Translations under genes and position numbers: made by a program
Part shown: in pieces, positions 1 to 64,000 of the stretch
Position numbering within the stretch: position 1 is the first letter of the stretch
Layout of the letters: every line of letters starts with the position of its first letter
The notes under the pieces: generated by a model
Seen by the model: the letters and a program-made list of their open reading frames with translations, nothing else
Databases searched by the model: none
Told to the model about the DNA's origin: nothing
NCBI RefSeq assembly: GCF_003671935.1
Contig: NZ_CP032759.1
Coordinates: 248,001-312,000 of the forward strand
Length of the DNA: 64,000 nucleotides
Direction: 5' to 3'
Source of the DNA: Buchnera aphidicola (Rhopalosiphum maidis)
GTDB lineage: Bacteria > Pseudomonadota > Gammaproteobacteria > Enterobacterales > Enterobacteriaceae

Positions 1-1731
1 TTCTGTTTCTAGCTTTTGATAGCGATACATAGACTGATACCAATTTTCTTCTTTTATTAATTTCGCATGATTACCCCTTTGAATAATACTACCTTTTTTT
101 ATTACTATAATTTCATCTGCATTAATTAATGCAGATAATCGATGTGCTACAATTATTAAAGAATATCCTTTTTCTTTCCATTTTTTTAAATTTTTTAAAA
201 TGTTGTTTTCTGTTTTACCATCTACTGCGGATAAAGCGTCATCTAAAATTAGTATTTCTGTACTTAACAATAGTGCACGTGCAATGGCTATTCTTTGTTT
301 TTGACCACCAGAAAGCATTACGCCCCGTTCTCCTACTTGAGTATTATATCCTTGAGGTAAACATATAATATCTTTGTGTATATCAGCTAATTTAGCTGCT
401 TTTTCGATTTCTTTTTTAGAAGCATTAGGTTTACCTAAAGCAATATTGTTTGATATACTATCTGAAAATAAAAATGAAGTTTGATTTACAACTGCTATTT
501 TACTTCTCCAATAATCAATTTTTAGTTCCAACAATGACAAAGAATTATAAAGTATTTCTCCTTTATTAATTTTAAATTGTCGTTGAATTAGTTTTAACAG
601 CGTGCTCTTTCCAGATCCTGTAGGACCACAAATTCCTAAAGTTTGTCCAGGATTAAGATTTAAATAAATTTTTTTTAAAGATGGTTTTTTACTTTTAGGA
701 TAAAAAAACATATCAATATTAATATTTAATTTTCTATTTATATTTAGTATTGTTTTTTTTCCATCTTCTATATATAAATTTTTATTAATAATAGAATGAA
801 TTCTATCCCAAGCTGCGCTACCTCTTTCAACAATGTTAAACATCCATGCTAATGCTAACATTGGCCAAATCATTAGACCTAAATACATAATAAAACTAGT
901 CAATTGTCCGATTGTAATAGTACTATTCCAAACTAACCATCCTCCTGCTGCAATAGCTAATAAATTAGAGAATGCAACTGATAAATAAATTACTGGATCA
1001 AAACGAGCATCTATTTCTGCAACTTGCATGTTTTTTTTTCCAGTTTCATTAACAATTTGATTAAATTTTTTCAATTGATTTTTTTCTAATCCAAATGCTC
1101 TAATCATTCGAATACTAGTTAATATTTCTTGTGTTTGATTATTTAATAAAGAAAATGCACTTTGAGCATTTCGAAAAGTATTATGAAGTTCTTTTCCATA
1201 TTTTTTTATTAAAATTGCCATAATTGGCATTGGTATTAATGATATTATAGTTAATAACCAACTAATTTGAGTTATCATGACTATTAATACTGAAATACCC
1301 ATTACAGATGAATCTACTAGTGTTAAGACCCCTTCTCCTGCTGCAAATACCACTCGATCAACATCATTAGTGGCTCTAGCGATTAAATCTCCAGTACGAT
1401 TTTTCAAAAAAAATATTTCACTTTGTTTGCTGAGATAAGAATAAAATTTTACTCGTAACTCTGTAGCTAATTTGTACGAGGCACCAAATAAAAGAATTCT
1501 CCATAAATAACGCAGTATGTAAACTATAATAGCAATAAAAAGAATAATCGAAATCCACGGTAGTATTTTAAAACCACTCATTTTTTCTTTTATGATTAAA
1601 TCTATTAAAATTCCAATTATCTTAGGTGGCAACAATTGTAAAAAAGCTATTATTATTAATAATAAAATTGATCCTAAATAACGTTTCCATTCTTTTATAA
1701 AATACCATTTTAGTTGATTGAACAATCTCAC
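1..1731 (-). CDS. mdlA: MdlA-type ABC exporter half-transporter (partial, 3' end outside window)
   Basis: Inner-membrane ABC half-transporter of the MdlAB multidrug-like exporter; in E. coli MdlA (590 aa) pairs with MdlB. The frame is open from GTG at 1731 to the left edge, giving 577 residues, so only the last dozen or so are missing. The first ~300 residues are the six-helix exporter domain. The nucleotide-binding domain shows Walker [10 protein letters not shown], signature LSGGQKQR, Walker [10 protein letters not shown] and the H-loop AHRLS. GTG is chosen because the protein then starts [15 protein letters not shown], matching the E. coli N-terminus MRLFAQLSWYF, and an AGGA lies about eight bases upstream; no ATG competes. 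mdlB is expected just beyond the left edge. All motifs look intact, so the exporter is probably functional; the substrate is unknown. Confidence 0.93.
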
Positions 1732-1979
1732 AAAGGAATCCTAAAATTTAAATATTTAAAATATATATTTTTAATATTACATGTTTTTTTATTTAATTTT
1801 TAATTTTTTCTAAATTAAAAAAAAATTATATTTAAATTATTTTTATTCAAGTAGAAATTGAATTTTTTTTATAAAATGAATTTATATTTAAATATATTTT
1901 TGTAAATTAATCATATACAATATTAATTTCTAAATCGTTTTTATAAATTAATTATAAATAATTAAATGACTTAAAAATC

Positions 1980-2677
1980 ATGAAAAAAATACTAATAATT
2001 TTTAGTGGTGGACAAGATTCAACTACTTGTTTGATACATTACAGTAATATATGTAAACAAATTTACTGTATTACATTTGATTACAATCAATTACATAAAT
2101 CTGAAATTGATTCTGCTCGTTTTATATCAAATTATTTTAATGTTAAAAAACATATATTCGTAGATGTAAAATTCTTACAGAATCTTTCCACAAGTAGTTT
2201 AACAGATGAAAAACTTTCTATTTTTGATAATCATCCGTTAAATAATTTTTTACCAAGTACATTTGTTCCAGGTCGTAATATTCTATTTTTAACTTTGTCT
2301 TCTATATATGCTTTTAATAATGAAATTGATTCAATTGTTTTAGGGGTAAATGAAATCGATTTTTCTGGTTATCCAGATTGTCGAAACGACTTTTTAAAAA
2401 AATGAATGATGTAATTCAAGTTGGTATGAACTGTAAGATTAACTTTTTATCTCCTTTAATTAATTTAAGTAAAGCAGAAATATGGGCTTTGTCAGATTAT
2501 TGGAATTCTACTCAATTTATTCTTGATAATACAGTAACTTGTTATAAAGGTATTCAAGGAAAAGGATGTGGTCAATGTCAATCATGTATTCTTCGAAACG
2601 ATGGATTCAATAAGTGGAAATCTAATTCTTCTTATTATATGAAAAAATTAAAAGAAAAATTCAATTTCTATAATTAA
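1980..2677 (+). pseudogene. queC: QueC, 7-cyano-7-deazaguanine synthase, frameshifted at a 7-A tract
   Basis: QueC makes preQ0 from carboxy-deazaguanine in the queuosine tRNA-modification pathway. The ATG frame carries the PP-loop motif SGGQDS (residues 9-14) and TFVPGRN, but stops at TGA 2403-2405 after 141 residues. The rest continues without loss in the -1 frame from 2402 to 2677, with the zinc-binding cysteine cluster (C-x8-C-x2-C-x2-C) near the C-terminus. The break lies in the A run 2396-2402. One extra A gives 232 aa, against 231 in E. coli, with no residue missing at the join (DFLKK then MNDVIQ). Codons at the break read TTT TTA AAA AAA TGA, so both T TTA AAA and A AAA AAA slippery heptamers are in phase. 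Either a very young pseudogene, a gene rescued by slippage, or a base-call error. It stands alone, divergent from mdlA. Confidence 0.85.
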
Positions 2678-2734
2678 TTTTAGAAATTAAATATATAAAT
2701 TTATTTAAATTGATAACAAGTTTTATTAATTTTT

Positions 2735-4600
2735 TTATAAATCATCTATTCTATTATATAGAATTGTTGATGTTTTATGTAAGTTTTGGAGAAAACATTG
2801 AAATATTGTATCTATATTATTTTTTTCTAAGTATTGAATAATAATTTTTTCTTCTTCTTCTGAAAATTTTTCATTATAAACTTTTTCCAATAACGCGATA
2901 ACAAAATTTTTGTTTTTATTTTGATACATAGTATAAATTTTTTTTCCTTTTATTGGATATGGCATTGAAAAAATTATAGATAGATTTGGGTTTTCGTCAT
3001 ATCGAGATACAGTTTCATATTCTTTAAAAACAATGTTTTCTTGTTTTAAAATATTTTCGTTTCCATTATTTAATTGAAATAAAATTTTTTTTGATTTGTT
3101 TCTTATTTTTTCTGTTGCTTTCATGTATTTTATTCTGTTTATAATATTTTGCTTAACATCTTGAAGTTTTTTAATTTTTTTTTCTTGATAATTTTTTATA
3201 CTTAATAGAAAAGATTTATGATTATTTAATATGATTAGACCAGAGTGCGATTTTAGTTTTTTTTGTCTATCTAATAGACCTTTTTTAAAAATCATTGTTT
3301 TTAGTATAGGATTTTTTAATTCTTTAGGAATAGAATTTTGATCAAACCAATTTGTTTCTGAAGGAATAATGTGAGCTTCTTTGAGAATTAAATCAAATCT
3401 ATTAATATGTTTTTTTGCGATAGTAGAAATTTTATTTTTTAATTTGTGATACATATTTAAAGATTTTTTATATTTTATCTCTTTTTCAATAATATTTGCG
3501 ACTTCATATATTTTCTTATATTTTTTCGGTAATATTTTGTTTAATTTAATTATTAAAAAATTTTTATTAAATTTAATAATGTTAGAGATTTGATTTATTT
3601 TTTCTAAATTAGAATTTTTTATTTCATTTGGTATTGAATTTATCTCTATCAATCCAATATTGCCTCCTCTTTTAGAGGAAATAGGGTCTATTGATTGTTC
3701 CTTAGCTATTTTTGAAAAATCTTCTCCTTTTTTTAGTTTTGATAAAATTGATAATGCTTCATTCTTAGTATTAATTTGGATAATACTGTACTCTCTTTTT
3801 TCTTGATTTGAATATTTTTCTATATTTTTTTTATACCAATTTTTTATTTCTTTGTTGTCACAATTTGTTTTAAATTGATTAGGTGTTAGTTGAATGTAAC
3901 TAATTTTAAATTTTTCTGGAATATAAAATTCGTTTTTATGTTGATAAAAGTAATCATGTATTTCTGGTTCACTTACTTTTTGAGTATGAATAATAGGATT
4001 AACTTTTAGAATTGCTTTTTTAATAATTCTTTTTTCAGATAATAATTTTATTATATTTTTTTGTTCATTATCTAATATAAATTCTGTTGCAGAAATAGCG
4101 TTTATTAAATATGTAGTGTTTAATTTTTTTCTAATTAAATTTATATATTCATAATGTGTTAAATTTTTTGATACAAGATAATCTAAATATTTTTTTTTGT
4201 TAAATTTTTTATTTTCTTGAAACATCGATGTATTTAGTATTATTTTTTTTATTTTATTATCTTGTATATTAAAGTTAATTTTTTTCGTATACTGCTCTAA
4301 AAGAATATTATTTATTAATTGAGATAATACATAGTTATATGTTTCTTCTTTGAATTTTTTATTTTTTTTAATTTTTAAAAAATCCCCCCCTAATATTTTC
4401 TCTTGTTTTTTCCTTTCATCAGTATACATTTTTTGCAGTGTTGTAAAACTAATTTCTTCCCCGTTTATTTTAGCAATGTATTCTATTTTATCTTTATTAA
4501 AGTAATTACTTATAGTACCAAACGCTAATGATAAAATAATTATTCCCAAAATACATTTAACTAAAATTACATTTAATCGGGATTTTAAATATTTAATCAT
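2735..4600 (-). CDS. ppiD: PpiD, periplasmic folding chaperone (SurA/parvulin-type)
   Basis: Inner-membrane-anchored periplasmic chaperone that contacts proteins leaving the SecYEG channel. The 621 aa almost equal E. coli PpiD (623). One N-terminal membrane anchor lies at about residues 12-30, followed by a SurA-like N-domain (AKINGEEIS, LSQLINNILLEQY), a parvulin-like domain around residues 265-355 (REYSIIQINTK, GEDFSKIA, GGNIGLIE) and a C-terminal lobe. It follows lon on the same strand, as in E. coli but without hupB between them. Start ATG at 4600 gives the expected short cytoplasmic tail before the anchor. Sequence identity outside the core is low and lysine-rich, as usual for this lineage, but no frame damage is seen. 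Confidence 0.92.
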   Translation of the reverse strand: MIKYLKSRLNVILVKCILGIIILSLAFGTISNYFNKDKIEYIAKINGEEISFTTLQKMYTDERKKQEKILGGDFLKIKKNKKFKEETYNYVLSQLINNILLEQYTKKINFNIQDNKIKKIILNTSMFQENKKFNKKKYLDYLVSKNLTHYEYINLIRKKLNTTYLINAISATEFILDNEQKNIIKLLSEKRIIKKAILKVNPIIHTQKVSEPEIHDYFYQHKNEFYIPEKFKISYIQLTPNQFKTNCDNKEIKNWYKKNIEKYSNQEKREYSIIQINTKNEALSILSKLKKGEDFSKIAKEQSIDPISSKRGGNIGLIEINSIPNEIKNSNLEKINQISNIIKFNKNFLIIKLNKILPKKYKKIYEVANIIEKEIKYKKSLNMYHKLKNKISTIAKKHINRFDLILKEAHIIPSETNWFDQNSIPKELKNPILKTMIFKKGLLDRQKKLKSHSGLIILNNHKSFLLSIKNYQEKKIKKLQDVKQNIINRIKYMKATEKIRNKSKKILFQLNNGNENILKQENIVFKEYETVSRYDENPNLSIIFSMPYPIKGKKIYTMYQNKNKNFVIALLEKVYNEKFSEEEEKIIIQYLEKNNIDTIFQCFLQNLHKTSTILYNRIDDL

Positions 4601-4666
4601 AATATAACTATCCTAGATAGTTTCAATTTTATATTGAAATTTTTAATTTTTTATTTAAGTTATAAA

Positions 4667-4688
4667 GGCTGACAATTCTTTGTCAGCC
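4667..4688 (-). terminator. Hairpin downstream of lon, probable terminator
   Basis: A perfect 8-bp stem (GGCTGACA / TGTCAGCC) with a 6-base loop lies 15 bases past the lon stop codon. It is much richer in G+C than its surroundings. On the lon strand only a short TTTATAACTT follows, so termination may be weak and ppiD may also be read through from lon. Confidence 0.55.
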
Positions 4689-4702
4689 AAATTTCGATTT
4701 TT

Positions 4703-7036
4703 TTATACGTAAGGTGTTTTTTCTAATGCTATTTTTAAAACTTCTTCAATATTTTTCACTGGATGAATTATTAATCCTTCAATAATATTTTTTGGTATTT
4801 CTTCTAAATTACGTTTATTTTCATATGGTATTAACACAGTTTTAACACCTCCACGATGTGCTGCGAGTAATTTCTCTTTTAATCCTCCAATTGTTAATAC
4901 TTTTCCTCTTAGTGTAATTTCTCCTGTCATAGCGATGTTAGATTTGACGGGATTTTTTGTTAAAGAAGAGACTATAGCTGTACACATCGCAATACCTGCA
5001 CTTGGTCCATCTTTCGGTGTAGCACCTTCAGGAACATGGACATGAATATCATGTTTTTCATGGAAGTCTTTTTTAATTCCTAGTTTTTTAGCTTGAGAAC
5101 GAACTACAGTCAATGCCGCTTGAATTGATTCTTGCATGACTTCTCCTAAAGAACCAGTATAAGTAAGTTTTCCCTTCCCTGAAACACATGCTGTTTCAAT
5201 TGTTAACAGTTCTCCACCTACTTCTGTCCATGCTAATCCAACAACTTGTCCAATTTGATTTAAATTGTTTGTTTTACCGTAATCAAATCGTTTTATTCCT
5301 AAAAATTTTTTTAAATTTTTACTATTGATTTCTATTTTTTTCAAAGATTTGTTTAAAATTAACAGTTTTACTACTTTTCTACATATTTTAGATATTTCTC
5401 GTTCTAAACTACGTACTCCTGCTTCACGAGTATAATACTGAATTATACTAATAATAGCGCAGTCAGTAATCGTTAATTCATTCTTTTTTAATGCATTTCT
5501 TTCTATTTGTTTTGGATATAAATAGCACTTTGCTATATTTAATTTTTCACTTTCTGTATAACCAGAAAGACGAATTACCTCCATTCTATCAAGTAATGGT
5601 GCAGGTATATTCATAGAGTTAGAAGTTGCTACAAACATAACGTCTGAAAGATCATAGTCTACTTCTAGATAGTGATCGTTGAAATTTACATTTTGTTCGG
5701 GATCTAGTACTTCTAATAATGCAGATGCTGGGTCAACTCTTATATCGCAAGACATTTTGTCAATTTCGTCAAGTAAAAACAAAGGATTTTTTACCTTTGC
5801 TTTTACCATTTTTTGGATTAATTTTCCAGGCATTGAACCAATATATGTACGTCTATGACCTCTAATTTCAGCTTCGTCTCGTATTCCACCTAAAGCCATT
5901 CTTACATATTTTCTACCTGTTGACCTAGCAATAGATTTTCCTAAAGATGTTTTACCTACTCCAGGAGGACCTATTAAACATAAAATAGGACCTTTAACTT
6001 TATTTGTTCTGCTTTGTACAGCTAAATATTCTAATATTCGTTCTTTTACTTTTTCTAGACCAAAATGGTCTATATCAAGAATTTTTTTAGCTTCTTGAAT
6101 GTCTTTTTTTATTTTTGTTTTTACATTCCAAGGAACTTGTATCATCCAATCAATATAACTTCGTACTACTGTCGCTTCTGCTGACATTGGTGACATCATC
6201 TTTAATTTTTGTAATTCTGATTCTGTTTTTTCTTTTGCTTCTTTAGGCATTTTTGAATTTTTAATTTTACGTTTTAAAACTTTGTTTTCATCTGGAATTT
6301 CGTCCATATCTCCAAGTTCTTTTTGAATAGCTTTTATTTGTTCGTTTAAATAATATTCTCTTTGACTTTTTTCCATTTGTTTTTTAACACGATTTCTAAT
6401 TCTTTTTTCAACTTTTAATAAATCTATTTCTGTTTCCATTATAGCCATTAAAAATTCTAATCTTTCATTTACATTGTATATTTCTAGTACTGATTGTTTA
6501 TCAGATAATTTTAATGGCATATGAGAAGCAATTGTATCTGCTAATTTTTCTGCATTTTTCGTATTACTAAGAGTATTAAGTATCTCTGACGGAATTTTTT
6601 TATTAAGTTTAATATAAGATTCAAATTGATTAATTGTTGTTCGAATTAATACTTCTTGTTCTTTATCTATAAGAGTAGGAGAAACAATCAATTCTACTTC
6701 TGCGACGAAATGTTCTCCATTGTTTTTTACATTTTTAATACAAGCACGTTGTAAACCTTCCACTAGTACTTTCACTGTTCCATCTGGTAGTTTTAACATT
6801 TGTAAAATTGAGCTAATAGTTCCTATATTAAATAAATCGTTTGTGCTAGGTTCGTCTTTTGATGCTTCTTTTTGTGCGATTAACATGATTTTTTTATCAT
6901 TATTCATAGATGTTTCAATACACTGAATCGATTTTTTACGACCTACAAATAATGGAATAACCATATGAGGATACACAACTACATCTCTTAATGGTAAAAC
7001 GGGAATTTTAATGCGTTCAGAACGCTCAGAATTCAT
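4703..7036 (-). CDS. lon: Lon ATP-dependent protease
   Basis: Cytosolic AAA+ serine protease that degrades misfolded and regulatory proteins. The 777 aa (784 in E. coli) hold the N-terminal substrate-binding domain (PVLPLRDVVVYP), an AAA+ module with Walker A GPPGVGKTS and Walker B FLLDEIDK, and the protease domain with the catalytic motif DGPSAG. The serine falls at residue 679, the same number as in E. coli, and the catalytic lysine region (TGEITLRGKVLTIGG) follows. The start MNSERSERIKIPVLP has a strong purine-rich ribosome site (AAGAGAGAG). Its immediate leader closely resembles that of E. coli lon as I remember it. It is transcribed after clpX with a 184-base gap that seems to keep its own promoter. 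Confidence 0.98.
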   Translation of the reverse strand: MNSERSERIKIPVLPLRDVVVYPHMVIPLFVGRKKSIQCIETSMNNDKKIMLIAQKEASKDEPSTNDLFNIGTISSILQMLKLPDGTVKVLVEGLQRACIKNVKNNGEHFVAEVELIVSPTLIDKEQEVLIRTTINQFESYIKLNKKIPSEILNTLSNTKNAEKLADTIASHMPLKLSDKQSVLEIYNVNERLEFLMAIMETEIDLLKVEKRIRNRVKKQMEKSQREYYLNEQIKAIQKELGDMDEIPDENKVLKRKIKNSKMPKEAKEKTESELQKLKMMSPMSAEATVVRSYIDWMIQVPWNVKTKIKKDIQEAKKILDIDHFGLEKVKERILEYLAVQSRTNKVKGPILCLIGPPGVGKTSLGKSIARSTGRKYVRMALGGIRDEAEIRGHRRTYIGSMPGKLIQKMVKAKVKNPLFLLDEIDKMSCDIRVDPASALLEVLDPEQNVNFNDHYLEVDYDLSDVMFVATSNSMNIPAPLLDRMEVIRLSGYTESEKLNIAKCYLYPKQIERNALKKNELTITDCAIISIIQYYTREAGVRSLEREISKICRKVVKLLILNKSLKKIEINSKNLKKFLGIKRFDYGKTNNLNQIGQVVGLAWTEVGGELLTIETACVSGKGKLTYTGSLGEVMQESIQAALTVVRSQAKKLGIKKDFHEKHDIHVHVPEGATPKDGPSAGIAMCTAIVSSLTKNPVKSNIAMTGEITLRGKVLTIGGLKEKLLAAHRGGVKTVLIPYENKRNLEEIPKNIIEGLIIHPVKNIEEVLKIALEKTPYV

Positions 7037-7125
7037 AGAGCTCTCTCTTAGTTGAATTTCCGCTATTTATATTTATTAAAAACGGCAATATATTAAAATA
7101 TGCAGCTATATTTATAATTAAGCCA

Positions 7126-7155
7126 AGTATATTGGAATTGTCGCTTGACATTTAA
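7126..7155 (-). promoter_or_regulatory. Degenerate heat-shock (sigma-32-type) promoter of lon
   Basis: Read on the lon strand, TTAAATGT, nine bases, then ATTCCAATATACT lines up base for base with the E. coli lon heat-shock promoter as I recall it (TTGAATGT, nine bases, ATCCCCATATACT). The gap between the -35-like TTAAA (7151-7155) and the -10-like TCCAATAT (7129-7136) is 14 bases in both. Transcription would start about 85 bases before the ATG. The -10 element has lost most of its C run, so activity is uncertain. Confidence 0.5.
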
Positions 7156-7220
7156 TCTGAAGCGTTTGGCAAAATAAAGGGAGAATGCCTTTTTTTGAGA
7201 TTATCTGATGTCTTTATTTT

Positions 7221-8504
7221 TTATTCACCGGATGCTTTTTTGGATTTATTTTTTTCTTCATATATTATTTTTGGTAGTGAATGAGAGTTTACAACTGATT
7301 CATCAATTAATACTTTTTTTACATTTTTCATAGATGGTAACTCGTACATGGTATCTAATAAAATATTTTCAACAATAGATCTTAATCCTCTTGCCCCTGT
7401 TTGTTTAGATAATGCTTTTTTTGAAATTGATAAAATAGCTTCTTTTGTGAATTCTAATTTGACTTTTTCTAAATTAAATAATGCTTGATATTGTTTGATC
7501 AAAGCATTTTTTGGTTTACATAATATCTTAACAAGAGCATCTTCATTTAATTCGTTTAAAATAGTTATTATAGGCAAACGACCAATGAATTCAGGAATTA
7601 ATCCAAATGTTATTAAATCTTTTGATTGCACTTGTTGCAACAAATATTGTTCTGACTCTTTCTTTTTTTTCTTTTTAATACTAGCGTTAAAACCGATTGT
7701 ATTTCCAGTATCAATTCTTTTAGAAATAATTTTAGAAAGTTCTGAAAATGCTCCTGCACATATGAATAAGATATTTGAAGTATTAACTTGTAAAAATTCC
7801 TGTTGTGGATGTTTTCTCCCACCTTGTGGTGGAATTGATGCTAAGGTTCCTTCAATTAGCTTTAATAAAGCTTGTTGTACCCCTTCTCCAGAAACGTCTC
7901 TAGTAATAGAAGGATTATCAGATTTTCTTGCAATTTTATCTATTTCGTCTATATAAACAATTCCTAATTCTGCTTTTTTAACATTGTATTTGCATTTTTG
8001 AAGTAGTTTTTGTATCACATTTTCTACGTCTTCTCCAACGTATCCTGCTTCAGTTAAAGTAGTTGCATCAGCAATACTAAAAGGTACATTTAATAATTTT
8101 GCTAGTGTTTCTGCTAATAAGGTTTTTCCACTTCCAGTCGGTCCAATTAATAAAATATTACTTTTTCCCATCTCAACTTTATCTGAATTTTTAGAAATAT
8201 TACGGATACGTTGATAGTGATTGTAAACAGCTACAGATAGAACCTTTTTTGTATGGTTTTGACCGACTACGTAATTATCAAGATGTTTTTTAATTTCATG
8301 CGGTGTAGGCAAGTAATTTAATTCATCATTTTCTTTTTCTTTTTTAGTTTTTATTTCTTTAATAATGTCATTACATAATCTTATGCATTCATCACATATA
8401 TAGACTGCTGGACCAGCTATTAATTTTTTCACTTCTTTTTGGTTTTTACCACAAAAAGAACATTGAAGTAATTTTTTAGAATTGTCTTTACTCTTATCTG
8501 TCAT
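7221..8504 (-). CDS. clpX: ClpX, ATP-dependent unfoldase of ClpXP
   Basis: Hexameric AAA+ unfoldase that recognises substrates and feeds them to ClpP. The 427 aa (424 in E. coli) begin with the C4 zinc-binding domain ([11 protein letters not shown] then CDECIRLC), followed by Walker A GPTGSGKT, Walker [12 protein letters not shown], the pore loop GYVGEDV and the ClpP-docking loop with the IGF tripeptide (NTIGFNAS). A lysine-rich stretch (KKKKKK) right after IGF slightly lengthens that loop. The C-terminal domain ([11 protein letters not shown]) is intact. It lies 83 bases after clpP on the same strand, the usual order clpP-clpX-lon. Confidence 0.98.
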
Positions 8505-8587
8505 ATTCTTAACCTCGTTATTAACATATTTATTGATTTTTTGAGTAAATAGATTCTATTTTATTCTCTTTAAATAAAAATTTTTTA

Positions 8588-9181
8588 TCAACGTTGAGTT
8601 AAAATTAAATCAATTAATCCATATTTTATAGATTCATGTGCTGATAAAAAACAATCTCGTTCTGTATCTTTATTAATTTTTTTAATAGATTGACCAGTAT
8701 GAAAAGACATTAGTTGGTTTAATTTTTTTTTCATTTTTATAATTTCTTGTGCATGGATAGCGATGTCTGATGCTTGTCCTTGGTATCCACCTAAAGGTTG
8801 ATGAATCATAATTCTTGAATTTGGTAAGCAAGATCTTTTACCCTTAGTTCCAGATGAAAGTAAAAAAGCTGCCATTGAACATGCTTGTCCGATACAAATA
8901 GTATGAACTTCAGGTTTTATAAATTGCATAGTGTCGTAAATAGACATTCCTGATGTGATAATACCACCTGGTGAATTTATATATAAAAATATGTCTTTTT
9001 CTGAATCTTCTGATTCTAGAAACAACATTTGTGCTATAATTGTGCTTGCCATGTTGTCTTCAATGGCACCTGTTATAAAAATTATTCGTTCTTTTAACAA
9101 TCTAGAATATATGTCATACGAACGTTCCCCTCTTGAATGTTGTTCGACTACCATGGGAATTAATACTGATTTAGATCTCAT
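8588..9181 (-). CDS. clpP: ClpP, proteolytic subunit of Clp protease
   Basis: Serine protease subunit forming the double-ring chamber used by ClpX. The 197 aa lack only the short propeptide region of the 207-aa E. coli precursor. With an offset of nine, the catalytic triad is intact: Ser102 in [10 protein letters not shown], His127 in [13 protein letters not shown], and Asp176 in DTERDCFLS. The N-terminus VLIPMVVEQ matches the mature processed form, so little or no propeptide removal should be needed. Start ATG at 9181. Downstream clpX completes the machine. No ClpA homologue is present in the window. Confidence 0.97.
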
Positions 9182-9274
9182 TTAATTTTCTCTATAAATA
9201 TAGTAGTACATATTTTTGTTAAAATTATTTAAAATTTAATTTTCTAATATAAAATATGTTATTTAAAATTATTT

Positions 9275-9290
9275 TTCTAATATATTAGAA
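9275..9290. repeat. 16-bp perfect palindrome between tig and clpP
   Basis: TTCTAATA/TATTAGAA is a perfect palindrome 20 bases past the tig stop, with no loop. It could be a weak 3' hairpin of the tig transcript or chance in A+T-rich DNA; no U-tract clearly follows on either strand. Confidence 0.3.
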
Positions 9291-9310
9291 TTTTTAAAAA
9301 AACACCATTT

Positions 9311-10636
9311 TTAGATAAAAAGTTCTTCATTACGTTTCCAGTTATAATTCATAATTTCATCTAGAGTCCACTTTTTTTTAATAATTTTAACTTTTTTTAT
9401 TAAAAATTGCATAACTTGCATTTCTACTTCTATATCTTTTATCGTTTGTCTTAATGTTTCATTATTTTTATATATATTAATAATTTCTAATGGTTTTTTA
9501 TAGTTTGAAGATATTTTTTTTATTAAAAGTTCTACTTTTTTTTCATTTACTGATATTTGGTTATCTTTAATAATTTTTTCTATAATTAATTTTATGTGCA
9601 ATCTTTTTTTAGCTTTTGATTCAAGATTAGTATGATATTTTCTTTCCAAAATATTATCTTTTTTTTCTTTATATTCGTTTATAAATTTATTATGTAAAAA
9701 AGCTATTTCTTCTTTTAATAAAATTGGAGGTATATTTATAGGATTTTCTATTATTAATTTTTTTATGATTTGATTTTGCAAATGATTTTGAGTTAATCTT
9801 TTTATTTGTTCAATAAGATTATTTTTTATCGTCTGATACTGTAATTCAGTAATCTTACTTTTTTTAATTTTTTTTATATCATTTTCTGATTCAATATTTT
9901 CTTGTCTTTCTTCAATATTCAATATTTTAATTTTAAATGTTATATCTTTACTACATAATTCTTTTTCTGGATGAAACTTACAAAAGTTAATTTTAAAAAA
10001 AATAATATCGTTTATAAAATGATTTATTATTTTATTGTTTACTTCATGTATAAAATTATTTTGAGACACGATAAATTTAAGTTTTTCTACGTTAAATTTT
10101 TCTATTTTTTTATTTTTTTCATAAATACAATAATTAATTGTTACTAAATCATTAACTTTAACTGCTCTATTGACTTTATTCCATGTTTCTTCTTTATATT
10201 TTTGTTTTTCTATGTTTTTTTTTATATCTTCATCTGTAATATTTACTATTATTTTTTCTGCTGTAATAAATGTTATATTTTTTATTTCGAATTCTGGGTA
10301 AATTTCATAGTTTACAGAATATTTAAAATATTCTTTTTCATCTTCATTTTCATGCATAAAGTATTTTGGAAAACCAATTATTTTTATTTTTTCTTTTTTT
10401 ATAAATTCATAAAAAAATTTTTGCATTAGTTTATTAAATACATCATAATAAACTTTATTACCATATTTTTCTTGTATAATTTTAATAGGAGTTTTTCCTT
10501 TTCTAAAACCATTTATTTTTGTTGTTTTATTAATTTGAATGAATTCTCGAATAAGGTCATTATTCACTATTTTTTTCGGAATATTAATTGTGACACAATG
10601 ACTATTGTTTTTGTTTTTTTCCATAAAAAACTTCAT
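9311..10636 (-). CDS. tig: Trigger factor, ribosome-associated chaperone
   Basis: Ribosome-bound chaperone and peptidyl-prolyl isomerase that meets nascent chains. The 441 aa (432 in E. coli) start with the ribosome-binding tail holding the signature GFRKGKTP (residues ~43-50), followed by the PPIase domain (~160-240, KVNDLVTINY and FKIKILNIEER) and a helical C-terminal chaperone arm. ATG at 10636 is preceded by GAGG at good spacing. It sits upstream of clpP on the same strand, as in E. coli. The C-terminal half has diverged heavily into Lys/Ile/Asn-rich sequence but the frame is clean. Confidence 0.93.
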   Translation of the reverse strand: MKFFMEKNKNNSHCVTINIPKKIVNNDLIREFIQINKTTKINGFRKGKTPIKIIQEKYGNKVYYDVFNKLMQKFFYEFIKKEKIKIIGFPKYFMHENEDEKEYFKYSVNYEIYPEFEIKNITFITAEKIIVNITDEDIKKNIEKQKYKEETWNKVNRAVKVNDLVTINYCIYEKNKKIEKFNVEKLKFIVSQNNFIHEVNNKIINHFINDIIFFKINFCKFHPEKELCSKDITFKIKILNIEERQENIESENDIKKIKKSKITELQYQTIKNNLIEQIKRLTQNHLQNQIIKKLIIENPINIPPILLKEEIAFLHNKFINEYKEKKDNILERKYHTNLESKAKKRLHIKLIIEKIIKDNQISVNEKKVELLIKKISSNYKKPLEIINIYKNNETLRQTIKDIEVEMQVMQFLIKKVKIIKKKWTLDEIMNYNWKRNEELFI

Positions 10637-10921
10637 TTCTTTGCCTCAAATAATTATATTTATTTAGTTTTTAAAAATTCTGTAATTTTAAAAAATATTC
10701 TACGTTTTTACGTATTTCATTTTTTTAAAGTGAAAAATTGATTTTTTTTTAAACCTATAAAAATTTCTGATATATTTTTTAATTTTCTTGAGTATTTTAG
10801 AAAAATATTTCTAAAAATTTTATAATTTAAAGTTTATCCTGCTAAATAGTTTTTTAAAACATTTGTTTTAATAATTTTAAAAATATATTAAATAATTATT
10901 TTTTTAGAGTTAAATTTTTTA

Positions 10922-11230
10922 TTATTTTTTAATACATTTTATGGAACTAAATTCTTTATTTTTTTTATCTTTCCATTCATTTAAAGTATAAGTGTATAGT
11001 GTGATTGAGTATATACCTTCCTTTTCTATTTCTTTTAAAGCTTTAAAAATTATACGATGTCTAGTAATTAAATTTTTATTAATAAAATCGTTGCTAACGA
11101 TAATAATTTTCAGATGACTAATCATATTTTTATTCGTAGAATAATTATGGAGTTTGCTATCGTTGCAAATTTTAATAGAACTTATATTAATTTTTGATTC
11201 TAAGTGTTTCTTTATTTTTTCTAAATACAT
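10922..11230 (-). CDS. bolA: BolA family protein
   Basis: Small BolA-fold protein; family members bind monothiol glutaredoxins and [2Fe-2S] clusters and affect morphology and stress responses. The 102 aa match E. coli BolA (105 aa) in length and in the core motifs [12 protein letters not shown] and RHRIIFKAL, including the helix-turn-helix-like H-R-x-I-Y/F segment, and end with the [10 protein letters not shown] strand-helix. It is upstream of tig as in E. coli. A 285-base A+T-rich gap (10637-10921) with no visible gene separates them. The ribosome site is weak. Confidence 0.88.
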
Positions 11231-11566
11231 GAAGTTATTGTTATATCCTAATTAATTTTAGATGAAAGATAGAAATTGTGATACAAAATATTTTGTATTA
11301 TATTTATAGTGTTTTTTTAAAAAAAATTGTTTTTTTGAATGAAAATTCAATGGAGAATTTATTTTATTGATAAAAATATATTTTTTTTATTTTAAATGTT
11401 ATCAATTTTTAAAAAATAATTCAATTATTTCACAAATTATTGATTTTATAAGAGTATTTCTTTTTAGTTTATTATTAAATAAAAAATTTAATTAGGATTT
11501 AATTAAGAATAATTTTTTATAAGATAAAAGTTTTTAATAATAAATATTATATTTTGAGGTTTTTTG
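11231..11566. other. Non-coding gap between bolA and the cyo operon
   Basis: About 335 bases between divergent bolA and cyoA. I see no coding frame. It contains an 18-bp perfect palindrome (ATACAAAAT/ATTTTGTAT, 11281-11298) and an 8-bp inverted repeat ATTGATAA/TTATCAAT (11366-11373 and 11399-11406). The cyo promoter must lie here but no convincing -35/-10 pair stands out. E. coli has ampG and yajG in this place; both are gone. Confidence 0.5.
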
Positions 11567-12439
11567 ATGATATCTATAAATTTTAATAATTTTTTTAAGA
11601 CATTATTATTAATTTCAGTTTTTTTTACGTTACATGGTTGCAACAGTGTTGTATTAAATCCTCATGGAACAATTGCTATAAAAGAATGTTCAATATTATT
11701 AGTATCTTTTTTAATGATGTTGGTTGTAATCATTCCTGTAATTTTTATGACTATATATTTTTCAGTTAAATATCGTGCCTCTAATATAAATGAAAAATAT
11801 AAACCAGATTGGTCTGATTCTAAAAAAATAGAAGTAGTAGTATGGACAGTTCCAGTTTTAATAATTTCTTTTTTAGCTTTTTTAACATGGAATTATAGTC
11901 ATATACTAGATCCTCAAAAATCTATAATTTCTAAAAATAAACCTATAAAAATAGATGTTATATCATTAGATTGGAGATGGTTATTTATTTATCCGGAATA
12001 TCATATAGCAACAATCAATGAAATTATGTTTCCTGTAAATACACCTATAATTTTTCATATTACTTCTAATTCTGTCATGAATTCTTTTTTTATTCCATCT
12101 CTTGGTAGTCAAATATATGCTATGCCTGGAATGATAACTAAATTGAATTTAATTGCTAATGATCCTGGAAAATATAAAGGAATATCATCTAATTACAGTG
12201 GTAGAGGTTTTTCGAATATGAAATTTACCGCAATCTCTGTATTAAATATAAAAACTTTTGAAAATTGGATTAAAAAAGCACAAAAATCTCCTAAAAAATT
12301 AAATAATATAAACATTTTTAATCTCATTTCTTTTCCTAGCGAAAATCATTTCATAGAATATTTTTCTGATGTTAAGAAAAATTTATTTAATGAGATAATT
12401 AATGACACTTATTTAAATAAAAAAGTATTCAAACATTAG
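11567..12439 (+). CDS. cyoA: CyoA, cytochrome bo3 ubiquinol oxidase subunit II
   Basis: Subunit II of the proton-pumping terminal oxidase that passes electrons from ubiquinol to oxygen. The 290 aa (315 in E. coli) begin with a lipoprotein signal ending LHGC, with the lipidated cysteine at residue 25 as in E. coli. Two membrane helices (~residues 40-65 and ~90-110) precede the periplasmic cupredoxin domain ([37 protein letters not shown]). As expected for quinol oxidases, CuA ligands are absent. ATG at 11567 is preferred over the TTG one codon earlier because GAGG lies seven bases before it. It is first gene of cyoABCDE. Lipidation would require Lgt, whose gene in this window is frameshifted. 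Confidence 0.96.
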
Positions 12440-12479
12440 AAAGATTTAATATAAAATATTAAGTGTAGAGGAAATAAAA

Positions 12480-14459
12480 ATGTTTGGAAAATTGACATTA
12501 AATGCTATACCTTTTGATGAACCAATTATAATGGTTACATATATATCTATTATTTTAATTGGATTATGTGTTTCTTTCAGTATTACTTATTTTAAAAAAT
12601 GGAAATATTTATGGTTTGAGTGGTTTACTACTGTTGATCATAAAAAAATATCTATTATGTATGGAATACTTGCATTTATTATGTTGTTTCGTGGTTTTGT
12701 TGATGCAATATTAATGCGAACTCAACAGGTAATTGCATCTTCAGGAAATATAGGTTTTTTACCACCTCATCATTACGATCAAATTTTTACAGCTCACGGT
12801 GTTATAATGATTTTTTTTGTAGCTATGCCTCTTGTAATTGGATTAATGAATTTAGTTGTTCCATTACAAATTGGGGCTCGTGATGTAGCTTTTCCTTTTC
12901 TTAATAATCTAAGTTTTTGGTTGAATGTTAGCGGTGCTATTTTGCTCACTCTTTCGTTAGGTATAGGCGAATTTGCACAAACAGGATGGCTAGCTTATCC
13001 GCCATTGTCTGGGATAAAATATAGTCCAGGAGTAGGAGTAGATTACTGGATTTGGAGTCTTCAAATTTCTGGTATTGGAACTACTTTAACAGGTGTTAAT
13101 TTTTTAGTAACAATTTTAAAAATGAGAGCACCAGGAATGTCCTTTTTTAAAATGCCAGTTTTTACCTGGGCTTCTTTATGTACTAATATTCTTATTGTAA
13201 TTTCTTTCCCAGTTTTGACTACCACTCTTTTATTATTAACTTTAGATCGTTGTTTTGATTTTCATTTCTTTACTAATGATTTTGGTGGAAATGCAATGAT
13301 GTATGTTAATTTAATATGGATTTGGGGTCATCCAGAAGTTTATATTTTAGTTCTTCCAGTATTTGGTGTTTTCTCAGAAGTAGTTGCTACTTTTTCAAAA
13401 AAACGTTTATTTGGATACGTATCTTTAGTTTGGGCGACTTTAGCTATTACTATTCTATCTTTTATAGTTTGGCTTCATCATTTTTTTACTATGGGTGCTG
13501 GCGCGAATGTTAATGCTTTTTTTGGCATTACTACTATGATTATAGCAATTCCTACTGGAGTAAAGATTTTCAATTGGTTATTTACTATGTATCAAGGTCG
13601 TGTTTATATGCATTCTTCTATGCTATGGACAATTGGATTTTTAATTACTTTTTCTATCGGTGGAATGACAGGTGTATTATTATCTATACCTCCTGCTGAT
13701 TTTATTTTGCATAATAGTTTGTTTTTAGTCGCTCATTTTCACAATGTAATAATTGGTGGTGTTGTTTTTGGTTGTTTTGCTGGAATTAATTATTGGTTTC
13801 CTAAATTGTTTGGTTTTATTTTAAATGAAGTTTGGGGTAAGCGTGCTTTTTGGTTCTGGATTATAGGTTTTTTTACTGCTTTTATGCCATTATATTTTTT
13901 AGGTTTTATGGGAATGACTCGTCGTTTAAGTCAAAATATTGACATGGAATTTCACTTTTTGTTATCTATTGCTGCTATTGGTGCTGTTCTTATTGGTATA
14001 GGTATACTATGTCAAATAATTCAATTTTGGGTGTCAGTAAGAGATCGTCATGTTAATTTGGACATTACTGGTGATCCATGGGATGGAAGAACTCTAGAAT
14101 GGTCTACTTCTTCTCCTGCTCCATTATATAATTTTGCCATTATTCCTAATGTTAAAAACAAAGATGATTTTTGGGAAAGAAAAAAACAAAAAAATCAAGT
14201 TCAAAAAAATCAATACAATGAAATTCATATGCCTAAAAATACAGGACTAGGTGTCTTCATTAGTTTTTTTTCTTTAATGTTTGGTTTTTCTGCAGTATGG
14301 AATATTATCTGGTTATGCTGTTTATCTTTTTTAATTATTATTATAAGTTTAATTGTTAAAAGTATAGATGAAAATAGTGAATACACTATATCAGTTAAAG
14401 AAATTAAAAGTATTGAAAATAAATACTTAGAAAATTGTAAAAAAGCAGGTTTAAAATGA
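12480..14459 (+). CDS. cyoB: CyoB, cytochrome bo3 ubiquinol oxidase subunit I
   Basis: Catalytic heme-copper subunit of cytochrome bo3, about 15 membrane helices, 659 aa (663 in E. coli). All metal ligands keep their E. coli numbers: His106 and His421 (low-spin heme b), His284, His333 and His334 (CuB), and His419 (heme o3). Tyr288 of the WGHPEVY motif, cross-linked to His284 in the family, is present. Ribosome site AGAGGA precedes ATG at 12480. The gene overlaps cyoC by four bases (ATGA), implying translational coupling. Conservation is much higher than in the surrounding proteins, so the respiratory chain is under strong selection. Confidence 0.98.
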
Positions 14460-15025
14460 TAAAAGAAAAAATAAGAAATAATAAGTTATTTGGTCTATGG
14501 ATATATTTGATGAGTGATTGTATCATATTTGCTGTGTTGTTTGCTGTATATGCGATTTTTTCTTCAAATTTTTCTACAAATTTTATTAATCATAAAATTT
14601 TTAATTTATCTTATGTTTTTTTTGAAACATTTATTTTATTATTAAGTTCATTATCATGTGGTATGTTAACTATACAAAAAAATAAAAAAAACATTAAAAT
14701 AATATATTTTTATTTATTTGTAACATTTTTTTTAGGTTTATCTTTTTTGTTAATGGAAATAAATGAATTTCATGAACTTATTTTAGAAAAATTTAGTCCT
14801 AGTCAGCATGCTTTTTTTTCTATTTTTTTCACTCTTGTTGGTGTTCATGGAGCTCATGTTTTTTTGGGTTTAATTTTTATATTATCTATTTTGTATCAAT
14901 TATTTAATTTAGGAATAACTGAAACTATTCGTATTAGAATATTATGTTTTAGTTTATTTTGGCATTTTTTAGATATTATATGGATCTGTGTTTTTACTTT
15001 TGTTTATTTAAATGGAGTTATTTAA
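14456..15025 (+). CDS. cyoC: CyoC, cytochrome bo3 ubiquinol oxidase subunit III
   Basis: Five-helix subunit III of the oxidase, 189 aa (204 in E. coli; the N-terminal extension is shorter). The family segments [43 protein letters not shown] and [14 protein letters not shown] are recognisable, including the conserved glutamate helix. It begins inside the last codons of cyoB (ATGA overlap) and ends one base into the cyoD start (TAATG), so the cistrons are tightly coupled. It stabilises the CyoA-CyoB core. Confidence 0.96.
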
Positions 15026-15351
15026 TGAATAAATGTGAAAAAATAAAAAATAACTTTAATAAAGAAAAAAATTCTTATATAGTAGGTTTTTTACTCTCTT
15101 TGTGTTTAACTATTATTCCATTTTTCTGTACTTTAAATCATTTATTTTCTAGAGAAATTAATTTTTTTATAATTTTACTGTGTGCTTTAAGTCAAATTAT
15201 AATTCATTTCGTATTTTTTTTACATTTGAGTTTTTCCAAAAAAAACTCATGGAACATTATATCTTTGTTATTTGTATTAATTATTGTTTTTATTGTTGTA
15301 TTTGGTTCTATATGGATTATGTATAATTTAAATCATCATCTGATGTTTTAA
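15025..15351 (+). CDS. cyoD: CyoD, cytochrome bo3 ubiquinol oxidase subunit IV
   Basis: Small three-helix subunit IV, 108 aa (109 in E. coli). The start is the ATG at 15025 that overlaps the cyoC stop by one base; an earlier in-frame TTG would add an N-terminal extension lacking in the family. Visible landmarks are the first helix ([17 protein letters not shown]), the second (AQ-like [15 protein letters not shown]) and the last ([18 protein letters not shown]). It supports assembly of the CuB site in E. coli. Confidence 0.94.
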
Positions 15352-15382
15352 CTACTATTTACTTTAAAGATATCGTGTTTAT

Positions 15383-16240
15383 ATGTTGAAAAATTACTTA
15401 GAAATAACAAAACCTCGTATTATTATTGGAAATATTATTTTAATAATAGGTAGTTTTTTATTTTCATCTTTTCCTTTTTTTAATTTTTTTTTATTTTTGT
15501 TTACTATTTTTGGAACTTCTCTAGTAATTGCTTCAAGCTGTGTTTTGAACAATCTTATTGACATAGATATAGATAACAAAATGAATAGGACTAAAAATAG
15601 AGTTTTAGTAAGGAACTTAATAAACCCCACATCAGCATTAATTTTTGCTTTTTTTATCGGAATTGTGGGGTTTTTTATATTAGGTTTTTTAGTAAATATT
15701 TTATCAATGTTTTTAGCTTTTATAGGGTTTATTATCTATGTTTTTTTCTATACATTTTTATTTAAAAGAAAATCAATATATTCAACTTTTATTGGAAGTT
15801 TTTCAGGTTCTATTCCTCCTGTTATTGGACATACTGCTGTTAGCAATGATGTGAATTTATTTTGTTTTTTGCTATTTATTATTTTTATTTTTTGGCAAAT
15901 GTCTCATTTTTATGCTATTTCTATTTTTTACATTAATGATTATAGAAAAGCACATTTACCTTTTTTTCCTGTGGTAAAAGGTATTTCAAAAGCTAAAAAA
16001 CATATTTTTTATTATATAATATGCTTTATTGTTTCTACTTCGATGTTAACTTTTTTAGGTTATTTAAGTTATATTTTTCTTTTGTTTTTTTCTTTTTTTA
16101 GTTTTTATTGGTTGTATATATCTTATTTAAGTATTCGAAAAAACGATGACAAAAAATTTTCCAGTAAACTTTTTCATTTTTCTATTTTAATAGTTATGTT
16201 ATTTAATTTTTTAATATCTATAGATTATTATATATTTTAA
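15383..16240 (+). CDS. cyoE: CyoE, protoheme IX farnesyltransferase (heme O synthase)
   Basis: Polytopic UbiA-family prenyltransferase that converts heme B to heme O for CyoB, using farnesyl diphosphate made by IspA in the next block. The 285 aa (296 in E. coli) start [12 protein letters not shown], with the prenyl-diphosphate-binding motif [18 protein letters not shown] at ~residue 55 and the second loop [14 protein letters not shown]. Around nine membrane segments are visible. It is last in the cyo operon and ends three bases from the convergent tusE. Confidence 0.96.
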
Positions 16241-16243
16241 ATT

Positions 16244-16573
16244 TTATAAACATTGTGAAGGTTTTGGTATACCAGCTATTTTACTTGCTTGTTTAGCTGG
16301 TCCTTCAGGAAAAAGTTTAAATAAATAAATACTATTACTTTTTTCTCGACCTATTTCTTTTTCTATGCTTGTAATTAACATTCTCATAGATGGTGAGATA
16401 TTAAATTTAAAATAAAATTTCCTTATAAAATTTATTACCTTCCAATGATCGTCTTGTAAAATAATTTTTTCTTTTTTTGCAATTTCTTTTGCTAATTCTG
16501 TACTCCAATCTGTAGTTTTCTTTAAATATCCTTCGCTATCTTTTTCTATTTTTTTATGACTTATTTTTAACAT
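16244..16573 (-). CDS. tusE: TusE, sulfur carrier for tRNA 2-thiouridine synthesis
   Basis: DsrC-family protein that hands persulfide sulfur from TusBCD to MnmA for 2-thiolation of the wobble uridine of Lys, Glu and Gln tRNAs. The 109 aa equal E. coli TusE in length. The core motifs DSEGYLKKTTDWS, DHWKVINFIRKFY and FPEGPAKQASKIAGIPKP are conserved, and the sulfur-accepting cysteine is the penultimate residue (Cys108). The start of the relay, TusA, is also in this window but with a broken frame. tusE is divergent from yajR, 44 bases away. Confidence 0.95.
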   Translation of the reverse strand: MLKISHKKIEKDSEGYLKKTTDWSTELAKEIAKKEKIILQDDHWKVINFIRKFYFKFNISPSMRMLITSIEKEIGREKSNSIYLFKLFPEGPAKQASKIAGIPKPSQCL

Positions 16574-16617
16574 AATGTAAATAAAATATAAAATTATTAA
16601 TAATAATTGAGTTGAAT

Positions 16618-17793
16618 ATGAAAAATTATAAAATGAATTTTATAGAATTACAAGTCACGTTAAGTTTTTGTATTGTTTTCTTATTACGGATGTTAGGTGT
16701 ATTTTCAGTTCTTCCTATTTTAAGTAAATATGGCTTGTATCTAAATGGTGGAAACAAATTTTTAATTGGATTATCTATTGGTATTTATGGAGTAACTCAA
16801 ATAATATTTCAAATTCCTTTTGGAATATTATCTGATAGGTTTGGTCGAAAACAATTGATTATATTTGGTCTTTTTGTTTTTTTCGTTGGAAGTCTTGTTT
16901 CTGTTAGTACTAATTCAATTTGGAGTTTGATAATTGGTAGAGCTATACAAGGATCTGGAGCTATCTCTGGTGTTTCTATGGCACTTTTATCTGATTTAAT
17001 TAGTGAAGAAAACCGTGTAAAATCAATTTCTGTTATAGGCGCAAGTTTTGCTATTTCTTTTTTAATTTCTATTGTTTCTGCTCCAATTATTACTGAAAAT
17101 TTTGGTTTTTTTTCTATTTTTTGGATTTCGGCTATATTTTCTATCTTTTGTATTTTAATTGTTTTTTTTCTTATTCCCTCTTCTCGAAATGAAAAGTTCA
17201 GACATCGAAAAAAAAACATTTATCAAAAAAAAATAAAATATATTTTTAATAAAAAATTTTTTAGATTTTATTTAGGTGTATTTTTTCTTCATTTTTTATT
17301 AACTATGAGTTTTTTAATTATACCTTATGAGTTGGAATTATCTGGTCTTTTGTTGCATAATCACTGGATAGTTTATTTTACTACTATAATTATTTCTTTT
17401 TTTATTTTATTTTTTATTGTTTTTTATTTTAAATTTTATTTTTTTTTAAAAAATGTTATTGAAATATGTATTTTTTTTATTTTTTTATCATTTCTGTTTT
17501 TTTTGTTATCACAACACAATTTGATATGTTTAATATTTGCTTTGCAAATTTTTTTTATTGCTTTTAATATATTAGAAATTTTTTTTCCTTCACGTTTAAG
17601 TCAAGAAATAACTATAAATGATTACAAAGGAAGTATTATGAGTATTTATTCTACAAGTCAGTTTTTAGGAATAGCTTGTGGAGGTATTTTAAATGGATGG
17701 TTATATACTTTTTTAAGTGTTACAGATCTTTTTTTGTTCGAAATTTTTATTACTTTTATATGGTTGATATTTAGTTTTTTTTGTAAGAAATAA
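16618..17793 (+). CDS. yajR: YajR-like major facilitator transporter
   Basis: Twelve-helix MFS transporter, probably a proton-coupled efflux carrier; substrate unknown. ATG at 16618 gives MKNYKMNFIELQ, matching the E. coli start MNDYKMTPGEL; the TTG two codons upstream is less likely. The MFS motif A GILSDRFGRK follows helix 2, and GRAIQGSGAI marks helix 4. At 391 aa it lacks the ~60-residue cytoplasmic YAM domain that ends the 454-aa E. coli protein. Its position after cyoE matches E. coli synteny. The frame is clean, so loss of the regulatory tail seems tolerated. Confidence 0.92.
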   Translation: MKNYKMNFIELQVTLSFCIVFLLRMLGVFSVLPILSKYGLYLNGGNKFLIGLSIGIYGVTQIIFQIPFGILSDRFGRKQLIIFGLFVFFVGSLVSVSTNSIWSLIIGRAIQGSGAISGVSMALLSDLISEENRVKSISVIGASFAISFLISIVSAPIITENFGFFSIFWISAIFSIFCILIVFFLIPSSRNEKFRHRKKNIYQKKIKYIFNKKFFRFYLGVFFLHFLLTMSFLIIPYELELSGLLLHNHWIVYFTTIIISFFILFFIVFYFKFYFFLKNVIEICIFFIFLSFLFFLLSQHNLICLIFALQIFFIAFNILEIFFPSRLSQEITINDYKGSIMSIYSTSQFLGIACGGILNGWLYTFLSVTDLFLFEIFITFIWLIFSFFCKK

Positions 17794-17886
17794 TTTTTTT
17801 GTAGTATAATTTACATAAATATTATAAATATTTTAAGTTTATTTTTTTCTTGATCTAACAATTAATATTGTTTTAGGTGTCAGAAT

Positions 17887-18771
17887 ATGAATTTTTCTCA
17901 TGTATATGAGATTTATTGTAATCGCATAAATAAAAAGTTATTCGAAATAATACAAGACTTGCCTTTTCAAAACTCTGTTCTTTTAAAAGCTATGAAATAT
18001 AGTACATTATTAGGAGGTAAAAGATTACGTTCATGTTTAATATATGCTACTGGAGAAATATTTCAAATAAATATTACTACACTTGATGTTATATCTGCAG
18101 CTGTTGAATTAGTTCATTCATATTCTTTAATTCACGATGATTTACCGTGCATTGATAATGATTATTATAGAAGAGGAAAAATATCTTGTCACATAAAATA
18201 TGGTGAAAATATTGCTTTATTGGCAGGTGATGCATTACAGGGATTAGCATTTAATATTTTGTCAAATAATAATATGCCAGGAGTACATGATGCTATTCGT
18301 TTAAAAATGATTTCTGAGTTTTCCAATTCAATTGGTTATTCCGGAATGTGTATTGGTCAAATGCTAGACTTAGAAAAAACAAGAAAAGAAATAAATATAT
18401 CTGAATTAAAAAAGATTAATTTATATAAAACCGCATTTTTAATTCGATGTTCTATACGTTTAGCTTATTTTTCTTCAAATAATTTTTCTAAAGAAGTTTT
18501 GTTGATTTTAGATAAATTTTCAGTATCTATTGGTTTAGCTTTTCAGATTCAAGATGATATTTGTGATTTTAAACATGATATTAAAAAATTCAAAGATAAA
18601 AAAAATAAAATAAAAAACACATATCCATTATTAATAGGATTAAAAAAATCTAAAATTAAAATAAAAGAACTATACGAAGAAGCTTTATTTGCATTAAAAA
18701 TTTTGAAAAAAAATTTTGATGTCAATATATTAGAATTACTAACACGATTTATAATTAAAGATTTTAAATAA
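17887..18771 (+). CDS. ispA: IspA, (2E,6E)-farnesyl diphosphate synthase
   Basis: Trans-prenyltransferase condensing IPP with DMAPP and GPP to farnesyl diphosphate, needed for heme O (CyoE), quinones and undecaprenyl carrier. The 294 aa (299 in E. coli) hold the first aspartate-rich motif [10 protein letters not shown] (~residues 83-92), GGKRLRSCL for diphosphate binding, and the second aspartate motif FQIQDDICD. It precedes dxs by 19 bases as in E. coli; the usual upstream neighbour xseB is gone. The ribosome site is weak. Confidence 0.96.
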
Positions 18772-18790
18772 GTTTAATAAAGAGCTTCCA

Positions 18791-20548
18791 ATGAATTTTG
18801 ATATTACAAGATATCCAATTTTATCTTTTGCTAATTCAGTAAAGCGTTTACGACTTTTATCAATTGAACAATTACCACAATTATGCATAGAATTACGAAA
18901 ATATTTATTAGATTTATTTTCTATTACTCAAGGACATTTTGCGTCTGGGTTGGGTGTGATTGAAATCACAGTTGCTTTGCATTATGTGTATGATACTCCA
19001 TTTGATAACTTATTATGGGATGTAGGACATCAATCTTATCCTCATAAAATATTAACGGGAAGAGCTGAGAAAATAGATAGTATCAGAAAAAAAAATGGAT
19101 TACATCCGTTTCCTTTTAGAGAAGAGAGCAAATATGACATTTTAAGTGTTGGACATTCTTCTACTTCTATTAGTGCGGGATTAGGATTGTCAATTGCCGC
19201 TAAAAAAGAGAAAAAAAACAGAAAAACTATTTGCGTGGTCGGTGACGGAGCTATGACTGCAGGTATGGCTTTTGAAGCAATGAATCATGCTGGTATGATA
19301 CAATCTGATCTTTTAGTTGTATTAAACGATAATCAAATGTCTATTTCGAGAAATATAGGTGCTTTAAATAAACATTTAAAATTTTTAAGAAATATAAAAA
19401 AAAGAAATAAAATTTTTAATTTTTCAATATTTGAAAATTTAAGTTTTAAATATTTAGGTCCGTTTGATGGTCATAATATTTTTAAATTAATTAAAATTTT
19501 TAAAAAAATAAAAGCTACTAAAAATAGTTCCTTGTTACATTTAATTACTAAAAAAGGAAAAGGTTATCTTCCTGCAGAATTAGATCCAATTAAATGGCAT
19601 ACAGTATCTCAACCTTTTTCTTCATCTTCTAAAAGTCTCACTTATTCAGATGTTTTTGGTTCTTGGTTATGTGAAGTAGCTAAATTTGATAAAAAAATAA
19701 TGGCTATCACACCTGCTATGTGCGAAGGTTCTGGAATGTCAGAATTTTCTCGTCTTTTCCCTAATCAGTATTTCGATGTTGCTATTGCTGAACAACATGC
19801 AGTTACTTTTGCAGCTGGTCTCGCTATTGCAGGATATAAACCTGTTGTATCAATTTATTCTACTTTTTTACAACGTGCTTATGATCAAATTATACATGAT
19901 GTAGCATTACAAAAACTATCAGTTTTATTTGCTATTGATAGAGGAGGAATAGTAGGACATGATGGTCCAACACATCAGGGAGTTTTTGATTTATCTTATT
20001 TAAGGTGTATTCCTGGAATTATTATTATGACTCCAAGTAATGAAAATGAATGTAGACAAATGTTGTATACAGGCTATATGTATAAAGAAGGCCCTAGCGC
20101 AGTTAGATATCCTAAAGGTAAGGGTATTGGAATATCATTGACACCTATGAAGCTAATTCCATTAGGCAAATCTATTATTAAAAGAATTGGAGAAAAAATA
20201 GCAATTTTAAATTTTGGAACTTTGTTACAAAACGCTTATTTAGCGGCAGAAAGCTTAAATGCCACACTTGTCGATATGAGGTTTGTTAAACCATTAGATA
20301 CAAATATAATTTTAAAATTATCGTTAAAATATAAATTTTTAGTTACACTTGAAGAAGGTGTCGTTGCAGGTGGTGCAGGTAGTGCAGTCAATGAGTTTAT
20401 TATGATGAAAAAAATTTTACTCCCAGTTTTAAATATTGGATTGCCGGATTTGTTTATTTCTCAAGGCAGTCAAGAGGAAATTAAACATGATTGTCAACTA
20501 GACTCAGAAGGAATTCAAAAAAAAATACTTTCTTGGTTATCAAATTAA
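18791..20548 (+). CDS. dxs: Dxs, 1-deoxy-D-xylulose-5-phosphate synthase
   Basis: Thiamine-diphosphate enzyme joining pyruvate and glyceraldehyde 3-phosphate, the first step of the MEP isoprenoid pathway. Motifs seen: [16 protein letters not shown], the ThDP motif [13 protein letters not shown] to NDNQMSIS, the catalytic glutamate in [14 protein letters not shown], and [15 protein letters not shown]. At 585 aa it is 35 shorter than E. coli Dxs. About 28 residues are missing from the loop between NDNQMSIS and KYLGPFDGH and a few more after DPIKWHTV. The catalytic core is intact. It is co-directional with ispA. Confidence 0.97.
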
Positions 20549-20578
20549 AATAACAAAAATTTTTTTAATTATTATTTT

Positions 20579-20995
20579 TTATTTTTTTATTTTTAATGCT
20601 GCTTTATCTAAAACACCATTAATAAACTTATGACTATCTTCAGATCCAAATAATTTTGCTAATTCAATACCTTCATTAATAGACACCTTATAAGGTATAT
20701 CGTTTCTTTTATACAATTCATAGAATGAAATTCTAAGAATAGCTTTTTCGATTTGTCCTAGCTCTTTTAATGAACGAGACAAATATGGTTTCATCAAAGT
20801 ATCTATACTTTTACAATCATAGGTTATTCCTATGATTAATTCATAAAAATATATAATATCAATATTTTTTTTGTTTTTTTCTTTTAGAAATTCTATTGCA
20901 CTATCTCTTATATTGTTTTGCGAAATTTCCCAAGAATATAGCATTTGTAAAGCACAGGCACGAGCTTTTCTTCGAAAATTTGGTTTTATTATCAT
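20579..20995 (-). CDS. nusB: NusB, transcription antitermination protein
   Basis: All-helical RNA-binding protein that with NusE (S10) binds boxA of rRNA leaders. ATG at 20995 gives 138 aa (139 in E. coli) starting [13 protein letters not shown], in line with E. coli MKPAARRRARE; a TTG four codons earlier is less likely. Conserved segments include [47 protein letters not shown] and [13 protein letters not shown]. It closes the minus-strand ribH-thiL-ribD-nusB group, 19 bases after ribD. Confidence 0.95.
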
Positions 20996-21014
20996 GTATT
21001 TGCCCAATGTTATT

Positions 21015-21668
21015 TTAAAATTTTTTATTTTTAGGTTCTAATTTTAATCGTATATCTGGTCCTATGCGACGAATATCTTTAAAACTAAATTTGAAACAGT
21101 CAAACAACTTTAACTTATTTTCAAACATAAATAATGGTTTTGCTTCATGTCCTAATATTTTTGGTGCTATATATATAATAATTTCATCGACTAATTCTAG
21201 TTTTATAAAACAACCAGATAAAATGCTTCCTGCTTCTATCCATAAGTTATTAATCTCGGAATCTCCTAAAAATTTTAAAACAGATAATAAGTTAATTTTT
21301 TCTTTATATGGTTTTATTATAGTTTGTTTTACGTTTTCTGGCCATATTTCTTTATCTAATTTTAATCTCATTAATAAAATTTTTTCTTTTGTTTGTATTA
21401 TTTTATGTGATTTTTTAATACGATTTTTACTATCTATAATAACCCTTATAGGGTGTTGGAATATTTTTTTAGGAAAAATAGATAGTGTTTCTTTATCAAA
21501 TTCTCTATGACGTACAGTTAGTAAAGGATTATCGTTTAATATAGTAGCACTACTAGTAAGAATAGCTGAACTTTTTGCACGAAATTTTTGTACATCTCTA
21601 CGTGATTCTTTCGAAGTAATCCATTGACTTTCTCCGTTTTTCATTGCTATTCTTCCATCTATTGACAT
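21015..21668 (-). CDS. ribD2: RibD reductase half: 5-amino-6-(5-phosphoribosylamino)uracil reductase
   Basis: C-terminal (HTP reductase) half of RibD, the second step after deamination in riboflavin synthesis. The 217 aa correspond to E. coli RibD from about residue 151 on: [42 protein letters not shown] (substrate/NADPH site) and [13 protein letters not shown]. It is in the same frame as the deaminase half; only TGA at 21687-21689 separates them, followed by IRLKLA before this ATG. No clear ribosome site precedes the ATG, so translation may rely on reinitiation or read-through. From memory, other Buchnera also carry split ribD1/ribD2. Confidence 0.93.
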
Positions 21669-21686
21669 TGCTAATTTTAATCGTAT

Positions 21687-22130
21687 TCATGGTAGTCCCG
21701 TTTTCATTCTTTTAAAAAATCCTTTGTTATATTTCTGAGATTCTTTTGACATTAAGCCTATTTTTACGTAGATACCATTTTTTCTAAGATACGATACTCC
21801 CTTTCCAGACACTTTAGGATTAGGGTCTAAACTAGATATTATTACTTTTTTTATCCCAGATTGTATAATTGCATCACAACATGGTGGTGTTTTTCCAAAA
21901 TAGTTACATGGTTCGAGTGTTACATAAATAGTGGAGTCTTTTGCTTTTTCTCCTGCCATATTTAAAGCATTAATTTCAGCATGATTTTTTCCGTATTTTT
22001 TATGCCAACCTTCTCCTATGATTTTATTATTTTTCACTATTACACATCCTACATTCGGATTTGGAGAAGTTGTAAACTCTCCTAATTTACTAATTTTTAT
22101 TGCTCGTGTCATATAAAATCTATCTTTCAT
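21687..22130 (-). CDS. ribD1: RibD deaminase half: diaminohydroxyphosphoribosylaminopyrimidine deaminase
   Basis: N-terminal zinc deaminase half of RibD. The 147 aa run from MKDRFYMTRAIKISK to RMKTGLP. The zinc site is intact: His-Ala-Glu in NHAEINAL and the cysteines in LEPCNYFGKTPPCC. In E. coli the next residue is Tyr of FPYIQLKLGASLDG; here that codon is TGA at 21687-21689, and the frame stays open afterwards into the reductase half. A GGTGA ribosome site precedes ATG at 22130. thiL lies 28 bases upstream. Confidence 0.94.
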   Translation of the reverse strand: MKDRFYMTRAIKISKLGEFTTSPNPNVGCVIVKNNKIIGEGWHKKYGKNHAEINALNMAGEKAKDSTIYVTLEPCNYFGKTPPCCDAIIQSGIKKVIISSLDPNPKVSGKGVSYLRKNGIYVKIGLMSKESQKYNKGFFKRMKTGLP

Positions 22131-22158
22131 ATTTCACCAATATTTTTATATTTGTTTT

Positions 22159-23130
22159 TTAAATGAAATGATTGAATCCAGATTTTGTAAAAATTATTTT
22201 TTTTTTATTTTTTATTAAATTAAACCCGTTTTCTACGGTTGTAATATAACCGATGCACGTACATTTAATTATTTTGTTTTTAATAGCTATATTTAATTTT
22301 TTAATATTTTTTTTTGAAATAGTAAAACATAATTCATAGTCTTCTCCAGAATTTAAAGACCAGTTTAAATATTCATTAATCTTAAAATTATCAATTAAAA
22401 TTTTAGAAATAGGTATTTTATTTAAATCAATATTAGCTCCACATTTGCTGTTTTTTAATATGTGACCTAAGTCGGAAATTAAACCGTCTGATATATCGAT
22501 AGCCGCATTAGCAATATTTCTTAATGCTATTCCTTCAGAAATCCTAGGAATAGGTTTTAGATGTTTTTTAATTAAATAATTGTATATTTTTATATTTTTT
22601 AAAAAAGTTGTTTTTTGCAGTAAAGACAAACCTGCAGCACTTTCTCCTAGTTTTCCTGTTACATATATTAAATCTCCTTTTTTAGCATTACCTCGTAGTA
22701 ATGTACGTTTTCCCTTTGTTAATCCATAAATGCTTAACGTTATGCTTAGAGGGCCGGAATTTGTATCTCCTCCAATTAATTTTAATTTATATTTATTTAA
22801 AATATTAAAAAAACTTGTGCTGAATGATGTCAACCATATACTGTCAGATTTTGGCATGGTAATAGATAATGTAATCCATTTTGGTCTTGCTCCCATTGCA
22901 GCTAAATCACTAAGATTAACTGCAACAGCTTTATATGCTAAATCTTTAGGATCTATATTTTTTAAAAAATGTGTTCCTTCAACTAAAGTATCAGTGCTGA
23001 CTGCAAGAAGATTATTTTTTGGTATTTTTATTAATGCACTATCATCTCCAATTCCTTTAATTTGATTTTTATCTTTTTTTTGACGATCTTTAAAAAATTT
23101 AGATATAATTTCAAATTCGTTATATTTCAT
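22159..23130 (-). CDS. thiL: ThiL, thiamine-monophosphate kinase
   Basis: ATP-dependent kinase making thiamine diphosphate from thiamine monophosphate, supplying cofactor for Dxs and the 2-oxoacid dehydrogenases. The 323 aa match E. coli (325). Seen are GIGDDSALI, STDTLVEGTHF, AYKAVAVNLSDLAAMGA, LIGGDT, AIDISDGLISDLGHI and GEDYELCF. It begins three bases after the ribH stop. Near the C-terminus it contains a ten-A run (22197-22206 on the complement) that is read in frame, a useful control for the broken ten-A tracts elsewhere. No other thiamine synthesis gene is in the window. Confidence 0.95.
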   Translation of the reverse strand: MKYNEFEIISKFFKDRQKKDKNQIKGIGDDSALIKIPKNNLLAVSTDTLVEGTHFLKNIDPKDLAYKAVAVNLSDLAAMGARPKWITLSITMPKSDSIWLTSFSTSFFNILNKYKLKLIGGDTNSGPLSITLSIYGLTKGKRTLLRGNAKKGDLIYVTGKLGESAAGLSLLQKTTFLKNIKIYNYLIKKHLKPIPRISEGIALRNIANAAIDISDGLISDLGHILKNSKCGANIDLNKIPISKILIDNFKINEYLNWSLNSGEDYELCFTISKKNIKKLNIAIKNKIIKCTCIGYITTVENGFNLIKNKKKIIFTKSGFNHFI

Positions 23131-23133
23131 AGT

Positions 23134-23613
23134 TTAATTATTTATTTTTTTTAATTTTCTCATAACGTTAATCATTTCTAATGCAGCTAATGCAGCTTCA
23201 GATCCTTTATTACCCATTTTTGTACCAGATCTTTCAATAGATTGTTGAATATTTTCTGTAGTTAATATTCCTATTGTAATTGGTATAAAATACTTTACGC
23301 TTATTTTCGAAAGATTACTATAAGTATCATTTGCAATATGTTTAAAATGATCAGTATTGCCTTTAATAATTGTACCAATTGTAATTATTGCATCATATTT
23401 TTTGGTATTTGCAATGTAACTGGCTACTATAGGTATTTCATAAGTCCCAGGAACATATATTTTTAAAATTTTTTCTTTTTCTATTTGACCTATTCTTGTT
23501 AATGTATCTATTGCCCCAGATAATAAATTTTTGTTAATAAATTCGTTAAATCTTGCTATTACTATAGCAATTGAAGCATTTTCAACGGTAATTCCTGATT
23601 GAATTATATTCAT
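23134..23613 (-). CDS. ribH: RibH (RibE), 6,7-dimethyl-8-ribityllumazine synthase
   Basis: Penultimate step of riboflavin synthesis, forming the lumazine from the RibD-derived pyrimidine and dihydroxybutanone phosphate; the family forms 60-mer shells or smaller rings. The 159 aa (156 in E. coli) show IVIARFNEFINKNLL, VPGTYEIPIVA, AIITIGTIIKGNTDHF, GILTTENIQQSIERSG and NKGSEAALAALEM. The catalytic histidine in the DHF motif is present (E. coli AHF). It lies 26 bases after mltA and just before thiL. The gap is far too short for an FMN riboswitch. Confidence 0.96.
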   Translation of the reverse strand: MNIIQSGITVENASIAIVIARFNEFINKNLLSGAIDTLTRIGQIEKEKILKIYVPGTYEIPIVASYIANTKKYDAIITIGTIIKGNTDHFKHIANDTYSNLSKISVKYFIPITIGILTTENIQQSIERSGTKMGNKGSEAALAALEMINVMRKLKKINN

Positions 23614-23639
23614 AATGTTCCTTTTTAGTAGTTTGTTAA

Positions 23640-24743
23640 TTAAATTTTAAGCACCCAAGCGTATCCATAGTGATTATAAAAACCTGCCAATGTGCCTGCT
23701 TTTTTTCCTATTCCTTGGTAAACATCAAAGTGTTGTCCTTTAATAACACCACCGACATCTAATGCAATTAATAAATGCAGTCCATATTTATGATTAAAAT
23801 TTCCTTTTTTATCAAGAATAGGTATTTGTACTAAAACTACACTTCCACTTTTTATTATGGATTTATCTACAGCTATTGCTGCTTTTCCAATTAATGGAAC
23901 TGCACTGGAACCATATGCTTCTTTTCTTTTAGTTTGTTTAAAAAAAACAAAAGATTTATTTTGTTCAAATAATTCTTGTATTTCCTTTTGAGTATGATTT
24001 TTGCACCATTTTTTAATGGTTTTCATTGACATATTATTTTTTTTTATATCTCCTCTTTTTATTAAAATTTGACCAATACTTGTATAAGGCCAATTATTTT
24101 TTTTTGAATAACTAAAAAAGGTTAATGGTTTTTTATCACCATAATCTATAAAACCACTCCCTTGAACTTCCATAATAAAATTATCTATTAAAGAATTACT
24201 ATAAGCTAAAATATATTTTTTTTTTAAAATACCATTGTATATATCTTTTCTCTGTGGTAATTTTTGATTTTTTTTAAAATTAGAAGGCATTCTGTATATA
24301 GGATATATGAAGTTCTTTTTTTTTATTTTACTTGCCTGTACTATTGGTGTGTAATATCCAGTTATTTTAACATTCCCATAATTGTCTACACCTTTCATTT
24401 GGAATAAATTGATTCCAAATTTTTTCATTTCGTTTATATCTGATTTTTTTTTTAACCATTTTAATATTGCATTATAAGTAGATATATTTTTTGCGTATAA
24501 AGTTGGAGAAAAAGATTTAATTTTTTCAAGTTGTAGAAGAAATTCTTTTTGATTCACTAATTTATTTTGTATATTTATGTTTTTGACGTTCGTAAAATTT
24601 TTTATGAATTTATTTTTGTATTGTTGACCATGATTGATATTTTTAGTTGAAAAAGCAACTGAAAAAATAAAAATGAAAATTAAAATTATTTTTTTTATAT
24701 TTTTTTTCTTTTTAATTTTATTAAACGTATAAGGATTAAGCAT
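23640..24743 (-). CDS. mltA: MltA, membrane-bound lytic murein transglycosylase A, without lipobox cysteine
   Basis: Cleaves peptidoglycan glycan strands to anhydro-muropeptides. The 367 aa (365 in E. coli) carry the MltA domain ([43 protein letters not shown]) and the 3D-type domain with the catalytic aspartate in [20 protein letters not shown]. The N-terminus is a lysine-rich tail and one hydrophobic segment ending SVAFSTK, where E. coli has the lipobox LAACSSK. No cysteine is present there, so it cannot be lipidated. It may be an inner-membrane-anchored or secreted form. amiC, next to it in E. coli, is absent. Confidence 0.92.
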
Positions 24744-24822
24744 AGCAGTTTTATTAAATATTTTTAAGTTTTTTTAATAAACAATATATTAGAATTTTTT
24801 AAGAAAAATCATTAAAAAAAGG

Positions 24823-24851
24823 TTGCTTTTTTTGTGTTAAAGATGTATTCT
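24823..24851 (+). promoter_or_regulatory. Putative promoter of the initiator tRNA gene
   Basis: TTGCTT (24823-24828) and TATTCT (24846-24851) are 17 bases apart, and a start about seven bases on would fall just before the tRNA. Each hexamer only partly matches consensus (three and four of six), so this is tentative. Confidence 0.35.
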
Positions 24852-24865
24852 TTATTACTAAAAGG

Positions 24866-24942
<77 letters not shown>

Positions 24943-25150
24943 AAAAAAATTTTCAGAATTCTAAAAAAAATAATCCCATCTTAAAAAAATATTCCAAATC
25001 TTACCTTTTTGAAAGGTCATATCATAATTTATAAAAAATTTTTATTTTTTATTTTTTTTAAGATAAATTATATGTGTTTAAAAAAAAACAAAAAAGTGAA
25101 TTATATAAAAAATAATATATAGATTTAAATAAAAATGCAAGAGGATTGTC

Positions 25151-26479
25151 ATGAAAGAGCGTACTACTGAATTAGTTCAGGGTTTTCGCCATAGTGTACC
25201 CTATATTAATGCTCATCGCGGTAAAAAATTTGTAATAATGCTAAGTGGTGAAGCAATTAAATATGGAAATTTTTCTGGTATTATCAATGATATAGGATTA
25301 TTGCATAGTTTAGGTATTCGCTTAATTGTAGTATACGGGTCTTGTCCTCAAATTAACGCTAATTTAAAAGAAAAAAATATTAAAGTAGCTTATCACAAAT
25401 ATATACGTATTACTGATTTATTATCTCTAGAACAGGTAAAACAAGCAGCAGGAAGATTACAACTAGATATAACAGCACGTCTTTCAATGAGTTTAAGCAA
25501 TACTCCTTTACAAGGCGCTAATATTAATGTTGTTAGTGGTAACTTTATTATTGCTCAACCTTTAGGTGTAGATGATGGTGTAGACTATTGTCATAGTGGT
25601 CGTATAAGAAGGATTGACAAAAAAGCCATCGAGTGTCAACTAGAAAATGGAGCTATAGTTTTAATTGGACCAGTCGCAGTTTCTGTTACAGGAGAAAGTT
25701 TTAATTTAACTTCTGAAGACATTGCAACTCAAGTCAGTATTAAGTTAAATGCAGAAAAAATGATAGGTTTTTGTAGTAAGCAAGGTGTTATTGATAGTCA
25801 AGGAAAAACTATTTCTGAATTACTACCTAATGATATACAAAAAAAAATTAAAAAATTAGAACAGAAAGGTGATCATATTTCTTCAACAGTTCGATTTTTA
25901 AAAGGAGCTATCAAAGCTTGTAAAAGTGGAGTGAATCGTAGTCATTTAATTAGTTATTATAAAAAAGGTGCATTACTACAAGAATTGTTTTCACGTGATG
26001 GAATTGGAACACAGATGGTTATGGAATCTGCAGAAAAGATTAGACAAGCAAATATTAATGATATTGGAGGTATTCTAGAATTAATTCGTCCCTTAGAAAA
26101 AAAAGGAATTTTAGTGCGGAGATCAAGAGAACAATTAGAGATAGAAGTAGATAAATTTACTATTATTGAACGTGATAATTTAACTATTGCTTGCGCTGCA
26201 TTGTATCCTTTTTTTAAAGAAAAAATAGGTGAAATGGCTTGTGTAACTGTTCATCCTGATTATCGAAATTCTTCAAGAGGAGACTTATTACTAAAAAAAA
26301 TAAAATTCAATGCTAAGAAAATGAATCTAAAAAAACTTTTTGTTCTTACTACTCAAAGTATTCATTGGTTTCAAGAAAGAGGTTTTATTTTAGTAAATGT
26401 TGAAATGCTTCCTGAAAGCAAAAAAAGAATGTATAATTATCAACGTTGTTCTAAAATGTTGATGATTGATTTATTTTAG
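25151..26479 (+). CDS. argA: ArgA, N-acetylglutamate synthase
   Basis: First step of arginine synthesis, acetylating glutamate with acetyl-CoA. The 442 aa (443 in E. coli) consist of an amino-acid-kinase-like domain (to ~residue 290; [19 protein letters not shown]), which in the family binds arginine for feedback, and a C-terminal GNAT domain ([36 protein letters not shown]). GAGG lies seven bases before ATG at 25151. Retention fits provision of arginine to the aphid. It converges on recD with only six bases between stops. Confidence 0.98.
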
Positions 26480-26485
26480 ACCATT

Positions 26486-28288
26486 TCAATTTTGTAAGAT
26501 TGTTTTAATGAATATTTCTTTTTTTGAAAAAATGCTTAATTGTTTTCGAGTTCTTGTAATACCAGTATATAAAATATCTTTTTTTAAAATTTTTAAATCT
26601 TTATTTGGAAGTATTAACGTTACGTTATTAAATTCAGAACCTTGTGCTTTGTGTACAGTCATTGACCAAGCAGTTTCATATTTTTTTAATATTTCTACAG
26701 GAATATCGTTCACGATATTATCTTTTTTTAAAAAAGATACTTGTAAAGTATTTTTTTTACTAAGATTAGTAATACCTATCTCACCGTTAGATATTCCTAG
26801 ACATTTATTATTTTCTGTAATGATAATTGGTTTTCCTATATACCATAATTTATTTTTTATATAAAAGTATTTGTCAAAAATATTTGTTTTATACATTTCT
26901 TCTTCTAGAACTTTATTTATAAAATTTACACCAAAAAAACCGTTTCGCATAATGCATAATACTTGATAATTTTTAAAAACATTTATAATTTCTTTTATAT
27001 CCCGTTTTTCATGTATTTTTTTCCAAAATTTTTTATAATTATTAATTATGATGTTAATCATATTTTTATATTTTATTTCAGAAGTAACTTCATAGAAAAA
27101 AACATTTTTTATTGAGTTTTGAAATAATTTTTTAAAAACTTGATTTTTATTTGTACGAATTGCGTTTGATAACATATATATTCCTGTATTTTTTTTAAAT
27201 CTATAGCTTTTTTTGAGAATACATACCTTATCACTTATATCAGCAGTATTTTTTTTATTTATTTTATTTTTTATTATTGGGTTTTGTGTAATTTTTTCTA
27301 AAATAGATTTAGTTTTAGAACTATATCCATGTTCAGCATAATAGTAAATATCTTTTAATATAGAACTTGATTTTACTGGTTTTAATTGATTATGATCTCC
27401 AACAAAAATTATTTTAGTTGTTTTAGACACTGCTAATAGTATATTGTTCATCATCAAAATATCTATCATAGATGCTTCGTCAATAATCAAGACATCTATA
27501 GTTAACTGTCTTTTTTTATTAAAAAGAATTTTTTCAGATGTTTTTGAAATTCCTAGCAATTGATGTATAGTAATTGGATGAAGAAGAATTTTCTTTTTTT
27601 CTTCTTTACAAAAATAATCATTAAACCATTTTTTCTTTAATATTTCTATTAAATTTTTTGTAGCTTTTCCCGTTGGAGCTGATAATTGAATTTTTTTTAT
27701 TTTGTTATAACTTTTTATTAATGCAATAATAATTTTTAATATTGTAGTAGTTTTTCCAGTTCCAGGTCCTCCAGTTATAAAAACAATATTGTTTATTAAG
27801 GTTAATGCTACTGCTATTTTTTGAACGTTGTATTCTTTTTCCGGAAATAAGTTATTTAATATTTTTAAGCATGTTTTTATATTACTCTCATCAAATGAAT
27901 TTTGTTGACATACACGTTCTAATATATTTTTTTCAGCTTTCCACATTTTATAAAGATATACCTTCCCTTTATATAATACTAAAGGAGTTATAATAGAACC
28001 ATTGCCAAAAGAAGAATGTTTTGATAATTCTAATGACCAATTTATTTTTTTTTTTAAACATTCTAAAATTTTTTTAATAAAATTTTTATTTGATATAGAA
28101 AAAAAACAGTTTTTTTCGAAGTATTCAATTGGTAAAAAAATATGATTATTTTTACTTTCGAAGCTTACACAAGCTGAGACTAACATAACAATAGGATTTT
28201 TTTTTGAAATAAACTGAGAAAAATAAAAGTCAATCAAATTTATGATTTTTTTATTTGCTAAAACTTTTAATAAACGAGACATGTTCAT
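26486..28288 (-). CDS. recD: RecD, exonuclease V alpha subunit (5'-3' helicase)
   Basis: Fast 5'-3' helicase of RecBCD, the enzyme that resects double-strand ends. The 600 aa (608 in E. coli) contain Walker A FITGGPGTGKTTT, SAPTGKATKNL, Walker B VLIIDEASMID, VGDHNQLKPV and the C-terminal AWSMTVHKAQGSEF motif. The ATG overlaps the recB stop by four bases (ATGA), showing translational coupling. It is the only one of the three RecBCD genes in the window with an undamaged frame. Confidence 0.95.
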   Translation of the reverse strand: MNMSRLLKVLANKKIINLIDFYFSQFISKKNPIVMLVSACVSFESKNNHIFLPIEYFEKNCFFSISNKNFIKKILECLKKKINWSLELSKHSSFGNGSIITPLVLYKGKVYLYKMWKAEKNILERVCQQNSFDESNIKTCLKILNNLFPEKEYNVQKIAVALTLINNIVFITGGPGTGKTTTILKIIIALIKSYNKIKKIQLSAPTGKATKNLIEILKKKWFNDYFCKEEKKKILLHPITIHQLLGISKTSEKILFNKKRQLTIDVLIIDEASMIDILMMNNILLAVSKTTKIIFVGDHNQLKPVKSSSILKDIYYYAEHGYSSKTKSILEKITQNPIIKNKINKKNTADISDKVCILKKSYRFKKNTGIYMLSNAIRTNKNQVFKKLFQNSIKNVFFYEVTSEIKYKNMINIIINNYKKFWKKIHEKRDIKEIINVFKNYQVLCIMRNGFFGVNFINKVLEEEMYKTNIFDKYFYIKNKLWYIGKPIIITENNKCLGISNGEIGITNLSKKNTLQVSFLKKDNIVNDIPVEILKKYETAWSMTVHKAQGSEFNNVTLILPNKDLKILKKDILYTGITRTRKQLSIFSKKEIFIKTILQN

Positions 28289-31200
28289 TTTTTTAAATTA
28301 GTTTTTTTTTGAAAAAGTAAATTACTTAATTTTTTGATTAATAAATAATCTGGAATAGTATAAAAAATACTATCTTGTAGATTTATACCTCGTAAGAATA
28401 TATAAAAAACTCCACCGAAATGAATTTTATAGTGATAGTTTTTTAATTTTTTCTTTAAATATTGATGTAATGCTAACGTATATATTTGATATTGTATATC
28501 ATATCGATGTTGAATAATTTCTTTTTTTATATTTTTAAAGCAATAAGAACTATCATTGTCACCTAAGTAATTAGATTTATAATCAAGTATATAATATTTT
28601 TTATTAAAAATAAAAACTAAATCGATAAAACCTTTTAAAATTCCTGTTACAGGATTAAAAAGTATTTTTGGAGAAACAGAAGAAATTAAATCAAGAGATT
28701 GAATAGTTTTATTAAGATCGTTACTATATAATATATTTTTTATAGGTAAAAAAAATTCTAACTCTTTTATATATTTTGTTTTTTCTAAAGATGATAAAGT
28801 AATATTTAATTTATTTATTTTTAAATTTAAAAAGTCATTAATCCAACATTTTAATATTGGAGCCCATTTTTCTGAAAATTCATATTTTTTTAAAATTTCA
28901 TAAAACCAATCCGTTGTTAGTCGACTATTAAATTCTATTTTTTTTAATATATAATGAATGAAGATACCGGCTTTATTACCGCGTGGAAAATTGTGAATCG
29001 TTAGTGTTTTGTCTTTTTTTTTAAAACAACATGATTGAACATATTCATGTTTAATGTTATTTAAATACTTATTTTCGTTTTTTAGTTTTGTAAAACTAGT
29101 TATCTGAGAAGACAATTTTATTTCTCGTAGCAAAAATTGGGGTTGAGATAATTTATAAAGATTATCTTTAATAGTTAAACGTTTTAAATTTATAGCTTCA
29201 TATTTTACTTCAATATACGATTTTTTATTTAATATTTTTAATTCACTTAGCAATTCTTTATAATCCATACATTTTCCATTTTGTATAATATATCCTAAAG
29301 AACTTTTATGAATATCGCTATTTTTTTTATTTTTTTTTCTTTTTTTAATTAAGTATGCTATACCTATGCTGCAATGATTAACTGATCTTGTTAAAGCCAC
29401 GTATAAAAAACGTAAATCTTCAGCTAATCTTTCTTCATCTGATTTTTTTAAAGTTTCAGAATTTTTTCTATTATCAAAAAATATTTTTAGCGTTTTTTGT
29501 TCGTGATAAAAATATGATTTTGATTCATTAAAATCTATCATAAACGGTATCCAAACAATAGGATATTGCAATCCTTTTGATTTATGTATAGTGATAATTC
29601 TTATTGCTTGTGATTCTTCAAAATTTTTAATATATTCATTTTCTAAAGTGTTTTTTTCTGATATTTTTTTTTCAAACCAGCGGATTAAAGAGTTTTCTTC
29701 ATAAAAATATTGAGATTTTTCTTGTAATAATTCAGCTATATGTAAAAAATTTATATTTTTTTTCTGATTTTTATAGATTTGAAAATCATTAGAATTTTTT
29801 TGATATTCTAGTATCATTGTTTTAATAGTATAAAATATACCTATATTTTTCCATTTTTCATTGTATTCATATAACTTTTTTATTAAGTAATATGATATTT
29901 CTGTTTTAGAATTTTCTTTTATTTTTCGAACGGCAATTTTATTCAAAATATGTGTTAAAATAGATTTTTTTAATAAATTTATATTCGTTGGATCTAAAAT
30001 AGATTTAAGTATTGCTAGTAATTCAGAAGCATCTAAAGTTTTAAATACGCTTTCGTACGGAGATGAATATTTTGATGTAATATTAACTTTTTGCAATGCT
30101 TTTTGAATAATTTCTGCTTCTGTTCTATTTTTAACTAATATAACAATATCTTTTTCTGTTAAAACTCTCTCTTTATTTTGATGTAATATTACAGCTTCAC
30201 CTTTTTTGGCGCAAGTTAACCAGTAACTGATTTCATTTGAACATTGTTTTGCAATCCAATCTCTATAATCTGAAATAGACACTCCTTCTTTTTTTTGAAA
30301 GAAGAAAGAAATTGCAGCTTGATTTATTCCTTTTATTTTAAATTTTGTTCTTTCATTTTTAGAAGATGATAAAATAGGTTCGAATGTAATACTTTTAAAA
30401 TAAAAGGGATTGTTGTTTCGTGAAAATAAATAATTAATAGATTGACATATATCTTTTGAAGAGCGCCAATTTGTATCAAGATAGTAATAGTCTTTAATTT
30501 TAGATTTAGCGTGTAAATATGAAAAAATATCAGCTCCTCTAAAACTATATATGGATTGTTTTGGATCTCCAACTAAAAACAATGCTAATTTTTTATTCTT
30601 ATATAAAATATTAAAGATTTGATATTGTTGTATGTTAGTGTCTTGAAATTCGTCAATTAATGCTACTGGATATTTTTTAATTATTATTTTTCTCAAAAAT
30701 TTTTCTTTTTTTATGTTTTTTAAAAGAATTTCTAATAAATCATTGAATCCTAATAATGATTGTTTTTCTTTTTCTTTTTTTATAAATTCAGGAATTTTTT
30801 GTATAGCATAAAACAAAATAATATTTTTTAAAGAAAAATTTTTTTTTAGTATTTTATTAATATCTTTAAAAAAAACATGTTTTTGAAGATTATAATTCTT
30901 TGTGTTTTTTTCTATATTATTTTCTGAAAAATATTTTAAGCAAATTGGAATTTTATAATTTTTGGTTTCAGATTCAGCCCATTCTGTAATATTTTTTTGC
31001 CATTTAAAGATATTAAATGTATTGTATATTCTTTTATTCACATTTAATTTATCAATTTGTTTTAGGATAATTAAATTGTAATTTAACCATTTTTTTTTAA
31101 AAATATTTATTTTTTTTATTATTTTTTCGTGAAAACTTATTAAAGTTTCTTTTTTATCAATTTTTTTTTTAAAATTTATTGATGCGTTAATTTGTAAAAT

Positions 31201-31775
31201 TGGTTTTATTTCTTTTAAGAGAGTATTTGGATCATTGTATTCTTCACGAATAATTTTAATAATTTTTTTTGGTAAATTATAAAAAAAACGTCTCCAAAAA
31301 TCTTGTGTAGCTTGCAAATATAAAAAGGATTCGTTTTCAATTATTTCTTTATTAAAATTAAATGTATTATTTTGTAAAACATCTTGACAAAATCCATGTA
31401 TTGTATAAATAGCGGCATTATTTATGTTTATTTTGGCTTTTTCTAGTATATAAATAGCTTCGTCAAAATTTTTATTTTTTTTAAAAAAGATTGAAAAATA
31501 GGATTTTCGCTTTTTTTATTTATGAGTGACGAATGTAATTTCTCAATATTTTTTTTTATTCGTATATACAGCTCTTCTTTTGCTGCATTAGTAAAAGTTA
31601 CTACTAGTATTTCTTGTACTAGTAATTTTTTTGTATTTTTTTTATTTTCTTCTAATCCTAATAATAAACGGAGATATAAAAGTGAAATCGTATTCGTTTT
31701 TCCTGTTCCTGCGGAGGCTTCAATCAGGTTAATTCCCTTTAAAGGCATTTGAAATATATTTAATTTTTTTTTCAT
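28285..31775 (-). pseudogene. recB: RecB, exonuclease V beta subunit, frameshifted at an 8-A tract
   Basis: 3'-5' helicase and nuclease subunit of RecBCD. The ATG frame at 31775 carries Walker A IEASAGTGKT and ILVVTFTNAAKEEL but ends with TAG after 110 aa. The remaining helicase (TIHGFCQ, LIDEFQDT, VGDPKQSIYSFRGAD, TIHKSKG, LYVALTRS) and the nuclease domain (GFIDLVF, ILDYKSNYLG with the catalytic Asp and Lys) are open in the -1 frame down to 28285. The switch is at the A run 31475-31482, codons TTT TTA AAA AAA ATA. One extra A gives 1163 aa (1180 in E. coli) with DEAIYILEKAKINI bridging to AIYTIHGFCQ, so nothing else is missing. An internal nine-A run (KKKD) elsewhere in recB is in frame. ptrA, which separates recC and recB in E. 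coli, is absent. Confidence 0.88.
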
Positions 31776-31796
31776 TATGTTAATGTTACAAATTTT

Positions 31797-34700
31797 TTAT
31801 TTTTTTTGATTTTGTAGTATTGGAGTAAACCACTTTTGAGAAATTTTACAAATTTTTTTTATATTTAATTCAAAAATAATTTGTTGTATATATAAGTCTT
31901 CTTTTTCTCCTATTATATATTTATTTCCTAACCATGTTTGACATAGTATTTTATATGCTTCTCTTTTTATATTATTGTCTTTGTTAATACAATTGTTTTT
32001 TTTATCATAAATTTTATCAAACCAATTTGATCCTGATTTTGTGAGTAACAAAGGATTTTTCATTCCATGTATGTATCCTTCAATATACTTTAAGAGATAA
32101 TTATACGCTACGTTATGTGGTAAGGTACAAAAAGAAAAAATTTGTTTTTTATATCCTATTATTTTACTTTCCCCAGTACCTATTAAAATAGAGTAAATTA
32201 AATGTTCTAACCATAGCGACATCCTATCTTTATAATTAATTACACCTAATTTCCATCGAAGTAAACATGTACTTTGTATTTCATCCAAAAATCCATGAAT
32301 GTTATATTTTTCTATTTTTATATCAAAAAATTTTTTTTGAGGTGATATTCGGTAGTTAAAAATTATTTCTAATATTTCTTCTATTTCTTTTTTTTTCTCT
32401 TCTAATAACAACAATCCAAAATTTCCATATGGTAAAACACCCGATAGAATAATTTTTTTAAAAGTATTTATTACATTTTCTTTGTTTAACATTTTTTTAA
32501 ATATTATATGACTTATTTTAAAATGATCTAATTGATTAATTGAAAATGGCTCTGTTATAATGTTTTTTTCTTTTTTTTCGAATTTTATATTTAAAGTATG
32601 ATTAAAGAAATAACGTATTGGATTTTTCCAAAAAGATATTATATCTTTTAGATTAATTTTTATAACATCAGGAATTGTTAGATCTTTTTTAGAAAAAATT
32701 TTATTATATATTTCTTTATTTATTTTTTTTATTTCTTGAATTTTATTTAAATTAATTTTTTTTATGTCTTTTTTCTCATAAAGATTTTCTTTTTTATGTT
32801 TTTTACAAATATGTTCAAATATTTTCTTTTTATTATCTTTTAAATTAAAATCTTTTGAAAAATAAAAATTTGACATTATGTAATTTAATAACTGATCAAT
32901 TAATATTGAAGGATAAATTTTATTATCATTTTTTACAGAATATCCAACGTAACTAATGTAGAAAATGTCTTGAGTAGAAATGAAGTTGTGAAGAAATATT
33001 TGATAACTTTCGTCATAAGTATTAAAATCGCCAATCAATGGATATTTGTTTAGTAAATTAAAAGAATTTATATTTTTTTTTTAGGAATTTCTTGATTATC
33101 TGCTCCAATAATACATTTTATTTTGAATGGTATGTAAGATGTTAAAGACGGATGACAAAAATTTATTACACCTGGTAAGAATTTTTTTCTACTAAAGTAA
33201 TTCATAGAATATAAGAATTTTCTCTTTAAAATACTTATAGGAATTTTTTTTTGATAATTAGACAACAGTGCATCATCAATCATTTTTGTCCAATTTTTAT
33301 TAATAATATTGATACTATTGCCTATTTTTTTATTTTTATGAAAAAAATCATTTATAAAGCAAATAAATAATGTACGCCACGATTTAATTTTTTTTGAAAA
33401 AGATAATTTATTTCTCCATTTATCAAGAGTTTCAATAAAATTTATTAGTTTTCCTATTAATTCTGTTCTTGAAGTATTAATAGAAGTAAATGATAAAGTA
33501 TTATTGCAAATTTTTTCTTCTTCATTAATTGCATAACTCATAAGTAATTTTTTAATACCATAAAACCAAGTATTTTGATTATTTTTTGGAAAAATTAAAT
33601 GTTTTTTTTGTTTTTGATGAAGACCCCATCTTATATTTGATTTTTCAATCCATTCATACAAAACATTTATTTCTTCTTCTGCAATATGAAATTTATCTCT
33701 TATATCTTGAATTTCAATTAAATCTAATATTTCTTCATTACTAAAACGGATATTAGATAAATTTAGTATTTTATTAAAAACAAATAGAATTTTTTCTGTT
33801 GTATTAGAATGTTTTTTAGATATATAAAAAGGTATTTTTTCTTTTTTATTGTCAGATTTAAATATTGAGTTAATATAACTTATATAAGTATCTAACGAAA
33901 ATGAGGTAACGACGATATCACTAGCTTTTAGTTTTGGATTATGATTAAATAAAGTCAATATTTTTTTATGTAAGACTTCAATTTCATGTTTTTTGTTGTA
34001 GCAAATATTGATTGATATTGAATTATCTTGTGGTAAAAAAGATCTTTTTTTTATTATACTTTCGACTTTTTTTAAACTTAAAAAATCATTTTTAATGATG
34101 TTTAGTAAATTTTTTTTATTGTTTTTTTGAAAAAAATTATTGAATTTTATTTTTTTAAATCTTTTAAAAAATAAGAAATAAAATTTTTCATATTTTTCCC
34201 ATAAATTTATCAATGAATTGTTTTCTTGAAGGACATAGTTTTTTTTTATTCCTATAAAACTAGTATGAAAAAATTTTTTTTCGGAAGCGTTTATAGATAA
34301 AAAATATACATCTGTATGCGCACTTATTTTTTTAAAAATTTCCATGTACGTTGGATTTAAATTTAAAGAAGAAATAATAAAAATACGTTTTGGAAGTTTT
34401 ATTTTTTCTTGTTTTATTAATAAAATAAATCTTTTTAATAAATTAGGAAAATGGCATTTTGATTGTTTAAGTTTTTCTGTATAATTTATAATTTTAATCC
34501 ATAACTTTCCTTGCCATTCATCATTTGTATCGATTTTTAGTATTTTTTTTTGATTTTCTTCCCATTTATTAATCCAATTTGGTCGATATAAAATATATTT
34601 TTCATATAAACGAGCCATTAAAAATGCAAAATCAAATTTTTTTGTTATTTTATCTTTTTTTTGAATAAATTCAATAAAACAATTTTTTTCTATAATTTTC

Positions 34701-34987
34701 ATGATTTTCCAAGTGATAATGGATTCTGAAAATATGTTATTTAATTTAATATTAGGTAAGTTTTTTTTAAATAATTTCCATATAAAAACATTAGGGTGAA
34801 TTAATTTAAAATATGCAGAAATTCCTGTATTATTTGCAATAAATGTATTCAAATATTGAAATAACACTTCATTATCATTAATAATAATTTCTCTGTCAAA
34901 AATATTAAGAAGAGGTTTTTCTTTTATTATTTTGTATACTTCGGTAAATAGAATATTAATTTGGTTTGATTTATAAACGAAAAACAT
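31797..34987 (-). pseudogene. recC: RecC, exonuclease V gamma subunit, frameshifted at a 10-A tract
   Basis: Chi-recognising scaffold subunit of RecBCD. The ATG frame (MFFVYKSNQINIL, like E. coli MLRVYHSNRLDVL) runs 639 aa to GADNQEIPKKKI and stops at TAA. The rest continues in the -1 frame: NSFNLLNKYP then IGDFNTYDESYQIFL, matching E. coli LGFDLMSQKP and RGDRSRRDDDRYLFL, and ends at 31797. The break is in the ten-A run 33073-33082 (coding strand CCT A10 TATAA). One extra A gives 1063 aa against 1122 in E. coli. Motifs such as SGIRW, LPYGNFG and WLEHLIY are kept. Function depends on slippage or on the base call being wrong. recB follows after 21 bases. Confidence 0.87.
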
Positions 34988-35047
34988 AAAAACCTTATTT
35001 TTAATAAAATAGAAATTTAGATGATAATCTACTCTAAATTAGAATAA

Positions 35048-35899
35048 TTAACTTTTATTTTTTTTGTAAAGATGAACGTCTATTTGAGGATACGGAATAT
35101 TAATATTATTTTTATCTAATGCTTTTTTAAACTTAGCCATTAAATCCCAATATACTGCATTCAATTCATCATTACTGCTCCAACATCGAATAATAAAATT
35201 TAAAGAAGATGGAGCTAATTCACTTAAACCAATAACAATATCGCGATCTTTCATAACTCTATCTTCATTTTCTATTACTTTTCTGAGTACTTTTGTTACT
35301 AAATCAATATCAGTATTATATGAGACACTAATAGAAAATTCATTGCGACGAGCAGGTTCTCTAGAATAGTTAATAATATTTCCAGAAATAATTTTATTGT
35401 TTGGAACTACTACAATTTTACCATCCAAGGTACGCAAAGTAGTATAAAAGATATGAATATTTAAAACTGTTCCCGCTACATTACCTAGATTAACGTATTC
35501 TCCTGTTTTTAAAGGTCTTAAAGTTACTAATAATACTCCTGCTGCAAAATTAGATAAAGAACCTTGTAATGCTAATCCAATTGCCATACCAGCCGCTCCT
35601 AATATCGCAATTACTGATGTTGTTTGTACTCCAATTCTTCCTAGTGAAGCAATAAGTGTAAAAGTAATAATAATATATCGCATTAACGCAGAGAGAAAAC
35701 CAGCAATAGTAGCATCTATATGACGTGTTATTAATATTTGATTTACTCCATTAGAAACTATTTTAGCAATAAACATTCCAGAAATTAAAATTATAATCGC
35801 TGAGGTTAAATTAATTAAATATCCAAATAATAATTCTTGATTTCGTATTAACCAATTTCCTGCATGATTAATATCATTGACTACGTTTAATTCATCCAT
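35048..35899 (-). CDS. mscS: MscS, small-conductance mechanosensitive channel
   Basis: Heptameric inner-membrane tension-gated channel that releases solutes on hypo-osmotic shock. The 283 aa (286 in E. coli) have three N-terminal membrane helices; the pore helix keeps the Gly/Ala packing pattern (LGAAGMAIGLALQGSLSNF). The beta and alpha/beta cytoplasmic vestibule follows (GEYVNLGNVAGTV, IVVPNNKIISGNIINYSREPARR). The C-terminal tail is short. It is downstream of fbaA on the same strand, as in E. coli, but a good terminator separates them. Confidence 0.96.
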   Translation of the reverse strand: MDELNVVNDINHAGNWLIRNQELLFGYLINLTSAIIILISGMFIAKIVSNGVNQILITRHIDATIAGFLSALMRYIIITFTLIASLGRIGVQTTSVIAILGAAGMAIGLALQGSLSNFAAGVLLVTLRPLKTGEYVNLGNVAGTVLNIHIFYTTLRTLDGKIVVVPNNKIISGNIINYSREPARRNEFSISVSYNTDIDLVTKVLRKVIENEDRVMKDRDIVIGLSELAPSSLNFIIRCWSSNDELNAVYWDLMAKFKKALDKNNINIPYPQIDVHLYKKNKS

Positions 35900-35996
35900 T
35901 TTTATCTCTATTTGTTTTTTATTAACATAAACAATTTTTATTAAAAAATATTAAATTATCTTAATTTTTTAAAAGAATAAATTTTTTAAAAAATTT

Positions 35997-36022
35997 CGGA
36001 GAATATTTTTATTTATTCCCCG
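35997..36022 (-). terminator. Rho-independent terminator of fbaA
   Basis: On the fbaA strand CGGGGAATA and TATTCTCCG form a 9-bp stem with one G-U pair and an 8-base loop, starting 30 bases past the fbaA stop. It is followed by AAATTTTTTAAAAAA, giving a six-U tract shortly after the stem. This is the best-formed terminator in the window. Confidence 0.75.
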
Positions 36023-36051
36023 TACTTAAATATAAAATTTTTTTATTTATT

Positions 36052-37134
36052 TTATAAAATATTAAAAGAATTAAGATTTTTAAATGTTTCTTCTAATCTT
36101 TTAGACATTGATTCTTGAGATGCTCTGATCCATGATCTAGGGTCATAATATTTTTTATTAGGTAGATTTGTGCCATTTTTATTTCCGATCTGTTGCTGTA
36201 AAAAGTCTTGATTTTTTTTATAAAAATTTAAAACTCCTTTCCAACTTGCCCATTGCATATCAGTATCAATGTTCATTTTTACTACACCATATTCAATAGA
36301 TTCATGTATTTCTTTCAAATCTGAACCTGATCCACCATGAAAAACTAAATTTAATGGAAGTTGTTTGCTCAAATTATTTTTAATTCTGACATATTCTTGT
36401 GATTTTTTTAGAATATTTGGTTTAAGATTAACATTTCCAGGTTGATATACACCGTGAACATTACCAAAAGAAGCAGCAATAGTAAAATTTGTACTAATTT
36501 TTCTTAATTTTTTAAATGCATAATTAACTTCTTTCGGCTGTGTATAAAGTAGTTTTTTATCTATTTTGCTATTGTCTATACCGTCTTCTTCTCCTCCTGT
36601 ACATCCTAATTCAACTTCTAACATCATATTCATTTTTTTGATTTTTTTTAAATAATTGCTACATATAGAAATATTTTCTTCTAAATTTTCTTTTGATAAA
36701 TCAATCATATGAGAAGTAAAAAGCGGTTTTCCAAAATTTTTATAGTGTTTTTTACCTTCTTCTAGTAGTCCATCAATCCATGGTAGCATTTCTTTAGAAC
36801 AGTGATCTGTATGAAGTATGACGGGAATTTCGTAGTATTTTGACATTAAATGCACGTGTTGAGCACCTGATATAGATCCTTGAATAGCTTGATTTTCTTG
36901 ATTTTTTAAAGATTTTTTCTTATAACCTGCAATAAAAGAAGAACCTCCATGAGAAAACTGTATAATAACTGGAGATTTTACTCTAGAAGCAGTTTCTAAG
37001 ACTGTATTTATTGAATCAGTACCTATACAATTAACAGCTGGTATGGCAAATTTCTTTTTTTTAGCTAACTCGAATATTATTTGACATTCATCACCTGTTA
37101 AAACTCCAGGTTGAATAGAATTTGAAATTTTCAA
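36052..37134 (-). CDS. fbaA: FbaA, class II fructose-bisphosphate aldolase
   Basis: Zinc-dependent aldolase cleaving fructose 1,6-bisphosphate in glycolysis. The 360 aa (359 in E. coli) show the substrate and zinc motifs ILHTDHCSKEMLPW, MLEVELGCTGGEEDG, FGNVHGVY, VFHGGSGSD and VVKMNIDTD. No ATG fits; the start is TTG at 37134, giving KISNSIQPGVLTGDE to match E. coli SKIFDFVKPGVITGDD, with AGGA six to seven bases upstream. It follows pgk by 51 bases, in the conserved pgk-fbaA order. Confidence 0.96.
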   Translation of the reverse strand: MKISNSIQPGVLTGDECQIIFELAKKKKFAIPAVNCIGTDSINTVLETASRVKSPVIIQFSHGGSSFIAGYKKKSLKNQENQAIQGSISGAQHVHLMSKYYEIPVILHTDHCSKEMLPWIDGLLEEGKKHYKNFGKPLFTSHMIDLSKENLEENISICSNYLKKIKKMNMMLEVELGCTGGEEDGIDNSKIDKKLLYTQPKEVNYAFKKLRKISTNFTIAASFGNVHGVYQPGNVNLKPNILKKSQEYVRIKNNLSKQLPLNLVFHGGSGSDLKEIHESIEYGVVKMNIDTDMQWASWKGVLNFYKKNQDFLQQQIGNKNGTNLPNKKYYDPRSWIRASQESMSKRLEETFKNLNSFNIL

Positions 37135-37185
37135 TTTTTTTCCTATTATTTAAATTATTTTATTAAAAAATCAATTATTTAAAGC

Positions 37186-38352
37186 TTATTTATTAAAATT
37201 TTCTTCTAGCATTTTTATTGCAGGCAATGTTTTTCCTTCTATAAATTCTAAAAAAGCTCCTCCTCCTGTTGAAATATAAGAAATTTTATTTTTTATTTGA
37301 AACATGTCAATTACAGATAGTGTATCTCCCCCTCCAGCTATTGAAAATCCATTATTTTCTGCAATTGTTTTTGCAATCATTTCAGTTCCTTTTCGAAAAT
37401 TAGGAAACTCGAACACTCCAACAGGTCCATTCCAAAGAATCGTTTTTGATTTTTTAAGAATTTTAATGATTTTCTTTATTGTTTTATCACCAAAATCCAT
37501 AATTTCTTCATTTTTTTCAATTTGAGATGGTAGTTTTATTGTGCATTTTTCACTATAAGAAAAGTTTTTTCCGACGCGAGAATCAATTGGTATAACAATA
37601 TTATTGTATTTATCACGTAATTTTTTAGCTTTTAGTATAAATTCTTGTTCATGTAATGATTTTCCAATATTATTATCAATAGCTAAAAATGTATTAGCTA
37701 TACCTCCTCCAACAATTATTGTATCTGAAATTTCAACTAATTTATTTAATACATTAAATTTGGTTGATACCTTTGCACCTCCTACTATAGCTACCATAGG
37801 ACGCATTGGATTTTTTAACGCTTTTTTTAAACTATTAATTTCAGATATCAAAAGAGGGCCAGCACATGCAATTTTAACAAATTTTCCAATACCATATGTT
37901 GAAGATTGCATTCTATGTGAACAGCCAAAAGCATCCATGACAAAGATATCACATAAATTAGCGTATTCTTTAGATAAATTGTCATCGTTTTTTAATTCTC
38001 CTACGTTAAAACGAACGTTTTCTAAAATTAATATTTCACCTGAGTTGATTTTAATTTTTTCTAAATAATCATCAGAAAAGTAAATTTTTGTTTCTTTTAA
38101 TTTTTTCTTTAGATATTCAAAAATAGGAAATAAGGAATATTTTTTTGTATAATGCCCTTCTTTGGGACGTCCTAAGTGAGACATAATAATTACTTTAGCT
38201 TTTTTTTGAACTGCTATTTTAATAGTAGGAAGAGCCGCAAGAATTCTTGCATCAGATTGAATTATTCCATCTTTTATAGGAACATTTAAATCAGTTCTTA
38301 TTAAAACTGTTTTTCCTGTTATGTTTAGCTCATTCATTTTTCTTAAATTCAT
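37186..38352 (-). CDS. pgk: Pgk, phosphoglycerate kinase
   Basis: Makes ATP from 1,3-bisphosphoglycerate. The 388 aa (387 in E. coli) show KTVLIRTDLNVPIKDG, MSHLGRPKE, ILENVRFNVGE, MDAFGCSHRMQSSTYG, the hinge region MVAIVGGAKVSTK and the nucleotide motif ILWNGPVGVFEF and GGGDTLS. ATG at 38352 precedes MNLRKMNELNITGK, in line with E. coli MSVIKMTDLDLAGK. epd, upstream in E. coli, is not here; yhgN lies 26 bases upstream on the same strand. Confidence 0.97.
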   Translation of the reverse strand: MNLRKMNELNITGKTVLIRTDLNVPIKDGIIQSDARILAALPTIKIAVQKKAKVIIMSHLGRPKEGHYTKKYSLFPIFEYLKKKLKETKIYFSDDYLEKIKINSGEILILENVRFNVGELKNDDNLSKEYANLCDIFVMDAFGCSHRMQSSTYGIGKFVKIACAGPLLISEINSLKKALKNPMRPMVAIVGGAKVSTKFNVLNKLVEISDTIIVGGGIANTFLAIDNNIGKSLHEQEFILKAKKLRDKYNNIVIPIDSRVGKNFSYSEKCTIKLPSQIEKNEEIMDFGDKTIKKIIKILKKSKTILWNGPVGVFEFPNFRKGTEMIAKTIAENNGFSIAGGGDTLSVIDMFQIKNKISYISTGGGAFLEFIEGKTLPAIKMLEENFNK

Positions 38353-38378
38353 AAAATAACCTTTTTTTATAAGAATTT

Positions 38379-38969
38379 TTAATTTTTAAACCATGCTCTT
38401 ATTCCATCAAGAAACATTTGCGTGGAGAGCATTATTAATATCAGACCCATTAATCGTTCTAAAGCATTTACACCTTTATCTCCAAATAATTTTAAGAATA
38501 AACCAGATAATAACAATATTATAATTGTAAAGCACCATGCAATTAACAAAGATCCTACTAAATAAGACATATGATGCAGATACTGATGAGACAATAGCAT
38601 TAATGTAGCTAATAAAGATGGTCCTGCAACTAACGGTATAGCTAAAGGAACTAAAAATGGTTCTTCGTCTGAAGAAATTCCATTGTTATTATCATCTGAG
38701 GGAAAAATCATTTTGATAGCAATAAGAAATAAAATAATTCCTCCAGATATAGAGACTGTTTCAGTTTTTAAATTAAGAACAGTAAGTATTTTTTCTCCGA
38801 CAAATAAGAATATTAACATCACAAATAGAGCTATAATCATTTCTCGTATTACTACTATTCTTCTCCTTTTTGCATCTAAATGTTTTAGTATCGTCATAAA
38901 AATTGGAAGATTACCTAAGGGATCCATTATTAAAATTAGCAATATAGTCGTAGAAATTATTTCATTCAT
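38379..38969 (-). CDS. yhgN: YhgN, MarC-family integral membrane protein
   Basis: Six-helix inner-membrane protein of the MarC/UPF0056 family; its biochemical role is unknown. The 196 aa (197 in E. coli) are unusually well conserved: LLILIMDPLGNLPIFM, VSISGGIILFLIAIKMIFP, EPFLVPLAIPLVAGPS, GDKGVNALERLMGLILIM. It lies head to head with asd, next to which it also sits in E. coli. Its retention in such a reduced genome suggests a useful transport function, but none is established. Confidence 0.93.
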   Translation of the reverse strand: MNEIISTTILLILIMDPLGNLPIFMTILKHLDAKRRRIVVIREMIIALFVMLIFLFVGEKILTVLNLKTETVSISGGIILFLIAIKMIFPSDDNNNGISSDEEPFLVPLAIPLVAGPSLLATLMLLSHQYLHHMSYLVGSLLIAWCFTIIILLLSGLFLKLFGDKGVNALERLMGLILIMLSTQMFLDGIRAWFKN

Positions 38970-39288
38970 TTTAATTTATTATGTCCTTTTAAAAATGTAA
39001 AGTTTTTAACGATATGCATATTGAATAAAACATTAAAAAATTTTTTTAATATAAATATATTAATATTATTTTTTTATATATAAATCTTAATTTTAAGATA
39101 AATTTATAATTTTATAGTATATTAAAAATTTAAATAAAATTTTATTTTTTCCATAAAAAAACTACTTTTTTTAGTAAAAAGTATACAGTATTTATATTTT
39201 TTTTCGGAGGACGGAGAACTTTTACTTTAATTAAATTAATTATTAATTTTAATAAAAACTATTAATTTAAAAGTCCGTATATTAATTA
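38970..39288. other. Non-coding gap between divergent yhgN and asd
   Basis: About 320 bases of very A+T-rich DNA carrying the promoters of both genes. I see no coding frame. Two hairpins stand out: ACTTTTT/AAAAAGT with a 5-base loop (39164-39182), and a longer imperfect stem next to asd (39211-39278, listed separately). A GGAGGACGGAG stretch at 39207-39217 resembles a ribosome site but no start codon follows at a usable distance. Confidence 0.5.
39211..39278 (+). promoter_or_regulatory. Imperfect stem-loop in the asd leader
   Basis: ACGG (39211-39214), three unpaired bases and ACTTTTA pair with TAAAAGT and CCGT (39275-39278), closing a large A+T loop ten bases before the asd ATG. It includes the only G+C-rich segment of the leader. 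asd has no recognisable Shine-Dalgarno sequence, so this structure could affect its translation; it does not resemble the lysine riboswitch. Confidence 0.3.
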
Positions 39289-40404
39289 ATGATTAAATCT
39301 GTTGGAATAATTGGTTGGCGTGGAATGGTAGGATCAGTTTTATTAAAAAGAATGCAAGAAGAAAAAGATTTTTCAAAAATTATTCCTTATTTTTTTTCAA
39401 CTTCGCAATCTGGTCAAAATGGTCCTATTATAAATAATACATTATCTAAAAATTTAAAAGATGCTTATAACATTAATTCATTACAAGAAATGGATATTAT
39501 CATTACATGTCAAGGAAGTGCTTATACTGAAAAAATTTATCCACAATTAAGAAATAATAATTGGAAAGGTTATTGGATAGATGCTGCTTCTACATTACGA
39601 ATGGAAAATGATTCTATAATCATATTAGATCCTGTTAACTTAAATATTATAAATAATGCATTAGATAAAGGAATTAAAACGTTTGTAGGTGGTAATTGTA
39701 CTGTTAGTTTAATGTTAATGGCTCTAGGAGGATTGTTTTCAAATAATTTAATAGATTGGATTTCTGTATCTACTTATCAAGCAGCATCAGGTGCTGGTTC
39801 TCGTTATGTAGTTGAACTATTAAAACAAATGGGTTGTTTATATAGTGTTGTTGCTGAAAAATTATCAGATCAATCTTGTTCTATTCTAGATATTGAGAAA
39901 AAAGTTACTCTCGAAAGTCATAGTAAAAATTTTCCATCAGAAAATTTTTCTGTACCGTTAGCAGCTAGTTTAATACCTTGGATAGATATAGAAATGAAAA
40001 ACGGTCAAAGTCGAGAAGAATGGAAAGGACAAGCTGAAACAAATAAAATTTTAGGTCTGAAAAAACAAGTATTAATTGACGGAACATGTGTTCGTATAAG
40101 TTCAATTCGATGTCATAGTCAGTCTTTTTTAATTAAATTGAACAAAGATATTTCTCTAGAGAGTATAAGAAAAATAATTGTTAATCATAACCAATGGGTT
40201 AATATTATTCCGAATCATATGCAAGAAACGTTATATAATTTAACTCCATCTGCAGTTACTGGTACATTAAATATACCAATAGGTCGATTAAGAAAATTAA
40301 GTATGGGTAATCGATATCTTTCTGCTTTTACTGTAGGAGATCAGCTATTATGGGGTGCTGCCGAGCCTCTAAGAAGAATGCTAAATTTATTAATTAATAT
40401 TTAA
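39289..40404 (+). CDS. asd: Asd, aspartate-semialdehyde dehydrogenase
   Basis: Reduces aspartyl phosphate to the semialdehyde, the branch point for lysine/diaminopimelate, threonine and methionine. The 371 aa (367 in E. coli) begin with the NADP motif [14 protein letters not shown]; the active-site cysteine is Cys137 in GGNCTVSLM, followed by [21 protein letters not shown]. The later [10 protein letters not shown] segment supplies substrate-binding residues. The gene ends at a strong symmetrical hairpin facing tusA. Conserved essential-amino-acid function for the aphid host and for peptidoglycan via LysA's pathway. Confidence 0.97.
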
Positions 40405-40438
40405 CTTCTTTTTAATTGTTCTTAATTTTTCGTTATAT

Positions 40439-40469
40439 ATTAATATACACACCAAGTGTGTATATTAAT
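40439..40469. terminator. Bidirectional hairpin between convergent asd and tusA
   Basis: A perfect 13-bp stem (ATTAATATACACA / TGTGTATATTAAT) with loop CCAAG lies 34 bases after the asd stop and 37 bases after the tusA stop. TCTTTTAACTTTTTTT follows on the asd side. It is symmetrical and placed to serve both genes. Confidence 0.7.
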
Positions 40470-40506
40470 CTTTTAACTTTTTTTAGATAAATTAATATGA
40501 ATTAAT

Positions 40507-40757
40507 TTAATCAGTCTTACTAGAAGAAAATCCTTTTTTTAATAAATAGCGATAGGGTTTTACATGAATGAAATGATCGATAAGTTGATGATTCATAAAA
40601 TGACAAAAATATGGAATATCTCTTTTAGTTGACGGGTCATCTGATAATACTAATACTTTTTCATTTTCTTTCATTTTTCTTATTGTTTTTCTTATAACCA
40701 TAATAGGTTCGGGACATCGAAGTCCAATTAAATTTAATATAATATTTTTTTTTTCAT
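40507..40757 (-). pseudogene. tusA: TusA, tRNA 2-thiolation sulfur carrier, frameshifted at a 10-A tract after the start codon
   Basis: SirA/YhhP-family persulfide carrier that takes sulfur from IscS and starts the Tus relay. The family core [33 protein letters not shown] and [10 protein letters not shown] is open on the minus strand, with the catalytic cysteine in GLRCPEP. There is no ATG, GTG or TTG in that frame before the cysteine. The only good start, ATG at 40757, is followed at once by ten A (40745-40754) and runs in the wrong frame to TAA after seven codons. One extra A would give 83 aa (81 in E. coli). The in-frame ATG at 40701 lies after the catalytic cysteine, so a protein from there would be inactive. 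Confidence 0.85.
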
Positions 40758-40795
40758 ATTTTTTCTTTTTTTAAAGAAACAAAAACAAATTTTGA

Positions 40796-41437
40796 TTATA
40801 AATTTTTATAGAGATTCTTTGACAAAATATATTTGTCTATTTTGGAAGGTAATAATCCGAAAGAACTTTTACTTTCATAATAATTTTTTCTTATTTGCGT
40901 TGAAGAAATATTAATCATAGACATTTTTGAAAAAAAAATAAAACCATATGGTTTTTCGTGTAATAAATTAATATTTGTAATTGTATGAGATACAATCCAT
41001 TTTCTTAATTTAGGATTATTTTTTTTTATATGGATTCTAGGACAAATTAATAAATGAGATAACGATAATATTTTTTTCCAATCTTTCCAAACATTTAAAT
41101 TATTTAGATGATCTTCCCCTATTATAAAACATAATGATTGTAGATAACCAATTTTTTTTCTTATTTTTTTTAATGTTTCTGTAGTATAAAAAGTTGTATT
41201 TTTCTTTGTTTCTAAATAGCTTATTGTAAATAATTTGTTATTTTTAACAAATAATTTAATCATGTTTAATCTATCTATTATAGATGTTTTTGTTTTTAAA
41301 CGATGAGGGGGTCCATAATTTGGAAGTAATATTATTTTTTTTATTGAAATTTCTTGTGCTAATTTTTCAGCAGAATTTATATGACCGTAATGAATAGGAT
41401 CAAAATTCCCGCCAAATATTCCATATATTTTTTTCAT
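40796..41437 (-). CDS. nadD: NadD, nicotinate-nucleotide adenylyltransferase
   Basis: Adenylates nicotinate mononucleotide in NAD synthesis. The 213 aa equal E. coli NadD. The nucleotidyltransferase signature IFGGNFDPIHYGHIN lies at the N-terminus, with PNYGPPHR, CFIIGEDHL and the C-terminal ISSTQIRKN motif. It is eight bases from the holA stop on the same strand, in the E. coli order leuS-holA-nadD with lptE (rlpB) removed. Confidence 0.95.
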   Translation of the reverse strand: MKKIYGIFGGNFDPIHYGHINSAEKLAQEISIKKIILLPNYGPPHRLKTKTSIIDRLNMIKLFVKNNKLFTISYLETKKNTTFYTTETLKKIRKKIGYLQSLCFIIGEDHLNNLNVWKDWKKILSLSHLLICPRIHIKKNNPKLRKWIVSHTITNINLLHEKPYGFIFFSKMSMINISSTQIRKNYYESKSSFGLLPSKIDKYILSKNLYKNL

Positions 41438-41445
41438 TTTTTTTA

Positions 41446-42468
41446 CTATTTTTTTGATATATATTTCTTTGGTGAAGATAATAATAATGTTAATGTTTTT
41501 AACTCAATCCATACAGAATTATTATATTCTTTTTTTATTTTAATTTCTATTTGTAATAGAATTCTTATTATTTTTAAAAAAATATTAAAATCAATAGAAT
41601 AGAGAGCTTTGATAAAAAATTTCGATCTATTAAGCCAAATATTATTCTTTTTTAAGAAAAAATCTATATTTATTTTTTTTTCTCTTTTCATATTTAGTAA
41701 TACTAATAAATCTTTTTGTAAAGATCGTATTAAAATTAGAGGATTATATTTTTGTTTAAAAAAACCATCTAATATATAGATAGCTTTTTCTACATCATTA
41801 TTAAAGATTGCATTTATCCAATTTGATGGAAAAAAGATTGAAAATTGATTGATGATTTTTTTTATTTTTTCTATTTTAATAGTTTTACCAGGCCATGTAA
41901 TTAAAAGGATATCTAATATTTGATACGCACATAATGTATTGCCTTCATAATATTTATGTAACAATAAAAAAGATTCTTGTGTGATTTTTAAGTTTCTTTT
42001 TTTTATTTCGTATTTTAACCAGTTTTTAAATGCCCATTCATGTGGAGTATCACAACATATAATATCGTTTTCTGACATAAGTATTTTCAATGTCGTATTT
42101 TTTTTTACAAAACTAGATAATTCATTAAATTTTAATATTATTAATGTATTTTTGCTTTTAAAAAAAGAAATGCTATTTATATTTTTAATTAAAGATAAAT
42201 TTAATTTTTTTATAATAAAATTAATTATTAAAATAGTTTTTTTAAAAAATAAATTCTTTAATTGATAGAAATCAATAACTTTATTCCAGTCTGTATTTTT
42301 TTCTATATTGATAGTCTCTTTTTCTACAAATTTTTTATTTTTTGCAACACAGAATATTAATTTTTCTGTTTTGTTTAATAAAAGTGAATCTTCTCCTAAT
42401 AATATATAACAACAATTTAATTGTTGAATTAATTTTTTTTTAAGTTCTTCTGGATATATAATTTTCAT
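41446..42468 (-). CDS. holA: HolA, DNA polymerase III delta subunit
   Basis: Clamp-loader subunit that opens the beta clamp. The 340 aa (343 in E. coli) are poorly conserved, but order, length and segments such as YPEELKKKLIQQLNCCYILLGED, CDTPHEWAFKNWL and YEGNTLCAYQIL fit. The identification rests strongly on its position between leuS and nadD. The frame is intact despite high lysine and phenylalanine content. Confidence 0.85.
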   Translation of the reverse strand: MKIIYPEELKKKLIQQLNCCYILLGEDSLLLNKTEKLIFCVAKNKKFVEKETINIEKNTDWNKVIDFYQLKNLFFKKTILIINFIIKKLNLSLIKNINSISFFKSKNTLIILKFNELSSFVKKNTTLKILMSENDIICCDTPHEWAFKNWLKYEIKKRNLKITQESFLLLHKYYEGNTLCAYQILDILLITWPGKTIKIEKIKKIINQFSIFFPSNWINAIFNNDVEKAIYILDGFFKQKYNPLILIRSLQKDLLVLLNMKREKKINIDFFLKKNNIWLNRSKFFIKALYSIDFNIFLKIIRILLQIEIKIKKEYNNSVWIELKTLTLLLSSPKKYISKK

Positions 42469-42503
42469 TTCGATAAAAATATCACTTTTATTACTTCTTA
42501 TAT

Positions 42504-45089
42504 TTAAACTACAAAATTGATTACTTTCTCAGGAATATAAATTATTTTAATTATTTTTAAATTTTTTATTTTTTTTTGAATATTTGAGTGGTTTTGTACA
42601 TAAGATAAAATTTCTTCTTTATTTAAATTATTTTTAACTTCTATGGCATATCTTTTTTTTCCATTAATTTGTACAATTAAAGTATTATAATCTTTATACA
42701 AAAATCTTTTTTCAAAAGTTGGCCATTTTTCATAATCAATATAGCAATTTTTATTTAAATATTTCCATAATATAAAACAAAAATGAGGTGTAAATGGATG
42801 AAGCATTTTAATAATTGAAATTAAAGATTCCTTCATAATATATTTATCTTCTTCATTTTCTAGTTTAAAATTTGAAAGTGCATTAACTAATTCCATAATT
42901 GCTGAAATTGCAGTATTAAATGTTTTTCGACGGCTCATATCATCAGAAACTTTAAAAATAGTTTTATGCAACAAACAATAAATTTCTTTTTGTTTTTTGT
43001 TTAAAATATCTAAATTTATAGTTTTATTTATTTTTTTTATTTCAATGTAATTAAATACTAATTTCCAAGTTTTCTTTAAAAATCTATAAATTCCTTTTAC
43101 ACCAGATTCTCTCCATTCTAATGATGATTCTACTGGAGCAGAAAACATTATAAATAAACGAACAGTGTCCGCACCATAACGATTGATCATTACTTCTGGT
43201 TCAATTCCATTGTTTTTAGATTTAGACATTTTAATCATTCCTGCATATATAACTTCTTTCTTATTTGTATCATAAAATTTGATTTTTTCTCCTTTTAAAT
43301 TTTTTTCTTTTCTTACATAAGATGGATGAATCCAATTACGTTGATTATTTTGATCAAATTGATAAAATGCTTCGCCAAGCACCATCCCTTGACACAGTAA
43401 ATTTTTTACTGGTTCAGTAAATTTAACTAATTTAAAATCATGTAGTAATTTGTGATAAAATCTAAAATACATTAAATGCATAATTGCATGTTCTATTCCT
43501 CCAATATACTGGTCTACAGGTAACCAATATTGTGAGGCTATCGGATCAATCATTCCTTCTTTAAAATTCGGACAAGTATATCTTGCATAATACCAAGATG
43601 ATTCCATAAATGTATCAAACGTATCCGTTTCACGGATAACATCTTGATTTTCAATTTTAATTTTAGCCCATTCAGAATTACTGTTCATAGGTGTTTGAAA
43701 AAAATCGGAATTATCTTTTATTTCTGGTAATACCACAGGTAAATTATTTTCTGGTATTGCTATAATTTCTCCATTTTTTTTTGTTGCCATAGGAATAGGT
43801 GCACCCCAATAACGTTGTCTTGATATACACCAATCTTGTAATTTATAATTTATTTTCTCTTTTATAATTTTCTTTTCTAATAGTGTTTTTTTTATTTCTT
43901 TAGTCGCATCTTCATAATTAAGATTATTAAATTTTCCAGAATTAAATAATATTCCTTTTTGAGTTGTAAATAAATTATACGATTCTGTATTTTTATATTT
44001 TTCGTTTTTAACGACGTATTTTATTTTTAAATTATGTTTTATAGCAAAGTTCCAATCATTTTGATTATGTCCTGGAACTGATATAACTGCACCAGTACCG
44101 TATTCTTTTAAAACAAAATTTGCTATCCAAATAGGTATTTTCTTATTTGTAATCGGATGAATAATAAACATGTTACTATTTATTCCCTCAAATTTTGTTT
44201 TTTCTGTATCTTCTTGAGAGAGATTATTATCAATTTGTTTTTTAATAAATTTTTTTATTTCTTTTTTTTCTTTAGAAATATATAAAGAAAATTCATGAAA
44301 AGGAGATATAGAAATATATGTTGCTCCTATTATTGTATCTAATCTAGTAGTAAATACTTTTATTTTTTTAGTACTATTTAATATGTCAAGAATGATTTCA
44401 AATCCTTTTGATCGACCAATCCAGTTTCTTTGCATATTTTTTACTTTTTCAGGCCAGTTTTCTAATTGATTTAGATCATTGTGTAAAGATTCTGCATAAT
44501 CTCTAATTTTTATAAACCACTGCGGTATTTTTTTTATTATTATTTTATTTTGACATCTCCAGCAACAGCCATTTATCACTTGTTCGTTAGCTAAAACAGT
44601 TTTATCGTAAGGACACCAATTTACAAAACTATTTTTTTTATAAACTAATTTTTTTTTGTATAGTTGAATAAAAAACCATTGTTCCCAACGATAATAATCT
44701 GGTTTACATGTAGTTATTTCTCGATCCCAATCATAACTGAAACCTAACGATTGGAGTTGTTTTTTCATATATTTAATATTTTTATATGTCCAATCAAATG
44801 GTTTGGTTTTATTTTTAATAGCTGCTTCTTCTGCAGGCAATCCAAAAGCGTCCCAACCAATTGGTTGTAAAACATTTTTTCCCAACATTCTTTGATATCT
44901 TGAAATAACGTCACTAATTGTATAGTTTCTAACATGACCCATATGCAATTTTCCGGAAGGATACGGAAGCATAGGAAGACAATAGTATTTTTCTTTTTTG
45001 TTATCTTCATAAACATGGAATACTTTATTATCTTTCCAGTATTTTTGTACGTATGGTTCGATGTTTTTTGGACAATATTCTTTTTCCAT
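42504..45089 (-). CDS. leuS: LeuS, leucyl-tRNA synthetase
   Basis: Class I synthetase with editing domain. The 861 aa (860 in E. coli) contain the HIGH-type motif HMGHVRNY, the zinc-binding insert (WCPYDKTVLANEQV, CWRCQ), the CP1 editing domain (TTRLDTIIGATYI), LPVDQYIGGIEHAIMHLMYF, and the KMSKS loop KMSKSKNNG. ATG at 45089. It is followed by holA after 35 bases; lptE, present between them in E. coli, is gone, in line with the reduced envelope of this lineage. Confidence 0.98.
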   Translation of the reverse strand: MEKEYCPKNIEPYVQKYWKDNKVFHVYEDNKKEKYYCLPMLPYPSGKLHMGHVRNYTISDVISRYQRMLGKNVLQPIGWDAFGLPAEEAAIKNKTKPFDWTYKNIKYMKKQLQSLGFSYDWDREITTCKPDYYRWEQWFFIQLYKKKLVYKKNSFVNWCPYDKTVLANEQVINGCCWRCQNKIIIKKIPQWFIKIRDYAESLHNDLNQLENWPEKVKNMQRNWIGRSKGFEIILDILNSTKKIKVFTTRLDTIIGATYISISPFHEFSLYISKEKKEIKKFIKKQIDNNLSQEDTEKTKFEGINSNMFIIHPITNKKIPIWIANFVLKEYGTGAVISVPGHNQNDWNFAIKHNLKIKYVVKNEKYKNTESYNLFTTQKGILFNSGKFNNLNYEDATKEIKKTLLEKKIIKEKINYKLQDWCISRQRYWGAPIPMATKKNGEIIAIPENNLPVVLPEIKDNSDFFQTPMNSNSEWAKIKIENQDVIRETDTFDTFMESSWYYARYTCPNFKEGMIDPIASQYWLPVDQYIGGIEHAIMHLMYFRFYHKLLHDFKLVKFTEPVKNLLCQGMVLGEAFYQFDQNNQRNWIHPSYVRKEKNLKGEKIKFYDTNKKEVIYAGMIKMSKSKNNGIEPEVMINRYGADTVRLFIMFSAPVESSLEWRESGVKGIYRFLKKTWKLVFNYIEIKKINKTINLDILNKKQKEIYCLLHKTIFKVSDDMSRRKTFNTAISAIMELVNALSNFKLENEEDKYIMKESLISIIKMLHPFTPHFCFILWKYLNKNCYIDYEKWPTFEKRFLYKDYNTLIVQINGKKRYAIEVKNNLNKEEILSYVQNHSNIQKKIKNLKIIKIIYIPEKVINFVV

Positions 45090-45379
45090 AATTTTACTCG
45101 TATAAAATACATAATAGTTTAAAAAATTAATTTTTTGATAAAGACATGAATTAAATATTTTTTAATGTGATTTATTATAGACGAACAATTTTTATTAAAA
45201 AATAAGAGGATTTTTAGTTTTATCATTCTAATAAATTTTATTCATTAAATTAATGATTTTTAATTTTTTTATTGTCTTAAAAATGAAAGACGTACTGAAT
45301 AGTATAATTTTATTTTAATTTTTAATAAAAATAATTTTGTAGATAAAATATATAAATATAGTCCTTATTTTTATAGTCC
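45090..45379. other. Gap left between leuS and corC
   Basis: About 290 bases with no open frame worth reporting. In E. coli lnt follows corC; I find no trace of an Lnt-like protein here, so this is probably the eroded remnant or plain spacer that also carries the leuS promoter. Confidence 0.4.
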
Positions 45380-45386
45380 TTATTTT
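45357..45386. repeat. 15-bp tandem duplication across the corC stop codon
   Basis: TATAGTCCTTATTTT occurs twice head to tail (45357-45371 and 45372-45386). The second copy includes the corC stop codon, so the corC strand reads GAA AAA TAA GGA CTA TAA AAA TAA, giving backup in-frame stops. This looks like a recent slippage duplication. Confidence 0.8.
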
Positions 45387-46255
45387 TCTAATTTTTTTGG
45401 GATTTTATTTTCTGGAATAGTGACATGTACTTGTATAACTTTTCGACTATCAGCTATAGAAACTTTAAAATTATATCCGTTAATATTAATATTATCTCCC
45501 CTGCTTGGTAGATGTCCAAAAGCTTTCATAACTAATCCACCAATTGTATCAACTTCTTCGTCACTAAAATTAGTTTCAAAAGTACTATTAAATTCACTTA
45601 TTTCTGTAAGTGCTTTAATAGAAAATACACATTTTTTTAATTGTCTAATATTTACTTTTTCTTCATCATCGTATTCATCTTGAATTTCTCCTACAATTAA
45701 TTCAAGAATATCTTCTATTGTAACTAATCCTGAAACAGCTCCAAACTCATCTATTACTATAGCCATATGACTTCGTTTTAGGCGAAATTCTTTGAGCATT
45801 CTATCTACAGATTTGCTTTCAGGAACTACGACAGCAGATCTTAATATGTTTTTTATACAGAATATATCTTTTGAATTTTTCATAAAAGGTAGTAAATCTT
45901 TTGCGATCAAAAATCCTTCTACATAATTTTGATCTCTGCTCATTACAGGAAAACGTGAATGTGCAGATTCAATTATAATATCAAGACATTTATTAAGATT
46001 ATAGTTTAATTTTAATGTTATCATTTGTGTTCTTGGTATCATAATATCTTTGATTCTTTTTTTTGCAATATGCATAACACCTTCTAACATATCACAAGTA
46101 TCTTGATCAATTAATTCGTTTTGTTCTGAATCACGAATTAATACTAACAGTTCTTCTCTGTTTTTTGGTTCATCGTGAAAAATATGATTCAGTAAAATAG
46201 AAAAAAAACCTTTTCGATTAATTTTATCTGTACTCTGTGTATCTTTGTTGCTCAT
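45380..46255 (-). CDS. corC: CorC/YbeX, CBS-domain protein
   Basis: Cytosolic protein of the CorC family linked to magnesium and cobalt efflux. The 291 aa (292 in E. coli) hold two CBS motifs (IMIPRTQMITLKLN, and IKNILRSAVVVPESKSVDRML with HMAIVIDEFGAVSGLVTIEDI) and the C-terminal CorC_HlyC domain (EEVDTIGGLVMKAFGHLP). No membrane segment, as in the family. It follows ybeY on the minus strand (miaB-ybeY-corC), the E. coli order without ybeZ. A 15-bp tandem repeat covers its stop. Confidence 0.95.
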   Translation of the reverse strand: MSNKDTQSTDKINRKGFFSILLNHIFHDEPKNREELLVLIRDSEQNELIDQDTCDMLEGVMHIAKKRIKDIMIPRTQMITLKLNYNLNKCLDIIIESAHSRFPVMSRDQNYVEGFLIAKDLLPFMKNSKDIFCIKNILRSAVVVPESKSVDRMLKEFRLKRSHMAIVIDEFGAVSGLVTIEDILELIVGEIQDEYDDEEKVNIRQLKKCVFSIKALTEISEFNSTFETNFSDEEVDTIGGLVMKAFGHLPSRGDNININGYNFKVSIADSRKVIQVHVTIPENKIPKKLEK

Positions 46256-46340
46256 AGTGTTATAATTATCTATTTTTAAAATATATTTTTACTATTCTAT
46301 AGGTAGAAAGAGATAGGTTGAAATATTTTTTGTAAAAAAA

Positions 46341-46816
46341 TTAGAAATTTTTTATAAAATATGGTTTTTCATAATCTAAAGATAACATTATTTTATTTTC
46401 TATTTTTTCCATAATGTTCTTTTCTTTTTTATTTTTATGATCATATCCTAAAAGATGTAATGTTCCATGTATTATCATATGCGCCCAACGTGATTCTAAT
46501 TCTTTATTATATTTTAATGATTCTTTTTCAATTATGTTTTTGCATAACACAAGATCTCCTAATAAGTTTTGATTTTTATTTATAGAAAAATCCAATTGAA
46601 AAGATAAAATATTTGTTGATTCATTTTTTCCTCTATATTTTAAATTTAGATTTTTTATTTCTTTTTCATCAACAATTCTGATCGTAATTAAATTAATATT
46701 TTTTTTTTATATAAAACTTTTTTTATCCATTTTTTGAAAATATATTTTTTTGGTATATTTTTAGTGTTTTTACAATTTTTTTGAATTGTTAAGACAATCT
46801 TATTTGTTTTTTTCAT
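46341..46816 (-). pseudogene. ybeY: YbeY, rRNA-maturation endoribonuclease, frameshifted at a 10-A tract
   Basis: Metal-dependent RNase needed for 16S rRNA 3' processing and 70S quality control. From ATG at 46816 the frame reads IVLTIQKNCKN and KKWIKKVLYKKK, aligning with E. coli VILDLQLACED and FQTWLNAVI, then meets TAA just past a ten-A run (46699-46708). The -1 frame continues with NINLITIRIVDEKEI, KYRGKNESTNILSF, LLGDLVLC and the zinc triad HGTLHLLGYDH to 46341. One extra A gives 158 aa (155 in E. coli). Without it only an 84-aa C-terminal piece from a TTG could be made. Such an important gene would not be expected to be lost while its catalytic part stays pristine. miaB lies seven bases upstream. 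Confidence 0.86.
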
Positions 46817-46823
46817 ATGATTT

Positions 46824-48146
46824 TTAAAGTAATTCACCTTTTAACGAATGAGTGTGGATTTTCTTTATTTTTATCTTAATAAATTTTCCAATTGTATTAT
46901 GTGATCCTCTAAAAGTGACAATTCTATTGTTTTCTGTTCTTCCATATAATTCCATAATATTTTTTTTTGATACACCTTCTACTAAAACAGATTGTGTACT
47001 TTCTAACATTTTTCTACTCCAGGACATAGTTTGTTTGTTGATGCAATTTTGTAAGATATGTAAGCGTTTTTTTTTCTCTTTTAAATCAATATTATCTTCC
47101 ATTTCTGAAGCCGGTGTACCTGGTCGACTAGAATATATAAAACTAAAACTCATATCAAAATTTATTTTTTTTATGAAATCGATAGTTTTTTGAAAATCTT
47201 CTTCAGATTCAGTAGGAAATCCTACAATAAAATCAGAACTAATTTGAATATTTGGACGAGCTAATATGAGTTTTTCGATAATCTTTTCGTATTCTTCTGT
47301 TGTATATGACCTTTTCATTAGTTGTAGAATTCTATTTGATCCACTTTGTACCGGAAGATGAAGAAAACTGACTAGTTTTGGTGTATCTTGATAAACTTCA
47401 ATAATATCATCAGTAAATTCAAGTGGATTACTTGTTGTGAAACGAATTCTATTGATACCGTCTATTTCAGAAACTAATCGTAATAATTCTGAGAAAAAAC
47501 AAATTTTCCCGTTAAAAGTACGACCTCGATATGCATTGACATTTTGTCCTAATAAATTAATTTCTTTAATGCCATTTTCAGCTAAAATTGATATTTCTAG
47601 TAAAATATCGTCAGATGGACGACTAATTTCATTTCCTCTAGTATACGGTACAACACAAAATGAACAGTATTTGTTACATCCTTCCATTATAGAAACAGAA
47701 GCTGTATATCCTGTGGTTTTAGGTTCTAAAGAATAATAATTAAATTTCTCTAATTGAGGAAAACTAATATCAATTGTAAAGTGACGTTTTTTTTCTACCT
47801 TATCAATCATTTCAGGTAATTTATGTAAAGTTTGTGTACCAAATACAATATCTACATAATTTGCTCTTTTAAAAATTTCTTTACCTTCTTGTGTCGCTAC
47901 ACAACCTCCTACGGCAATAATAATATCTGGTTTTTTATTTTTTAATTTTTTCCATCTTCCTAATTGATGAAAAACTTTTTCTTGAGCTTTTTCTCTTATA
48001 GAACAGGTGTTTAAAATTAAAATATCAGCTTTTTCAGCCTCTTTAGTAATTAAATATTTTTTTGTTTTTTCTAAGAATGTAGTCATCATAGATGAATCAT
48101 ATTCATTCATTTGACAACCCCAAGTTTTTATATATATATATTTCAT
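46824..48146 (-). CDS. miaB: MiaB, tRNA-2-methylthio-N6-isopentenyladenosine synthase
   Basis: Radical-SAM methylthiotransferase acting on A37 of tRNAs reading UNN codons. The 440 aa hold the N-terminal UPF0004 domain with its three cluster cysteines ([34 protein letters not shown]), the radical-SAM motif CNKYCSFC, and a C-terminal TRAM domain ([11 protein letters not shown]). It stops about 30 residues earlier than E. coli MiaB (474), losing only the tail after TRAM. It leads the miaB-ybeY-corC group. Confidence 0.97.
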
Positions 48147-48208
48147 TTTAATAAAATTAATCCTAGTTATTATATAAATATATTTTATTAGTATAAAATA
48201 TAGTCTTC

Positions 48209-49003
48209 TTATACAGATATTTTTCCCTTGATTAAAGGATATGGGTTATATCCAATAATTTTGAAATCTTCAAAAGAATAATGGAATAATGATTTAGGTT
48301 TTTTTGAAATTATTAATTCTGGTAATTTTCGAGGTGTGCGAAGTATTTGTTTTTTTGCTGATTCAATATGATTTTTATATAAATGAACATCTCCTCCTGT
48401 CCATAAAAAATCTCCAACTTGGAGATCGCATTGTTGAGCTATCATATGTATAAGTATCGCATAGCTAGCTATATTAAAAGGTAAACCGAGAAATACGTCA
48501 CAAGAACGCTGATAAAGTTGACAACTTAATTTTTTTTTTAATACATAAAATTGAAATAGTACATGACATGGAGCTAAAGACATTTTATCAATTTCTCCAA
48601 CGTTCCAGCTGGATACTAATATTCTACGAGAATTAGGATCTTCTTTTATTTGTTGTAATATATTCTTTATTTGATCGATTTCTTTGCCTTCAGTTGTATT
48701 CCAACTTCTCCATTGTTTTCCATAAATTGGACCTAAATTACCAAATTCATCTGCCCAATTATTCCAAATTGATATTTTGTTTTTATTAAGATATGCAATA
48801 TTCGTTTCTCCTTTAAGAAACCATAACAGTTCATGGATAATTGATGGTATATGACATTTTTTCGTTGTAATAAGAGGAAATCCTTTTTTCAAGTTAAATC
48901 TCATGTTGTATCCGAAAATAGATAATGTTCCTGTACCAGTTCGATCTTTTTTTGATTTTCCATTTTTAATTATTTTTTTTATTAAATTTAAATATTGTTT
49001 CAT
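48209..49003 (-). CDS. thyA: ThyA, thymidylate synthase
   Basis: Methylates dUMP to dTMP with methylene-tetrahydrofolate. The 264 aa equal E. coli ThyA. The nucleophile is Cys146 in [12 protein letters not shown], same number as E. coli; the phosphate-binding arginines in [11 protein letters not shown] and [19 protein letters not shown] are present, and the C-terminal closing segment is [12 protein letters not shown]. It is 20 bases downstream of lgt, in the conserved lgt-thyA order. Confidence 0.98.
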
Positions 49004-49023
49004 ATTATCTCAAAAGAAAAAGG

Positions 49024-49861
49024 TTATTTTTTAAAAAAAGATTGACAAATTATAATACATCCAACAACAATCATTGGAATAGATAATATTTGACCCATAG
49101 TTATTATGTTTTTAAATAATCCGATTTGAGGATCTGGTTCTCGAAAAAATTCACTTATTATTCTTAATATTCCATAACTTATTAGAAATAAAGCACTTAT
49201 ACTACCTGTTTTTCTTTTTTTTCTAGTAAAAAAATAAATTATCAAGAATAAAAGTATACCTTCTAAAAAGAATTCATATAGTTGCGAGGGATGTCGAGGT
49301 AATACTCCGTATTCATCTAATATGGTTTGTAACTTAGGATTTTTAGAAACTATTTTTAAATCTTCTTTATATGTAGTAGGAAATAGAATAGCATATGAAA
49401 AATTTGGTGCTATTCGACCATATAGTTCACCATTAATGAAATTCCCTAATCTTCCTGCCCCTAATCCAAAAGGTACAATTGGAACTATAAAATCAGATAT
49501 TTTTAATATTTTAATATTTTTTTTTAAAGAAAAGTAATACATGGCCATTATTGCTCCTATCAATCCTCCATGAAATGACATACCACCTTCCCAAATGTGC
49601 AGTGAGCATAATATATTTTGAGAAAAATATGAAAAATTGTAAAAAATTATGTATCCTACTCTACCTCCAATGCATGAACCTAAAAAAATAATATATAATA
49701 GTTTTTCTATCTTTTCTTTATCTGATTTTTTTTTTATATTTTTTTTTTCCATACCATAGAGCAAATATAAAACTTATGAAATACATAAAGCCATACCAGT
49801 GAGCTTTGAAAGAACCAATGGAAAAAATAATAGGATTGATATTTGGAAAATTAATATACAT
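49024..49861 (-). pseudogene. lgt: Lgt, prolipoprotein diacylglyceryl transferase, frameshifted at a 10-A tract
   Basis: Membrane enzyme that adds diacylglycerol to lipobox cysteines, first step of lipoprotein maturation. From ATG at 49861 the frame reads MYINFPNINPIIFSIGSFKA and HWYGFMYFISFIFALWYGKK, matching the E. coli N-terminus ([20 protein letters not shown]), then reaches TAA after a ten-A run (49739-49748). The remainder is open one base further on: LLYIIFLGSCIGGRVGY, GGMSFHGGLIGAI, GRLGNFINGELYGR and LPRHPSQLYE, to 49024. Here one A fewer restores the frame and gives 278 aa (291 in E. coli), the opposite direction from the other broken genes. A second ten-A run a few bases later is in frame. 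CyoA in this window still has a lipobox that needs this enzyme. Confidence 0.86.
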
Positions 49862-49913
49862 GTAATTTTATTACATCCTTTATTATTTAAATTGTATTTT
49901 TCTATAAAAAATT

Positions 49914-51161
49914 TTATTTTTCTAAATTTAATAATTCTTCAATTGTTTGTCGTCTTCGAATAGTTTTGAAGGTATTATTTTCTATCATTATTTCTTGAAT
50001 AAGCGGTCTTGTATTATAATTAGAGGACATTGAAGCACCGTAAGCACCTGTATCATGAAAAATTAAGTAATCTCCTATTTTTAATATTGGTAATTTTCTA
50101 GTTTCTATAGTTCCACCTTCTTTTTGTGTAAAAATATCGCCTGATTCGCATAAAGGGCCGCCTATAATTGTATCTATTGTATCTCTTTCGTTTATATTTC
50201 GATTGTGTGCAGATACAACAGATACGTGATGATAACTTCCATACATAGTTGGACGCATAAGATCGTTGAAACCAGCATCAATTAAGACAAAATTTTTATT
50301 TCCCATTTTTTTAATTGCTCTTACTTGTGCAATTAAAATTCCTGATTCTGCTACTAAAAATCTACCTGGTTCAATTTCTAATTGAATTGGTGTATTTAAA
50401 AAGCTAGATATTTTTTTTCTTGCTTCATCCCAAATTTTAAAGTATTTTTTCGTATTAATAGGTTTTTCATTAAATTTATAGGGTATTGGTAATCCACCTC
50501 CAGCTGAAATAGATGATATTTTTTCATTTATTTTAATTGCATGTTCGACCATGGCTTGACTTACCTTTTTTAGGTGTTCATAGTTAACTCCTGAACCAAT
50601 GTGCATATGTAAACCTATTAGCTTTAATTTATGTTTTTTTATAATAGGTATAGCTAAATTAGGATTCCAAATTCCATGTTTACTATTTTCTCCTCCAGTA
50701 TTGGTTTTTTTACTATGTCCATGTCCGAATCCTGGGTTGATTCTCAACCAAACATGATGACCGGGGGAACGTTTACCTAATTGTTCTAACATATCTATTG
50801 ATCCTGCATTCACTGGTATTTTAAGATCAACTATCTTAGATAAAGTTTCTTCATCAAAAAGATCTGCCGTGAAAATTATTTCGTTAGAATTAGGTTTAAA
50901 TCCAGCTGCTAAAGCTCGTTCTATTTCACCTAATGAAACTGCATCTATTTTTAGATTGTTTTTTTTCATTAAATGTAATATATGAATATTTGAACACGCT
51001 TTTTGAGCAAATCTAATAATATCAAATTCTTTTAATAATTTTATTTTTTTATAGATAATATTCGAATCATAAACCCAAAAAGGGGATTGAAATTTTTTTA
51101 TTAATATTTGAATATTATTAAAATTAAGATTTGTTTTAGTTTTTTTTAATAATTCTGGCAT
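49914..51161 (-). CDS. lysA: LysA, diaminopimelate decarboxylase
   Basis: PLP enzyme making lysine from meso-diaminopimelate, the last step of lysine synthesis. The 415 aa (420 in E. coli) show the PLP lysine in RFAQKACSN, GLHMHIGSG, SAGGGLPIPY, EPGRFLVAESG and the second-subunit cysteine motif GGPLCESGD with DTGAYGASM. ATG at 51161 has GGAAA upstream. It fits lysine supply to the host. lgt starts 52 bases downstream on the same strand. No lysR regulator is beside it. Confidence 0.97.
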   Translation of the reverse strand: MPELLKKTKTNLNFNNIQILIKKFQSPFWVYDSNIIYKKIKLLKEFDIIRFAQKACSNIHILHLMKKNNLKIDAVSLGEIERALAAGFKPNSNEIIFTADLFDEETLSKIVDLKIPVNAGSIDMLEQLGKRSPGHHVWLRINPGFGHGHSKKTNTGGENSKHGIWNPNLAIPIIKKHKLKLIGLHMHIGSGVNYEHLKKVSQAMVEHAIKINEKISSISAGGGLPIPYKFNEKPINTKKYFKIWDEARKKISSFLNTPIQLEIEPGRFLVAESGILIAQVRAIKKMGNKNFVLIDAGFNDLMRPTMYGSYHHVSVVSAHNRNINERDTIDTIIGGPLCESGDIFTQKEGGTIETRKLPILKIGDYLIFHDTGAYGASMSSNYNTRPLIQEIMIENNTFKTIRRRQTIEELLNLEK

Positions 51162-51229
51162 TTTTTTTCCTATTTAATTATTTTACAATGGAATAATTTA
51201 TGTAAAATAAATTTCTAAAAAATTAAAAA

Positions 51230-52741
51230 TTATTTTTTAAATGAACGCAATGTTGGAAATAAAATAACATCGCGAATGCTCATTTGATTTGTTAGTATCA
51301 TAATCAAACGATCGATTCCAATTCCTAAACCGGAAGTAGGAGGCAAACCGTATTTTAATGCTTCTATATAATTTTCATCATAAAATATATCTTTATTTTT
51401 TTCTTTTTCTGCTATTTTCATTTGATTTAAAAACCTATTTTTTTGGTCTTCTGGATCGTTTAATTCAGAAAATCCATTTCCGATTTCATATCCAGCAATA
51501 AACAACTCAAATCTATCTGTCACATTAGAATTAAAATCATTACGTCTGGCTAGAGGAGAAACTTCTACTGGGTACTGAGTAATAAAAGTCGGTTGAATGA
51601 GTTTTTTTTCTACTGTTTTTTCGAAAATTTCATTTTCTATATAACCTATACTCCAACTTTCTTTTATTTCTATACCAATATTATTTGCAATTTTTTTAAT
51701 TTTTTTTAAACTATTTAAATCTGACAAACAAATATCTGAATTAAATTTTAAAATCGATTCTTTCATTGTTAATTTTTTAAAAGGAAGATTAAAATTTAAG
51801 CAATATTTGTTATATTGTATTTTATTTTTTCCAAAAAGTAATTTTGTTATGTTTTTTAGTAAATTTTCAGTAAAATTCATCATATCTTCATAATTAGAAT
51901 AAGCCATATATGCTTCCATCATAGTAAATTCTGGATTATGTCGAGAAGACACCCCTTCATTACGAAAATTTCTATTTAGTTCAAAAATACGTTCAAAACC
52001 GCCTATAATTAGTTGTTTTAAATATAATTCGGGCGCTATTCGTAAGTACATTTCTTTGTTTATTTCATTATGATAAGTAACAAACGGTCGAGCTGTAGCT
52101 CCACCAGGAATATTATGCAACATAGGAGTTTCTACTTCTAGAAAGTTATTTTCTACCATAAAATCTCGAATTAATCTGATTATTTTAAAACGATTTTTAA
52201 AAATATTAAATAATTTACTATTACTAATTAAATCTAAGTATCTTTTTCTATAACGTTTTTCTTGATTAGATAATCCGTGGAATTTATCAGGTAAAGGTCT
52301 TAAAGATTTAGTTAATATTGTTAATTTTTTACCGAAAATAGTTAATTCTCCTGTTTTTGTTTTAAACAACACTCCCTGTATACCTAAAACATCTCCAATA
52401 TCCCATTTTTTAAAATGATTTTTATAGAATTCAGATCCAATTTCTTTTTCCCTAGTATAAATTTGTATTTTTCCTACCATATCTTGTAGTGTAAAAAAAG
52501 ATGCTTTTCCCATAGTTCTTCTTTGTATCATACGACCTGCGATAAAAACTTCAATATTTAATATTTTAAGTTCATTAATTGTTTTATCTTTATATTCTTG
52601 ATATATTTTTATAGAATTAGTATTTCTTTTAAAATTATTTGGAAAAGAAAATCCATTTTTTTTCATATTAATTAATTTTTCTTTTCTTGTTTTTTTTTCA
52701 TTGTTAAAAGTATTGCTACTTAAATCTGTTTTTTTAATCAT
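51230..52741 (-). CDS. lysS: LysS, lysyl-tRNA synthetase (class II)
   Basis: Class IIb synthetase charging tRNA-Lys, heavily used in this lysine-rich proteome. The 503 aa (505 in E. coli) have the N-terminal OB-fold anticodon domain (IFIAGRMIQRRTMGKASFF-like segment at ~65-85), motif 2 NRNFRNEGVSSRHNPEFTMM and motif 3 GLGIGIDRL. It starts eight bases after the prfB stop, the conserved prfB-lysS pair. No second lysyl-tRNA synthetase is in the window. Confidence 0.97.
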   Translation of the reverse strand: MIKKTDLSSNTFNNEKKTRKEKLINMKKNGFSFPNNFKRNTNSIKIYQEYKDKTINELKILNIEVFIAGRMIQRRTMGKASFFTLQDMVGKIQIYTREKEIGSEFYKNHFKKWDIGDVLGIQGVLFKTKTGELTIFGKKLTILTKSLRPLPDKFHGLSNQEKRYRKRYLDLISNSKLFNIFKNRFKIIRLIRDFMVENNFLEVETPMLHNIPGGATARPFVTYHNEINKEMYLRIAPELYLKQLIIGGFERIFELNRNFRNEGVSSRHNPEFTMMEAYMAYSNYEDMMNFTENLLKNITKLLFGKNKIQYNKYCLNFNLPFKKLTMKESILKFNSDICLSDLNSLKKIKKIANNIGIEIKESWSIGYIENEIFEKTVEKKLIQPTFITQYPVEVSPLARRNDFNSNVTDRFELFIAGYEIGNGFSELNDPEDQKNRFLNQMKIAEKEKNKDIFYDENYIEALKYGLPPTSGLGIGIDRLIMILTNQMSIRDVILFPTLRSFKK

Positions 52742-52749
52742 TTTATTTC

Positions 52750-53848
52750 CTATAATTTCATTATTAAACTTTGTTCAATAAAATCATCTAAATCACCATC
52801 TAATACAGATTGTATATTATATTTTTCTATTCCAGTTCTAAGATCTCTTATTTTTGAGCTATCTAATATGTAAGAACGAATTTGATTACCCCAGCTGATA
52901 TCTAATTTATTATTTTCTATTTTTTTTTGTTTTTCTTTTTTTTCTCGTATTTTCATTTCGTATAATTTAGATTTCATTTGTTTAATTGCTTGCTCTTTAT
53001 TTTTGTGCTGTGATCGATTACTTTGGCATTGAGTGACAATATTTGTAGGTAAATGAGTAATTCGAACAGCTGATTCTGTTCTATTTACGTGCTGTCCTCC
53101 TGCTCCTGAAGCTCTGTATACATCTATTCTAAGATCAGATGGGTTAATTTCAACATTAATTTTATCTTCTATATCTGGATATATAAAAATTGAACTAAAT
53201 GAAGTATGACGTCTTTTTCCTGAGTCAAATGGACTTTTTCGAATTAAACGATGTATTCCTGTTTCTGTTCTTAGCCATCCAAAAGCATATTCTCCAGAAA
53301 CTTTAATAGTAGAAGATTTTATACCAACTATTTCTCCTATAGATTCTTCAATAATCTCTGTTTTAAATCCCTTTTTATCAGACCATTTTAAATACATTCT
53401 TAATAATATTCTTGACCAATCTTGCGCTTCTGTCCCTCCAGAACCAGATTGTATATCGATGTAACAATTGCAGTTGTCATGTTTATTTGAAAACATACAA
53501 TAAAATTCAAGTTCTTTTATTTTTTTCTTTGTGTTTTTAATGTCTGTAAATATATCTTGTAAAATTGCACTATCTTTTGTTTCTATAGCCAAATCCAAGA
53601 AGATAATTGTTTCTTTTATATTTTTTTCAATATTATCAATCTTATTTACTATAATATTTAATAAATTTTTTTCTTTATTTAGATTATATATAGATTCTTT
53701 TTTTTTCCATGTTTCAGCTGATGATAATTCTAAATCAATTTCTAAAATACGTGCATTTTTTACTGTATAGTCAAAGATACCTCTTCAAATCTTTTGTGCG
53801 TTGTGTCAATTTTTTTATTTGACTTGTTATTGTATTGATATCTATCAT
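52750..53848 (-). CDS. prfB: PrfB, peptide chain release factor 2, with programmed +1 frameshift
   Basis: Release factor reading UGA and UAA. The gene is two overlapping frames: ATG at 53848 runs 25 codons to CTT, then UGA at codon 26 (53771-53773). Skipping one base continues as [16 protein letters not shown] to the stop at 52750. The total is 365 aa, identical in length to E. coli RF2, whose shift is also at codon 26. Later landmarks are the anticodon-like tripeptide in RKSPFDSG and the hydrolysis motif [13 protein letters not shown], with alanine before SGAGGQ as in most RF2 proteins. Low RF2 raises frameshifting and so RF2 synthesis. It is cotranscribed with lysS. Confidence 0.97.
53770..53785 (-). 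promoter_or_regulatory. RF2 recoding site: internal Shine-Dalgarno and CTTTGAC
   Basis: On the prfB strand AAGAGG (53780-53785), TAT, then CTT TGA C (53770-53776). The SD-like element sits three bases before CTT, exactly as in the E. coli site with its AGGGGG. All parts needed for +1 slippage of the CUU-decoding tRNA onto UUU are present. Confidence 0.93.
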
Positions 53849-53932
53849 AATTTTTTCCAAAAATTTATTTTTGTACTTTTTTTATTATATATTTAATTTA
53901 ATAATTTTATTTTTTTATTTTCAGGAGAAACA

Positions 53933-54892
53933 ATGTTGTTGTTTAATTTTTTAAAAAAATCTGTTTACCCTTCAACTAATCTACCTTTAACATTAAGTTT
54001 ACTTGAAGAATGGTGTCTAGTTTACATAGATGGTCTTGATGGTAAAAAACATCTCCAAAATCAATTTACTATTGATATTAATTTTTTAAAAAAAGAAGAA
54101 TACAAACTTTGTGCTCATTGTAACTTTAATGGAAAAGTATGGGCAACTATGTTTTTATTCCATTATAAAAAAGGTTATGCTTATATTATTCGTAAAAGTA
54201 TTGTTAAAACACACATTAAAGAACTAAAAAAATATGCTGTTTTTTCTAAAGTACAAATTCGAGAATTAGATAATATTTTTTTATTTGGCTTATCTGGAAT
54301 TGACGCTAAGTTGTTTTTATCGAAATATTTTATTGATATCCCAAACGAACAGTGTCCATTAACTTTTCATGAAGATAAAACTATACTTTGGTTTTCAAAA
54401 CCTTTTGAAAGATTTTTATTAGTTTTGTCTTTAAAGGATTTATTTTTTTTACGCAAAAAAGAAAATGAAATTATTTTACTAAACAATAGTAAACAATGGC
54501 TTCTATTAGATATAGAGGCAGGATTTCCTATTATTGATGAACAAAATTCTCAAAAATTTTTGCCACAATCTATCAATTTAACAAATCTTCAAGCTGTAAG
54601 CTTTAATAAGGGATGCTATTATGGACAAGAAACAATAGCACGAGTATTCCATAAGAATTTGAATAAACATGAATTATATATTTTATCAAGTACAGGAAAT
54701 ATTAATCCTAAAATTGGTTCTATTATTGAAATGAAAAAAGATGAAAAATGGTATAGAATTGGTTTCTTACTAGCAATAGTTCATGTTAAAGTTAATGAAA
54801 TTGTTATACAAGCAGTTTTAAACAAATCTGTAAAGATTCAAAATATATTTAGAATTTATGAATTTAAAAATATTTTTTTAATTAAAAATTAG
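53933..54892 (+). CDS. ygfZ: YgfZ, folate-binding Fe-S/tRNA-modification protein
   Basis: Tetrahydrofolate-binding protein of the GcvT-like YgfZ family that supports certain iron-sulfur enzymes, MiaB among those reported in E. coli. The 319 aa (326 in E. coli) keep the family signature KGCYYGQET with its cysteine at ~residue 232. Strong ribosome site AGGAG before ATG at 53933. It is divergent from prfB across 84 bases. Keeping it together with miaB in the genome is consistent with that role. Confidence 0.93.
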   Translation: MLLFNFLKKSVYPSTNLPLTLSLLEEWCLVYIDGLDGKKHLQNQFTIDINFLKKEEYKLCAHCNFNGKVWATMFLFHYKKGYAYIIRKSIVKTHIKELKKYAVFSKVQIRELDNIFLFGLSGIDAKLFLSKYFIDIPNEQCPLTFHEDKTILWFSKPFERFLLVLSLKDLFFLRKKENEIILLNNSKQWLLLDIEAGFPIIDEQNSQKFLPQSINLTNLQAVSFNKGCYYGQETIARVFHKNLNKHELYILSSTGNINPKIGSIIEMKKDEKWYRIGFLLAIVHVKVNEIVIQAVLNKSVKIQNIFRIYEFKNIFLIKN

Positions 54893-54970
54893 TATTTTTT
54901 ATATTTTATTTAATATTTTTTAAAAAAATTCTTTCTGTGCAAAAATTTAGATAATAATTTTTAAAACATC

Positions 54971-55594
54971 ATGTCTCAAGGTATTCTTTTTATTATTTCA
55001 GCACCAAGTGGAACGGGAAAATCTAGTTTAATTGAAGGACTATTAAAAACAAAATCTTTATATAATATCCAAGTGTCTATTTCTCATACTACTAGAGTCA
55101 TGAGACCTGGTGAATCTCATGGAAAACATTATTATTTTATATCAAAGAAAGAATTTAGAATAATGATTAAACAACAGTCTTTTTTAGAACATGCTAAAGT
55201 ATTTAATAACTATTATGGAACTTCACGTCAATCTATTGAAAAAATGTTATTTTCAGGAATTGATGTTTTTCTTGATATTGATTGGCAAGGAGCTAATCAA
55301 ATTCGATATAAGATGCCACATTCAAAGAGTATTTTTTTACTTCCTCCATCTAAAGATGAACTATATAAAAGATTAAGAGAAAGAGGACAAGATAGTGATA
55401 CAGTTATTTCAAAAAGAATGGAAAAAGCCGTTGATGAAATGAATCATTATTCAGAATATGATTATTTAATTATTAATGATGATTTTCAAAAAGCTATAAA
55501 TGACTTAAAAACTATCATTAAAGCTGAACATTTGTGTTTATTTCATCAAAAAAATAAACATAACGTATTAATTTCTCAATTATTAAAAAACTAA
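54971..55594 (+). CDS. gmk: Gmk, guanylate kinase
   Basis: Phosphorylates GMP to GDP. The 207 aa equal E. coli Gmk. P-loop [11 protein letters not shown] at the N-terminus, the GMP-binding [17 protein letters not shown], and [11 protein letters not shown] are conserved. ATG at 54971 follows ygfZ by 78 bases. The E. coli partners rpoZ and spoT do not follow; instead a symmetrical hairpin and the convergent typA do. Confidence 0.97.
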
Positions 55595-55648
55595 AATTAT
55601 AAAAATTTTTTTTCTATATATGAAACATCTTTTTTTATTTAAAATTAT

Positions 55649-55683
55649 TTATATAATTCTATTGATTAAATAGAATTATATAA
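55649..55683. terminator. Bidirectional hairpin between convergent gmk and typA
   Basis: A perfect 15-bp stem (TTATATAATTCTATT / AATAGAATTATATAA) with loop GATTA lies 54 bases after the gmk stop and 32 bases after the typA stop. It is entirely A+T-rich apart from one pair of C-G positions per arm, but much longer than expected by chance, and resembles in placement the asd/tusA hairpin. Confidence 0.65.
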
Positions 55684-55715
55684 TTAATAAAAGTTAATTT
55701 TCTGACAAAAATTTC

Positions 55716-57545
55716 TTAATTAACTATAGTATTTTTATTTCGATTTGCTTTTTTTCTCTCGTTTTCTTTTAAATAACGTTTTCTTAAACGTATTGATTTT
55801 GGTGTAATTTCTACTAATTCATCATCGTTGATGAAAGATAAAGCTTCTTCTAGCGTAAATTTTGTAAATGTTGTTAAAATTATTGCTTCGTCTGTTCCTG
55901 AAGCTCGCATATTAGTCAGTTTTTTTCCTGTAAGACAATTTACTGTTAGATCATTGGAACGATTATGAAGACCTATTATTTGACCTTCATAAACTTGACT
56001 ACCATGTCCTAAAAACAATTTTCCTCTTTCCTGTAAATTAAATAAAGCAAAAGCTACAGCCATGCCAGTGCTATTTGATATTAAAACTCCATTTTTTCTT
56101 TGTCCTATATCGTTTTTTTGATATTCTTCATAGTGACTAAAAGATGAATAACAAAGCCCAGTACCAGAAGTTATACTCATAAATTCTGTACGAAATCCAA
56201 TTAGCGCTCGACTAGATAAAATATATTCAAGACGTATCCTTTTATTAGGATCGACAATTATATTTTTTAATTCGCCTTTTCTTTCTCCTATAAACTTCAT
56301 GACATTGCCTTGGTGCTTTTCTTCAATGTCTAGAATTAAGTTTTCAAATGGTTCTTGTTTCGTGTCATTTATTTTACGAAAAATTATTTTTGGACGAGAT
56401 ACTTCTAGTTCAAATCCCTCTCGACGCATATTTTCTATTAATATAGATAAATGTAATTCGCCACGTCCAGAAACAGAAAAAGTATTTGCATCTTTTGTTT
56501 CTTTTACTTGTAAAGCTACATTATGTATAGTTTCTTTTTTTAATCTTTCTAAAATTTGACGTGATGTAATATATTTACCTTCTTTTCCTGAAAAAGGTGA
56601 AGTATTAACTGAAAAAAACATATTTACTGTAGGTTGATCTATAATTAATGGTGGCAGGGGTTGTAAATGATCTGGATGACAGATTGTATCAGAAATATTT
56701 AATTTGTTTAGACCTGTAATAGCGATTATATCACCTGCTTCGCCTTTTTCTATTTCTAATCTTTTAAGTCCAAAGTAATTCAATACCTTATTAACTTTAC
56801 CAATTCTACTTTTTCCTAAATTATCAATAATAACTACTGAATCATTAGGTTTGATATGACCTTGTTTAATACGGCCAACGCCTATTACTCCTAAATAATT
56901 ATTGTAGTCAAGTTGAGAAATTTGCATTTGAAATTTTTGATTAGGATCTACATTAGGAGATGGAGCATGTTTAATAATTGCTTCGTATAATGGAATCATA
57001 TCGTTTTGCATCTGAAGATAGTCGGTCCCTGAAGTTCCAAGAATAGCAGAAGTATATATAATTGGAAAGTCAAGTTGTTTATCATTAGCATTAAGATTTA
57101 TAAAAAGATCAAAGATTTCATTTATAACCCAATCAGGACGAGAATTTTTTCTATCAATTTTATTAATAACTACAATGGGGTTTAAACCGTGTTTAAATGC
57201 CTTTTTAGTGACAAAACGAGTTTGTGGCATAGGTCCATCTAATGCATCTACAACTAGTAAAACTGAATCAACCATAGACATTACTCGTTCTACTTCACCT
57301 CCGAAATCAGCGTGACCTGGTGTATCAATAATATTGATTTTATATTTTTTCCATTTAATAGAAGTATTTTTAGATAAAATTGTGATTCCTCTTTCTTTTT
57401 CTAAATCATTAGAATCCATGATACGTTCTTTCTTTTCTTCATGTTTTTGAAAAGTTCCAGATTGTTGTAAAAGCTGATCAAGTAATGTTGTTTTCCCATG
57501 ATCAACATGTGCTATAATAGCAATATTTCTTATATTTTGATGCAT
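55716..57545 (-). CDS. typA: TypA/BipA, ribosome-associated GTPase
   Basis: EF-G-like translational GTPase that aids 50S subunit assembly and stress growth. The 609 aa (607 in E. coli) hold G1 [11 protein letters not shown]2 region ERGITI, G3 DTPGHADF, G4 NKIDR, then beta-barrel, two EF-G-like domains and the C-terminal BipA domain ([32 protein letters not shown]). ATG at 57545 has a poly-A/GGAA ribosome site. It is divergent from engB across 217 bases in which no small-RNA gene such as E. coli spf is recognisable. Confidence 0.97.
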
Positions 57546-57762
57546 TTTTTTTCCTTTAAAAAGTAATTTTTTAAATAAATAGATATACCAATAAAGATTA
57601 GTTTTAGATAGAATTTAAGAAAAGATTAAATCTTGCGGATTATGTGTTTTATATTAAAGATATCGAATTTATTTGAGAAAGATTTTCTAGAAAAAATACA
57701 GTAATTCTACATAAAAATATTTTCAAAAAAAATTTTTGATTCCAGACATTTGAGGTTAAATT

Positions 57763-58368
57763 TTGACTATTTTGAATTATAACAAAACATTTTTTTTAAA
57801 GAGTATTTCTAACATTTCTGATATAAAGATTGAAAATGGAATTGAAATTGCTTTTGTTGGTTATTCTAATTCAGGAAAGTCTAGCGCTATTAATGCATTG
57901 ACTAATCAAAAAAAACTAGCTCGTTTTAGTAAGATTCCTGGCCGTACTCAATTGATTAATTTTTTTCAAGTAACTTCTAATTTTAGAATCGTTGATCTTC
58001 CGGGTTATGGTTATTCTAAAGCTCCTGTTTTAATTAAGATAAAATGGCAAAATATGATACATAGTTATTTAACAACTAGTAAAGCTTTAAAGGGATTAGT
58101 TTTATTAATGGATATTAGATATCCTTTAAAGATTTTTGACGAAGATATAATACGCATGTCTTTCGATTATAAAATTCCTATTTTATTATTGTTAACGAAA
58201 TGTGATAAGTTTACAATAAATAATCAAAAAATTCAATTTCAAAAAGTGCACAAAAAATTAGAAAAATTTTCAAATGAGTTTCATATTCAATTATTTTCAT
58301 CTTTAAAAAAAGTAGGAATTAAAGAATTAAAATCTAAATTAAATTTTTGGTATAAAAAATATCATTAA
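57763..58368 (+). CDS. engB: EngB/YihA, ribosome-biogenesis GTPase
   Basis: Essential small GTPase for 50S subunit assembly. The 201 aa (210 in E. coli) show G1 GYSNSGKSSA, PGRTQLINFF, G3 DLPGYGYSKAP and G4 LLTKCDK. The start is TTG at 57763, giving MTILNYNKTFF to match E. coli MTNLNYQQTHF; GAGG lies seven bases upstream and no ATG fits. It converges on polA with 12 bases between stops. Confidence 0.95.
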   Translation: MTILNYNKTFFLKSISNISDIKIENGIEIAFVGYSNSGKSSAINALTNQKKLARFSKIPGRTQLINFFQVTSNFRIVDLPGYGYSKAPVLIKIKWQNMIHSYLTTSKALKGLVLLMDIRYPLKIFDEDIIRMSFDYKIPILLLLTKCDKFTINNQKIQFQKVHKKLEKFSNEFHIQLFSSLKKVGIKELKSKLNFWYKKYH

Positions 58369-58380
58369 ATATAGATATTT

Positions 58381-59244
58381 TTATTTATTAAATGAATATA
58401 ATTTAATTAAATTAGATAATTTTTTAAAACATGTTTTTTTTAAAGTAATTTCTTCAGAAGTAATATTAATAGGAACATCTAGTTTTATTTGTGCTAATTT
58501 GTATGAAAGAAAAGCAGTTTCTTTATATTTTTTTAGTTGAATAGCAGCATTTTTAGAATTTCGAAAAGATAAAAATTGTATTTTTTCAATGTTATTATAA
58601 ATATTTTTAATATTTGAAAATTTTTTTAATAGACATAATGCAGTTTTCATGCCAATTTTAGGAATTCCTGGAATGTTATCAGAAGCATCTCCCATTAGAG
58701 CTAAAAGATCAATAAATTCTTGAGGATAAATACCATATTTTTCTCTTATTTTATCGGGAGTAATAATATTATTTTTACTTAAATGCAATATATTAATATT
58801 ATTGGTTACAAGTTGTATCATGTCTTTATCATGACTAACAATTAATACTTGTTCTCCTTCTTGTTCTAGTTTATAAGCCAAACTTCCAATAATATCATCA
58901 GCTTCTATTCCTAAAATATTTAAAGTTTTAATACCAATTTCTTTAAAAATTTTTAAAAGGGGTGGAATTTGTACGTATAATTTATTAGGCATTTTAGCTC
59001 TATTACTTTTATATTCTTTAAATATTGTATTTCTGAAAGTTTTTTTAGATGAATCAAAAATAATAATAATTTTTTTTGAACCATAATTTTTTTTTAAAAT
59101 ATTTTCTATCGTTTTTAACATTCCATATATAGCCCCAGATGGGTTTTCTTCATTATTATTAAAGTTTTGAAATGTAAAATAAGAACGATATAAATATAAG
59201 CTTCCATCGACTATAATAATAGGTTTTTTTTTTATGTATAACAT
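58381..59244 (-). CDS. polA: PolA 5'-3' exonuclease (flap endonuclease) domain only
   Basis: Corresponds to the N-terminal 5' nuclease of DNA polymerase I, which removes RNA primers and flaps. The 287 aa end where the 3' exonuclease and polymerase domains would begin (E. coli Pol I is 928 aa), and engB follows at once, so the rest is deleted, not frameshifted. Metal and substrate residues are visible: IIIVDGSLYLYRSYF, FDSSKKTFRN, LNILGIEADDIIGSLA, VSHDKDMIQLV, LMGDASDNIPGIPKIGMKTA. From memory this nuclease-only form is typical of Buchnera. Its upstream region holds DnaA boxes. Confidence 0.95.
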   Translation of the reverse strand: MLYIKKKPIIIVDGSLYLYRSYFTFQNFNNNEENPSGAIYGMLKTIENILKKNYGSKKIIIIFDSSKKTFRNTIFKEYKSNRAKMPNKLYVQIPPLLKIFKEIGIKTLNILGIEADDIIGSLAYKLEQEGEQVLIVSHDKDMIQLVTNNINILHLSKNNIITPDKIREKYGIYPQEFIDLLALMGDASDNIPGIPKIGMKTALCLLKKFSNIKNIYNNIEKIQFLSFRNSKNAAIQLKKYKETAFLSYKLAQIKLDVPINITSEEITLKKTCFKKLSNLIKLYSFNK

Positions 59245-59563
59245 GAATTTTTATCTTTTAATTAGTTAAAACCGAATTTAGTAAAATGTAAGATAATAAT
59301 ATAAAATAAATATTATTAAATAATTTTTTACAAAAGTTATCCTGTGGATAACTTTGTGTGTAAAATATATTACATCAATATAATATTTTTTTACTTTTTT
59401 TTATTTTCTAATAAAATCAAAAAGTTAAGTCAATTTAATTTTAATGAAAAAAAAAAATAGTATAAAAAAAAGATGTGGATTAAATATTGACAATGTTCTT
59501 ATTACTTATATAAACAAGAGTTTACCATATAAAATACACAGCTTTGAATTATATTGTATTAAT
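59245..59563. other. Non-coding gap upstream of polA
   Basis: About 320 bases between dsbA and polA with no coding frame. It holds the DnaA-box cluster at 59333-59363 and a further one-mismatch box TGTGGATTA at 59474-59482. The polA promoter should lie here; no clear hexamer pair was found. Confidence 0.5.
59333..59363. promoter_or_regulatory. DnaA-box cluster with perfect inverted repeat upstream of polA
   Basis: AAAGTTATCC, TGT, GGATAACTTT forms a perfect 10-bp inverted repeat (59333-59355). It contains an exact consensus DnaA box TTATCCACA on the minus strand (59343-59351), and twelve bases on a second box with one mismatch, TTACACACA (59355-59363). The cluster is about 90-120 bases before the polA start. 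DnaA has been reported to stimulate polA in E. coli (from memory). Confidence 0.6.
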
Positions 59564-60193
59564 TTATTTTTTTGAAAGTAAAAAGTTTATTAGTTTTATA
59601 TATTTTTTAGAGAATTGTTTTTTAAAAATCATCTCTAATTTATAATAATCAATAATATATTTTCCATTGATTATCATACTGGGAACATGATTTAATTTTA
59701 TTTTTTTTATATCATTATCATTTTTTTTTATTAATGTTTTAATTGTAAAACTGTTCCAAAATTGGTTATATTGATCTGAATTTATTCCTGTTTTTTTCAA
59801 AAATATATTTTTAATTTTAGAAATATTACTTACGGTATTATTATCTTGAATTTCTTTAAAAATAGGTATCATAATTTTTTCTTCAACTTTCATTTGTTGC
59901 GCTATTATCCAAATTTTTGTTAATTTTTTACTAAATGTTCCTCCTAAAAAATTAACATGGTAAGTTTGTATTTTTGTTTTTTTATTTAATTTGTTTTTAA
60001 TTAAAGATTGAATATTATGTGTCTTTTCTAGTTCGTAACAGTATGGACAAAAAAAAGAAAAAAAATGCATTACTTCAGGAACATTCGAAATATTTCTTTT
60101 TTCTATGTCGTATTCTTTTTGATTAGTGAATTCATAAGATAAAGCACTACAAGATAAAAATATACTGTATAAAACAATTAATATTTTTTTCAT
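59564..60193 (-). CDS. dsbA: DsbA, periplasmic thiol:disulfide oxidase
   Basis: Introduces disulfide bonds into secreted proteins. The 209 aa (208 in E. coli) start with a cleavable signal peptide (MKKILIVLYSIFLSCSALSY). The active site is Cys49-Pro-Tyr-Cys52 (CPHC in E. coli; the changed dipeptide residue should make it less oxidising). The cis-proline motif is NHVPSMIINGKY. It is upstream of polA as in E. coli, with the genes between them lost. ATG at 60193. Confidence 0.93.
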   Translation of the reverse strand: MKKILIVLYSIFLSCSALSYEFTNQKEYDIEKRNISNVPEVMHFFSFFCPYCYELEKTHNIQSLIKNKLNKKTKIQTYHVNFLGGTFSKKLTKIWIIAQQMKVEEKIMIPIFKEIQDNNTVSNISKIKNIFLKKTGINSDQYNQFWNSFTIKTLIKKNDNDIKKIKLNHVPSMIINGKYIIDYYKLEMIFKKQFSKKYIKLINFLLSKK

Positions 60194-60260
60194 TTTTTTT
60201 ATCCGTGTTTTATATTTTGTACAAATTAAAGATTATAAAATAATTTATAAAATAAAAAGA

Positions 60261-60282
60261 ATACACTTATATAGTGTATAAT
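60261..60282 (+). promoter_or_regulatory. Inverted repeat overlapping a TATAAT, possible mutS promoter
   Basis: ATACACT, TATAT, AGTGTAT is a 7-bp inverted repeat (60261-60279) in the dsbA/mutS divergent gap. It overlaps a perfect TATAAT at 60277-60282, 66 bases before the mutS ATG. No -35 hexamer is evident, so the call is weak. Confidence 0.3.
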
Positions 60283-60347
60283 ATTAAATTTTTATTTTAT
60301 AAATTTTTAAAATTTTTTTCATAATTTTAATTATATTTGAGTTCCAA

Positions 60348-62738
60348 ATGACTGAAAATAATAGTTATACTCCAATGATAAAACAGTATTTATCTTTAAA
60401 ATCACAATATCCTGATATGTTGCTTTTTTATCAAATGGGTGATTTTTATGAATTGTTTTATGAAGATGCTAAGCGTGTTTCTAGACTGTTAAAAATCACT
60501 TTAACAAAAAAAGGTTATTCAAATAAAAACACTATACCTATGGCTGGAGTCCCATGTCATACTGCAGAATATTATCTTTCTAAGCTTGTAAAAATGGGAG
60601 AATCTGTTGCAGTTTGTGATCAAATAAAAGATATTCATTCTGAAAAAAAACTGTTAACTCGTCAAGTAGTTCGAGTAATAACTCCTGGTACTATTACAGA
60701 TGAAGCTTTTCTTGAAGAGAATAAAGATAATTTTATTGCTTCTGTTTGGAAAGAAAACAACAAGTTTGCATATGCTGTTTTAGATATTTCTTTAGGATTT
60801 TTTGGTGTTTCTGAATATTTTGATAAAAATTCTTTATTATCAGAAATTGAACGTACAAATCCTACAGAATTGTTATATCCTGAAAATTTTGAAGATATTT
60901 TATTGATATCTAATAGAAAATGTATACAAAAACGTCCATTATTAGATTTTGATTTAGAAATTTCATATAAATTATTAAATTTACAATTTAAAACTTCTAG
61001 TTTGAATGGATTTGGTATTAAAAAAAATCACTTTGTTATTCGTCCTGCAGGTTGTTTAATTAATTATGTCAAATTAATGCATATAGCATATTTACCTCAT
61101 ATTCGTAAAATTCAATTTAATTATATGGAAAATAATATTTTTATGAATACGAGTACGCGTAAAAGTCTTGAAATTACTCAAAGTATTTCGGATGAAAACA
61201 AAAACACTCTCTCTTCAGTATTAAATAAAACAGTAACATCTATGGGTGGAAGATTATTAAATCGTTGGTTAAATTCTCCATTAAAAGATTTAAATGTAAT
61301 CCGAAATCGTCATAATATGATTAAATGTTTGCAACCTTTTTATAAAGAAATACAATATATTCTTAGTCAAGTTAGCGATTTAGAAAGAATATATTCTCGT
61401 TTAGCCTTACGTACAGCTTTACCTCGTGATTTTGTACGAATGCGTTCTACATTAAATGTTTTGCCCAGTTTAGATTTAATATTAAAAAAAATAAAATCAA
61501 ATAACATTAATAATCTTCGTATTTCTATTGGAAAATTTGAAAAAATATTATTTTTATTAAAAAAATCGATAAATTTAACAGTTCCTTCGTCTATTCGAGA
61601 TGGAGGAGTAATAGCATTTAATTACAATAAAAAACTTGATGAATTAAGATTGTTACAAAATAATTCTCAAAAATATTTAAAAGATTTTGAAATAAAAGAG
61701 AAAGATAGATTGAATATTGATTCATTTAAAATTAGATACAATAATATTATTGGTTATTATATTCAAGTCAACAAACGTCACGTTCATTTGATTCCACAAT
61801 CTTATCTTAAGATACAAACTTTAAAAAACACAGAACGTTACAGCATTCCTCTACTGAAAAATTATGAAAAAAAAGTTATTACTGCCAAATTTCAAGCTTT
61901 GCTTTTAGAAAAAACGCTCTATATAGAATTATTTGATATAATAGAACCTTTTTTAGAACGATTAAAAAATAGTGCATTTGCATTGTCAGAATTAGATGTT
62001 TTAGCGAATTTATCAGAACGTTCTATATCTTTAAACTATGTTTGTCCTAAAATGACTAAAAAATATGGTATTTCCTTGTTAGACAGTCGTCATCCAGTTG
62101 TTGAATGTTTTTTAGAAACTCCCTTTATTACCAATTCTATTTCTTTATCCAATACGAATAGAATGCTTATTATTACAGGCCCTAATATGGGTGGTAAAAG
62201 TACTTATATGCGTCAAGTTGCACTTATTGTTATCATGGCTTGCATAGGTAGTTTCGTACCAGCAAAATATGCTTCTATTGGTCCAATTGATAAAATTTTT
62301 ACACGTATTGGTTCTGCAGATGACGTAAGTAATGGTTATTCAACATTTATGATGGAAATGACAGAAATATCTAATATTCTTCATAATGCTACTTGTAATA
62401 GTTTAATTTTAATAGATGAATTAGGACGAGGAACATCAAATAAAGATGGGTTAGCATTAGCTTGGTCATGTTCTAAATATTTAATTATTAAAAATAAATC
62501 TATGATTTTATTATCTACTCACTTTATTGAATTAACAAAATTAGAAAAATTTTTTAAAAACATCCAAAATTTTCATTTTTCTGCTATTGAACATAATTCA
62601 AGTATAGTTTTTCTATATAAAATTGAAAAAGGAGTTTCAAAAAAAAGTTATGGTATATCAGTAGCTGCTTTATCTGGAATTCCACATATTGTAATAAAGG
62701 ATGCAAAGGAAAAATTGATTGAATTAGAAAGTAAATAA
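60348..62738 (+). CDS. mutS: MutS, DNA mismatch recognition protein
   Basis: Mismatch-binding ATPase that starts methyl-directed repair. The 796 aa (853 in E. coli) keep the mismatch-contacting Phe33-Tyr-Glu35 in QMGDFYELF, the clamp and lever domains, Walker A GPNMGGKSTYMRQ (~residue 610), the signature SADDVSNGYSTFMMEM, Walker B LILIDELGRGTS and STHFIELT. The C-terminal ~50-residue tetramerisation tail of E. coli MutS is missing, so it probably works as a dimer. In a genome full of homopolymer runs its activity bears directly on tract-length stability. Confidence 0.97.
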   Translation: MTENNSYTPMIKQYLSLKSQYPDMLLFYQMGDFYELFYEDAKRVSRLLKITLTKKGYSNKNTIPMAGVPCHTAEYYLSKLVKMGESVAVCDQIKDIHSEKKLLTRQVVRVITPGTITDEAFLEENKDNFIASVWKENNKFAYAVLDISLGFFGVSEYFDKNSLLSEIERTNPTELLYPENFEDILLISNRKCIQKRPLLDFDLEISYKLLNLQFKTSSLNGFGIKKNHFVIRPAGCLINYVKLMHIAYLPHIRKIQFNYMENNIFMNTSTRKSLEITQSISDENKNTLSSVLNKTVTSMGGRLLNRWLNSPLKDLNVIRNRHNMIKCLQPFYKEIQYILSQVSDLERIYSRLALRTALPRDFVRMRSTLNVLPSLDLILKKIKSNNINNLRISIGKFEKILFLLKKSINLTVPSSIRDGGVIAFNYNKKLDELRLLQNNSQKYLKDFEIKEKDRLNIDSFKIRYNNIIGYYIQVNKRHVHLIPQSYLKIQTLKNTERYSIPLLKNYEKKVITAKFQALLLEKTLYIELFDIIEPFLERLKNSAFALSELDVLANLSERSISLNYVCPKMTKKYGISLLDSRHPVVECFLETPFITNSISLSNTNRMLIITGPNMGGKSTYMRQVALIVIMACIGSFVPAKYASIGPIDKIFTRIGSADDVSNGYSTFMMEMTEISNILHNATCNSLILIDELGRGTSNKDGLALAWSCSKYLIIKNKSMILLSTHFIELTKLEKFFKNIQNFHFSAIEHNSSIVFLYKIEKGVSKKSYGISVAALSGIPHIVIKDAKEKLIELESK

Positions 62739-62867
62739 TTCATTTAAAATGGTTTTTACATAAAATTTTGACTTTTTATTAGTAGCTAAAAATTAATATT
62801 TTCTGTAAATTATACTGAATTAATAATGTTATTTTTTTAGAATGATAAGATTTAGGTATTTAGTATA

Positions 62868-64000
62868 ATGAAAAATAAAAATCCGTTTGATACCTTTTTT
62901 CCTTTTAGTATAGATAAAGTAGAAAATTTAGAAAAAATAGAAAAAAATTGTTCTAATATTCAATACGCTTGGCTTTCAGGCTATTTTTGGAATCTAGCTA
63001 ATCAAACCTCTTCGAAATTAATATCTGAACCAAATGAATTATTTCAAAAAGATGATACAGAAAAAATAATTACAATTATATCTGCTTCTCAAACTGGTAA
63101 TGCGACACTTCTTGCTAAACGCTTTAATGAATATTTAAATAATGAAAATAAAAAAACTAATTTAGTTAATGTTTCTGATTACAATTTCAAAAAAATTAAA
63201 AATGAAAAGTTTTTAGTTTTAATTATTTCTACTCAAGGAGAAGGAGAACCTCCAGAAGAGGCATTATCTTTTTATAAATTTATCATGTCAAAAAAAGCTC
63301 CTAGATTAGACAATTTATACTACAGTATATTTGGATTAGGAGATATTTCTTATGATTTATTTTGTCAATCAGGGAAAGATTTTGATAAAAGATTTAGCGA
63401 ATTAGGAGCAAAACGTTTACTTAATAGATTAGATGCAGATATTGAATATGAAGAAAATTATATTAAGTGGTCTAAAGATTTATTGTTTTCTATAAATCAG
63501 ATAGATATTCCTTTTTTAAAAAAAAACAATAAAGATAATTTGATTAATGGATTAAATGTCTATACAAAGTATAAACCTGCTTCTGCTACTATTTTAGTCA
63601 ATCAAAAAATTACAGGTCGAAATTCAACTAAAGATGTTCATCATATTGAGATAGATATAAGTGATTTGAATATCATTTATACACCTGGTGATGCGTTAGG
63701 TGTATGGTATCAAAATAGTAGTCAATTAATAAATCAAATATTAAAATTACTCTCTATAGATACTTTTGATAAAGTTCAAGTCAAAGATAAATTGATTACT
63801 GTTTTTGAAGCTTTAAAAAATAATTTTGAATTAACTATAAATACCAAACATATTGTTCAAAAATATGCTGATATTACACAAAATAAATTTTTGCAGAAAA
63901 TTATATCTAATGATAAAGACTTAAACAACTACGTTAAACAAACCCCTTTATTGAACATGATAAATGATTATCCTAAAAAACTATCTTCTCAACAATTAAT
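62868..64000 (+). CDS. cysJ: CysJ, sulfite reductase flavoprotein alpha subunit (partial, 3' end outside window)
   Basis: NADPH-dependent flavoprotein feeding electrons to CysI for sulfite reduction to sulfide, used for cysteine. From ATG at 62868 to the right edge 377 residues are present (E. coli 599). The FMN-binding flavodoxin domain shows ISASQTGNATLLAKRF, STQGEGEPPEEAL and FGLGDISYDLFCQSGKDFD. The linker leads to the FNR-like domain (LVNQKITGRNSTKDVHHIEI, YTPGDALGVWYQN). FAD and NADPH motifs would lie beyond the edge. Its presence implies that this symbiont reduces sulfate. Confidence 0.97.
   Translation, partial: MKNKNPFDTFFPFSIDKVENLEKIEKNCSNIQYAWLSGYFWNLANQTSSKLISEPNELFQKDDTEKIITIISASQTGNATLLAKRFNEYLNNENKKTNLVNVSDYNFKKIKNEKFLVLIISTQGEGEPPEEALSFYKFIMSKKAPRLDNLYYSIFGLGDISYDLFCQSGKDFDKRFSELGAKRLLNRLDADIEYEENYIKWSKDLLFSINQIDIPFLKKNNKDNLINGLNVYTKYKPASATILVNQKITGRNSTKDVHHIEIDISDLNIIYTPGDALGVWYQNSSQLINQILKLLSIDTFDKVQVKDKLITVFEALKNNFELTINTKHIVQKYADITQNKFLQKIISNDKDLNNYVKQTPLLNMINDYPKKLSSQQL

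Follow-up and report, generated by a model that had tools for sequence, protein, structure and literature searches.

Transcriptional slippage at poly(A) tracts reportedly rescues out-of-frame genes in Buchnera and Blochmannia (said to be the finding of Tamas et al., PNAS, 2008, as cited in PMC5009743, PMC5574713 and PMC3017870), and Blochmannia is said to retain ancient frameshifts within homopolymers (Wernegreen et al., MBE, 2010). The genes described here, from the 642,929-bp genome of Buchnera aphidicola (Rhopalosiphum maidis) (G000 in the genome set), resemble the first system as endosymbiont genes that are intact apart from long out-of-frame A tracts, and the second in that such tracts are conserved between species without gene decay. 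Unlike the Blochmannia cases they concern another genus and other genes, with ybeY having lost frame in 26 of the 36 Buchnera genomes, apparently since their ancestor. prfB is likewise a working gene with a break in frame, but its programmed +1 frameshift is ribosomal, uses CTTTGAC and a stop codon, and involves no homopolymer.

Corrected transcripts make up 12-50% at such tracts in an aphid symbiont and an ant symbiont, according to the available part of PMC5009743; ybeY, recC, tusA and hisS are not among the genes named there, which are cell-wall genes and a histidine gene, whereas the present work is a genus-wide count from DNA. Eight genes of Blochmannia vafer are described with homopolymer frameshifts (PMC3017870, available part). 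Insertions during Buchnera transcription occur in runs of A or T, with an exponential increase as the run lengthens, and the available part of that survey of Buchnera transcripts reports no restored frame (PMC5574713).

Six out-of-frame genes in the window

The window, a stretch of 64,000 nucleotides, contains six genes that are out of frame, and all six breaks given in the initial annotation are found in its sequence (Table 1). Five are one base short and lgt has one base extra, as that annotation had it. Its description of the restored proteins as of family length and otherwise undamaged is also borne out: frame-aware alignments pass through no internal stop and cover residues 1-281 of 281 for lgt, 5-151 of 151 for ybeY, 1-1069 of 1070 for recC, 1-1179 of 1179 for recB, 1-232 of 232 for queC and 2-75 of 76 for tusA. 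The pieces of queC, recB and recC that lie in different frames each match one family, and the downstream pieces of tusA, ybeY and lgt match their own families. The statement that no frame is broken elsewhere had overlooked the prfB site, which is of the ordinary kind.

Table 1. Positions of the out-of-frame tracts, their genes and the prfB site within the window
Feature	Position	Strand	Basis
queC A7 tract, private one-base loss	2396..2402	+	A8 in G009, G001 and G023
recB A8-T-A5, private one-base loss	31469..31482	-	comparison with relatives
recC, N and C parts in different frames	31797..34987	-	Pfam: N part PF04257, C part PF17946
recC out-of-frame A10 tract, one base short, common to sister genome G009	33073..33082	-	sequence and relatives
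tusA gene	40507..40757	-	family match of downstream part
tusA out-of-frame A10 tract, immediately 3' of ATG, common to G009 and G001	40745..40754	-	sequence and relatives
ybeY (rRNA maturation RNase), N and C parts in different frames	46341..46816	-	C part PF02130, TIGR00043
ybeY out-of-frame A10 tract, one base short	46699..46708	-	sequence and relatives
lgt, first part and remainder in different frames	49024..49861	-	sequence, family match
lgt two A10 tracts with TAT between, one base too many	49726..49748	-	sequence and relatives
prfB CTTTGAC, +1 ribosomal frameshift site	53770..53776	-	sequence

The six breaks do not form a single class. Those of recC, tusA, ybeY and lgt are at uninterrupted A10 tracts, a length that suits rescue by slippage (about nine or more A or T), and out-of-frame counterparts exist in relatives, at the same tract for recC, tusA and ybeY and in the same A-rich stretch for lgt. 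Those of queC (A7) and recB (A5 beside A8) are at shorter runs and are private to this genome. Each break had been placed inside a named A run, and this placement holds for the four A10 genes and for queC but not for recB, where the relatives point to the A5 and not the A8.

recB reads A8-T-A5 (A8 at 31475-31482, A5 at 31469-31473) where relatives have A7-T-A6, so the A8 is rejected as the break site, and the base was probably lost from the A6 that is now A5. A second shift at codon 16 of the frame-aware alignment is regarded as artefactual, the reference ORF being extended upstream. The queC tract is followed by TGA; in 12 of the 36 genomes the regions examined contain no match to queC, and in two further ones the gene is decayed. 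Both genes are probably recent inactivations or residual sequence errors.

Run length, sign and base of the breaks across the genus

The genus comparison covers 40 genes in 36 Buchnera genomes (1,387 gene copies), with tusA excluded because its break sits at the start codon. Events at 25 codons or less from either gene end are left out, a filter that drops the codon-13 breaks of holA (five genomes), an event in recD of G023 and many near-terminal events. Also left out are 11 decayed or partial copies, one of which, recC of G012, has an A10 break, together with three net-zero events and three events at N gaps of G003. Each break is assigned to the longest run lying no more than about 35 bases from the aligned shift.

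Counted over genomes that are not independent of each other, 79 of 85 breaks fall at A runs of nine or more on the coding strand; random positions in the same gene copies give a mean of 13.6 and a maximum of 21 (300 draws). Breaks per run number 2/3261 for A7, 1/1936 for A8 (0.05%), 9/955 for A9 (0.9%), 49/290 for A10 (17%) and 12/48 for A11. One base is missing in 65 of the 79, even though A9 runs, which an extra base would turn into A10, are far commoner than A11 runs.

Longer runs also mutate more in DNA, and a length threshold does not amount to proof of RNA slippage.

T runs had been thought abundant and free of breaks, which would have made the restriction to A telling. On the coding strand of 50 window genes, long T runs are near absent, with three T9 and none longer, against 53 A runs of nine or more, 12 of which reach at least ten. 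The A-only pattern is therefore a matter of opportunity, as T offers no coding run of ten or more, and a specificity for A is rejected. TAT after the four A10 tracts, singled out as a feature, stands in the genus set behind 19 of the 70 out-of-frame tracts of A10 or longer and behind 75 of the 272 others; it likewise follows the in-frame A10 of mltA (24216-24225) and is not a signal. The cluster had been described as dense. The count for this genome is the highest, at five, two of them the private breaks of queC and recB, but it does not fall outside the range of 0 to 5 per genome, and the cluster is not a thing of its own.

Probable slippage rescue and other readings of the breaks

Tracts shared with relatives, selection downstream of the breaks, the threshold at A9-A10 and the excess of breaks one base short support rescue by RNA-polymerase slippage for recC, tusA, ybeY and, less cleanly, lgt. 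The rescue proposed in the initial annotation is thus supported for these genes, but not for queC and recB, which are private and in short runs. From the sequences, we infer that slippage rescues broken genes here; quite probably, recC, tusA, ybeY and lgt are functional genes, out of frame in DNA at long coding poly(A) and rescued in this way, with queC and recB outside the class. RNA polymerase would slip backward on the tract and add one A in a fraction of transcripts (for lgt it would drop one A or add two), and the corrected transcripts would be translated into full-length protein. With slippage the out-of-frame allele would do almost no harm, which may explain its persistence, and the need for slippage may keep the tract uninterrupted.

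The frame could also be restored by ribosomes instead of RNA polymerase, through -1 slippage at A AAA AAA, which would repair a break one base short equally well; A10 contains the heptamer in every frame, and the A7 and TGA of queC would suit it. In some phases the heptamer also fits within A7-A8 runs, yet only 3 of 5,197 of them are broken, compared with 70 of the 358 runs that reach at least A10. The dependence on length is similar for T runs, in small numbers (one break in 185 T9 runs and one in nine T10 runs). Ribosomal slippage is unlikely.

recC has a dN/dS of 0.27 before and 0.28 after the break between this genome and G009, which share it, at a dS of about 0.4, pointing to purifying selection on both sides of the tract in an otherwise intact gene. 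Its state changes ten times on the tree, not fewer than in shuffles (mean 9.6), so the recC breaks recur and are not ancient as a class. The tusA dN/dS for the same pair is 0.20, with no upstream part to compare. For ybeY it is 0.33 3' of the break; before the break it is 0.67 on 30 codons in this pair and 1.39 on 32 codons between G009 and G001, too few codons to show constraint. The same out-of-frame tract is present in diverged species, in three related genomes for tusA and two sister genomes for recC besides the 26 for ybeY. If the broken genes were young pseudogenes, as fits queC and recB, recC, tusA and ybeY would not be expected to keep constraint after the break in genomes sharing it, or to lack internal stops in this genome, and the decayed copies among the 11 decayed or partial ones left out carry many stops and shifts. 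Recent inactivation is quite unlikely for the class.

lgt has a dN/dS of 0.13 after the break and 0.35 before it (44 codons) between this genome and G009, and either of its two A10 tracts may carry the change. Frame is lost in this stretch in 16 of the 36 genomes, eight with an extra base and eight short, and tract length varies among them. Breaks of both signs at lgt are not what simple +1 slippage predicts.

The two halves could also be separate polypeptides, or the downstream part could have an internal start. In this genome the downstream frame of lgt contains an ATG just 5' of the tract, lgt breaks of one sign or the other affect all 14 members of one clade, tusA of G001 has an in-frame TTG upstream from which translation could begin without slippage, and the gene that we take to be ribD is already two ORFs in this genome. 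In the lgt genomes that are one base short, however, the same ATG would be in the wrong frame, judging from the signs. ATG, GTG and TTG are absent from the family part's own frame before the conserved core of tusA in this genome and G009 (G006 has ATG-A13), and the short N part of YbeY would presumably be useless alone. Gene fission of this kind is very improbable.

Homopolymer miscalls, which the initial annotation had kept in view as undercalls, are extremely improbable as the general cause: the contigs were indeed built with PacBio data, polishing being done with Arrow and Illumina/Pilon (PMC6451198, available part), five of six breaks lack a base, and queC and recB, private and in short runs, may be residual errors, but miscalls cannot explain the breaks at ybeY, recC, tusA and lgt that other genomes also have, and they are blind to frame, yet the remaining eight coding A runs of ten or more within the 50 window genes lie in open frames, in line with the in-frame A10 controls already cited against a uniform miscall.

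Widespread frame loss in ybeY and breaks beyond the window

ybeY has lost frame in most of the genomes compared. Its 36-residue N part has no match in Pfam but aligns to 22 relative loci. The homologous tract is exactly A10 in 23 of the 26 out-of-frame genomes, which include G029 and G001, and is uninterrupted in all 26, compared with 711 of 983 Lys-Lys-Lys codon triples overall. The ten in-frame tracts are A8, A9, interrupted, or A10 with an altered flank; A11 occurs in none of the 36, but is rare everywhere (48 runs against 290 of A10). If the out-of-frame state is ancestral, lineages among the genomes seen would have left it by shortening, interruption or an altered flank, and none by a single-base gain that restores the frame yet stays slippery. 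State changes on the tree number six, equal to the minimum over 300 shuffles (mean 8.9), a modest signal. The out-of-frame state is apparently ancestral in the Buchnera set and appears to be new here; no paper title was found that reports Buchnera ybeY as a slippage gene, which, for titles only, is weak evidence. Of 149 family genomes searched with YbeY, 20 with small genomes were examined and six have a ybeY frame event, only one of them at the homologous site (G144, A11, one base extra). It is possible, though doubtful, that ybeY is a programmed slippage gene, with the A10 state present in the ancestor of the genus-level group and held by selection such that full-length YbeY would be made from a fixed fraction of transcripts.

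hisS has only one locus in this genome and is out of frame at an A13, a finding that is new here. In an extra 160 kb of the genome, 16 of 137 ORFs matched to a relative's ORFs are flagged for frame events. Four count as real single breaks: hisS and genes that we take to be glmM (A11), a phrB-like gene (A9) and a LysM/M23-type gene (A9). Two are compensated, one is an N-terminal artefact and nine are short ORFs that by eye look mostly antisense.

A direct conflict can now be tested between published Buchnera transcript-error data, which report no restored frame in the available part (PMC5574713), and the out-of-frame A10 of ybeY in G029. The 36-genome counts give a quantitative rule, by run length and sign, for telling a slippage-tolerated break from real gene loss, and ybeY could serve to test whether a frameshift can be deliberately retained. 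If the slippage reading is true, genes that seem broken in Buchnera, such as hisS, ybeY and recC, would work, and part of the proteome would rely on polymerase error.

Frame breaks in the window and elsewhere in the genome

The six frame breaks that the initial annotation reported in queC, recB, recC, tusA, ybeY and lgt are all present in the DNA of the window (248001-312000 of a single contig of 642,929 bp). Family matches give the names of these six genes; those of the remaining window genes are presumed, in part from synteny. In queC, recB and recC both pieces of the gene hit one family but are read in different frames. In tusA, ybeY and lgt the piece after the break hits its family, and the N-terminal part of ybeY aligns to 22 loci of relatives. 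A frame-aware protein-to-DNA aligner, custom-written for this analysis, aligns each of the six genes over its family length and finds no internal stop. The observation is partly confirmed. The six breaks are real; a seventh, in prfB and of the ordinary CTTTGAC kind, was missed in the initial annotation.

A further 160 kb of this genome (G000) contains four breaks at A runs, all one base short of frame, in genes that we take to be hisS, glmM, a photolyase-like gene and a LysM/M23-type gene. HisS lies in a single frame in 34 of 36 Buchnera genomes (the copy of one relative, G026, ends 15 residues early), and is split in two in G000 and also, as a separate case, in the relative G005, near the same place. 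G000 has hisS at one locus only, and we infer that an indispensable HisS out of frame is hard to square with anything except rescue. Presumed sucB-like and RNase E-like genes have short other-frame stretches between two compensating shifts.

Positions of the prfB frameshift site and of frame changes found elsewhere in the genome under study (gene names outside prfB are our assumption)
Gene	Run or motif	Position	Strand	Frame
prfB	CTTTGAC	window 53770-53776	minus	programmed +1
hisS	A13	G000:C1 ~463739, outside window	minus	one base short
glmM	A11	G000:C1 ~355906, outside window		one base short
photolyase-like	A9	G000:C1 ~446714, outside window		one base short
LysM/M23-type	A9	G000:C1 ~321404, outside window		one base short
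sucB-like		G000:C1 ~441700, outside window		two compensating shifts
RNase E-like		G000:C1 ~397150-397284, outside window		two compensating shifts

Run length and sign of breaks across the genus

From each of 35 same-genus genomes the regions around the corresponding genes were taken as three overlapping stretches (20, 18 and 18 kb), and 40 genes, with tusA handled separately, were aligned in all 36 genomes, retaining 1,387 of 1,398 gene copies. With events near ends, compensated pairs and gaps left out, the 40 genes have 85 frame-changing breaks. Coding-strand runs of A9 or longer account for 79 and T9-T10 runs for 2; the other 4 are in queC and recB of G000, bolA of G016 and pgk of G028. Positions drawn at random in these copies give a mean of 13.6 at A9 or longer. 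The share of runs with a break is 0.06% for A7, 0.05% for A8, 0.94% for A9, 16.9% for A10 and 25% for A11, and 0.5% (1/185) for T9 and 11% (1/9) for T10. Homopolymer insertions in Buchnera transcripts are reported to be confined to A and T runs and to rise exponentially with length (PMC5574713). Such a length threshold is as polymerase slippage predicts and supports it, short of proof because slippage at the DNA level likewise grows with length.

The sign of the breaks runs against opportunity. An A9 that gains a base becomes an A10 one too long, and A9 runs far outnumber A11 runs in the genus set (955 vs 48), yet among the 79 breaks at A runs 65 lack one base and 14 have one too many (57 and 6 with lgt excluded). 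If a base inserted in the RNA renders one-base-short genes tolerable, an excess of this sign is expected.

Two arguments of the initial annotation do not hold. T runs were said to be abundant yet unbroken, and the coding strands of 50 window genes have only three T9 runs and none longer, compared with 41 A9, 11 A10 and one A11; the lack of breaks at long T runs is therefore uninformative. TAT was noted after all four A10 tracts; A10-TAT occurs five times in the window against 1.4 expected, once in the in-frame gene mltA, and across the genus TAT follows A10 or longer about equally often in out-of-frame (19/70, 27%) and other tracts (75/272, 28%).

Several relatives show further states. The frame of recC is broken at an A20 in G015 (codon 198) and an A13 in G013 (codon 316), the kept copies of nadD are out of frame in 15 of the 36 genomes, at two coding A tracts, and holA is broken at an A10 near the gene start (codon 13) in five. 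Decayed copies that contain numerous stops and shifts (thyA, argA, queC and nadD in G018, thiL in G016, argA in G006) are a useful contrast to single A-tract breaks.

Histories of the individual genes

In 26 of the 36 genomes ybeY is out of frame, always at one homologous tract with diverged flanks, which is an exact A10 in 23 of them. The ten in-frame genomes have A8 (three), A9 (three), an interrupted tract (three) or A10 with a shortened flank (one), and none of the ten has A11. On a midpoint-rooted tree of 19 concatenated proteins (supports of at least 0.9 at 27/33), parsimony puts the root out of frame with at least six changes. The clustering is modest, since six equals the minimum of 300 label shuffles (mean 8.9). 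Out-of-frame ybeY is apparently ancient in Buchnera.

lgt is out of frame in 16 of 36 genomes, within a lysine-rich stretch close to the 5' end, eight long and eight short. One clade is entirely out of frame (14/14 members), and the tree requires three changes, compared with 12.0 in shuffles. Slippage on A9-A12 could cover both signs, although the downstream part may instead begin at an internal start.

tusA, found in 35 genomes, starts with ATG-A10 in G000, its sister G009 and the relative G001, and with ATG-A13 in G006; the remaining 31 have an ATG in the gene's own frame. An in-frame TTG upstream is an alternative start in G001.

The recC tract is A10 in G000 and G009, and A9, in frame, in G001. 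Other members of the genus have recC breaks at four different places, and its ten state changes are no fewer than chance (shuffle mean 9.6). The pair G000 and G009 shares the break, and its recC dN/dS is 0.27 before the break and 0.28 after it (dS 0.39-0.41). Post-break dN/dS for the same pair is 0.33 in ybeY, 0.20 in tusA and 0.13 in lgt; genes unbroken here range from 0.015 to 0.33, so that ybeY is at the upper limit. The pre-break value of ybeY, 0.67, covers 30 codons, too few for judgement.

queC and recB have the look of recent losses, or else of errors left after polishing. The queC tract is A7 in G000 and A8 in G009, G001 and G023; queC has no match in the examined regions of 12 of the 36 genomes, and two others carry decayed copies. 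The recB break had been placed in an A8, but relatives point to an A6 after the T that is A5 in G000, which places the change outside the long runs.

Relation to known poly(A) rescue

Poly(A) slippage, invoked in the initial annotation, is already known: in 2008 frameshifted Buchnera and Blochmannia genes were reported to be rescued at such tracts, and a review gives 12-50% of transcripts corrected (PMC5009743). Conserved frameshifts are likewise described in Blochmannia, and B. vafer has eight at homopolymers (PMC3017870). Against this, a transcript-error survey of 2017, with Buchnera among its subjects, found no restored frame (PMC5574713). A non-exhaustive literature search found no earlier report of the ybeY case, the hisS case or a quantitative run-length rule, and these, the first of them genus-wide, are the additions made here. 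The genes are probably new members of a known rescue mechanism, one of them apparently ancient.
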